Shown here: positions 1 to 37,063 of the stretch, piece by piece | Layout: each line of letters starts with the position of its first letter | Numbering within the stretch: the first letter of the stretch is position 1 | From: a virus | Length of the DNA: 37,063 nucleotides | Virus record (IMG/VR): IMGVR_UViG_3300017967_006162 | Location: 1-37,063 of that record | Direction: 5' to 3' (one strand) | Made by a program: the position numbers and the translations under genes | Notes under the pieces: generated by a model | Seen by the model: the letters and a program-made list of their open reading frames with translations, nothing else | What the model was told of the DNA's origin: nothing | Database searches by the model: none

Positions 1-273
1 CCTTTTTATAGGATGAAAATAGATTGGAATTTAGATATTAGATTTTGTTGTCATGATTGGAAAGAAAAAAAAGTTATGGGTAATTTAAAAAATGATAGTT
101 TAGAAAATTTATGGTATAAATCTTATGAATATATGAGAAAAGAGTTGATAGTTAATAATAGAAAAAATATTTCTCCTTGTAATAAATGTAATGTAAATGG
201 TAAAATTAATACCTACACGAATAAACAAGAAGGTTTAGAACATTTTAATTTTTTTAAAAAATATTATGAATAG
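1..273 (+). CDS. Radical SAM protein, C-terminal SPASM-like end (5' truncated by window)
   Basis: The reading frame is open from base 1, so the first internal Met (base 13) is not the true start and the gene begins outside the window. What is visible is an auxiliary iron-sulfur (SPASM-type) tail: a PFYRM stretch, FCCHDW, a short NL..DSLENLW helix and a final SPCNKCN pair of cysteines. In SPASM proteins this pattern (CC, then CxxC after a Leu/Trp helix) ligates auxiliary [4Fe-4S] clusters. The CxxxCxxC core must lie upstream and cannot be checked, so membership of the radical SAM family is inferred from the tail and from the many related genes downstream. The end overlaps the next start by 8 bases. 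Confidence 0.7.
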   Translation, partial: PFYRMKIDWNLDIRFCCHDWKEKKVMGNLKNDSLENLWYKSYEYMRKELIVNNRKNISPCNKCNVNGKINTYTNKQEGLEHFNFFKKYYE

Positions 274-1051
274 ATTTAGAAAAGAAGAATATTCCGACGA
301 CTATATTAGATTAGATAGAAATGAAGGGCTAGGTTATTGGTCAAATTATCCTAATTTACAATACTATTATACAAAATTTAAAGATTATTTAAAATATGAT
401 AATTTATTTTTTACTGAAGGTGTTTCGGGAGGAATTAAAAATATAATGGAGGTATTAAAGCCTTCAAAAATTTCATATGATTCGGATTTCTCATTATATC
501 CTGTTTTTGAAAAAATCTATTGTCAACCTGTAGGACCTTCTATACAATTTATTGTAAATCCAAAAACAGAAGTGGATTTTAATTATGATTATGTTGTCAT
601 AGATGATGTTTTTCAACATTATCATAATCATAATTGGGATTATTTGTTGCCGAATGTCACTATACTGAGATCTTTTTCTAAAGCATACGGTCTGGCAGGA
701 TTGAGAATAGGATATATGACAGGTCATTTGACAGAACATATTCAGGAGTATAGGGGAGGATATGAATCTAATGAATATTCATTAAGTGTGGCATATAGCA
801 AAATGGTTGAAAATGATGAGTTAAAAAACTCAATGAATCAATTTAAAAAATCATTGAGTTTTTTATTACAGTTTGATTTTTATCACTATAACGGATATTC
901 TAATTATGTTATGTGTGATTATGATTTTTCAGAGAAATTAAAAGAACATAAGATTTTAGTAAAATCTTATGGAAATAAAATGAGAATAACTATTAAAGAA
1001 TATAAAATTATTAAAGAATTGCACGAAAAAATTATGTCATGGAAAAGTTAA
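266..1051 (+). CDS. PLP-dependent aminotransferase, HisC/class I-II fold, short
   Basis: This fold-type I aminotransferase probably transfers an amino group to a small keto or aldehyde substrate. The N-terminal IRLDRNEG resembles the opening of histidinol-phosphate aminotransferase-like proteins. VIDDVFQHY is in the place of the usual pyridine-ring Asp region. SFSKAYGLAGLRIGY contains the expected PLP-binding lysine (K139), and RITIKE near the C-terminus resembles the carboxylate-binding Arg motif. At 261 residues it is clearly shorter than typical members (about 350), mainly in the N-terminal large domain. It overlaps the preceding gene by 8 bases and the following oxygenase gene by 13, so all are probably co-transcribed. 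Substrate unknown; the neighbours suggest an amino sugar or non-protein amino acid rather than histidine synthesis. A terminator-like inverted repeat lies inside the gene (823-864). Confidence 0.85.
   Translation: MNRFRKEEYSDDYIRLDRNEGLGYWSNYPNLQYYYTKFKDYLKYDNLFFTEGVSGGIKNIMEVLKPSKISYDSDFSLYPVFEKIYCQPVGPSIQFIVNPKTEVDFNYDYVVIDDVFQHYHNHNWDYLLPNVTILRSFSKAYGLAGLRIGYMTGHLTEHIQEYRGGYESNEYSLSVAYSKMVENDELKNSMNQFKKSLSFLLQFDFYHYNGYSNYVMCDYDFSEKLKEHKILVKSYGNKMRITIKEYKIIKELHEKIMSWKS
823..864 (+). repeat. 14-bp perfect inverted repeat inside aminotransferase gene (terminator-like)
   Basis: Arms 823-836 and 851-864 are exact reverse complements, with a 14-base A/T-rich loop. The left arm starts with six A and the right arm ends with six T around an ACTCAATGA core, the A-tract/stem/T-tract layout of a bidirectional intrinsic terminator. 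It is wholly within coding sequence, so it could also be chance in AT-rich DNA. Confidence 0.5.
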
Positions 1052-1578
1052 ATATAAAAATAATAGAAGATTTTTTAGAACCATCAACTCTTAAATTGGC
1101 ACAGAAGATATCAAGGAATTTGAAAATAGACAATGATTATAAAAATTTTTTAGGGAAAAGATCTGAACTTGTGAACAGATATTTTATAACTAAAAATTCT
1201 ATCGATGAACATAAAGTTTTAGCCGAAAAAATTTTATCAAACTATGAAAAAAGAAATAATGTCAGAATAGAAATATGTAAAGATAAAAATGGTTTTTGGT
1301 TAAAACCTCATAATGATCATCCAGAAAGAAAAAAAACTATATTAATATATTTGGACGGTGATGGGCCTGGAACTACATTTTATTCGAATGAAAAATTTAC
1401 AGTTGATTTTAAAATAAATCGTGCGGTAGAGTTCAATACTGTCGGTTTGCATACTTACGATTTAAGTCAAATACCGCATGGTGTTGAAAAACAAATTATT
1501 AATGGTACTAGAACCACAATAATTTTATCTTTTATGGATGATAATTGGAGTAATAAGGAAGTATTATATGATACATGA
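1039..1578 (+). CDS. 2OG-Fe(II) oxygenase, prolyl 4-hydroxylase-like
   Basis: A 179-aa non-haem iron dioxygenase of the 2-oxoglutarate superfamily, expected to hydroxylate a small molecule, amino acid or protein side chain. The iron facial triad is readable: H91 and D93 in the HND motif, distal H147 in IPHGVE, with R158 in GTRTTIILSF as the likely 2OG carboxylate ligand. ILIYLDGDGPGTTF matches the strand-turn that follows HxD in prolyl hydroxylase-like proteins (usually YLN...GG). The start overlaps the aminotransferase gene by 13 bases. A second, independent 2OG oxygenase lies at 23252-23701; the two share only the fold-level motifs. Substrate unknown; the context suggests tailoring of the product of this operon. 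Confidence 0.85.
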   Translation: MEKLNIKIIEDFLEPSTLKLAQKISRNLKIDNDYKNFLGKRSELVNRYFITKNSIDEHKVLAEKILSNYEKRNNVRIEICKDKNGFWLKPHNDHPERKKTILIYLDGDGPGTTFYSNEKFTVDFKINRAVEFNTVGLHTYDLSQIPHGVEKQIINGTRTTIILSFMDDNWSNKEVLYDT

Positions 1579-2581
1579 TGAATTTACAAAATTAGAAAAG
1601 TGTTTGGTAGGTATTTCTTACAAATCTTGCGATATTAAAGGGTTAGATAAAATTATTGATGAGACAAATGAAGATCTTAATGAATTGGAAAATATTTTAG
1701 TGAAACAAAATGTTAAAGTTTTACGTCCAATACAGCCTAAATTTTCAATAGATTTGCATCATCCTATAATGCCAAGAGATATATTTGGATTTTATGGTAA
1801 TAAAATGTTTCAAACTTTTGGCGCAATACATTCAAGATTTGAAGAGCATACACTTTATTCGGATGTTGTTAGAGACTGTTTAGATGATTATGAATTATTT
1901 AAAATGTGGAAACCAGATATTGACAAAACTGAAGATTATGATATAATTGAAGACCACTCCAATAAAATTAAGATTCAACAAAGATATGACAAATATAAAA
2001 ATATGATATTGTGGGAAACTGCAAATTTTATAAAATGCGGAGATTGTATTATACACACTCAATCAGCTGATAAAGATCCTAAAAATGGTAAAGGAACGGA
2101 GAAAGGTTTAGAGTGGATGAAATCTTTATTAACCGAATATAAATTCATTGAAGTTTCTGCTGGAGGTCATATTGACGGAAAAATAGCACTTTTGCGTCCA
2201 GGATTATTAATGACCTGGAGGGAAAAATTTATTCCTGAAGAATTGAAAAATTGGGATAAAATTATTATCAAAGACAACTCTAAATTTCCTAAAGAATTTA
2301 AAGAAACTAGAAAAAAGAGATTTTATACTGATTATGTGATGAAATATCTTAGCGATTGGGTAGGCTATTCGAAAGAAACTTGGTTTGATGTTAACTGTCT
2401 TTCTGTTGATGAAAATACAATAATAACTACTGGTAATGACATTGAAAATATAAAAAATATAGAAAAACACCAGATTGATGTGATCACCTGGAATCATAGA
2501 CATAGATATTTTTGGGATGGAGGTGCGCATTGTTGTTCGCAGGACATTTCTAGAACTGGAAAAATGGAATCCTATGTTTGA
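1568..2581 (+). CDS. Amidinotransferase, L-arginine:glycine amidinotransferase-like
   Basis: Guanidine-group-modifying (pentein) enzyme most like glycine/inosamine amidinotransferases, which move the amidino group of arginine onto an amine. Recognisable blocks in order: WETANFIKCGD, a WM..LL stretch, GGHID with catalytic H201, LRPGLLM, WFDVNCLSVDE, and the C-terminal GGAHCCSQDISR with nucleophile C322, ending in a TGKMESYV tail like that of AGAT. The first catalytic Asp of AGAT (in its FDAADF motif) appears to be Glu (E150). The frame is open from 1538, but ATG 1568 is chosen because a strong AAGGAAG site ends at 1561, 6 bases before it. Together with the aminotransferase upstream it could make a guanidino compound from an amine, which is inference. 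Citrulline or arginine hydrolase activity is the main alternative. Confidence 0.88.
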   Translation: MIHDEFTKLEKCLVGISYKSCDIKGLDKIIDETNEDLNELENILVKQNVKVLRPIQPKFSIDLHHPIMPRDIFGFYGNKMFQTFGAIHSRFEEHTLYSDVVRDCLDDYELFKMWKPDIDKTEDYDIIEDHSNKIKIQQRYDKYKNMILWETANFIKCGDCIIHTQSADKDPKNGKGTEKGLEWMKSLLTEYKFIEVSAGGHIDGKIALLRPGLLMTWREKFIPEELKNWDKIIIKDNSKFPKEFKETRKKRFYTDYVMKYLSDWVGYSKETWFDVNCLSVDENTIITTGNDIENIKNIEKHQIDVITWNHRHRYFWDGGAHCCSQDISRTGKMESYV

Positions 2582-3707
2582 TAAAATAGAAGATATATCT
2601 AACAGATTTCAAATTATATGGGATTTAGGTAGAAGATGTTCATATGCATGTTCATATTGTCCTCCTCACAGAAACAATAAATGGTCTCCCATGGCAGATT
2701 TTGAAGAACTTTGTCGAACTATGAAATATGTAAATGACTACTCAACTTTGTATGATGATTTTAGAAAAAAACCTTCCATTAAGAAATTATCATTTACTGG
2801 AGGTGAACCTACATTAAATCCTGCGTTTTTTGATTTTATGCAATATATCTCTGATAATTATTCAAATTATTCTAGAGGATTAACAACTAATGGATGGTTT
2901 GGTAAAAAAAATTTAGAAAAAGTTAAAAAATATACAACAACTGGAACAATTTCATATCATTGCGAATCAACGGAAAAACAAAAAAAAGTAGTAATAGAAA
3001 ATATAATAGAATTGAAAAAAACTTATAAAGTCAATGTCATGTTTCATAAAAACTTTTTTGATGAGTGTGTGGATTTGTGTGATTTGTTGGAAAAAGAGGG
3101 AGTTAATTACATACCAAGAATTATAGGAGATGATATCAATGATGAATTGTCTATATCTTACGGTTATACACATGTTTACAGTAGAGATCAGATGAAATGG
3201 TTCAGAAAATTTTGGAACAATAAAGGTCAAGAAACATCTAAAAAAGGAGATAGTCAAAAAGGATTGGGTAGACCTTGTTGTGGAGGTAGATGTTTTAAAG
3301 TTAATGACCATGATGCATATTTTTTACCATCTACTAATTTTCAAGGATGGAAGTGCATGATTAATTGGTATTTTTTATTTTTGAATCAAGAATTAGATAA
3401 GGTTTGGACTCATCAGACTTGTGCGGTTAATTTGAACGGAGAAGTTGCCCCATTAGGAAATATTTCTAATTTTGATAAAATTATTGATGATTTATCAAAA
3501 TTTTTATATTCCGATAAAAAAATTCCAATGATAACATGTCCTAAAACATTTTGTGGATGTGGTTTATGTATAACAAAAGCAAAAAATGATCACGATATTG
3601 ATTCTTTATTTAAAAATCATACAAAATATTTAGATTATGAAATTGTTTCACAAAAAAATAGTAATTATGAAATAGATCAAACCACTATGCAATTATTTAA
3701 GGATTGA
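2574..3707 (+). CDS. Radical SAM protein, type E (YxCSYC group)
   Basis: Radical SAM enzyme using a [4Fe-4S] cluster to cleave SAM. The cluster motif is C22, C26, C29 (RRCSYACSYC), followed by the SAM-binding SFTGGEPT at about residues 73-80 and a LTTNGW strand. The C-terminal part carries many cysteines (PCCGGRC, GWKC, HQTC, MITCPKTFCGCGLC), consistent with auxiliary clusters. ATG 2574 is preferred over an upstream in-frame ATG at 2517, since the latter would overlap the amidinotransferase by 65 bases and add 19 residues with no family match. The closest relative here is the gene at 16297-17361: both have a W-L-G-R-x-C lead-in, GGEPT, an F-x-GW-x-C strand and a PLGNI motif after the second cysteine group. 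Substrate unknown. Confidence 0.9.
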   Translation: MFDKIEDISNRFQIIWDLGRRCSYACSYCPPHRNNKWSPMADFEELCRTMKYVNDYSTLYDDFRKKPSIKKLSFTGGEPTLNPAFFDFMQYISDNYSNYSRGLTTNGWFGKKNLEKVKKYTTTGTISYHCESTEKQKKVVIENIIELKKTYKVNVMFHKNFFDECVDLCDLLEKEGVNYIPRIIGDDINDELSISYGYTHVYSRDQMKWFRKFWNNKGQETSKKGDSQKGLGRPCCGGRCFKVNDHDAYFLPSTNFQGWKCMINWYFLFLNQELDKVWTHQTCAVNLNGEVAPLGNISNFDKIIDDLSKFLYSDKKIPMITCPKTFCGCGLCITKAKNDHDIDSLFKNHTKYLDYEIVSQKNSNYEIDQTTMQLFKD

Positions 3708-3708
3708 T

Positions 3709-4266
3709 ATGAGAGTTGCTATCGTTGGAGGATCTTATGGAATAGGAAATATTATTGTTAAAAAATTTTCAGCAATAGATTATTCAAGATCAACAGGTTT
3801 TGATATCTCATCAGAAAAAGATAGACATGAAATCATCAGAAAAAGTATTGATTATGATGTTTTTATTAATCACGCATGGTCTGGAGATCACTCACAATAT
3901 ACTCTATTATATGATATTATAAAGTGTTGGAAAAAATTTAATAAAGATGGTTATATAATCAATACGGGCTCAATAAATACACATTTTAAAAATTATGATA
4001 ATTTAACTTCAAATTTATCTATAAAAACGGCATTGGATGAACTTTGCAAAATGTCTTTTAAGCAATTTCAAAGTAAAAAAATAAATTTCAAAGTTACAAA
4101 TTTAAAATTAGGATTGTTAGACACGGAAATCAATAGAAATAAAAAAGAATGGAAGGGAAGAGGAATTACGGAAATCGAATATTACAATCTAATAACATAT
4201 TTATTGAACACACCTGTCGATTTTTTGATAGGTGAAATGGTAATAGAAACAAGAAATGAATTATAA
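3709..4266 (+). CDS. Short-chain dehydrogenase/reductase-like protein
   Basis: Rossmann-fold SDR: the nucleotide-binding motif GGSYGIG (residues 7-13) is intact, the INHAW segment takes the place of the NNAG motif, and the catalytic Ser is probable in IINTGSIN. In the expected YxxxK site the lysine is present (SIKTAL), but the tyrosine position is Asn, so normal proton transfer may be lost or done by another residue. At 185 aa it is shorter than classical SDRs (about 250). It starts 1 base after the radical SAM stop and overlaps the next radical SAM start by 11 bases. It may be an oxidoreductase or epimerase acting on the same pathway, or a non-catalytic NAD(P)-binding relative. Confidence 0.75.
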   Translation: MRVAIVGGSYGIGNIIVKKFSAIDYSRSTGFDISSEKDRHEIIRKSIDYDVFINHAWSGDHSQYTLLYDIIKCWKKFNKDGYIINTGSINTHFKNYDNLTSNLSIKTALDELCKMSFKQFQSKKINFKVTNLKLGLLDTEINRNKKEWKGRGITEIEYYNLITYLLNTPVDFLIGEMVIETRNEL

Positions 4267-5341
4267 TAATTTATTTGCACATTGGCATATTGAATTATCT
4301 TCAAAATGCGCACTAAAATGTCCCAGATGTCCTAGAACAGAATATCCCGGTAGTTATAAAATAACTGAGTTGAATTTAAATTTTTTTAAAAAAAATTTTA
4401 CTGAAAAATTCATTAATGATTATGTTAAATATATAGATTTTTGTGGCGGACAAGGGGACCCTATATATTGCAAAGACATAATTCGAATAATTGAATATTT
4501 AAAAAATATTAAAAAAGATTTAGAAATTAAGATAATCACGAATGGCAGCTATAAAAAAGCAGAGTGGTGGAATGAATTAAGTTCTCATTTAAATATATAC
4601 GATACTGTGGTTTTTTCAATAGATGGATGGGATCAAGAATCGAATCAAAAATATAGAGTTAATTCTGACTGGGATACCATTGAAACTGGTATTAAAGAAG
4701 TTGTAAAATCAGAAGCACTTGTAAAATGGTCAACCATTGTTTTTAGTTTCAATCAAAATCATTTGAATAATATAAAAGATAAAGCACAATCTTTAAATGT
4801 TGATCAATTTAGAATTGTAAATTCAACTAATTTTGGAAAAAAACATGAAAAATATATTGATCAATTTCTCGGTTATGATCCTTTGCAGCCGTCCGAGGAG
4901 TTTATAGGAAAATATCCGGTTCATTTTAGAAATCAATATGTGTTAATGAGTGATAAAATTAAGTACATTGATTTAAGGCGAGAAAAAACTAAAAAGTATA
5001 ATGAATATTTGAAAAGATGTGATGATGAGGCTAAATTATATGAGACTGATTTGATAACTCCTAAATGCTTTAAAGGAGATTATGGTAAATACATTGATGC
5101 TGAAGGTATAATGTACCCTTGCAGTTGGGTCAGTCATCCTTATAAAATTAAAAAAAGTAATTTTTCTAATCGTGAAATTGAGTTTAAAGATTCATTATGG
5201 GTCAAAGATAAGAAATGTTTTGATTTAAATAAAAACACAATCGAAGACGTTATTAATAGTCACCATTGGTATAAAGTTATTTCCTCTTGGAAAAATAAAC
5301 AAAACTGTTTTGTAGAATGTAGTCACAAATGTTTGAAATAA
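4256..5341 (+). CDS. Radical SAM/SPASM protein, type B
   Basis: The core motif is C18, C22, C25 (KCALKCPRC), with an Arg-Thr-Glu right after it. The usual GGEP SAM-binding motif is replaced by CGGQGDP, a variant shared by all four type-B genes of this window. IITNGS and VVFSIDGWD follow as the later barrel strands. The C-terminal SPASM-like region reads CFKGDYGKYIDAEGIMYPC, then a late pair of cysteines CFVECSHKC. The last residues overlap the start of the next radical SAM gene by 13 bases. Type-B relatives: 5329-6309, 9898-10848 and 19713-20747. SPASM proteins often act on peptides, but several act on small molecules, so the target is open. Confidence 0.9.
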   Translation: MNYNNLFAHWHIELSSKCALKCPRCPRTEYPGSYKITELNLNFFKKNFTEKFINDYVKYIDFCGGQGDPIYCKDIIRIIEYLKNIKKDLEIKIITNGSYKKAEWWNELSSHLNIYDTVVFSIDGWDQESNQKYRVNSDWDTIETGIKEVVKSEALVKWSTIVFSFNQNHLNNIKDKAQSLNVDQFRIVNSTNFGKKHEKYIDQFLGYDPLQPSEEFIGKYPVHFRNQYVLMSDKIKYIDLRREKTKKYNEYLKRCDDEAKLYETDLITPKCFKGDYGKYIDAEGIMYPCSWVSHPYKIKKSNFSNREIEFKDSLWVKDKKCFDLNKNTIEDVINSHHWYKVISSWKNKQNCFVECSHKCLK

Positions 5342-6309
5342 AAAAAATTGAAATAGAAGTATCAACTCTCTGCAATGCAAAATGTTCTGGTTGCATGAGA
5401 ACAATGCTTGATGAAAGACAGGAAAAATATTTGAAAAAATATTTAGATTTTGCTGACATACATAGATGGTTTAATGATATTAATTTAAAAGATGTGAATT
5501 TAAAATTATGTGGTGTTCTGGGTGATCCAATCACAAATTTAGATTTGGAAGATATAATTTTTTATTTTTTATATGAAAAAAATGTAAAAACTATTGAAAT
5601 GTCTACAAACGGAGGAACGAGAAGTGGTAATTTTTGGCAGAGTTTAGGTCAAATGTCTAAAAATTCGAAAGATAGATTTTACATTCATTGGGCAATAGAC
5701 GGGGTAAAAACCAATTTTTATAGGGAAAATGTTTCATTAGAAAAAGTTTGGGAAAATGTTAATAGTTATCATTCAACTGGAGGAAAGTCTGTTTGGCAAT
5801 TTATAATATTTGATTATAATGAGCATGAAATTGAAGATGCTAGGAATATTGCCAAAAAAAATAATATGAAATTTGCAACTAGAAAAAGTTGGAGAAACAC
5901 TCTTGGAACGGCAAAATTTAAATCACAACAATCTAAAATGGATTTAAATTATGAGGTAATTGAACATAAAGCATATACTTTAAATTATGAGAATCCTAAT
6001 ATTTTATGTAGACATAAAACAGACAATGAAATTTACATAGGAGTTGATGGTAGAGTTTGGCCATGTTGTCATCTATATGATGAAATAGTGTCGAAAGAAG
6101 CTGAACAGATTAGAAAAGTTTTAATGAAAATGGGAAAAGATTTTAATAATTTATATGTAAACAAATTAACAGATATTGTTGAATCTAGTTGGTACTCTAG
6201 AATACTAGAAGAAAGTTGGAAAAAAAATCATGAATTACATATTCCTAGATGTTATTTAACTTGTGGTGATAAAGGAAAACGTAGTGTAATAAAAAATATG
6301 GAATTTTAA
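5329..6309 (+). CDS. Radical SAM/SPASM protein, type B
   Basis: C15, C19, C22 (LCNAKCSGC) form the radical SAM motif directly at the N-terminus after an IEIEVST strand. The SAM-binding segment is CGVLGDP rather than GGEP. STNGGTR and HWAIDGV follow. The C-terminal auxiliary region has ILCRHK, then VDGRVWPCCHLYD and a last pair CYLTCG, a readable SPASM arrangement. It is most like 9898-10848: both have the SGC cluster end, the VWQFIIFDYNEHE / IWQFIVFDWNEHQ strand and the WPCCHL / IPCCHL motif. Its stop codon shares one base with the start of the next gene (TAATG), so the two are translationally coupled; the B-A pair reappears at 9898-12134. Confidence 0.9.
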   Translation: MFEIKKIEIEVSTLCNAKCSGCMRTMLDERQEKYLKKYLDFADIHRWFNDINLKDVNLKLCGVLGDPITNLDLEDIIFYFLYEKNVKTIEMSTNGGTRSGNFWQSLGQMSKNSKDRFYIHWAIDGVKTNFYRENVSLEKVWENVNSYHSTGGKSVWQFIIFDYNEHEIEDARNIAKKNNMKFATRKSWRNTLGTAKFKSQQSKMDLNYEVIEHKAYTLNYENPNILCRHKTDNEIYIGVDGRVWPCCHLYDEIVSKEAEQIRKVLMKMGKDFNNLYVNKLTDIVESSWYSRILEESWKKNHELHIPRCYLTCGDKGKRSVIKNMEF

Positions 6310-7610
6310 TGTTTTGTTACTATGCATTATCTGGATTGAATTATAAAAATTCAAAAATAACTACATGTCCAAGACAATCTGATTCTCTAAGTGAATTTTC
6401 CAAATCAATATTGCCTTCTGAAGTTTATAATAATGAAAATTTTATAAATGTGAGAAAATTATTATCTAATGATGTATGGCCGCAAGGATGCGATACATGT
6501 CAAAAAATGGAAGAAAATAATTTAAAATCTATGAGAAATGATTTCAAAATTATTGACGGATTATTTTTCAACGATAGACAAGAATTGTGCCAGTTATCCG
6601 AATTTGATAATCAGAGTATACTAAGTTGTTTGGATGAAAACTACTTAATGGATAATAATGGGTTAAGAACAATTGAATTTAGATTTAGTAATTCTTGTAA
6701 TTTTAGTTGTTTACATTGTAGTGATGTATTTTCTAGCAAATGGTCTCGTTTAGTGAATAATTTAGAATACAATGAATTTGATCATTTATTGGAAATTACA
6801 CAGTTGACTGGTAAAGAACATAGAAAAAATGATAATGATAATCTAAAAATAGAAATGACATACGATCAGATAGATTCAATTATTGATGACTTGTGCAAAA
6901 ATTTTAAAAAATTGGAAAGAATTGATTTTAGTGGAGGAGAACTTCTATATCAAAAAAAATTTTGGTACGCATTAGAAAAATTGAGAAAACACCCAAACGC
7001 ACATAAAATTTATATATCATTTCATACTAATTTTAATGTTGATTTTGATGTTGAGTATTTAAATGAATTATTAAAATCATATTATGCTAGCTCAATAGTT
7101 ATTTCTATAGATGGAGGTAAAAATATTTATGAATATTTTAGAAAAGGTGGTGATTGGAATAAATTACTAAAAAATATTAAAAAATTTAAAAAAATTAATT
7201 TCAATACAAAAAAATATATAACTTGTACAACCTCTATATTTCAAATTTTAGATATTGAAAATATATTTGAATCATTTTTGGACATTGATTTGAGAATGGA
7301 AAGTTCTATTGTTCAAAGTCCATTATATTTAGATCCATCTTTAATAATGCATGAATATGGTAAAGAAATAATGTCCGATTTTGATTCTACTGAGAGAATG
7401 ATTCTTAATCATAAAAATAAAAAAATGAAAAATAATTTTTTATTCAATTTAAAAAATATAAAAAATTATCTTTGCAATAATAAAATGAATCATAGATATT
7501 TTAATAAATTTTTATATTATAGAGATAGAATGGATCATATTTTAGATCAAAATTTTAATGATTATTTTTCGAAATTTTATTTTCATGATAAGGAATTGTT
7601 TAGAAAATGA
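6309..7610 (+). CDS. Radical SAM protein with N-terminal twitch-like Cys domain, type A
   Basis: This 433-aa protein has its auxiliary cysteines before the catalytic domain: C3, C20 (TTCPRQ), C61 and C64 (GCDTC), then the radical SAM motif C130, C134, C137 (SCNFSCLHC) and the SAM-binding DFSGGELLY. FHTNFN and IVISIDGG follow. The order is the reverse of ordinary SPASM/twitch proteins, where the auxiliary domain is C-terminal. From memory, a family of N-terminal-twitch radical SAM proteins is named in public annotation; I could not check the match. The close paralogue is 10845-12134 (same CYYAL.G.NYKN opening and same QSPLYLDPSL-type segment). The TAATG junction upstream and the ATGA junction downstream indicate coupled translation. 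Confidence 0.9.
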   Translation: MFCYYALSGLNYKNSKITTCPRQSDSLSEFSKSILPSEVYNNENFINVRKLLSNDVWPQGCDTCQKMEENNLKSMRNDFKIIDGLFFNDRQELCQLSEFDNQSILSCLDENYLMDNNGLRTIEFRFSNSCNFSCLHCSDVFSSKWSRLVNNLEYNEFDHLLEITQLTGKEHRKNDNDNLKIEMTYDQIDSIIDDLCKNFKKLERIDFSGGELLYQKKFWYALEKLRKHPNAHKIYISFHTNFNVDFDVEYLNELLKSYYASSIVISIDGGKNIYEYFRKGGDWNKLLKNIKKFKKINFNTKKYITCTTSIFQILDIENIFESFLDIDLRMESSIVQSPLYLDPSLIMHEYGKEIMSDFDSTERMILNHKNKKMKNNFLFNLKNIKNYLCNNKMNHRYFNKFLYYRDRMDHILDQNFNDYFSKFYFHDKELFRK

Positions 7611-8815
7611 ATGAGAAATATTTTTGCATGGCACCTTTCAGAAAAATGCTTGAAAATCCAAATGGTAGACTCAGAACTTGTTGTCATTATACCGATTTGA
7701 AAAAATCTCACGTTGATATAAGAGAAGCATTTTATGGAGAGGAGATGGATTTACATAGACAACAAATGATAAATGGTGAAAAATTGGAAGGTTGTAAAAT
7801 ATGTCATATGCATGAGAAATCTCCTGGTCATAAACGTTTTAGATCTCAAAGAATGCACTATAATAATGAGTATAATGCGGATTATTACATAAAAAATAAT
7901 ATAATTCCTGAGGCATATATTACGGATTTAGAATTATCGATTGACAATACTTGTAACTATATGTGCATAACATGCACACCAAGGGCAAGTTCAGCATGGG
8001 TAAATAGAATTGGCGATTCCATTGGACCTACAGGATTCAGATTAAATAATTTGGGAAATAGATCTTTTACAAATTCATTGAAAAAACCTACGTCATTTGA
8101 AATTGAAAAATATTTACCAACCTTAAAGCATTTAATATTATCTGGAGGAGAACCGACAATTCAAAAAAAATTTGACAATGAATTTTTTGAAAAAATATTA
8201 AAAACGGTAGATGATGATTTTGGTTTTGGCATGATTACTAACGGATCAAGATTTATAAATGAATCGGGTGAAAAATTAATAAAAAAATTAAAAAAAGTTT
8301 TAATTATGTTTAGTTTAGATGGCGTTGATCAAGTTGGTGAGTGGTGTAGATATGGTATGAAGATGAGAATAATTCGTAAAAATTTAAATAGATGGATTGA
8401 GTTATTGAAAGATAAAGAAGATTTTTTTTATGAAAATATGAACAGATCCGGATTGATTATCAATATTTGTGTTCATAATTATAATATATTTAATATTTAC
8501 AATACTTTAGAATTTATTGAAAATTTAGGATTGAATGAATATCAGTACATATTATCTTATAATAATTCAAACACTAATACGATATGTCCATCTAAATTAC
8601 CGTTTATGTTAAAGGATATGATTTTGGAAAAAATGATTTTTTTCAATAAGGGGCATGAAGATTTTACTCACCATTTATTAACAATGGATTCATATGATGA
8701 AGAATATTGTCTTAAATTTGTTAAATATACTGATTATTTGTTAGAACACACAAAATATCCTCCGGAAGAATGTTTGTATATTTATCAAAATTTAAAGGAA
8801 ATACATGGTTGGTAA
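7607..8815 (+). CDS. Radical SAM protein with N-terminal SPASM/twitch-like domain, type C
   Basis: N-terminal auxiliary motif: YFCMAPF (C7), RTCCHY (C25-C26), then GCKIC (C63, C66) after a MINGEKLE helix. The radical SAM motif follows at C116, C120, C123 (TCNYMCITC). LILSGGEPT is a canonical SAM-binding motif and MITNGS, IMFSLDGVD are the following strands. The opening and the whole arrangement are shared with the next gene (8805-9923), so the pair is a tandem duplication. It starts at an ATGA overlap with the preceding gene, and its stop overlaps the next start by 11 bases; an AAAGGAA site for the next gene is inside its last codons. Confidence 0.9.
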   Translation: MNEKYFCMAPFRKMLENPNGRLRTCCHYTDLKKSHVDIREAFYGEEMDLHRQQMINGEKLEGCKICHMHEKSPGHKRFRSQRMHYNNEYNADYYIKNNIIPEAYITDLELSIDNTCNYMCITCTPRASSAWVNRIGDSIGPTGFRLNNLGNRSFTNSLKKPTSFEIEKYLPTLKHLILSGGEPTIQKKFDNEFFEKILKTVDDDFGFGMITNGSRFINESGEKLIKKLKKVLIMFSLDGVDQVGEWCRYGMKMRIIRKNLNRWIELLKDKEDFFYENMNRSGLIINICVHNYNIFNIYNTLEFIENLGLNEYQYILSYNNSNTNTICPSKLPFMLKDMILEKMIFFNKGHEDFTHHLLTMDSYDEEYCLKFVKYTDYLLEHTKYPPEECLYIYQNLKEIHGW

Positions 8816-9923
8816 GTATTTTTGCATGGCACCCTTTACACATTTAGCTATAGATGCCCAGAGTAGAGTGCGGCCATGTTGTATGTTTTATCCTACAATA
8901 TATGATAAAGAATATAAATCTATTACTGATATTTTTGATAGTGATGAAAATAAAAATTTGCGTCAAAAAATGTTAGACGGAGAAAAAATATTAGAATGCA
9001 ACAAATGTTATATTGATGAATCAATAGGTAAAGAAAGTTATCGTTTGCGTTTTAATAAAAGATATTATTCTGAAAAAAATATAGTTGAACCTAAAATTAA
9101 AGAATTAGAATTAGCATTGGGAAATAAATGTAATTTAAGGTGTGTTACATGCAATGGTTATTATAGCAGTGCTTGGGAAAAAACTGATAAAATTTTAAAT
9201 AATTTAATTCCTAGAAAAATTCATAAAAAACCATCAGTTTCAATAGATGATAATTTTTTAGATTATGATTTTTCAGAATTGAAAGAATTAAAAATTTTAG
9301 GTGGCGAACCATTTATGTATCCTGAGTATGTTAATTTTTTTGAAAAACTGTCTGCAAATAATATAACTTTATTTTTAGTAACGAATGCAACTTTTTTTCC
9401 AAAAAAAGAATTTTTAGATTCTATACTTAAATTTAAAAAAATAAAGATTAACATAAGTATCGATGGTATTGATGATGTCGGAGAATTTGTCAGATATGGT
9501 ATTAAATTCAGTAAATTCGAAAAAAATTTTAAAAGGTGGTTAAATATTTCAGAAAATGTTCCAAAATTAAAAGTAATACCGCATTTGGTCATACATAATT
9601 TTAACATATTGTCTATCAATGATACATATAAATGGTTGAGAAAATTTTTTGATACAGATTGTTTTTTGTCGTATGATTTTTTGGACTCACCGGAATATTT
9701 GAATATTAAATATTTACCGAAATCAACAAAAAAAATTATTTTAGATTATGTAAAAAATGGTTTTTTTAATAACTTAGTTGAAAATTTTTTAGGTGATGCT
9801 AAACAGAATAATGAAGTGAATTTAAATTTTTTGAAGTATTATAATTTTTTAAACACTGTAACTGAAATTCCTGAAATTTCTAAAATTATTATAAAAGATG
9901 TTAAAAAGAATGTGGAAAAGTGA
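8805..9923 (+). CDS. Radical SAM protein with N-terminal SPASM/twitch-like domain, type C
   Basis: Tandem paralogue of 7607-8815. YFCMAPF (C7), RPCCMF (C25-C26) and ECNKC (C65, C68) precede the radical SAM motif C109, C113, C116 (KCNLRCVTC). The SAM-binding segment is LKILGGEPF and later strands are LVTNAT and INISIDGIDDVGEFVRYG, the latter nearly shared with its neighbour (SLDGVDQVGEWCRYG). The Shine-Dalgarno AAAGGAA at about 8793-8799 supports ATG 8805. The C-terminal third is Lys/Asn rich and lacks further cysteine groups, so the only auxiliary cluster site is N-terminal. It overlaps the next gene by 26 bases. Confidence 0.9.
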   Translation: MVGKYFCMAPFTHLAIDAQSRVRPCCMFYPTIYDKEYKSITDIFDSDENKNLRQKMLDGEKILECNKCYIDESIGKESYRLRFNKRYYSEKNIVEPKIKELELALGNKCNLRCVTCNGYYSSAWEKTDKILNNLIPRKIHKKPSVSIDDNFLDYDFSELKELKILGGEPFMYPEYVNFFEKLSANNITLFLVTNATFFPKKEFLDSILKFKKIKINISIDGIDDVGEFVRYGIKFSKFEKNFKRWLNISENVPKLKVIPHLVIHNFNILSINDTYKWLRKFFDTDCFLSYDFLDSPEYLNIKYLPKSTKKIILDYVKNGFFNNLVENFLGDAKQNNEVNLNFLKYYNFLNTVTEIPEISKIIIKDVKKNVEK

Positions 9924-10848
9924 AAATGTAGAATGGTTAGATATAGAACTAACATCTTATTGTAACATATTTTGTTCTGGTTGTTTAAGACAGCAATCTA
10001 ATCATATAGATTCCTTAAAAAATGATAAAACTATAAGTTTTCAAAATATAAAAGACTGGTTAAAAAATGAAAATTTTCCAAATATTAAAACTATTAATTT
10101 TTGTGGAACCATAGATGAACCTACAACACATCCTGAACTTTTTAAAATACTGAAATATTTTTTTAATTGGAACGTACATATCAGTATATCTACAAATGGA
10201 TCTACGAGAACAAAACATTTTTGGGCAAAGTTTGGAGAATTATTGAAAGGCAAAGATCATGCTGTTTTTTTCGGTATTGATGGTCTTGATGGATTAAGTG
10301 AAAAATATCGAATCGGCAGTAAATATGAAAAAGTTCGAGAAAATTATAGATCTTTTATTGATAGCGGAGGTAATGCTATATGGCAATTTATAGTTTTTGA
10401 TTGGAATGAGCATCAACTGGAAAGAGCAAAAGACTTTTCTCTGAATGAGGGTTTTTCAAAATTTAGAGTAATATATTCTCACAGAAAAACCAGTGGCGAA
10501 AAAAAGAAAGAACGCATAGGTGATGACATAATTGAATGTAAGTATTGGAAAAATAAAAGATTATTTTTAAATCATATGGGAGATTTGATTCCTTGTTGTC
10601 ATTTGAATGCGGAAACATTAGAGTACAATGCTTCTAATAAAATAAAAACTAATTATGGACATTTATATAAAGAAAGTGGAAGTATGTTATCAACGAATTT
10701 AAAATATAACACAGTTGACGAAGTTTTAGAGGGAGATGTATTTTCAAATGTAATTAAATCTTGGAAAACAAAAAATCCTGTACAAAAATGTTATAAAACT
10801 TGTGCGCAAAAAAACTATGATATTTTTATGGATAGTAGAAACAAATGA
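9898..10848 (+). CDS. Radical SAM/SPASM protein, type B
   Basis: Second copy of the type-B gene at 5329-6309. The core motif is C22, C26, C29 (YCNIFCSGC) after a WLDIELTS strand; the SAM-binding position reads CGTIDEP rather than GGEP. STNGSTR and FFGIDGLDG follow, then the shared IWQFIVFDWNEHQ strand. The SPASM part reads IIECKYW, GDLIPCCHLN, and a final pair CYKTCAQ. The start could be ATG 9898 or ATG 9910 (4 residues shorter); neither has a strong ribosome site, so translation probably depends on coupling to the upstream gene. The end overlaps the type-A gene at 10845 by 4 bases. Confidence 0.88.
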   Translation: MLKRMWKSENVEWLDIELTSYCNIFCSGCLRQQSNHIDSLKNDKTISFQNIKDWLKNENFPNIKTINFCGTIDEPTTHPELFKILKYFFNWNVHISISTNGSTRTKHFWAKFGELLKGKDHAVFFGIDGLDGLSEKYRIGSKYEKVRENYRSFIDSGGNAIWQFIVFDWNEHQLERAKDFSLNEGFSKFRVIYSHRKTSGEKKKERIGDDIIECKYWKNKRLFLNHMGDLIPCCHLNAETLEYNASNKIKTNYGHLYKESGSMLSTNLKYNTVDEVLEGDVFSNVIKSWKTKNPVQKCYKTCAQKNYDIFMDSRNK

Positions 10849-12134
10849 AATGTTATTATGCTTTGGGTGGAATAAATTATAAAAATGGAGTAATCACTAC
10901 TTGTCCTAGACAAGCTGATCAATTAGTGTATGCCAATGAAACAATACTGCCATCAAAAATTTATAATCATAAAAATTTTTTGCAGTTAAGAAAAAAATTA
11001 AATAATGATGTTTGGCCTAAGGGTTGTAATACATGCGAAGATATGGAAAAAAATAATTTAAATTCCATGAGAAAAGATTATGTGTTAGATACAAATAATG
11101 TTTTTAGAAAACACGATATAGATGGAACACCTGAAACCAAAATAAAATTGTTAGATTGCTATAATACTATTGATCATACAGTTAATAATAATGGCTTGAG
11201 ACATGTAGAGTTTAGATTTAGCACTGCATGTAATTTTGCTTGCTTACATTGTTCAAAAGTTTATTCTTCGGGATGGACTAAAAAATTAAAAAATTTTATA
11301 CCGGATCATGAAACTATATTGTATGATTTAAGACAATTGTTAGGAACAGAACATAGACATGGTCCTAACGATACTAATGAAATGTCATTAACAACAAAAC
11401 AATCATTAGAAATTGTTGAGGATTTAAATGAAAATTTTCCATATTTACAATATGTTGATTTTGCTGGCGGTGAGGTGTTGTATCAAAAACAATTTTTTCC
11501 AACTCTAAAAAAGTTAGCTGATCATCCTAATGCAAAAAATATTTTAATATCATTTCATACAAATTTTAATGCTGATTTTGATATTATAAAATTAAGTGAT
11601 TTATTAGAACCTTTCGGTCAATCATCCATCATTATTTCTGTTGATGCGGGAAAAACATTTTATTCTTATTTTAGACATGGAGGAACTTGGGAAAAATTAC
11701 AAAAAAATATTAATGATTTTAAAAGATATAATAATTTTACTGGAATAGACATTTCTTGCACAACATCTATATATCAGATGTTAGATATTTATGATGTTTT
11801 TGAATCCTTTATAGAGTTAGATTGTAATTTTGATGCGTCAATCGTTCAAACTCCTAGATATTTAGATCCATCATTATTGATGTTTGACTTTAAAGAGCAT
11901 GTAATCAAGGATCTAGAAAATACTGAGAAATTAGTTAATAAATTTTCTAAATACAGTTCATTACATTGGTTTGATTATATAAAAAAATATGTTTTAAATA
12001 CGTCTTCAGAATATAAACAATTTAATAGATGGTTGATTTATCGTAAGAAATCAGATCAAATATGGGACCAGAATTTTAATGATTATTTTAAAAATTATCA
12101 AATAGAGGATGATGAATTAATAAGGATTCAATGA
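10845..12134 (+). CDS. Radical SAM protein with N-terminal twitch-like Cys domain, type A
   Basis: Paralogue of 6309-7610 at nearly the same length (429 vs 433 aa). The N-terminal auxiliary cysteines are C3, C20 (TTCPRQ) and the GCNTC pair. The radical SAM motif is ACNFACLHC and the SAM-binding motif DFAGGEVLY, followed by SFHTNFN and IIISVDAG. Segments shared with its copy include NGLRxxEFRFS before the motif and LDPSLxMxxxxE near the C-terminal third. It comes directly after a type-B gene, so B-A modules at 5329-7610 and 9898-12134 are two copies of one unit. ATGA junctions join it to both neighbours. Confidence 0.9.
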   Translation: MKCYYALGGINYKNGVITTCPRQADQLVYANETILPSKIYNHKNFLQLRKKLNNDVWPKGCNTCEDMEKNNLNSMRKDYVLDTNNVFRKHDIDGTPETKIKLLDCYNTIDHTVNNNGLRHVEFRFSTACNFACLHCSKVYSSGWTKKLKNFIPDHETILYDLRQLLGTEHRHGPNDTNEMSLTTKQSLEIVEDLNENFPYLQYVDFAGGEVLYQKQFFPTLKKLADHPNAKNILISFHTNFNADFDIIKLSDLLEPFGQSSIIISVDAGKTFYSYFRHGGTWEKLQKNINDFKRYNNFTGIDISCTTSIYQMLDIYDVFESFIELDCNFDASIVQTPRYLDPSLLMFDFKEHVIKDLENTEKLVNKFSKYSSLHWFDYIKKYVLNTSSEYKQFNRWLIYRKKSDQIWDQNFNDYFKNYQIEDDELIRIQ

Positions 12135-13324
12135 AACCAGATAGAGAAAATACCTATTGCCATTTTCCTTTCAAACAAATTACTTTAAAAAAATGGGATT
12201 CTTACGGTAATCTTAGAGTTAGTAATCCTTGTTGTCAAATGTCTGCTGCAACTGGTAAAAATTTGATGATACCGAATATATCAGAAAAAAATCCTGATGA
12301 AATTTTTAATAGTGATAGTTTTGATAAATTAAGATATGATTTAATTAATGGTATTAAAAATCATAACTGTAAAGTGTGCTGGGACATGGAAAAAGGTGGA
12401 TTGAGATCATTTAGATTAGATTCTTTTAATAAACATGACTCTGAAGAAAAAAAACTTATTCAAATTGATTTTACAACCAGCAATTTATGCAATTTAAGAT
12501 GTAGAATGTGTTTTCCTGACTGTTCGCATTCTTTAATGATAGATGAAAAAAAGTTGTCTGAGTTAAACTTGAAGGAAAAATACCAAAAATCTATTTTTGG
12601 TGATTACAGTAAAAAAGTAGTTAATAATCAAAATATTAATTCAAAACAATTCGAATGGATGTTAAATAATACTGATAAAATTTCTATTTTAAGTTGTTCT
12701 GGAGGAGAACCTTTTTATGATAAAAAAGTTTTATTTTTACTGAAAAAATTTATTGAAGATGGAACGTCAAAAAATACAATTTTACAATTTCATACCAATG
12801 CAACTTTGTTTACAGATGAAATTGTTGAAATAAACAACCAATTCAAATCCGTTTCACATACGTTCAGTATCGATGGCGTTGATCTTGTTTATGAATATAT
12901 AAGATTTCATAATTTTTTATCTTTAGAAAAAAGTGTGTTAAATTTTTTATCAAAATCAAAAAACATTGATATTATTGATGTAAATTTAGTTTTAAGTAGT
13001 TTAAATATTTTTAATATATCTGAATTTGAGGAGTGGGTAAAAATTATTTTTAAAAGTAAAAATATAAACTATAATATTAATTTTTCTGATGTTTATCCTT
13101 TCAATAGAGGTATAAACATCAGAAGACTACCAGTATCTGTATTAAATATTGCTAAAGATAAAACTAAAAATAAAAAAGTTATATCATTAATAGACAATTC
13201 TATAAAAAATAATCAAGAAAATTTAAAGTTATTAAAAGATGAAATTTATTGTTTAGATATTGTACGTAATCAATCTTACATAAACTATCTTGATCCTAGA
13301 ATTATTGAATTAATTAACGTGTAA
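12131..13324 (+). CDS. Radical SAM protein with N-terminal twitch-like Cys domain, type D
   Basis: Auxiliary cysteines precede the catalytic domain: YCHFPF (C10), NPCCQM (C34-C35) and NCKVCW (C80, C83). The radical SAM motif is C120, C124, C127 (LCNLRCRMC); LSCSGGEPFYD is the SAM-binding site; FHTNAT and HTFSIDGVD follow. The paralogue is 17354-18667, which shares RMC, SGGEPFYD, TFSIDGVD and a late RGIxIRxLPV segment. AAGGA, 5 bases before ATG 12131, makes the start firm; the ATGA overlap couples it to the type-A gene. The 3' end overlaps the convergent TctC gene by 15 bases, and this is where the plus-strand run is interrupted by a minus-strand block. Confidence 0.9.
   Translation: MKPDRENTYCHFPFKQITLKKWDSYGNLRVSNPCCQMSAATGKNLMIPNISEKNPDEIFNSDSFDKLRYDLINGIKNHNCKVCWDMEKGGLRSFRLDSFNKHDSEEKKLIQIDFTTSNLCNLRCRMCFPDCSHSLMIDEKKLSELNLKEKYQKSIFGDYSKKVVNNQNINSKQFEWMLNNTDKISILSCSGGEPFYDKKVLFLLKKFIEDGTSKNTILQFHTNATLFTDEIVEINNQFKSVSHTFSIDGVDLVYEYIRFHNFLSLEKSVLNFLSKSKNIDIIDVNLVLSSLNIFNISEFEEWVKIIFKSKNINYNINFSDVYPFNRGINIRRLPVSVLNIAKDKTKNKKVISLIDNSIKNNQENLKLLKDEIYCLDIVRNQSYINYLDPRIIELINV
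13084..13124 (+). repeat. 13-bp inverted repeat inside type-D radical SAM gene
   Basis: Arms 13084-13096 and 13112-13124 are exact reverse complements (core CTGATGTTTAT). Inside them CCT 13097-13099 can pair with AGG 13108-13110, with T13111 bulged, leaving an 8-base loop, so the RNA could form a long hairpin about 200 bases before the stop codon. There is no T-run, so it is not an ordinary intrinsic terminator. The paralogue at 17354 does not keep the pairing. It may be chance. Confidence 0.4.
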
Positions 13325-14329
13325 CATATTTTTTATAATCCATTTCAAATTCATCAAATTATTTTCATCTTTCAATGTTTGTAAAGAAACTAAAAGTGGT
13401 TCAATTTTTTTACCGACAATGAAATCGTATTTACCTGTTTTTTCATATATTCTATTCATTGCCTCATCGTCATTTATCATATCATTGAAAGCTGTGATTA
13501 ATTTATTCACATTTGAATTATCTTTTCTTACCCATAAACTTTTTTGCAATACATCTCTATAACTTTTAGATAATATATAGGCATGATAAAAATCTCCTTT
13601 CGGTTCTTCTTTCCATAAATTTTTATATACCTCAACAAAAGATAAATTTGGAAAATTTGCATCATTGATAATTTCTAGCGTATCTATATTCATTACACCA
13701 TGAGAAAACCAGTTGACATTTTCTTTAATTTTTTCTGCATGTTTTTTATATGCAAGAGGATTTTCTCTAGTTACGTTTAATTCTCCTCGCATATATGCTA
13801 ATCTTCGTTCTCCGCCCGACATTCCTTTTACATAAATAAATTTTTGATCAAAGCACTGTTTATATTCTAATAATGAATTTTTCGGTCCACATATTAACAT
13901 TGTAATTGCCATTGCATCTGGGTTCATTCCAGAACCTGCGGCAAATTTTACATTTTCAAGATGATTATGATCATTTCTTTTACCTACCATAATGGTAAGA
14001 TTTTGCAGTGCTATGGGTTCATAATCAAAATAATCATAATCAACATTTTGAACTAAAAAACTTTCCGCATTACCTCCATGCGCAACCATGACATTTTTAT
14101 CATCATACTGCAATTCATTGTGAAATTTATTAAACCCTGGAACATCATTAATTCCAGGTAAGTTATTAATTTTAATTTTTTCACCCAATTTCTTTTCCAA
14201 TTCTTGTGCAATTGTTCTTGCCCAAAGATCAGTACCTCCTCCTGGTTTTTGAGGTACAATAAATGTGTAATCGGCAAAAGTTGCAGTTGCAATCAACATT
14301 AATGTTATAAATAAAATAATTTTTTTCAT
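13310..14329 (-). CDS. tctC: TctC: periplasmic solute-binding protein of tripartite tricarboxylate transporter
   Basis: Extracytoplasmic receptor of the TTT family, which captures di- or tricarboxylates and similar anions in the periplasm and hands them to TctA. The N-terminus (MKK, hydrophobic IILFITLMLIATATFA) is a plausible signal peptide with cleavage after about residue 19. The mature protein opens with FIVPQKPGGGTDLWAR and an LGEKIKINNLPG segment, the standard ligand-binding start of TctC proteins (PGGGTD, then N.PG). Length 339 aa is normal. The start overlaps the TctA stop by 4 bases. Ligand cannot be told from sequence. The reading frame is intact, which argues for function; phage-borne copies would act as auxiliary metabolic genes. 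Confidence 0.88.
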   Translation of the reverse strand: MKKIILFITLMLIATATFADYTFIVPQKPGGGTDLWARTIAQELEKKLGEKIKINNLPGINDVPGFNKFHNELQYDDKNVMVAHGGNAESFLVQNVDYDYFDYEPIALQNLTIMVGKRNDHNHLENVKFAAGSGMNPDAMAITMLICGPKNSLLEYKQCFDQKFIYVKGMSGGERRLAYMRGELNVTRENPLAYKKHAEKIKENVNWFSHGVMNIDTLEIINDANFPNLSFVEVYKNLWKEEPKGDFYHAYILSKSYRDVLQKSLWVRKDNSNVNKLITAFNDMINDDEAMNRIYEKTGKYDFIVGKKIEPLLVSLQTLKDENNLMNLKWIIKNMLHVN

Positions 14330-15756
14330 GAGTATTTAATCCTTGTTTTTGTTGTTAAACCAATACCTACCAATATAAATGTCAGAGATAAGATTCCTAA
14401 ACTAATTGGTCTTTGTAATAAAATATCATAAGAATATAGAGCATTGAATTGAATATACAAACTTTCTAATCTTTCCGCTAAAATAAATCCGAGTATAAGT
14501 GCGGCACGATTGAAATGAAATCGTTTTAGTATTAGACCGAATATACAAAAGAAACCGAATATTAGATAATCTTCAATACCTTTTGTATATTGTATAGACA
14601 CCCAAATCAATAACAACATAATGAACCAGAAGAAATATTTGAAAGGTATTTTAACAATGTTTACTGCATATCTTACAAAAATGACAGCAATAAAAAATGT
14701 TAAAATTAAACTCAATATATAACTTTCTGTCATATAGTTAAAAAAAGTTATGTCAAGTAATAGATCAGGCGAACCTAGTTCTAAACCTACAAGCATAAAC
14801 AAACTAATTATGATAATTTCAAATGGTGCACCCGGAATTCCAAACAGTATTGTAGGAATATAACTGGTCGCTTTTTGTGCATTATTTGCTCCTTCACACC
14901 CTACTACGCCTCTTACATTTCCGTTTCCAAATGTTTCTTTTTTATTCAAGGCAATCGTTTGTCCATATGCCAACCAATCGGCAACATTTCCTCCAATTCC
15001 AGGTATAGCACCGATAACAGCACCGATAAATCCTCCTCGAAGTCCATCCCATTTGTATATCCAGCTGTCTTTAAAACCTTGTACTATTTGTTTTTTGATG
15101 TCAAAAATATCTGATGATTTATTTTTATCATTTAGATATGCATGAAGCAATTCAGGAAATGCTAAAATTCCTGCCATGATAGGGACAAGTTGAATACCAT
15201 CACCTAGGTATTGAATATCAAGAGTAAATCTTTCATCTCCTGTGATTGGATTTTGACCAATCATTCCTAAAAATATGCCAATGATGAGTGCTAAAAATCC
15301 ACGAAAATAATGTTGGTTATTTATAAAAATGACAGAAAAAAATGCTAGAATAAGAAATACAAACATTTCAGGTATACCAAAATTTAACACAAATCCAGTA
15401 TAATGTGGTAAAAAAAGAAAAACGATGATGCCCCAGAGTAAACCGTTAACTGTTGAAACACATATTGCTGCACCTAATGCTCTTGCTCCTTCATTTCTTT
15501 GTGCCATAGGAAAACCATCAATCATTGTTGCTGCACTTCCTCCGGCACCAGGTATGTTCAACATAATACTTGAAAAACTATCACCTATAGAAGATGAAAC
15601 CACAATAGAGGTTGTGAATGCAACTAAAAGGTAGGGTTCGTATTGAAAATATTGATAAAAAGAAAAAACTGTTATGAGGGCAGTTGTCGCTCCTGCTACT
15701 GGAATTAAACCAAATATAAAACCATATAATGTACCCAATAATATAATAAAAAGCAT
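14326..15756 (-). CDS. tctA: TctA: large membrane subunit of tripartite tricarboxylate transporter
   Basis: Polytopic inner-membrane permease subunit driving ion-coupled uptake. The hydrophobic segments span the whole 476 residues. Two family signature blocks are clear: SIMLNIPGAGGSAATMIDGFPMAQ region (about residues 63-86) in the first half, and GAIPGIGGNVADW followed by GCEGANNAQKATSYIPT and LFGIPGAPFE in the second. Family members are about 500 aa; this one lacks roughly the first 20 residues and begins inside the first membrane segment (MLFIILLGTLYG). It is adjacent to TctC, but no TctB (small, four-segment membrane subunit) is found in the window. By eye the gene is less AT-extreme than the radical SAM array, possibly from later acquisition. 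Confidence 0.9.
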   Translation of the reverse strand: MLFIILLGTLYGFIFGLIPVAGATTALITVFSFYQYFQYEPYLLVAFTTSIVVSSSIGDSFSSIMLNIPGAGGSAATMIDGFPMAQRNEGARALGAAICVSTVNGLLWGIIVFLFLPHYTGFVLNFGIPEMFVFLILAFFSVIFINNQHYFRGFLALIIGIFLGMIGQNPITGDERFTLDIQYLGDGIQLVPIMAGILAFPELLHAYLNDKNKSSDIFDIKKQIVQGFKDSWIYKWDGLRGGFIGAVIGAIPGIGGNVADWLAYGQTIALNKKETFGNGNVRGVVGCEGANNAQKATSYIPTILFGIPGAPFEIIIISLFMLVGLELGSPDLLLDITFFNYMTESYILSLILTFFIAVIFVRYAVNIVKIPFKYFFWFIMLLLIWVSIQYTKGIEDYLIFGFFCIFGLILKRFHFNRAALILGFILAERLESLYIQFNALYSYDILLQRPISLGILSLTFILVGIGLTTKTRIKYS

Positions 15757-15776
15757 AATTAAATTCTTATCTTCTG

Positions 15777-16286
15777 TTAATTTTTAATCCACTCGGAATA
15801 AATTCTATTACCTTTATCCCATTTTATTTCCTTTACTGTAAAATTATTTTTTTCAGCCCATTCATAATTTAAGTTAATGGTCCAAGGGAAGAATTTTATT
15901 TTTTCGACACCTTCATATTTATGATCAGCTACACCAGGATTTTGTCTGAAGTAAATTCTTTCTGTTAATTTACATACTTTTTTTACCTGTTCATACACTT
16001 GATCATTTGTTCCAAAATTTAAACTACCTAAACAAAATCCTACATTCCAGGTTTTATTGGTTACAAAATCTTCAATAGAAACTATTTCATCGGCAAATTT
16101 ATTTACTATATCAATACCATATAACCTATCTTTAAAATATGGTTTAAATAAATTAAAACCGCAACCTACGTCTAAAATGGTTTCATCATCATTTATTTTT
16201 TTTATTAAATTCCAACCACTATAAATAAATTTATTATAGTTTGGTTTCCATACTTTATCAAAGTAAAATTTCAAATCATTGTTCAT
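15777..16286 (-). CDS. Class I SAM-dependent methyltransferase
   Basis: A 169-aa Rossmann methyltransferase with motif I ILDVGCGFNLF (about residues 36-46), motif II-type acid YGIDIV, and a later GFCLGSLNFGTNDQVYEQV region equivalent to the post-motif helix. The C-terminal region YEWAEKNNFTVKEIKW is the usual end of small-molecule methyltransferases. It is the first gene of a minus-strand unit with TctA and TctC (20-base gap to TctA). Its start codon at 16286 touches the divergent radical SAM gene, so any promoter for it must lie inside that gene. Substrate unknown. Confidence 0.85.
   Translation of the reverse strand: MNNDLKFYFDKVWKPNYNKFIYSGWNLIKKINDDETILDVGCGFNLFKPYFKDRLYGIDIVNKFADEIVSIEDFVTNKTWNVGFCLGSLNFGTNDQVYEQVKKVCKLTERIYFRQNPGVADHKYEGVEKIKFFPWTINLNYEWAEKNNFTVKEIKWDKGNRIYSEWIKN
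16220..16227 (+). promoter_or_regulatory. T4-type late promoter candidate
   Basis: TATAAATA, identical to the T4 late promoter -10 consensus, on the plus strand inside the divergent methyltransferase gene. It lies about 70 bases upstream of the radical SAM start at 16297, so a transcript starting near 16233 would have a leader of roughly 60 bases. It is the only exact match I noticed when reading the plus strand, but such octamers arise by chance in AT-rich DNA. Confidence 0.35.
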
Positions 16287-16296
16287 GAGTGTATTT

Positions 16297-17361
16297 ATGA
16301 TTAAAAGTAATTATGATTTTTCAAAAATTCCCTGGGATGATATTCAAAGTGTTGGAACTTTTAAGATGCTTGAAAGTGATTTATTTACAGTATCATGGTT
16401 ATTAGGTAGATTTTGCAATTATAGATGTTCTTACTGCTGGCCTTATGCTAGAAGCAATACCAAAGATCACCGACCTACATCATTATGTTTAGACACAATA
16501 GATGAAATAAAAAAACAAGCAAGAGAAAATGGTTTTAATAGTTTTCATTTTAGTCTTTCCGGCGGAGAACCCACGTTTCATCCCGGATATCTTGATATTA
16601 TTCAGCGTTTAGCTGATGATGTTGAAAACACTAATTATACCTCAAATCATATGACTTCAAATTGTTCTCGGCCAATGAAATGGTTTGAGGAATATGTTAA
16701 TTACACGAAACGTTTTACACGATCATCCATCACAGCATCATTTCATAGAGAATTCATTAATAGTCACAATAAACGACAAGAATGGGCAGATAAATTAGAA
16801 TTTTGTCAACAGAATGGTGTAAGAGTGACCATTAATTCAGTAATGGTTCCAGAGAAATTTGATGAAATTTATGATGATCTTATGTATTTCTATCAACGAG
16901 GTATCAATATCACATTGAAACCACAGAGTGATCCTACAGCGAGTAAAGTTGTTGACGGATATACAAAAGAACAATTGAATATTCTACATAACGGAATGCC
17001 TCAGATTACAAATATGGAAGTTAAATCAAAAAAAGAAAAAAATATTCGTCAAGAATTTGAAATAATCATGAAAGATTCTACCGGCAAAGAATGGTATCTT
17101 GATCAAGCAGAACGATTCAATGCTTTTAATTTCAATAATTTTAAGGGATGGAATTGTAGAGCAGGATATCAAAGTATCATTATACGAGAACCCGATGGAA
17201 GTATAAAAAGAAGTTATAGTTGTGCTGATGTTCCATTAGGTAATATTGAAACTGGATTTAAGTTGTTTTCTAAACCTATACCCTGTATAACCAATTCATG
17301 TGTGAGTTCAGCAGATAGCAAAATACCAAAAAATATAAAACAGGATGTGATAAATGCATGA
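16297..17361 (+). CDS. Radical SAM protein, type E
   Basis: From ATG 16297 the motif is C40, C44, C47 (FCNYRCSYC), then FSLSGGEPTFHP, a MTSNCS strand and a C-terminal cysteine region (GWNCRAGY, YSCADVPLGNI, IPCITNSC). It pairs with 2574-3707 by the WLLGR lead-in, SYC motif, GGEPT, F.GW.C strand and PLGNI. The frame is open to a TTG at 16279 and an ATG at 16285; these overlap the divergent methyltransferase start and add only 4-6 unconserved residues, so the start is uncertain within 18 bases. By eye this gene is richer in G+C and uses CGA/CGT arginine codons more often than the array before it, hinting at a different origin. Confidence 0.88.
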   Translation: MIKSNYDFSKIPWDDIQSVGTFKMLESDLFTVSWLLGRFCNYRCSYCWPYARSNTKDHRPTSLCLDTIDEIKKQARENGFNSFHFSLSGGEPTFHPGYLDIIQRLADDVENTNYTSNHMTSNCSRPMKWFEEYVNYTKRFTRSSITASFHREFINSHNKRQEWADKLEFCQQNGVRVTINSVMVPEKFDEIYDDLMYFYQRGINITLKPQSDPTASKVVDGYTKEQLNILHNGMPQITNMEVKSKKEKNIRQEFEIIMKDSTGKEWYLDQAERFNAFNFNNFKGWNCRAGYQSIIIREPDGSIKRSYSCADVPLGNIETGFKLFSKPIPCITNSCVSSADSKIPKNIKQDVINA

Positions 17362-18667
17362 GCCGAGAGAATTTCAAAAAATTTTTAGAGTCCCCGATAA
17401 AACCAACACTTTTTGTTATTATCCATTTTACGCATTAGTTTTTAAATTATATGAAAATGATAAATTATCAAAGGTCGCACCTTGCTGTATGATGCACGAT
17501 ACCAATCAAAATACAATATTAGAAAAATCTGAGTTGCAAAATTTAGATCCTGATCAAATTTTCAATCATCAAAAATTTGTGGAATTTAGAAATAATATTT
17601 TAAATAATATAAAAGATCCTAGATGTCAAACTTGTTGGAAATTAGAGGAAAATGGTTTTATTTCACATCGTATGTATACTGGATGGGATTTTGATGAGCC
17701 TTTTAGTACAGAATTGAGAGAGGTTGATATTTCATTGTCAAATAAGTGTAATCTGGCCTGTCGAATGTGCAATATTGGATCATCACATCAATTATATAAA
17801 GATCTTGATGAAATAAAAAAATTAAATTTAATGGAAAAATTTAATTATGCCTCTGATTTTTCTATGAATTCAAAATCATTACCAAAAAATACTACTAATA
17901 ATTTATTGTTTAAATGGATATTTGATAATACAGACAAAATAAAAGTTTTAAAGATATCAGGAGGTGAACCTTTTTACGACAATAACGTCATAAAATTGTT
18001 ACAAAAATTTATCAAAGACGGAAATTCAAAAAATACAAGATTAGTTTTTCATACTAATGGTATTTTAATAGATGATTCTATGATACAAATATTGAATAAA
18101 TTTAAAAGTCAAATGCATACGTTTAGCATTGATGGAGTAGATAATACATATAATTATATTAGACATTATTCTAATTTTAATGTTTTAGAAAAAAATTTAA
18201 TCAATTGGTTTAAAAAATCAAACAATATTAAATCTTTTAATTGTAATTTTGTAATATCAGCATTAAATTTAGATAACATTATTGATTTTATGGATTGGAT
18301 TATTATGATGTTTCATTTGAAGATAAAATGTAATATTTTCTTCTCCTCAGTCAGACCAATTGAGAGAGGGATTCACATTAGAAATTTACCCGTAAATCAT
18401 TTAATAAAAATCAAATCAAAATTTTTAAAATTCTATAATTTTTTCGAAAAAATCAGACAGAAAGAAATGGGGTTAAAAAATCATTTTTTTTATGAGAGTG
18501 AAAATATTTTTCAAATTTTAGACAACTCTATTGAGAATAACTTTTATGAAAAAAATAAATTTAAGTTATATGATGAGATAACAATTTTAGATCAAGCAAG
18601 GAATCAAAACTATAGTGATTATGTCAGTAAAGATTTAAAGGAAATACTTGACAATTTGAAAAAATAA
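17354..18667 (+). CDS. Radical SAM protein with N-terminal twitch-like Cys domain, type D
   Basis: Second type-D copy (437 aa). N-terminal auxiliary site: FCYYPF (C21), APCCMM (C44-C45), RCQTCW (C91, C94). Radical SAM motif C132, C136, C139 (KCNLACRMC); LKISGGEPFYDN; FHTNGI; HTFSIDGVD. The AGGA at 17342-17345 is 8 bases before ATG 17354, and the start overlaps the preceding gene by 8 bases. It is separated from its paralogue 12131-13324 by the minus-strand transporter block and one type-E gene, so the two may once have been closer. The last third is Lys/Asn/Phe rich without cysteine groups. Confidence 0.9.
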   Translation: MHEPREFQKIFRVPDKTNTFCYYPFYALVFKLYENDKLSKVAPCCMMHDTNQNTILEKSELQNLDPDQIFNHQKFVEFRNNILNNIKDPRCQTCWKLEENGFISHRMYTGWDFDEPFSTELREVDISLSNKCNLACRMCNIGSSHQLYKDLDEIKKLNLMEKFNYASDFSMNSKSLPKNTTNNLLFKWIFDNTDKIKVLKISGGEPFYDNNVIKLLQKFIKDGNSKNTRLVFHTNGILIDDSMIQILNKFKSQMHTFSIDGVDNTYNYIRHYSNFNVLEKNLINWFKKSNNIKSFNCNFVISALNLDNIIDFMDWIIMMFHLKIKCNIFFSSVRPIERGIHIRNLPVNHLIKIKSKFLKFYNFFEKIRQKEMGLKNHFFYESENIFQILDNSIENNFYEKNKFKLYDEITILDQARNQNYSDYVSKDLKEILDNLKK

Positions 18668-18686
18668 TGATAATATAAGGTGATGA

Positions 18687-19520
18687 ATGAAAAATTTTTT
18701 CATATATGGTGATAGTTATTTTGAAGAATGTGAACATGATGAAGAATACGTAAAATACTCCTGGTTAGTTAAATTGAAGAACCATTTTAAAAACAAATAT
18801 TGTTTTTTTAACTATGCTCAATCTGGTACAGGACCCCATTATTCTTTTAATTTGTTTAATGACCATTTATTCAATGAAAATAAAATTTATGCAGGTGACA
18901 TTGTATTGTTTCACCTTTCACATTTTGACAGAATTCAATTCATTACACATCCATCTTTAACGTTTGATGTTTCCACTAGAATAAAATATGATTTTATCAA
19001 TAATAGAACATATATAGTATCAGATTGGACAGAAGGTAATGATAAAGAAAAAAAATTATTAAAATATTATGAAATGTATAAAAAAGAAATAGAATTTTTT
19101 TTCATGACTATATCAAAACAATTATTGTATGAAAATTCAAAAAATTTGTCTTTTTTATATTCTATATCTTTATTATATGATATAAAAATTATAGTATTTG
19201 CTAATGATTTAAGTGGAGAATTTGATAATTTTTTTAAATTGAATTATAATAATTTTTTTTTCTCTCCTGTAAATTTGTTTGATTTAAGTTATCGAGAACT
19301 TCTTAAAGAACAAGAATATTATTATAGAGAAAAACTTTACTTGGATTTAAGAAAAAATCATCTATCTCCTGAAAATCATGAAAAAATGTTCGAGTATCTT
19401 TTAAACATATTAAATAATGATTATAAAAATTTACCAAAATTTAAAACAAATTTTAAAGATTATAATGATATTTTAATAATTAAATCAAATAATAATAAAA
19501 AAGATTTTATATATGAGTGA
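18687..19520 (+). CDS. SGNH/GDSL hydrolase-like protein
   Basis: The N-terminus FFIYGDSYFEE matches block I of SGNH hydrolases (GDS, Ser10 as the possible nucleophile). QSGTGPHYS is in the place of block II (Gly), and near the C-terminus NHLSPENHEKMFEYL matches block V, with H225 as the likely catalytic His. The usual Asp three residues before that His is Arg here; an Asp is two residues further back. Such enzymes often add or remove acetyl groups on glycans, or are phage virion esterases. The N-terminal SYxE and HLSPEGH-like style resembles phage and capsule-locus members. AAGGTGAT, 6 bases before ATG 18687, supports the start after a 19-base gap. Confidence 0.7.
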   Translation: MKNFFIYGDSYFEECEHDEEYVKYSWLVKLKNHFKNKYCFFNYAQSGTGPHYSFNLFNDHLFNENKIYAGDIVLFHLSHFDRIQFITHPSLTFDVSTRIKYDFINNRTYIVSDWTEGNDKEKKLLKYYEMYKKEIEFFFMTISKQLLYENSKNLSFLYSISLLYDIKIIVFANDLSGEFDNFFKLNYNNFFFSPVNLFDLSYRELLKEQEYYYREKLYLDLRKNHLSPENHEKMFEYLLNILNNDYKNLPKFKTNFKDYNDILIIKSNNNKKDFIYE

Positions 19521-19734
19521 TTTTTTGATAAAGCTTTTAGATGATTATACATTACGAGAATTGCAAATATATTCCTCAAAAATTTTGTCTGCGCACAACG
19601 CAACTAGTAGTTTTATAAAACAATTTCAATCTGAACATGATAGTGTTCAATTTTATAAAAATGTTATATTTTGGTATATAACAAAATATAATTCATTTCC
19701 TGATGATGATATATGTACAAATCAAATGAAATAA
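19513..19734 (+). CDS. Small protein of unknown function (73 aa)
   Basis: Not recognised. It starts at an 8-base overlap with the SGNH gene and ends with a 22-base overlap into a radical SAM gene, so it sits in the coupled operon and is probably real. The protein is predicted mostly helical (LLDDYTLRELQIYSSKIL then SFIKQFQSEHDSVQFYKNVIFWYITKYN) with a single cysteine near the end and no hydrophobic membrane stretch. Its size and place before a SPASM enzyme make a peptide substrate or a small partner worth a thought, but no leader/core layout or repeated residue pattern is visible. Confidence 0.55.
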   Translation: MSDFLIKLLDDYTLRELQIYSSKILSAHNATSSFIKQFQSEHDSVQFYKNVIFWYITKYNSFPDDDICTNQMK

Positions 19735-20747
19735 CACACATACATTTAGAACCAACACAAAAATGTCAAGCAGAATGTCCAATGTGTGACAGAACAAATA
19801 ATAAACATTTGAAAAATGCTGATTTAGATATAACGACATTTAAAAAAATAGTCGATTCAGATTTTGTTCACCAATTGAACAGTTTAATAATGTGCGGAAA
19901 TCATGGTGATCCGATCATTGCAAAAGACACATTGAAAATTTATGATTATTTGCGTCAAGAGAATTCTAAAATATATTTACACATGACAACAAATGGAGGA
20001 GCAAGAAACGATAAATGGTGGAGAGAATTGGCGAAAATTTTCGGTAATAGGGGAAAGGTCACATTTTCAGTAGATGGATTAGAGGATACGAACCACTTGT
20101 ATAGAGTAAATGTCGATTGGGATAGAATTGAAAATTCAATGGACGCATTTACGAGTGCAGGAGGTAAAGGTTTATGGGTTTTTTTAATTTTTGAACACAA
20201 TGAACATCAGGTCGATGATGCTGAGAGAATGGCTAAACTATTTGGTCTTCAGTTTATAAAGAAAAAAAGTGGTAGATGGGTACAAACAAAAAATAAAATA
20301 TCAGAAAAAGAAACGAATAAAGGAAATTATATTAAACCTCCATCGAATCAAAATTATCAAAATAAAAGTGTTAATACTTATGATGATCTGATAACAAAAT
20401 TTGGCAGTTTTCAAAATTATTTAGACAATACTGTAATATCTTGTAAATCAATTTTAAATAAAGAAATTTATATATCCGCTGAAGGTTTAATTTTTCCTTG
20501 TTGTTGGACTGCGGGTAGATTGTATAAAACATATCAGAAAATAGGCGAAGATCAAATATGGAATTTTATTGAAGATTTGGAAAAAATTAATGCGAAAAAT
20601 GTTCCGTTGAGAAAAATAATTGACGGAGATTTTTTTAAAAAAATTGAAAAATCATGGAGTTTATCTTCTTGTAAAGAAGGGAAAGCAGAAATATGCGCAC
20701 AAAAATGTGGAAATGGGTTTGATGCTTATGGAGATCAATGGAAATGA
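19713..20747 (+). CDS. Radical SAM/SPASM protein, type B
   Basis: C18, C22, C25 (KCQAECPMC) with DRTN after it, then CGNHGDP in place of GGEP, TTNGGAR and FSVDGLED. The auxiliary region reads ISCKSIL, AEGLIFPCCWTAG and two closing cysteine groups (SSCKEGKAEIC, AQKCG), a SPASM arrangement. It is the most distant of the four type-B genes by position, about 9 kb from the nearest copy, and lies just before the glycosyltransferase run, which it overlaps by 10 bases. IHLEPTQ before the motif is the usual first barrel strand. Substrate unknown. Confidence 0.9.
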   Translation: MYKSNEITHIHLEPTQKCQAECPMCDRTNNKHLKNADLDITTFKKIVDSDFVHQLNSLIMCGNHGDPIIAKDTLKIYDYLRQENSKIYLHMTTNGGARNDKWWRELAKIFGNRGKVTFSVDGLEDTNHLYRVNVDWDRIENSMDAFTSAGGKGLWVFLIFEHNEHQVDDAERMAKLFGLQFIKKKSGRWVQTKNKISEKETNKGNYIKPPSNQNYQNKSVNTYDDLITKFGSFQNYLDNTVISCKSILNKEIYISAEGLIFPCCWTAGRLYKTYQKIGEDQIWNFIEDLEKINAKNVPLRKIIDGDFFKKIEKSWSLSSCKEGKAEICAQKCGNGFDAYGDQWK

Positions 20748-21493
20748 CTAATTTTTATTGTTTAAAATGGGGCTTAAAATATGGTCCAGAATATGTTAAT
20801 AGATTATTTAATTCTTTAAAAATAAATTATAAAAAAAATTTTAATTTTCATTGTTTAACTGATAATTCAGAATTTTTAGACCCTGATATTAAAATTTTAC
20901 CTTTACCTACAAGATTTTTAAGACATACCAGAAAAAGAATTTTTACTTCTGAAAAAATGTGTTTTTTTTATGATTTTAAAAATGTTGCTGGCAAAAAAGC
21001 ATGGTTTGATTTGGATATTTTAATTCAAAGTGATATCACAAATTTAATTGATATGGAACATGATAAGCCTAGATTTATTATGAATTATTGGAGAGATCCA
21101 ATGTCTCATATTAAAAATTATTCCTTTATGACTACACCTTTAAATTCTTCATTTGTGGCGTGGCAAGATGATGTTGGGTACAATTTATATGAATTTTTAG
21201 TCAAACATGAAGAAAAAGCGTTTTTTATGTATCCGTCTTTGGATAAATTTGTTTTTTATCAGTTCTACAGAAAAAATTTAATAAATCTTTGGGATAAAGG
21301 TATTATTTACAATTATAATATTGGAGCTAGATTTCCTGATGATTTATCACCAAAAGAATACCGTGAGAAATATAAAATATGCCTATTCAACACATCTCAT
21401 AAAGCATGGGCTAGAAAAAACGAAACACAAATAGAATTACATGAAGCAACAGGGTGGGCAAAAGATTTATGGATGAAATATGAAAAAGCATGA
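20738..21493 (+). CDS. GT8-like glycosyltransferase
   Basis: A 251-aa GT-A-fold protein: the short N-terminal strand NFYCLKWGLKYGPEYVNRLF, an FHCLTD strand, and WFDLDILIQSD with a DxD-type metal/nucleotide-sugar site. It also contains the segment TTPLNSSFVAW, which recurs as HTPLNSSIMSW in the protein at 22702-23265, so the two are related. Late CLFNTSHKAW recurs there as CLFNQSYEHM. The start is ATG 20738 (GGAG 4 bases upstream) or ATG 20744, two residues later. It overlaps its neighbours at both ends. Donor and acceptor are unknown. Confidence 0.8.
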   Translation: MEMTNFYCLKWGLKYGPEYVNRLFNSLKINYKKNFNFHCLTDNSEFLDPDIKILPLPTRFLRHTRKRIFTSEKMCFFYDFKNVAGKKAWFDLDILIQSDITNLIDMEHDKPRFIMNYWRDPMSHIKNYSFMTTPLNSSFVAWQDDVGYNLYEFLVKHEEKAFFMYPSLDKFVFYQFYRKNLINLWDKGIIYNYNIGARFPDDLSPKEYREKYKICLFNTSHKAWARKNETQIELHEATGWAKDLWMKYEKA

Positions 21494-22082
21494 ATATACT
21501 AAATTGCGTGATAAATATGAATCATTTGGAGTTCCTTTTCCTATGAGATTGGACAAAAATTATGATTATATTCGAATTAGATATAATAGAAAAACACATT
21601 TGAATTTAAATCTAAAAATATACGATTATATTTTCTCTAATTTTGATTTACTTGAAGATAATTTTAATGTAATGTGTAGTTGGTTTTGTGACATAGATTT
21701 GAATTATATAAAAAAATTAAAATTTGATATGCAAAAATTTAATTTTTTTGATTTTGATTATGCTGTTCATGAGTCGAATGAAATATTAACTAAAAACAGT
21801 TTTCATTGCGATGTTATTTTTGACGAATTAAATTTAACAGGAAATTTTTTACAAAAGTACTGTGAATATACTTATCCTATAGGTAGAGTATATAAAGGAA
21901 AATTTATATTGGTTGGTAATAACGATGATGGTTTACATATTTGCAATCCTATAAATTCTACAAAACAATTGATTAGGCAAAATAAAATAAAAAACGTTTA
22001 TTACGAAACGAATTGGCAAATGATTCGTGAATACGATCAGAAGGTATTAAATTATTATATGGTTTGCGGAGATAATCTATGA
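21480..22082 (+). CDS. Degenerate methyltransferase-like protein, paralogue of next gene
   Basis: About 200 aa and alignable with 22079-22708 from the central region to the end: FNVMCSWFCDIDLNYIKKL lies where the next protein has VEIIGGWFGFPLIEML; VIFDELNLTGN where it has VNTSSEHMED; and the C-terminal FILVGNNDDG, STKQLIRQNKIKNVYY and YMVCG match PILVLQSNDY, SAEELIEKNNIKKVFY and FMVIG. The glycines expected for SAM binding are missing (MCSWFC instead of IGGWFG), so it may be an inactive partner or have changed function. It overlaps the upstream gene by 14 bases and the next one by 4 (ATGA). Confidence 0.65.
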   Translation: MKKHEYTKLRDKYESFGVPFPMRLDKNYDYIRIRYNRKTHLNLNLKIYDYIFSNFDLLEDNFNVMCSWFCDIDLNYIKKLKFDMQKFNFFDFDYAVHESNEILTKNSFHCDVIFDELNLTGNFLQKYCEYTYPIGRVYKGKFILVGNNDDGLHICNPINSTKQLIRQNKIKNVYYETNWQMIREYDQKVLNYYMVCGDNL

Positions 22083-22708
22083 ACTTAAAGATTAATAACT
22101 ACGTAAATTCTCCATATTTTAAAGTGAAGAATTTTGTTTTAAATAATTATCCGAATTATTTTGATAAATTAGAAGATTCATTATCTGATGGTCAATTTGA
22201 ATCTAAAACATGGCTGATAGAAAAATTAAATATTTCATATGATTTTTTATATCCCGTTCATGTTGAAATTATTGGCGGTTGGTTTGGTTTTCCTTTAATT
22301 GAAATGTTAGATTATGTAATTGACATAGAAAGCTTGGATTTTTATGAATTGGATGAAATTAATAAAAAAATTTTAGTGCAATACACTAATTATTTTAATC
22401 TAAATTTTAAAGTAAAAGTCTTCGATGATTATTTTGAGAGAAAAGAATTGAGGAGAAGACATTTGATTGTTAATACATCATCTGAACATATGGAAGATGT
22501 TGTAAGAATGAAGCCTTACTACAAAGATTATCCAGAACCCCCAATATTAGTCCTACAATCTAATGATTATTATGATTTAGTAGAACATGTAAATTGCGTA
22601 AATTCTGCCGAAGAATTGATTGAAAAAAATAATATCAAAAAAGTTTTTTATTCTGGTAGTAAAAAAATGGACAATTACACTAGATTTATGGTGATAGGTC
22701 AGTGGTAA
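22079..22708 (+). CDS. Class I SAM methyltransferase-like protein
   Basis: 209 aa. VEIIGGWFGFPLIEML (about residues 61-76) fits motif I, SLDFYELDE an acidic motif II, and VNTSSEHMEDVV the region that reads NTSxEHM in related phage methyltransferases, as far as I remember them. The C-terminus PILVLQSNDYYDLVEHV..SAEELI is the typical closing sheet. It retains the motif I glycines lost by its paralogue directly upstream. A pair of one intact and one damaged copy suggests a heterodimer or a relic. ATGA overlap at the start; the end overlaps the next gene by 7 bases. Confidence 0.75.
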   Translation: MNLKINNYVNSPYFKVKNFVLNNYPNYFDKLEDSLSDGQFESKTWLIEKLNISYDFLYPVHVEIIGGWFGFPLIEMLDYVIDIESLDFYELDEINKKILVQYTNYFNLNFKVKVFDDYFERKELRRRHLIVNTSSEHMEDVVRMKPYYKDYPEPPILVLQSNDYYDLVEHVNCVNSAEELIEKNNIKKVFYSGSKKMDNYTRFMVIGQW

Positions 22709-23265
22709 TTCTTTATGTGTGTACAGGCACAAAATATTCTTCTTGGTGGATTGACAATCTTAAATATATGTTGTATAATCACTGTGTCAACTGTGATTTA
22801 ATAGATGTAAGAGGTATCGTTGATGGTGAAGGATCGGTATATGATAAGTTACAGTTGTTCAATGAGTTTAAAAATCAAGAACAATATTTGTATTTTGATT
22901 TAGATGTTGTTATTAAAGGTGATATTTCACATTTAGTTAGAAATAATTTTACACTATTATATGCATGGTGGCGTGAACCAGCTCACACTCCTTTAAATTC
23001 TTCAATTATGTCATGGTATGGTGATCAATCATATATTTATAATAAATTTTATGAAGATGAAGATTATAGCAGAGTCAAATATTGGAAAGGTATTGATGAG
23101 TATATTTATAAAGAAATAAAATACGAAACTTATGATAAAGTTTGCTGGTCTTGGATGTTTGATAGAAATGAAAAAGATTATTCAGTATGTCTTTTCAACC
23201 AATCATATGAACATATGAGAGAATGTGAATGGGTAAAGGAATATATTTTAAATGAAAATTATTAA
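22702..23265 (+). CDS. GT8-like glycosyltransferase, small
   Basis: 187 aa starting at GTG 22702; no in-frame ATG fits as well and the first strand VILYVCTG is at the expected place. YLYFDLDVVIKGD holds the DxD-type site; HTPLNSSIMSWYGDQ and VCLFNQSYEHM recur in the protein at 20738-21493, so the genes are paralogues with this one about 60 residues shorter. The very short length leaves little more than the GT-A core, so it may act with a partner. It overlaps both neighbours (7 and 14 bases). Confidence 0.75.
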   Translation: MVILYVCTGTKYSSWWIDNLKYMLYNHCVNCDLIDVRGIVDGEGSVYDKLQLFNEFKNQEQYLYFDLDVVIKGDISHLVRNNFTLLYAWWREPAHTPLNSSIMSWYGDQSYIYNKFYEDEDYSRVKYWKGIDEYIYKEIKYETYDKVCWSWMFDRNEKDYSVCLFNQSYEHMRECEWVKEYILNENY

Positions 23266-23701
23266 AAATTTTTTTACTGATGAAGAATGTTTTGATATGA
23301 TTCTAACGTATCGAAAAAAAGTAGTTCCTGCTGCTGTTGGAAAAAATTCTTTCGATTTTTCAACTAGAATTTCTAGAGTTTATATATGGAAAAATGATTT
23401 AGAATTAGAGAAAAAATTCAATCGTAAAAAAATGTTGTTTCAATTTACACAATATACTAAAAATCAATTTTACAATTGGCATTCTGATTTTAAAACTGAT
23501 GGAAATTTTAATAGAATTGAGAGTTTTACGGTTCTATTAAATGATGAATTTGCAGGAGGTGAATTTGAGATAAAAAACGTTGGTATTATAAAATTATTAA
23601 AAGGAGATTGTGTCAGTTTTAATTCTAAACTTGATCATAGAGTTAATGTTTTAAAATCTGGTATTAGATATTCATTGGTAGGATGGGTTTGTGATTCCTA
23701 A
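23252..23701 (+). CDS. 2OG-Fe(II) oxygenase, PKHD-type
   Basis: A 149-aa dioxygenase of the prolyl-hydroxylase-like type often found in marine phages. H77 and D79 (WHSD), then SFTVLLNDEFAGGEFEI, the distal H129 (KLDHRVN) and R139 (GIRYSLVGWV) form the full iron and 2OG set. KGDCVSFNSKLDHRV is a near-standard closing motif. Starts at an overlap of 14 bases with the glycosyltransferase gene and ends 11 bases into the next. In phages, relatives are thought to modify proteins, nucleic acids or sugars; none of these can be chosen here. Confidence 0.9.
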   Translation: MKIIKNFFTDEECFDMILTYRKKVVPAAVGKNSFDFSTRISRVYIWKNDLELEKKFNRKKMLFQFTQYTKNQFYNWHSDFKTDGNFNRIESFTVLLNDEFAGGEFEIKNVGIIKLLKGDCVSFNSKLDHRVNVLKSGIRYSLVGWVCDS

Positions 23702-24389
23702 AATATTTGCAATAAGGATTGGTTCAAAATACGGTCAGGATGTTGAAAATTATATTAATTCTAAAATACCAAATGTAAATTGGATCAGGGAAGAATCCGA
23801 TGGGTTAAAATTACAATGGAATAAGTTGAAAATAATGAATTTAAATATTGATGACCCGGTATTAGTTATTGATATTGATATGCTTTTTATAAACAATTAT
23901 ATGGATGCTATTTTATATCCCATTGAAAGAGGAGAATTTTTAACCGCCAATTCTTGGTGGAAAGATACAGATGTTGGTCAGTATAATTTAAATGGAGGTT
24001 TTCAAAAATATTATCCAAAAGATTGTAAATATATTTATGATGAATTTATGAAAAAACCTGATTTTTGGATGAAATATTTTTTAGAAAATAAAATAACAAC
24101 TGGGGATGTTAATGGTGAACAATTTTTTGTTGAAACATTTGCTAGAAAAAAATTAAAATTAAAATTTTTACCAGATAGTTGGTTTGTGAGATATGATATG
24201 AAATTTGAATTAAAAAACGATTCTTACGATAGAATGATGTATTATTACTTAAATACGAAACATCCATCCGGTTGGTTGTATTTAGATGGATGTTTTAATG
24301 ATGATATAAAAATAGTTCATTTTATGAACGCAAAATTTGATTCAACCATTATTAATAAATTTGACCCTAATTATTTGAATTTTGATTAA
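23691..24389 (+). CDS. GT8-like glycosyltransferase
   Basis: Third small GT-A protein (232 aa). PVLVIDIDMLFINNYM contains the DxD-type site; NLNGGFQKYYP and GDVNGEQFFVE fit the acceptor-side loops, and IKIVHFMNAKFDS the C-terminal HF/HxxG-like segment of GT8 proteins. GTG 23691 is used as start, with AGGA at 23680-23683, 7 bases upstream. It is less like the other two (20738, 22702) than they are to each other. The stop overlaps the convergent minus-strand gene by 23 bases, marking the end of the long plus-strand operon. Confidence 0.78.
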   Translation: MIPKIFAIRIGSKYGQDVENYINSKIPNVNWIREESDGLKLQWNKLKIMNLNIDDPVLVIDIDMLFINNYMDAILYPIERGEFLTANSWWKDTDVGQYNLNGGFQKYYPKDCKYIYDEFMKKPDFWMKYFLENKITTGDVNGEQFFVETFARKKLKLKFLPDSWFVRYDMKFELKNDSYDRMMYYYLNTKHPSGWLYLDGCFNDDIKIVHFMNAKFDSTIINKFDPNYLNFD

Positions 24390-24897
24390 TTTTAAAGATG
24401 TGATAATAATGCATTAATTCTGGTAAATTTTTTGATTTTCTAACTTGTGATCTCAATTCTCTATCATCAATATCTTGAAATTCTTCGATGTCAAAAATAC
24501 TCAACTTTAATTTGAATAAATTTTCATTGTCCAAATTCTCTAAAAAATCTAAAGTTATTTCCTGAGGCTGTATTTCTGAAATTTTTTCTTCAATTATTTT
24601 TTCTTCATCATCATCTATAGTTTTAATTAATCCACTTTCTTTCCATTCTAAAAATTGTAAAAAATTTTTAGCCTGCTTTTTGTTTTCTTCGTGTAGTAAT
24701 TTTGTATTGTTTTCAATCGTAGATAGATTAAATTTATCAAAAACTTTTAAACCAAAATCCGAATCATCATCAGAACCTATGACCATACTTTTTCTTTCGC
24801 CATTTATGTCGGAATAATCAACCATTATTAAATTTCTAGAGGTCAAATTAGGAAATGTAGCATTTAATATTTCAATATTATCGACATCAATTAACAT
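24367..24897 (-). CDS. Small partner protein of structural cassette, copy 2
   Basis: Not a recognised family. 176 aa, acidic and helical. It is paralogous with the C-terminal half of 25943-26728: FLQFLEWKESGL matches FNYMEWKATGL, NLFKLKLSIFDIEEFQD matches ALFKIKLELFEEAVIQE, and LRSQVRKSKNLPELMHYYHIF matches LRANLRKSNNLIELFYHYQTI. Each copy lies directly downstream of a virion-type structural gene, which suggests a fibre chaperone or a minor virion component (inference). AAAAGGAA precedes the start. It ends in a 23-base convergent overlap with a glycosyltransferase gene. Confidence 0.7.
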   Translation of the reverse strand: MLIDVDNIEILNATFPNLTSRNLIMVDYSDINGERKSMVIGSDDDSDFGLKVFDKFNLSTIENNTKLLHEENKKQAKNFLQFLEWKESGLIKTIDDDEEKIIEEKISEIQPQEITLDFLENLDNENLFKLKLSIFDIEEFQDIDDRELRSQVRKSKNLPELMHYYHIFKINQNSNN

Positions 24898-24908
24898 AAT
24901 GTTCCTTT

Positions 24909-25940
24909 TTATAAATCAGTTGTATTATAACCATTGGCAGTCAATGCCCATACATTATATCTATAACTATTGTTATCTGGTTGATAGTTTGCTGTGTAAG
25001 TTCCTCCTGATACACCAGAAGTGGATACTACGGTATATGAAGAAAATACAAATCTTTCATGTAAAAAACCAAAATTATTTGAGGTGTAGCCTGCCATTGT
25101 TGTGGTAGCAGTTGTTGTTGAATCTGTGCTTCCTACTCTTGTTAATGTGTATTTTGGAAATCTTTTTTCCAATATTTTTTCTAGTATATCAACTACTATA
25201 TTTTCTGTGATATCATTTATTGGTATTTCTGATATTTTAACACTGCCATCAACAATTCCTATGTATCTTGATATATATTTATATGCACTGGCATCGTTTA
25301 GTATATCGTTTTCATTATCGGCAGCCGTTTTAATATAATGATTAAATTGTACTGTACTATTCCAATATGTCGTATCTTGATATATCATTCCCATATTTAC
25401 GTATGTTCCTGTCGTTGGAGAGGATAAACCAAAATGATATGATCCGACACCATCACTGTTAGGATCATGTATTTTGTTCACACAATCACTTACGATAGTG
25501 TCGAATATATTGGAAATGTCACCTTCAATTTTAAAAGTTTTTGTATTTTGATCATAAACAAGATAACTGTAAGAATTAAGTGTTGATGAGGATAAATTGA
25601 TTGAAGGTATATATTGTCTATAATTATAAATCGTTTCAGTTTCTTGATGATATGATGAATTTAATGTTGTTGGAAATATGTTATCTGCACCACCAGTTGG
25701 ACTGTCTGCGTTAGTAGCAGTATATTGTAAGGTTTTTGTATCTGTTACTGATCCTAATGAGGAATAATTAGAAGCAGATGTGCCCGGAGAAATTTTTCCT
25801 CCAATGGTAGCGGTACCGCTACTCAATAATTGTGCATATTTTTTTCTTACAACATAACTCAAAATATCTAATTCTGCATCACTCATTTGTCTAAATGATT
25901 TGACCGTTTCATCAAATCTTAAAGGTCTATTTGTTGCCAT
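24909..25940 (-). CDS. Virion structural (fibre/tail-type) protein, copy 2
   Basis: 343 aa, rich in Ser, Thr, Gly, Asn and Tyr, without cysteines of note, membrane segments or signal peptide. The N-terminus (RPLRFDETVKSFRQMSDAEL, then DILSYVVRKKYAQLL) resembles conserved openings of virion proteins in marine T4-like phages, as I remember them. It is paralogous with 26747-28045: DAELDILSYVVRKKYAQ matches DSQLELLSYLVRARYAE, and SDGVGSYHFG..TYVNMGMIYQDT matches GDGVGTYYVD..TFVDMGTFFIDT. The beta-rich, Ser/Thr-rich composition makes it a candidate acceptor for the protein-glycosylation genes beside it (inference). Confidence 0.72.
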   Translation of the reverse strand: MATNRPLRFDETVKSFRQMSDAELDILSYVVRKKYAQLLSSGTATIGGKISPGTSASNYSSLGSVTDTKTLQYTATNADSPTGGADNIFPTTLNSSYHQETETIYNYRQYIPSINLSSSTLNSYSYLVYDQNTKTFKIEGDISNIFDTIVSDCVNKIHDPNSDGVGSYHFGLSSPTTGTYVNMGMIYQDTTYWNSTVQFNHYIKTAADNENDILNDASAYKYISRYIGIVDGSVKISEIPINDITENIVVDILEKILEKRFPKYTLTRVGSTDSTTTATTTMAGYTSNNFGFLHERFVFSSYTVVSTSGVSGGTYTANYQPDNNSYRYNVWALTANGYNTTDL

Positions 25941-25942
25941 TT

Positions 25943-26728
25943 TTATTCTTTACTTTGATTTAAAATAGTTTGATAATGATAAAACAATTCTATTAAATTA
26001 TTTGATTTTCTCAAATTGGCTCTTAATTCAACACTTTCGCATTCTTGAATGACGGCTTCTTCAAATAATTCTAATTTTATTTTAAAAAGTGCTTCTGAAC
26101 TTAATTGTTTAATGTTATTTAAAGTAATTTTTTCTTCGGATCCTGATAATCCTGTAGCTTTCCATTCCATGTAATTAAAAACTTCTCTTTGAAATTCTAA
26201 ATCATCATATATTAGTTTATTGTGATTGTCAATTAAGTCTTGTTCACTGAAAAATATTGAAAGTTTCTGTATTTCGGGTATGGGTTTTTGATAAGAAAAT
26301 AAACCATTTTGCAACTTTGACCAATATGTTTCTCCTTTTTCATTTTCATCTAGACTAATGAAAAATATTCTAACCACCGTATTTTTTTCATCATTAAAAT
26401 GTGCATATATCGGTCTAAATTCTGGACAAGGATCATGCATTTTGTTAGTTAACGTAACGCCATTTATTGTAAATAATTCTATTTCTTCCTCTTCAATTTC
26501 CTCATCTAATTCATTTACCGATTCATCACTTTCTAATTCTGTTTCTGATGAAATATCAGTTATGGAGGATTCATCAGTTTCATTTGAGAAATATTCAGGA
26601 TTTTCTATCGTACTATCACTAGCACTATCACTCTCTTGAATATACACATTTACGGATTCATTATTTGCAATAATTTCATCGTTTGAAGTTTCAATTGTTG
26701 ATATTACAACATTATCAGTGTTTTCCAT
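25943..26728 (-). CDS. Small partner protein of structural cassette, copy 1, with acidic N-terminal tail
   Basis: 261 aa. About the first 85 residues are low-complexity Ser/Asp/Glu (for example SDSASDSTIE and ELDEEIEEEEIEL), probably disordered and highly acidic. Then comes a domain with MHDPCPEFRPIYAHF and FFISLDENEKG, and a helical C-terminus paralogous with 24367-24897. AAGGT precedes the start. The acidic tail is absent from the other copy, so the copies have diverged or one has gained a module. Spacing: 2 bases to the next gene and 18 to the preceding one. Confidence 0.7.
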   Translation of the reverse strand: MENTDNVVISTIETSNDEIIANNESVNVYIQESDSASDSTIENPEYFSNETDESSITDISSETELESDESVNELDEEIEEEEIELFTINGVTLTNKMHDPCPEFRPIYAHFNDEKNTVVRIFFISLDENEKGETYWSKLQNGLFSYQKPIPEIQKLSIFFSEQDLIDNHNKLIYDDLEFQREVFNYMEWKATGLSGSEEKITLNNIKQLSSEALFKIKLELFEEAVIQECESVELRANLRKSNNLIELFYHYQTILNQSKE

Positions 26729-26746
26729 TATTTTACCTTAAATAAT

Positions 26747-28045
26747 TTAATTATTAATATACCAATACATAGTTGTTGTAAAGACATTGTTGTTGTCTAT
26801 TTTTGGAATATCAAGTCTCTTATATGTTAATCCTGAAGTTGATCTGTACAAATAAGTATTTGTTCCTGCATAATATGTATCTTCTATAGTTCCTCTTATT
26901 TTCGAAGCAGGGGATGGAGGATTATTATTTGTTTTGTAATAAGTTGGTAAATCAGATCCGTTAGCAAATTGAGGAATTATTACTTTATCTATCATATCCA
27001 TAAATACTCCATATTTAGTCTTCAAATCAGAAGTACTTGTTGGGGCAGAAGTTGAAGTTCTATCTTTTCTTAATAATTTATGACCATCATTTTTTAAAAA
27101 CATTAAATTACTAAATTGTTTTGTTCCCCCCGAAACATCAAAAGCAGTATCTTCTGTTTTTACCCAATAATTATATGTAACAACAACACCCCAAGCATAT
27201 GACATATTAGGTAAATTGTGCTGTTCTACAACAGAACCATAGTTTTTACCTCTAGGGTATCCATCCGCATCAATAGTCATGGAAGTTGTTATTACACTAC
27301 TGACTTGTGATCTTGTATCGATAAAAAATGTTCCCATGTCTACGAAGGTTCCATTTGTTTGTCCCCCAGGTTTTGTTGCTGTACTCTTATCAACATAATA
27401 TGTTCCAACTCCATCTCCCGTTTTCATTTGGGTGTAACAATCTGAGAGTAATTCTGTTATGACAGATCTATCTTTCCCTGCAGGTTTAAGACTTCTTGAT
27501 GTATAAATTAAAAACCCATTTTCATTTGTATCTGCATCAGAAGGCGTTAATTCTTGTGCGCTTCTTTGATATAACATATAACTGTCATAACTTCTTGGTG
27601 TAAATGTGTATCCTCCAGTAGTATAACTTGGTACAGCAGAGGGTGCAGGACCAAAATTAGAAATCATTTTATTATCGGTTAATGTTGCACCAGGCACATC
27701 TTCTACAGTTAGTTGTGCTGCTGACGATGGTCCACTAAATAAATCAGACCCAAGTCTATCGTCAGAGGCAGACAAATTTCCTGATAAAGCATAATCTCTT
27801 CTAGAGTCTCTAAAACTCCCCGAAAAATAGTCCGATGTTGTTCCTCGTCTAGGGGCCGAATTTGAAAATGTTTTGAGATAGATTTGTCCTCTTATTCCAC
27901 TGGTTGTACTACTGATATCTGCTAATTTTTCCGCATATCTAGCTCTAACTAGATATGATAGTAGTTCTAATTGGCTATCGGTAAGTTCATATAGACCAAA
28001 TTCAGTTCCACTAGTATTTTCTTTATATACTAAAGGTCTCGGCAT
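26747..28045 (-). CDS. Virion structural (fibre/tail-type) protein, copy 1
   Basis: 432 aa; ATG 28045 is used (AAAGGA upstream on the minus strand), not the TTG at 28048. Strongly Ser/Thr/Gly/Tyr rich (GTTSDYFSGSFRDSRRDYAL, LSGNLSASDD) as in phage fibre and baseplate-associated proteins. Opens with RPLVYKENTS and the shared LTDSQLELLSYLVRARYAEKL helix found again in 24909-25940. The C-terminus ends in a strand-rich DNNNVFTTTMYWYIN. It is the first gene of a four-gene minus-strand unit, transcribed away from the large glycosyltransferase genes, from an 86-base divergent gap. Confidence 0.75.
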   Translation of the reverse strand: MPRPLVYKENTSGTEFGLYELTDSQLELLSYLVRARYAEKLADISSTTSGIRGQIYLKTFSNSAPRRGTTSDYFSGSFRDSRRDYALSGNLSASDDRLGSDLFSGPSSAAQLTVEDVPGATLTDNKMISNFGPAPSAVPSYTTGGYTFTPRSYDSYMLYQRSAQELTPSDADTNENGFLIYTSRSLKPAGKDRSVITELLSDCYTQMKTGDGVGTYYVDKSTATKPGGQTNGTFVDMGTFFIDTRSQVSSVITTSMTIDADGYPRGKNYGSVVEQHNLPNMSYAWGVVVTYNYWVKTEDTAFDVSGGTKQFSNLMFLKNDGHKLLRKDRTSTSAPTSTSDLKTKYGVFMDMIDKVIIPQFANGSDLPTYYKTNNNPPSPASKIRGTIEDTYYAGTNTYLYRSTSGLTYKRLDIPKIDNNNVFTTTMYWYINN

Positions 28046-28075
28046 CAAAATCCTTTTTCATTGACAAATTATTAA

Positions 28076-28095
28076 ATATATACTATAGTATATAT
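28076..28095. repeat. 20-bp perfect palindrome in divergent intergenic region
   Basis: A perfect A/T-rich palindrome centred on CTATAG lies between the structural genes and the glycosyltransferase genes. It is the only gap of any size (28046-28131) at a divergent start. It could be an operator or a pair of overlapping -10-like elements, as TATACT and TATAGT can be read on both strands. Confidence 0.6.
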
Positions 28096-28100
28096 ATCTG

Positions 28101-28108
28101 TATAAAAA
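28101..28108 (+). promoter_or_regulatory. Possible late-type promoter before large glycosyltransferase genes
   Basis: TATAAAAA differs by one base from the T4 late octamer TATAAATA and lies 24 bases before ATG 28132, next to an AAAGGTGG ribosome site. In such AT-rich DNA this is weak evidence. Confidence 0.25.
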
Positions 28109-28131
28109 TTAAAATATGTAAAGGTGGATTC

Positions 28132-30807
28132 ATGAAAAATATATTGTACATTACTCCTCATTTGTCAACTGGAGGAGCTCCTCAGTATCTATTAAAAAAA
28201 ATAGAATTTTTGAAAAATATTTATAATATTTATGTCATAGAATATAACGACTACGGAATTTACAGAGTACAAAAAAACAAAATAATTAATTTATTAAATG
28301 ATAAAGTTTTTACTCTTGGAGAGGAAAAGGAAGAAATTTTTCAAATTATAGAAAAAATTCAACCTGATATTATTCATTTTGAGGAAATGCCTGAATTTTT
28401 CATGAGTCAAGATATTTCTAAAAAAATATACAATACAGAAAGAAAATATTTAATTTTCGAAACATCTCACGATTCATCTTTCGAACCTTCAAATAAAGTA
28501 TTTTTGCCTGATAGATTTTTATTTTGTAGTGACAATCAGGTACATAATTTTTCTTCCTTAAAAATTCCAAGTTCTGTAATAGAATATCCAGTTCCTATAA
28601 AAGATAAACGTGATAGAATAGAAGGTTTGAAGCAATTAAATTTAGATCCTGAAAAGTATCATGTTTTAAATGTAGGTCTATTTACACCTAGAAAAAATCA
28701 GGCAGAAATTATAGAATATGCAAAAAGTCTAAGACAATTTCCTATAGAATTTCATTTTGTCGGAAATATGGCACCTAATTTTAAATCATATTGGGAACCA
28801 TTGATGAGTGACATTCCTGATAATTGTAAAATATGGGGTGAAAGATCCGATGTTGATAATTTTTATTCCTGTATGGATTTATTTTTATTCACATCTAGGG
28901 GCAATGTACATGATAAGGAAACAAATCCTTTAGCGATAAAAGAAGCATTAAGTTGGAAAATGCCTACTATTGTATATAAGTTAGATTCTTATTTGAATAA
29001 GTTAGATGATAAGGTAACATATTTGACTAATGATAATTTTGAGGTAAATAAATTAAAAATTTTGAGAAAATTGAACATCACCGAAAACTTTATTTCATGT
29101 AAATTAGAAGATGATACTAAAATATCAATCTCCACTGGAGATTATTTTAAATGTCTTGAAAATAAATTGGTTTGTTTGTTTGATACAAAAACTAATTTAT
29201 TAGTTTACAGATCAAAAATTTTTAGTCCTAATCTTTGGGTTCAACCTAATTGTTCTCAAAAAATTCTGGGAGGAATTAATCTAAAAATTTATGATGCTCC
29301 TGGTGACTATTTTTCAAGTTTAACTGATGGCAATTTAATGGATGAGCATCATATTTTATATGAGAAAACATTTGATTTTGATAATCAAATTGATGATATT
29401 AAGATCAATGATGTTGATGTAAATATAAAGGGTATTCAAGATGATCCTGCATCTTGGTTTACATTATATGAAGTTTTTTATCAAGAATGTTACAAATACG
29501 TAAATATATTGCAAGGTGATGTTGTTTTAGATGTTGGTGGTCATTATGGTCTTTTTGACCTATATTGTTTGAGTAAAGGAGCCTCAAAAATTTTCACATT
29601 TGAGCCGGCAAAAAAAACATTTGAAATATTGTGTGAAAATTTAAAAGGTTATGATCAAGTCAAGAAATTTAACATGGCATTGTCCGATAAAAATGGAACT
29701 TCAGAATTTAAAATCTTAGGTTCTTCGGCAGTGAATACTTTTTATGATAGTTTTAATACTTCTGAAGAAAATCCAACTACTTTAGGAAAGAAAAAAATTG
29801 AAGAAGTTAGAACTATAGATTTTGACACATTCATGAAAAATAATGATGTTGATAGAATAGATGTGTTAAAATTAGATTGTGAAGGGGCAGAATGGAATAT
29901 TATGCCTACCATTTCCGATCATATGTTGAAGCATCGCATACGAAAAATCACAATGGAAGTGCATGATTTTTTCAATAATGATAATTCTTTAGAATCTAGA
30001 ATTTTAAGATCCAGTAAATTGATTGATAGGTTAAAAAAATTAGGATATGATGTTAAATTTGATAAAGAAATTGTTGATGGAGGATTAGGAAACCTATGGG
30101 CATCTAGAGTACCTAAAATTAAAATAGTACACATGTTAGTTGACATTGAAGGTGAACGTGAAAAAAAATCGATAGAACATTTGACAAAATTAGCTGAATA
30201 TTCTGGATGGAAATATGTTCAAATGATTAACAAAAAATATTCTGACATGCCTCCTAAAGAGAGTTGTGCCAGACCAGATGATGTTCAAATGGAACCCGGA
30301 CATTATAAATTAACTCCTGCCCATTACGGTAATTATTTGGCACATTATAAGGCAATGTTAGAGCATTTGAATGATGAGGTAGATGCGGTTTTATTTTGTG
30401 AATGTGATGCAATTTTTATTAAACCAATTTTTGAAGTTTATAAAGAAATAACTGATAGATTTGATGATTTAATGGAATTTGATTTAAAATATATGAATTT
30501 TGGTAAAAGGATTGTTGAATGGCATTATCAAAAACGAAATAAATATTTTGATGTGACAAACAGAATGTCAGAAGCGCATTGTTATTTAATTCCTGCAAAT
30601 TGTAGAGAATATTTTTTAAATAAATTTGAAAAAACAGGATGGGACACATATGATTTGTGGTTAAATAATAATATATTAAATGAAATGGTTGGAGGTATCA
30701 CAAAAAACCCATACTCAATACAATGTTCCGGTAATTCATATCTAGATAAATCATTTAAAGATGGAACTTCATTATTAAAGGATGGAGACATCACATATGT
30801 CCTCTGA
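28132..30807 (+). CDS. Three-domain protein: GT4 glycosyltransferase - FkbM methyltransferase - GT-like domain
   Basis: 891 aa. Residues 1 to about 330 form a GT-B glycosyltransferase (YITPHLSTGGAPQYLLKK opening; NVGLFTPRKNQAEII; FTSRG...NPLAIKEALSWKMPTIVY). A linker follows, then an FkbM-type methyltransferase from about 464 (VVLDVGGHYGLFDLY, FTFEPAKKTFEIL, and VLKLDCEGAEWNIM near 576-590). From about 661 a third domain opens with IKIVHMLVDIEGERE and contains LFCECDAIF (about 755) as a possible metal site, like small glycosyltransferases of phages. The fusion would add and O-methylate sugars in one chain. AAAGGTGG upstream gives a firm start. Overlaps the next gene by 11 bases. Confidence 0.85.
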   Translation: MKNILYITPHLSTGGAPQYLLKKIEFLKNIYNIYVIEYNDYGIYRVQKNKIINLLNDKVFTLGEEKEEIFQIIEKIQPDIIHFEEMPEFFMSQDISKKIYNTERKYLIFETSHDSSFEPSNKVFLPDRFLFCSDNQVHNFSSLKIPSSVIEYPVPIKDKRDRIEGLKQLNLDPEKYHVLNVGLFTPRKNQAEIIEYAKSLRQFPIEFHFVGNMAPNFKSYWEPLMSDIPDNCKIWGERSDVDNFYSCMDLFLFTSRGNVHDKETNPLAIKEALSWKMPTIVYKLDSYLNKLDDKVTYLTNDNFEVNKLKILRKLNITENFISCKLEDDTKISISTGDYFKCLENKLVCLFDTKTNLLVYRSKIFSPNLWVQPNCSQKILGGINLKIYDAPGDYFSSLTDGNLMDEHHILYEKTFDFDNQIDDIKINDVDVNIKGIQDDPASWFTLYEVFYQECYKYVNILQGDVVLDVGGHYGLFDLYCLSKGASKIFTFEPAKKTFEILCENLKGYDQVKKFNMALSDKNGTSEFKILGSSAVNTFYDSFNTSEENPTTLGKKKIEEVRTIDFDTFMKNNDVDRIDVLKLDCEGAEWNIMPTISDHMLKHRIRKITMEVHDFFNNDNSLESRILRSSKLIDRLKKLGYDVKFDKEIVDGGLGNLWASRVPKIKIVHMLVDIEGEREKKSIEHLTKLAEYSGWKYVQMINKKYSDMPPKESCARPDDVQMEPGHYKLTPAHYGNYLAHYKAMLEHLNDEVDAVLFCECDAIFIKPIFEVYKEITDRFDDLMEFDLKYMNFGKRIVEWHYQKRNKYFDVTNRMSEAHCYLIPANCREYFLNKFEKTGWDTYDLWLNNNILNEMVGGITKNPYSIQCSGNSYLDKSFKDGTSLLKDGDITYVL

Positions 30808-31804
30808 TTCTATTGTATTAATTCATGCCCATCTTTCAACTCCTGAGAGAATAAAATGTTGTTTAGAGTTGATTAATAATATAAAATATTTTAATTATGA
30901 AATAATATTAACTACCCATACACCGGTGTCAAAAGAAATTCAGGAAAAAGTTGATTATTTTGTTTATGATAAAGACAATATTGTGTTAAAAGATCCAGAA
31001 TATTTAGGTTATATAACGTATTACACAGATGGGTTTGATTTATCAACAAAACAATTTCATGGTCACAATACAACTTTTGCGGTTTACAGATTATTAACTT
31101 TGGGTATTAATTATGCAAAAATTTTAAGAAAAAAAATTATTCATATCATGGATTATGATGGTCTTATTAAAAGTCCACATGAATTGATTATGAATGAATA
31201 TAAGATATTATCTAAAAAATTAGATGGTGTTTTTTATTATTGGTCCAGTGAAGACAATTCCGACACTCACGGCAAAATGCAAGTTACTACAAGATTGATG
31301 TCCGGAAACGTAGATTATATGTATGAACGCTTTATGAAGTATTTGGATTTAGAAGTTCAAAAAGAAATAACTTTGAAGTATCAATTCTTACCAGGTGAGG
31401 AGTTTTTTGCTTATGTTTTGGGATTGACAAAATACAATGATGAAAAAAATTCAAATGTGGAATTAATCGATTTTGTTCCTAATTTGAATCGAATACAATT
31501 TGAACAAGATAGGATGCACATAGAAGAAACAAAACCTTGGGTGGCACTTTATATAGGTGATAATGAAGAAGATTATATATTTCATTTAAATCATTTTATT
31601 GATATGAAAATGAAAATAGTTGTAGATAATCAAATAGTATCGGATTCATTTTTTATGAAAGGTTTTTATAATCTAGTTAAATTTAATAAAGGTCAATTGA
31701 TAGAAATTTTTATGAATGATGAGTTGATAAAAACTTTTGATTTAAATGATCAAACATTAGTCAATAATATTAAAAAAACAACTACAATTTATTTTAAAAG
31801 GTAA
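30797..31804 (+). CDS. Phage-type glycosyltransferase-like protein
   Basis: About 335 aa. ATG 30797 is chosen over ATG 30782 because GGAGA at 30784-30788 is well placed for it (8 bases). The GT-A-like layout is SIVLIHAHLSTPERIKCC, YEIILTTHTPVS, and IIHIMDYDGLIKSP with a DxD site. GNVDYMYERFMKYLD and EEFFAYVLGL follow. The last 90 residues (WVALYIGDNEEDYIFHL onward) look like a separate beta-rich module. It lies between two giant glycosyltransferase genes, so a role in the same glycan is likely. The exact family is not recognised. Confidence 0.7.
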   Translation: MSSDSIVLIHAHLSTPERIKCCLELINNIKYFNYEIILTTHTPVSKEIQEKVDYFVYDKDNIVLKDPEYLGYITYYTDGFDLSTKQFHGHNTTFAVYRLLTLGINYAKILRKKIIHIMDYDGLIKSPHELIMNEYKILSKKLDGVFYYWSSEDNSDTHGKMQVTTRLMSGNVDYMYERFMKYLDLEVQKEITLKYQFLPGEEFFAYVLGLTKYNDEKNSNVELIDFVPNLNRIQFEQDRMHIEETKPWVALYIGDNEEDYIFHLNHFIDMKMKIVVDNQIVSDSFFMKGFYNLVKFNKGQLIEIFMNDELIKTFDLNDQTLVNNIKKTTTIYFKR

Positions 31805-31807
31805 TTG

Positions 31808-34800
31808 ATGTATGATGAATTGAAATTGTCATTAATAACTTCATGTTTTAATGCTGAAAAATATATACGAGAAACCGCAGAATCTATATTATGTCAAAAT
31901 TATGATAATTGGGAATGGTTAATATCAGATGATTTTTCTAATGATAAAACTTTGGAAATTATCAATGATATCAGTCTCAGAGATGATAGAATAAAAATTA
32001 TACAACCAAAATATAAAAAAGAAATATGGTGGAATCCCCAGACACACGCTACTGGAGATATAGTTTGTCACATTGATTCTGATGATTTTATATTGCCTAA
32101 TACGTTAAAACGTATAAATTATTATTTTAATTTGTTTCCAGAGAGTGTTTTGATGCATTTTAATGCGAACAAATACTATGATAATTTTACTATAAAATCT
32201 AATCAGGATTTTTTGTCGAATTTCAAAGATAACGTTTTTATGACAACCGATAATGATTCTTTTCTTGAAGGATTTGAAAAATTATGGCCAAATAGAACAA
32301 ATATTTTTGGATATTTAAGAATTTTTAGAAATTTGCCAGGCATTAAATTTCCTGTACATAAAGACGGAGAAGCATGTTCTTCTAATGATGGACAGTGGTT
32401 ATTAATGATGGAAGAGAGAGGTAAATGGATTACAATTCCAAGAACTACTTATTTGGCAAGAGACCATAATGATTCCGAGAATTACAGAAATTGGAATACA
32501 AGAGGAGAGGCACAATTAGCAATTGATGCTAAAGAAAGAAGAAAAAATTTTATTTTAGAATATCCTAGAAATTTAAAATATTTTGATGATATATATGATT
32601 CAGCGGAATCAACTTACATATCATATCTAAATCATGAAATTCAAGCTAAAAATATTAGTTTCTTAAATTTTAAATATGATATTCTTAAAAAAGAAAAATT
32701 GAAAAAATTATTTTTTGATCACAATGTTTTTTTCGATGGAGTTAAAAACGTTGATTATTTTTTCATTAAAATAAATCTTGAAGATACTGTAGAAGAAATA
32801 TCAAAATTTATAGAATCTATTGAAAATAACTTGAGTTTTAACTGTGAGATTGTAATTTTTTGTGATAATTCTCATTTAATGAAAAATAATAGAACAGGTA
32901 TTGACATAATATCTGATGTTATTAGTATGATGACGGATTTAAATTATCATTTTAACTGGTATAATAAAGACAATAGGTTCACATTAATTACAAGATCGAA
33001 AAACGGAGAAATTAAGAAAATAGTTGAGGTAATTAGTGAACCAGAATCTGAGAAAAAAAGCGAAATTGAAAATTTACCTGTCGAAAACTTTGAACGTATA
33101 ATTCATGATAATAATTTTGAAAAATTAAATATAATTCAAATAAATCCAGGATGCGGTATAGAAATACCTCCTAAAGGTTATGGAGGTGTTGAGGAAGTTG
33201 TTGGTCAATATATCAATGCCGGTAAGAGAAGAGGACATAACGTAAAATTGATGTGGTTAAGTGAAATTACACAAACGGAATTGGAAAATTACGATGTTTT
33301 TCATAATCATATGGTTAATTTTAATGATTCACTAAAACATAAATTTGTGCCGTTTATTCATACAGTTCATGATGCGTGGGTAGGATTACAGGAAAAATAT
33401 AGTTATTCATATAACCAAATAAAATCTACAATTGAAAATTCTGTTCTAAGTTTAACCCCTATCAATAAATTCATATCATATTTTGATGCTCAGGATAAAT
33501 TATTTCATTTACATCATGGAGTTGATACTAATTTCTATTATCCCAATTATACTAAAAAAAGAAGCAATAGATTGGTTTGTGTTGGAGGGGGAGACGATAG
33601 AAAAGGATTTCATTTAGCGATTTTGGCTGCCCATAAATTAGGCTTTCCTATAACAATAGTCGGAGCGGATTCTATACATGACGATTACAATAAAGTTTTT
33701 TATCAGATATACAACGATTGCAAAAAAGACATAGAAATAAATCTATTAGGCAATGTTTTCAAAAAAGATCTAAGAGATATTTTATCCGAACAAGATATTA
33801 TTGTACATCCGGCATCAATGGAAACTGGACAACCTTGTTTAGGTGTACTAGAAGGAATGGCATGTGGATTGCCAGTTGTTGGAACATTACAAGATGAAAT
33901 GAAAATACCAGGTTTTTATCAATGCGATAGAAGTGTGGATACAATAGTTGAGGGTATTTTACATCATTTGAATGATTTAGACCAGTCATCAAAAGATGCT
34001 AGAAAATTTGCTATGGAAAGAGATTGGGATAACATTTTTTTAAATTTAGAAAAATATTATTACCGAGCAAAAGAATTGAAACAAACTATACCATTGGATA
34101 TGGGAGAAAGATTAATAAGCATATATCAAAATGATTTGAAAAATGCTAGTGAACATGATTTTAGTAAATACAGACACGATAGAAAAAAATCTTATTATAA
34201 TATAACAGTTAACCCGAATCCTTATGTGTCTATAAAAGGTAATGTAGATAAAAACTTTAAAATTAATTTCAAAGATTCAGAAACTGATTATATACATTTT
34301 CAAACTAAAATAGGAAACAATTGTTGGGCCGCATCAACATTATCTTATTTTATACCTTGGAAAATTGAAATTTTTGATGAAAAAACTGAAGAATTAGTGC
34401 ATGTGTATGATATGAAAATGGAAAATAAAAAAGTTTTCATTTGGCTAGATTCTTCCGCATTAGGCGATAATATTGCTTGGATGGAACCGGTCGAAGCATT
34501 TAGAAAAAAACATAAATGTAAAGTCATATGTAGCACTTTTTTCAATGAATTATTCGAAAATGAATATCCTGAAATAAAATTTGAAAAACCTAATTCAGGA
34601 TTTAAAGATTTTGACCATCAATATAGAATAGGATTTTTTGAAAAATGTGATTTGTCTCCAGTCGATTGTAAAGATGTTCCATTGCAAACATTGTGCGCAA
34701 GTATTTTAGGATTTAAGGATTGGAAGGAAAAACCATCAAAAATTACAGTGTACGAAAAAGAATACGAATTGAATAAACCTTATGTTGCAATTGCTACGCA

Positions 34801-35311
34801 ATCAACTGCTCAGGCAAAATATTGGAATAATCCTGGTGCTTGGAATAAAGTTGTTGAATATGTAAAGACTAAGGGGTATGATGTGGTTTGTATTGACAAA
34901 CATCCTTCTTTTGGACAGGGTGAATATTTTAACTATTGTCCAGATGGTATTATACCGAGACATAATAGAACTTTAAATCAGACAATTGCGACTATAAATA
35001 AATCTGAGTTTTTCATAGGATTAGGGTCAGGATTGTCATGGTTAGCATGGTCTATGAATAAGCACGTTTTATTAATTTCTGGGTTTAGTAATCCTAATTC
35101 AGAATTTTCCACAAAATGTGTTAGGATTTTTAATGACAAAACTTGCAATAGTTGCTATAATAGACATAAGTTCGATCCAGGCGATTGGCTTTGGTGTCCG
35201 GATCATAAAGGAACCGATAGAATGTTTGAGTGTACAAAAAATATCTCTACTGAGATGGTTTTTGATGGAATTGATAAAATTATTCAAATGGTAAAATATG
35301 AAAATAAATGA
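31808..35311 (+). CDS. Three-domain protein: GT2 - GT4 - BAHT-type O-heptosyltransferase
   Basis: 1167 aa from ATG 31808 (AAAAGGT before it). Residues 1 to about 250 are GT2 (SLITSCFNAEKYIRETAESI, ISDDFSNDKT, HIDSDD). From about 440 a GT4 domain follows (INPGCGIEIPPKGYGGVEEV; TGQPCLGVLEGMACGLPVVG near 671). From about 820 the C-terminus matches the bacterial autotransporter heptosyltransferase group (Aah/TibC): a beta lead-in, WLDSSALGDNIAWMEPVEAF, STAQAKYWNNPGAW, FIGLGSGLSWLAW, then CNSCYNRHKFDPGDW, CPDHKGT and FEC, the four-cysteine iron-binding finger. Known relatives transfer heptose to Ser of beta-helical passengers and do not carry GT2 and GT4 domains as far as I know. Likely role: build and attach a glycan to protein. 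Confidence 0.88.
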   Translation: MYDELKLSLITSCFNAEKYIRETAESILCQNYDNWEWLISDDFSNDKTLEIINDISLRDDRIKIIQPKYKKEIWWNPQTHATGDIVCHIDSDDFILPNTLKRINYYFNLFPESVLMHFNANKYYDNFTIKSNQDFLSNFKDNVFMTTDNDSFLEGFEKLWPNRTNIFGYLRIFRNLPGIKFPVHKDGEACSSNDGQWLLMMEERGKWITIPRTTYLARDHNDSENYRNWNTRGEAQLAIDAKERRKNFILEYPRNLKYFDDIYDSAESTYISYLNHEIQAKNISFLNFKYDILKKEKLKKLFFDHNVFFDGVKNVDYFFIKINLEDTVEEISKFIESIENNLSFNCEIVIFCDNSHLMKNNRTGIDIISDVISMMTDLNYHFNWYNKDNRFTLITRSKNGEIKKIVEVISEPESEKKSEIENLPVENFERIIHDNNFEKLNIIQINPGCGIEIPPKGYGGVEEVVGQYINAGKRRGHNVKLMWLSEITQTELENYDVFHNHMVNFNDSLKHKFVPFIHTVHDAWVGLQEKYSYSYNQIKSTIENSVLSLTPINKFISYFDAQDKLFHLHHGVDTNFYYPNYTKKRSNRLVCVGGGDDRKGFHLAILAAHKLGFPITIVGADSIHDDYNKVFYQIYNDCKKDIEINLLGNVFKKDLRDILSEQDIIVHPASMETGQPCLGVLEGMACGLPVVGTLQDEMKIPGFYQCDRSVDTIVEGILHHLNDLDQSSKDARKFAMERDWDNIFLNLEKYYYRAKELKQTIPLDMGERLISIYQNDLKNASEHDFSKYRHDRKKSYYNITVNPNPYVSIKGNVDKNFKINFKDSETDYIHFQTKIGNNCWAASTLSYFIPWKIEIFDEKTEELVHVYDMKMENKKVFIWLDSSALGDNIAWMEPVEAFRKKHKCKVICSTFFNELFENEYPEIKFEKPNSGFKDFDHQYRIGFFEKCDLSPVDCKDVPLQTLCASILGFKDWKEKPSKITVYEKEYELNKPYVAIATQSTAQAKYWNNPGAWNKVVEYVKTKGYDVVCIDKHPSFGQGEYFNYCPDGIIPRHNRTLNQTIATINKSEFFIGLGSGLSWLAWSMNKHVLLISGFSNPNSEFSTKCVRIFNDKTCNSCYNRHKFDPGDWLWCPDHKGTDRMFECTKNISTEMVFDGIDKIIQMVKYENK

Positions 35312-35942
35312 AGATAAGATAGCACAATCATTAGTAAATCCAGAATTTGCAACGTTAGTTGCTGAGAAATTTATAGCAAATGCACCATCAGAAAATGTTG
35401 AGGATGATGGCGCATCTTTGGAAAATAGAGGATATTATTTTTTATTTGATGATATCTATAATGGTTCGGTTTTACATGCGATTGAATGGGTATTACTCAA
35501 TAATATGAAAAAAACGTCAAGACCAGAATTTTTGACATTGTGCATAAATTCTCATGGAGGAGATATGACGGCTGGTTTTGCTTTGATTGATGTTATGAGA
35601 GGGTCTTCTATTCCTATTCATACAGTCGGTCTTGGTATTATAGGAAGTGCCGCACTTTCAATTTTTATGGCTGGGAAAAAAGGAAGACGACTATTAACAC
35701 CGAATACAAGTATTTTATCTCATCAATATTCTTGGGGTTCTTTTGGTAAAGAGCATGAACTTTTTGCTGTACAAAAAGAATATGATTTAACAACCGAAAG
35801 AATGTTAAATCATTATAGAAAGTGTACAGGCATTGATGATGATGAAATACGTAAATTTTTATTGCCTCCGCACGATGTTTGGTTATCTTCAAATGAGGCA
35901 TTGAAATATGGAATTTGTGATGAGGTCAAGGAATTATCTTGA
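35298..35942 (+). CDS. ClpP-like serine protease
   Basis: 214 aa, near the usual ClpP length. Visible blocks: LCINSHGGDMTAGFALIDVM, TVGLGIIGSAALSIFMAGKKGRR with S117 as nucleophile, and ILSHQYS with H142 of the triad; the remaining acid lies in the C-terminal helical part. A conserved HGGD in place of PGG is common in phage copies. Marine T4-like phages often carry clpP-type genes; the product may process virion precursors or alter host proteolysis. It starts inside the last codons of the glycosyltransferase gene (14-base overlap) and marks the switch from the accessory island to core genes. Confidence 0.88.
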   Translation: MKINEDKIAQSLVNPEFATLVAEKFIANAPSENVEDDGASLENRGYYFLFDDIYNGSVLHAIEWVLLNNMKKTSRPEFLTLCINSHGGDMTAGFALIDVMRGSSIPIHTVGLGIIGSAALSIFMAGKKGRRLLTPNTSILSHQYSWGSFGKEHELFAVQKEYDLTTERMLNHYRKCTGIDDDEIRKFLLPPHDVWLSSNEALKYGICDEVKELS

Positions 35943-36130
35943 TTAAAACAGAATATTTAATTATTAATGGAGACTCTTCTAATGAGCAAAAACAATTGAC
36001 ATTAATAGAGGATTGTGATAATATTAAAAAAATGACTATTCAAAATTGTGGTCATAATGTCGGTAAAATACTAAAAGACAGGGATTTGTTAAAACCTATT
36101 TTGAAAGAATTTTTTAAAATTTATGATTAA
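35939..36130 (+). CDS. Small protein (63 aa), resembles C-terminal end of an alpha/beta hydrolase
   Basis: The frame opens at TTG 35939, overlapping the ClpP stop, and ends 8 bases into gp33. The pattern LIINGDSSNEQ then NCGHNVGKILKDRDLLKPILKEFF looks like the last strand, catalytic-His loop (CGHNV) and final helix of an alpha/beta hydrolase, but nothing else of that fold is present. It may be a remnant or an independent small phage protein. The start codon is uncertain. Confidence 0.5.
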   Translation: MIKTEYLIINGDSSNEQKQLTLIEDCDNIKKMTIQNCGHNVGKILKDRDLLKPILKEFFKIYD

Positions 36131-36347
36131 AACTCTTAAACCTCAAGAATTTTCAGTAATAATTGAACAATTAGTCATACAGACAAAAATGACTTATATT
36201 GAGGCTATTTCATATTATTGTGAAGAAAATAAAATTGAACCTGAAACGGCAGGAAAAATAATTCAAGGAGCTTTAAAACAGAAAGTTAGAGAAGAGGCAA
36301 TTGATTTGCACTTTTTACCAAAAACTGCTACAATACCTGGATTATGA
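36123..36347 (+). CDS. 33: Late transcription co-activator (T4 gp33 homologue)
   Basis: 74 aa, shorter than T4 gp33 (112) by the N-terminal part. VIIEQLVIQTKMTYIEAISYYCEEN aligns well with the helical IIEKMVEEFGMSYLEATTAFLEEN region of gp33, and the later EEAIDLHFLPK with SEAIDENLLRP. In T4 gp33 binds the beta flap of host RNA polymerase and links the gp45 clamp to gp55-directed late transcription. Its place before gp59 is the same as in T4, which strengthens the call. ATGA junction with gp59. Confidence 0.88.
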   Translation: MIKTLKPQEFSVIIEQLVIQTKMTYIEAISYYCEENKIEPETAGKIIQGALKQKVREEAIDLHFLPKTATIPGL

Positions 36348-36955
36348 TTAAAATGGAACCGTTCGATTGTTATAAGGAATATGTAGCAATCAAAAATCAT
36401 TTTCTTACTGAAAAATTTGATTATTTTAAGTATGGAAAAGGAAAAAGAAAGGTCTCATACGAAACATTTAAAAAGCGTAATGATCATTTCTTTTTTGTAA
36501 AATTAGCAAAAAATTTCAAAGATGAAGAAATCGTTAAATTTTTTGTGGCAAATTTCATCGATGATGAAAATATGTGGATTGGAGAAGCGCTTGACACTCA
36601 AGCAGAAATATGTTATACTAATTGGAATAAACGTGTTCAAAGCATGGGTTACATGTTTAGTAATGAAATAGATAAACTATTAAATGAAGGAGATTTTGAT
36701 CAATGGTTCAAAATCGATAAAGGTCATCATCCACTTTTATTGAGATTGGCCATTGCTAAATATATTAGTATGGAAACATTCTCCATACTAAATTTAATTC
36801 TTAATTTTATACCTGATTGGGACAGAAAAATTTCTGAAAAATTTGTATGGCCTCAATTTAGAAATAAAGTTTTGAAGTATACTCCATTTTTGGAGGTGGA
36901 TAAGACCAAGTTTCGTAAAATTTTACGAAACAAGATACAGCAATATACAACGTAA
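36344..36955 (+). CDS. 59: DNA helicase loader (T4 gp59 homologue)
   Basis: 203 aa against 217 in T4. The family pattern is clear: FDYFKYGKGKRKVSYETFKKRNDHFFFVKLA, then FFVANFIDDENMWIGE, LLRLAIAKYISMETFSILNLILNFI and a FVWPQFRNKVLKY end with LEVDKTKFRKIL. gp59 loads the replicative helicase (gp41 type) onto gp32-covered forks. Start at ATG 36344 (ATGA overlap with gp33) or ATG 36353. It is followed by gp32 in T4 order, and its last codons carry a 22-bp palindrome that may belong to gp32 control. Confidence 0.92.
   Translation: MIKMEPFDCYKEYVAIKNHFLTEKFDYFKYGKGKRKVSYETFKKRNDHFFFVKLAKNFKDEEIVKFFVANFIDDENMWIGEALDTQAEICYTNWNKRVQSMGYMFSNEIDKLLNEGDFDQWFKIDKGHHPLLLRLAIAKYISMETFSILNLILNFIPDWDRKISEKFVWPQFRNKVLKYTPFLEVDKTKFRKILRNKIQQYTT
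36910..36931. repeat. 22-bp perfect palindrome at the end of gp59, upstream of gp32
   Basis: Bases 36910-36931 equal their reverse complement (TTTCGTAAAA followed by TTTTACGAAA, flanked by G and C). The RNA could form a hairpin of about nine pairs, 50 bases before the gp32 start. Its CGAAA/TTTCG half-sites recur at 36956-36972. Confidence 0.6.
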
Positions 36956-36972
36956 TATTTCGAAATACGAAA
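36956..36972 (+). promoter_or_regulatory. Possible gp32 leader element (12-bp palindrome plus CGAAA repeat)
   Basis: The 25-base gap before gp32 holds the palindrome TATTTCGAAATA (36956-36967), then another CGAAA directly before the AAGGA ribosome site. In T4, gp32 represses its own mRNA through a structured leader; whether this is an equivalent is inference. Confidence 0.35.
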
Positions 36973-36980
36973 GGAACGAT

Positions 36981-37063
36981 ATGACTTCACTATCCGAACT
37001 CAAGAAAAACCGCAATTCTTTTTTAAAGCAACTCAATAAAGAAATTGAAAAAATTGACACTCC
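36981..37063 (+). CDS. 32: Single-stranded DNA-binding protein (gp32 homologue), N-terminal fragment
   Basis: Only 27 residues are inside the window. MTSLSELKKNRNSFLKQLNKEIEKID resembles the short basic N-terminal (cooperativity) segment of gp32 proteins in marine T4-like phages, and AAGGA 5 bases before the ATG is a good ribosome site. The call rests mainly on gene order (33-59-32 as in T4). The zinc and OB-fold core lies outside the window. Confidence 0.7.
   Translation, partial: MTSLSELKKNRNSFLKQLNKEIEKIDT

What the first reader, a model, noticed from the sequence alone, without database searches (positions are those of the whole stretch)
1..20747. Thirteen radical SAM genes in about 20.7 kb of a T4-like phage
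Thirteen genes (one 5'-truncated) show the CxxxCxxC core or its auxiliary Cys tail. Phages usually carry none or one or two. The genes overlap by a few bases and are intact, so this is an expressed enzyme set, not debris. With aminotransferase, amidinotransferase, oxygenases, SDR, methyltransferases and glycosyltransferases it looks like a phage-borne biosynthetic pathway whose product is unknown.
Basis: partly seen in the sequence, partly recalled or inferred. Interest (0 to 1): 0.9.

Follow-up and report, generated by a model that had tools for sequence, protein, structure and literature searches.

The report
Multi-enzyme radical SAM phage island
A marine T4-like virus of bacteria carries a dense, intact set of thirteen radical enzymes whose core is shared with many uncultured viral sequences and with chromosomes of predatory bacteria, pointing to a real but unsolved chemical pathway, most likely one that decorates sugars on the phage or its host.

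Summary
Twelve complete radical SAM (rSAM) domains and one cut rSAM tail lie in 20.7 kb; record G002 shows the cut gene whole and a further rSAM, R0, upstream. The window recurs at 99.97-99.98% in two other IMG/VR records that run on into gp32 and tail genes, so a chimera is unlikely. Thirteen of 14 records reached through an rSAM match hold 6-19 rSAM domains; seven phages used as controls hold 0-2. Precedents are in print: CP220/CPt10 (11-12) and a TARA phage (12). New here: a colinear core (ORFs 5, 8, 12, 13, 18, 22-26) with low dN/dS, the highly conserved R0 with a PP-loop partner, and an R18-R22-R0 set, often with the o25 methyltransferase or F3/F4, in Bdellovibrionales genomes. ORF4's family is a firm amidinotransferase; other loci add StrS aminotransferase, carbamoyltransferase and cytidylyltransferase. 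Best guess: synthesis and attachment of an unusual guanidino/amino sugar. Product and target are untested.

The parts
1..273 (+). ORF1: C-terminal SPASM part of an rSAM gene cut by the record's end
   Evidence: PF13186 38.9 bits; whole gene in G002 4868-5623 with PF04055 53 bits
266..1051 (+). ORF2: PLP aminotransferase, HisC/CobD-like, short
   Evidence: PF00155 27.8 bits; TIGR01141 66 bits, far under its cut-off; 32-37% relatives in 4 of 18 loci
1039..1578 (+). ORF3: possible 2OG-Fe(II) oxygenase
   Evidence: PF13640 19 bits, under cut-off 27; relatives 35-36% in 2 of 18 loci
1538..2581 (+). ORF4: amidinotransferase (StrB/AGAT type)
   Evidence: profile A10 hits StrB1 1bwd 3.4e-24, AGAT 1e-18, HsvA 4e-17, SxtG 9e-14; relatives in 9 of 18 loci, 62-63% in 6
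2574..3707 (+). ORF5 (R5): core rSAM; longest ORF starts 2517
   Evidence: PF04055 37.7 bits; 62-65% to 4 relatives; 19 IMG/VR contigs, two of them this phage
3709..4266 (+). ORF6: short SDR-like protein
   Evidence: PF00106 24.5 bits, cut-off 26.6
4256..5341 (+). ORF7 (R7): rSAM with C-terminal Cys tail
   Evidence: PF04055 39 bits
5329..6309 (+). ORF8 (R8): core rSAM/SPASM
   Evidence: PF04055 30.2, SPASM 26.4 bits; reciprocal best hit in 4 of 4 relatives, 51-60%
6309..7610 (+). ORF9 (R9): N-twitch rSAM, 47% paralogue of ORF13
   Evidence: NF033640 193.5 bits
7607..8815 (+). ORF10 (R10): N-twitch rSAM
   Evidence: NF033640 174.6 bits
8805..9923 (+). ORF11 (R11): N-twitch rSAM with orthologues in relatives
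   Evidence: NF033640 258.3 bits; reciprocal best hit in 4 of 4, 41-46%
9898..10848 (+). ORF12 (R12): core rSAM, SPASM-like tail
   Evidence: PF04055 37.3 bits; SPASM 18.8 bits, under cut-off 21.5; 49-51% in 4 of 4
10845..12134 (+). ORF13 (R13): core N-twitch rSAM
   Evidence: NF033640 212.2 bits; reciprocal best hit 33-68% in 4 of 4
12131..13324 (+). ORF14 (R14): N-twitch rSAM
   Evidence: NF033640 195.5 bits; PF04055 22.9 bits, under cut-off
13310..14329 (-). ORF15: secreted-type protein, TctC-like by eye only
   Evidence: no Pfam or NCBIfam family above threshold; resemblance recalled
14326..15756 (-). ORF16: TctA tripartite tricarboxylate transporter subunit
   Evidence: PF01970 308.5 bits
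15777..16286 (-). ORF17: unassigned, methyltransferase-like by eye
   Evidence: no Pfam hit
16297..17361 (+). ORF18 (R18): core rSAM, widely shared; longest ORF starts 16279
17354..18667 (+). ORF19 (R19): N-twitch rSAM, 40% paralogue of ORF14
   Evidence: NF033640 217.1 bits
18687..19520 (+). ORF20: unassigned, SGNH-hydrolase-like by eye
   Evidence: no Pfam hit; relatives 27-36%
19513..19734 (+). ORF21: 73-aa conserved protein directly before R22
   Evidence: family in 28-29 of 80 R0 loci
19713..20747 (+). ORF22 (R22): core rSAM with C-terminal Cys-rich tail, no SPASM hit
   Evidence: PF04055 35.9 bits; 68-69% to 3 phages; family in 56-58 of 80 R0 loci
20738..21493 (+). ORF23: probable glycosyltransferase, core
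   Evidence: phrog_1962 glycosyltransferase E 1.5e-4; 39-62% in 3 relatives
21480..22082 (+). ORF24: core protein of unknown function
   Evidence: 41% in 3 relatives, over 66 aa only in G008
22079..22708 (+). ORF25 (o25): class I SAM methyltransferase fold, core
   Evidence: AlphaFold2 pLDDT 91.5; Foldseek PDB best E 2.8e-7, the listed rows nearly all methyltransferases, TM 0.46-0.61 by query length; profile in 53 of 80 R0 loci
22702..23265 (+). ORF26: GT8-like, core
   Evidence: PF01501 18 bits, under cut-off 24.3; 26-53% in 3 relatives
23252..23701 (+). ORF27: 2OG-Fe(II) oxygenase
   Evidence: PF13640 51.7 bits
23691..24389 (+). ORF28: GT-like by eye
   Evidence: 58% in G008; no Pfam or PHROG hit
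24367..28048 (-). ORFs 29, 31, 33, 34: two pairs of a putative tail-locus protein and a partner
   Evidence: ORF31 profile in 14 of 80 R0 loci but 0 of 80 R18 loci; in five loci a relative follows, with two ORFs between, family 75, whose member in L178 matches DUF4815; fold not resolved
28132..30807 (+). ORF35: glycosyltransferase plus FkbM methyltransferase
   Evidence: PF00534 38.1, PF05050 56.9 bits
31805..35311 (+). ORF37: GT2, GT4-type and GT9 domains
   Evidence: PF00535 65.9, PF00534 35, PF01075 28.2 bits
36123..36955 (+). ORF40 gp33 and ORF41 gp59 of T4-like phages
   Evidence: PF16805 81.5 bits; PF08993 53.9 and PF08994 38.7 bits

Best explanation
It is a biosynthetic island of a marine T4-like phage, probably exchanged between phages. 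Around a core (R0 and a PP-loop enzyme just upstream of the window; rSAMs ORFs 5, 8, 12, 13, 18, 22; methyltransferase ORF25; glycosyltransferase-like ORFs 23 and 26) each phage adds its own extra rSAMs, amidinotransferase, aminotransferase and oxygenases. I think the set builds an unusual sugar or glycan during infection: rSAM enzymes oxidise, epimerise or rearrange sugar carbons, the aminotransferase and amidinotransferase put on amino and guanidino groups, methyltransferases and oxygenases finish it, and glycosyltransferases attach it to a surface glycan or to the phage's own tail appendage, so changing adsorption, superinfection or recognition. Shown: enzyme families, core conservation, low dN/dS, sharing with bacterial genomes. 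Inferred: that the substrate is a sugar, the reactions and their order, exchange between phages, and the target.
For: Core order R5-R8-R12-R13-R18-R22-o23-o24-o25-o26 is identical in window, G003, G006 and G008 (G003 and G006 are close relatives). dN/dS 0.05-0.27 in 14 of 14 genes run, G003 against G006 (o24 and some accessory genes were not run). Four module proteins are more alike between window and G006 (R0 77%, R22 68%, R5 65%, R18 64%) than gp32 (59%), gp33 (40%) or gp59 (39%). ORF4's profile is closest to the aminocyclitol amidinotransferase StrB1. In two other R0 loci (L198, L210) neighbours are a DegT/StrS aminotransferase (68 bits), a carbamoyltransferase (179 bits) and a cytidylyltransferase (58.6 bits). 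CP220 has 5 rSAM, amidinotransferase and 2 nucleotide-sugar-transferase-fold genes in a row; cyanophage S-SCSM2R has glycosyltransferases, rSAM, 2OG oxygenases and inosamine amidinotransferase in a row. ORF11's profile touches cytosylglucuronate decarboxylase, a sugar rSAM, at E 1e-3. Tasman Sea viromes are reported enriched in rSAM and glycosyltransferase genes together (PMC7150976, passages).
Against: No nucleotide-sugar synthesis gene was identified in the window. SPASM and twitch domains are commoner in peptide-modifying rSAMs (recalled); ORF11's profile hits MoaA (4e-7), 5wgg (3e-5; recalled as the peptide maturase CteB) and SkfB (2e-3) better than or about as well as the sugar enzyme. 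StrS, carbamoyltransferase and cytidylyltransferase were identified in other loci, not in the window. GT assignments of ORFs 23, 26 and 28 are weak or by eye; the F3/F4 family, GT-like only by its DGDN motif, has no Pfam or PDB match. Against exchange as a block: R8 58%, R13 57%, R12 51%, o25 50%, R11 46%, o24 41% and o26 27% to G006 are below gp32's 59%. Against a tail target: the ORF31 profile is absent from 66 of 80 R0 loci and from 80 of 80 R18 loci, 6 kb flanks.
Confidence: 0.4

Rival explanations
1. Peptide or protein modification: the SPASM/twitch rSAMs act on a ribosomally made protein, either a virion protein or the small conserved ORF21 protein that sits before R22.
For: R8 has a SPASM domain, R12 a sub-threshold one, R11 and R13 N-terminal twitch regions. 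ORF21 family in 28-29 of 80 R0 loci, in 10 of these directly before R22 by my count. ORF11's profile hits 5wgg and SkfB.
Against: ORF21 relatives are conserved along most of their length and vary mainly at the ends, more like a small folded protein than a precursor with a variable core. ORF21 is missing from most R0 loci (51 of 80), and no o21 profile match appears in the chromosomal loci examined.
Confidence: 0.25
2. Small diffusible molecule: the island makes a guanidino or carbamoylated metabolite (toxin, siderophore or nutrient analogue) that helps the infected cell or harms competitors.
For: The amidinotransferase profile also matches the small-molecule enzymes SxtG and HsvA; carbamoyltransferase in a related phage locus and a bacterial cluster; in the window a TctA transporter gene is embedded in the array.
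Against: Glycosyltransferases in and beside the core; no NRPS, PKS or exporter named by Pfam among the 39 ORFs scanned; a close-relative scan found TctA in no viral contig but the two near-identical copies.
Confidence: 0.15
3. DNA or RNA hypermodification: the enzymes make or elaborate a modified base.
For: R0 often neighbours a PP-loop enzyme with a weak QueC match (21.3 bits, cut-off 22). DNA of many Campylobacter phages resists restriction enzymes (PMC2853527, passage), and CP220/CPt10 are multi-rSAM phages of that host.
Against: No DNA-base kinase, hydroxymethylase, TET/JBP enzyme or DNA glycosyltransferase was named by Pfam in the window; the PP-loop profile's best PDB match is asparagine synthetase (0.008); core members sit in Bdellovibrionales genomes.
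Confidence: 0.12
4. Neutral hoard: rSAM cassettes accumulate in a hypervariable region by recombination and do little.
For: Accessory rSAMs differ from phage to phage.
Against: dN/dS 0.05-0.27 in 14 of 14 genes run, conserved core order, R0 and R18 relatives in hundreds of viral contigs.
Confidence: 0.04

Closest known systems
Exchangeable rSAM plus glycine amidinotransferase module of Campylobacter phages CP220 and CPt10 (Timms 2010, PMC2853527; passages read)
   Same: Cluster of five rSAM genes with an amidinotransferase and nucleotide-sugar-transferase-fold genes; 11 rSAM in CP220, reproduced here; authors call it an interchangeable module
   Different: Identities of window rSAMs to the CP220 stretch are 23-31%; R0, ORF5, ORF13 and ORF18 have no CP220 match at E 1e-5 in the whole phage collection, though in a small pairwise set ORF5 and ORF12 are reciprocal best hits at 30-31%
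TARA_ERS488813_N000010, T4-like marine genome with 12 rSAM genes (Nishimura 2017, PMC5332604; passages read)
   Same: Marine T4-like genome of 183 kb with as many rSAM genes
   Different: The passage treats them under Fe-S metabolism, not as a core module; I did not have its sequence, so orthology is untested
Radical SAM cassettes in the host recognition cluster of pelagimyophages (Zaragoza-Solas 2020, PMC7029224; one section and passages read)
   Same: Marine T4-like phages; rSAM cassettes and glycosyltransferases in a hypervariable island with tail fibres
   Different: That island lies between VrlC and gp14; here the array ends beside gp33-gp59-gp32; its other end was not seen
R18-R22-R0 with o25 or F3/F4 in Bdellovibrionales genomes (found here)
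   Same: R18 54-60%, R22 38-50%, R0 50-51% identical to the phage proteins, close together
   Different: On long bacterial contigs among genes I read by eye as housekeeping; partners differ; no description was seen in the listings of the paper searches

Membership tests
Radical SAM superfamily (PF04055) | CxxxCxxC cluster motif in an rSAM core scored by the family profile | tested here: met
   12 of 13 ORFs carry both in the window (11 over the cut-off); ORF1 meets it in its whole copy in G002
NF033640 N-terminal twitch rSAM subfamily | score over the curated cut-off of 170 bits | tested here: met
   6 of 13 ORFs: 9, 10, 11, 13, 14, 19; not met by 5, 7, 8, 12, 18, 22 and truncated ORF1
StrB/AGAT amidinotransferases (ORF4) | profile similarity to solved amidinotransferases | tested here: met
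   StrB1 3.4e-24, AGAT 1e-18; Pfam PF02274 alone was under its cut-off (17.4 against 22.8); activity not tested; one relative (L114) lacks the Cys at the aligned position
CP220/CPt10-type rSAM-amidinotransferase module | several rSAM genes with an amidinotransferase in a T4-like phage | tested here: met
CP220/CPt10-type rSAM-amidinotransferase module | orthologous enzymes | tested here: inconclusive
   four core rSAMs have no CP220 match at E 1e-5; ORFs 5, 12 and 4 are reciprocal best hits at 25-31% in a small set
Pelagimyophage host recognition cluster | position between VrlC and gp14 | tested here: inconclusive
   one end runs up to gp33-gp59 and gp32; the other end lies beyond every record of this phage held, and VrlC and gp14 were not searched for
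RiPP cluster with rSAM maturase | short precursor gene with conserved leader and variable core next to the maturase | tested here: inconclusive
   ORF21 is short and before R22 but conserved along its length; no RRE test made
Guanidino/amino-sugar pathway | amidinotransferase, sugar aminotransferase and nucleotide-sugar synthesis genes together | tested here: inconclusive
   amidinotransferase in window; StrS aminotransferase and cytidylyltransferase only in other loci; no nucleotide-sugar synthesis gene named in the window

The most novel reading that the evidence does not exclude
R18-R22-R0 with a class I methyltransferase, the F3/F4 proteins and often a PP-loop enzyme form an undescribed biosynthetic system shared by Bdellovibrionales genomes and hundreds of uncultured viral contigs, T4-like phages among them, in which successive rSAM steps build a new kind of decorated glycan (or protein modification) that the phages use on virion or host surface; the window shows one of its large phage elaborations.
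Probability: 0.37. Interest if true: 0.85.

Novelty: new variant of a known kind. Interest (0 to 1): 0.63.

Why it matters
Radical SAM enzymes do chemistry that few other enzymes can, and a virus pays for every kilobase. Enzymes kept by selection, with relatives in hundreds of viral contigs, yet matched weakly or not at all in 50,697 annotated GenBank phage records (R0, ORFs 5, 13, 18), mark a large blind spot. The link to genomes of predatory bacteria gives relatives that may be cultivated or cloned and in which the product could be found, and turns an odd gene count into a testable core of three rSAMs and a methyltransferase.

Tried and rejected
Assembly chimera: unlikely, since the whole window lies in two other records at 99.98% and 99.97% with gp32 and a tail protein (104 records, best place 21% and named baseplate hub subunit) beyond; other downstream genes were read by eye. 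I could not check that the three metagenomes are independent samples.

Debris or pseudogenes: rejected. Single fixed pathway of all 13 rSAMs: rejected; only part is conserved.

'Acidimicrobiaceae' origin: the best hit of the genome scan (L127, a 16.6-kb stretch at 31% G+C) carries the phage core in phage order, so I treat its contig as phage binned with a MAG; against this, that MAG has no T4 portal match. L246, in a 'Betaproteobacteria' MAG that does hold a T4 portal, looks like phage too.

Host from TctA: no close relative in the first genome scan, none at E 1e-40 in 141 genomes of the class of G020; 7 phage-collection records match at 25-28%. Host left open.

ORF31 as a proven tail fibre: model too poor (pLDDT 54), no match in the phage collection. 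Sequence searches of the PDB for o25 and F3/F4 found nothing; for R5, R22, R0 and R18 only weak rSAM hits or chance.

R0 tree: 80 phage sequences formed one group with support 0.35 and a single outgroup, and the 10 bacterial ones did not group alone; too weak to give a direction of transfer.

Most of these contigs were not tested for T4 genes.

Changes after the one check: the exchange argument was narrowed, the zero counts were added, and for these the best explanation went from 0.42 to 0.40 and the novel case from 0.40 to 0.37.

Full report
What is there. The window is a 37,063-base IMG/VR virus record, linear, so probably a fragment. I took 41 ORFs forward, two of them antisense and unlikely. 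In 1-20747 twelve ORFs have a Radical_SAM match; eleven pass Pfam's cut-off and ORF14 passes the NF033640 cut-off instead. ORF1 is a SPASM tail whose whole gene, in record G002, is an rSAM/SPASM protein. Six of the thirteen pass the cut-off of the N-terminal twitch subfamily NF033640. Paralogy is visible: ORF9/ORF13 47%, ORF14/ORF19 40%, ORF10/ORF11 32%, ORF8/ORF12 30%. The far end carries gp33 and gp59. No tRNA and no Rfam match were found.

Is it real and unusual. The whole window occurs at 99.98% in G002 (60 kb) and 99.97% in G001 (84 kb). G002 continues downstream into gp32 (58-60% to Methylophilales phage Melnitz, cyanophages and HTVC008M) and a tail protein, and upstream into R0 (474 aa, N-twitch type), a PP-loop protein and a cut rSAM-like ORF at its first base. 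In 14 other IMG/VR records reached through an rSAM profile the number of PF04055 domains is 2 to 19, 6 or more in 13, and CP220 has 11; the records were picked by an rSAM hit and two are the window's own phage, so this is no estimate of frequency, and the domains need not lie in one array. Seven phage genomes, five picked by gp32 similarity, T4 by name and one by an amidinotransferase hit, have 0, 0, 1, 0, 0, 1 and 2. So it is more than chance, but not without precedent: Timms 2010 reports 11 and 12 rSAM genes in CP220 and CPt10 with an interchangeable cluster of five plus an amidinotransferase, Nishimura 2017 a marine T4-like genome with 12, Zaragoza-Solas 2020 rSAM cassettes in pelagimyophage host recognition clusters, and a survey of the Tasman Sea an enrichment of rSAM and glycosyltransferase genes in viral contigs (PMC7150976). 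I saw passages of these papers and one section of the third.

A conserved core inside a variable array. Reciprocal best hits against stretches of four relatives (G003, G006, G007, G008) show ORFs 5, 8, 11, 12 and 13 in 4 of 4 and ORFs 18, 22, 23, 24, 25 and 26 in 3 of 4 (not in the 40 of 43 kb of G007 held); ORFs 4, 10, 14, 19, 20, 28, 31 and 33 in some. No match was found there for ORFs 2, 3, 6, 15, 16, 17 and 27, and ORFs 7 and 9 have only non-reciprocal rSAM hits. Further loci do carry relatives of ORFs 2, 3 and 4, and SDR-like genes resembling ORF6 by eye occur in viral and bacterial loci. The order R5-R8-R12-R13-R18-R22-o23-o24-o25-o26 is the same in the window, G003, G006 and G008; only R11 moves. 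Between G003 and G006 dN/dS is 0.05 to 0.27 in the 14 genes I ran. Between window and G006, R0 (77%), R22 (68%), R5 (65%) and R18 (64%) exceed gp32 (59%), while R8 58%, R13 57%, R12 51%, o25 50%, R11 46%, o24 41% and o26 27% do not, and gp33 and gp59 are at 40% and 39%. Exchange of part of the module between phages is likely, not shown.

R0, the gene next door. R0, 1.5 kb upstream of the window's first base in the same phage, is the most conserved: 77-84% in 16 of 18 loci, 65% in one; in the last the stretch held only a 26% match, while its contig holds an 80% copy. The PP-loop protein is in 16 of those 18. An R0 profile found 398 viral relatives; in the best 80 the R22 family is in 58, o25 in 53, F3/F4 in 33, the PP-loop in 32, o21 in 29, R11 in 25, R5 in 19, R18 in 18, the ORF31 family in 14 and the amidinotransferase in 14 (clustering at 38% gives lower numbers). 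In many loci of the second half of the list the order F3-o25-(o21)-R22-R0 recurs, often with F4. R18 has at least 547 viral relatives, the best 80 at 64% or more; within 6 kb of it the PP-loop lies in 27 of 80, R22 in 26, R5 in 24, R11 in 20, R0 in 13, o21 in 8, the amidinotransferase in 8, o25 in 5, and F3/F4 and ORF31 in none. So R18 and the F3-o25-R22-R0 group meet in some phages only. In the GenBank phage collection R0 has three weak partial matches (26-27%), ORFs 5, 13 and 18 none, ORF8 three (Campylobacter phages, 26%) and ORF4 six.

The same genes in bacteria. A genome scan led to Bdellovibrionales MAGs. ORF18's profile matches 15 of 143 at E 1e-40, and these include all 13 (hypergeometric P 1e-16, which ignores kinship). 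At that threshold it matches 0 of 116 genomes of the class of G024 (a Microcystis) and 0 of 274 of the class of G022. In the ten best R0 loci, 4.3 kb each, R22 is present in 10 (directly next to R0 in 9, an ORF apart in L251), R18 in 7, and o25 or F3/F4 in 7. On a 937-kb contig (G097) R18 is 60%, R22 38-50% (two parts) and R0 50% identical to the phage proteins, near genes I read by eye as prfA, prmC, murA and serS; G100 shows them on a 494-kb contig. T4 portal genes are absent from G016, G017, G018, G020 and G023. So this is a cellular as well as a viral set. Two such genomes show 37 and 42 NF033640 matches, weak ones included.

What the enzymes say. ORF4's family is a firm amidinotransferase, closest to StrB1 and AGAT, then HsvA and SxtG. 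ORF25 folds as a class I methyltransferase with high confidence. ORF35 joins a glycosyltransferase to an FkbM methyltransferase and ORF37 holds three glycosyltransferase domains; ORF23 weakly matches a phage glycosyltransferase family. In R0 loci L198 and L210 the neighbours include a carbamoyltransferase, an amidinotransferase-like protein, a DegT/StrS aminotransferase and a cytidylyltransferase; a carbamoyltransferase also lies in the cluster of G016. CP220 and cyanophage S-SCSM2R combine rSAM, amidinotransferase and glycosyltransferase-type genes too. That is the logic of sugar decoration, as in aminoglycoside-type sugars (recalled). The rSAM profiles do not decide: ORF11's best solved relatives are MoaA, peptide-type maturases and a sugar decarboxylase.

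Target. ORFs 29-34 look like two pairs of a repeat-rich protein and a partner. ORF31's family occurs in 14 of 80 R0 loci but in none of 80 R18 loci; in five R0 loci it stands shortly after family 75, one member of which matches DUF4815, as in a tail operon. I read them as tail-locus proteins; the fold could not be predicted. They or the host surface may receive the product. This step is inference.

Verdict. Observation confirmed. Interpretation partly supported: a maintained phage biosynthetic island, of a kind known since 2010, but with a defined conserved core and a bacterial counterpart that I did not see described in the listings of my searches. New variant of a known kind; a categorically new pathway is possible and testable.

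Noticed in passing
window 13310-16286 (-): A minus-strand TctA gene (308 bits) with a secreted-type partner is inserted inside the rSAM array; a close-relative scan of viral contigs found it only in the two near-identical copies of this phage, and 7 records of the phage collection match at 25-28%.
   Followed up: partly
L127 (contig PBYV01000081.1): A contig filed under an Acidimicrobiaceae MAG carries the phage core; probably a misbinned phage contig, though that MAG has no T4 portal match.
   Followed up: partly
L246 (G022 contig 10): A contig of a Betaproteobacteria TMED41 MAG looks like phage by eye: rSAM genes, oxygenase-like and tail-fibre-like proteins; the MAG also holds a T4 portal gene.
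   Followed up: partly
G016, G020: Two Bdellovibrionales MAGs show 37 and 42 matches to the N-twitch rSAM profile (weak ones included), against 3-15 in the other eight genomes of the call.
   Followed up: no
window 19513-19734 and L197-L234: A family of about 74 aa recurs near R22; one member has no Pfam or PHROG match.
   Followed up: partly
window 24367-28048 (-): Two tandem pairs of a repeat-rich protein and a smaller partner; no match in the phage collection for ORF31.
   Followed up: partly
window 35298-35942: A ClpP-like protease gene (95 bits) stands shortly before the gp33-gp59 genes.
   Followed up: no
L107 (cyanophage S-SCSM2R, about 229-236 kb): A separate cluster of glycosyltransferases, rSAM, 2OG oxygenases, an AHBA-synthase-like gene and an inosamine amidinotransferase in a cyanophage with a named Synechococcus host; a tractable model for the chemistry.
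   Followed up: no
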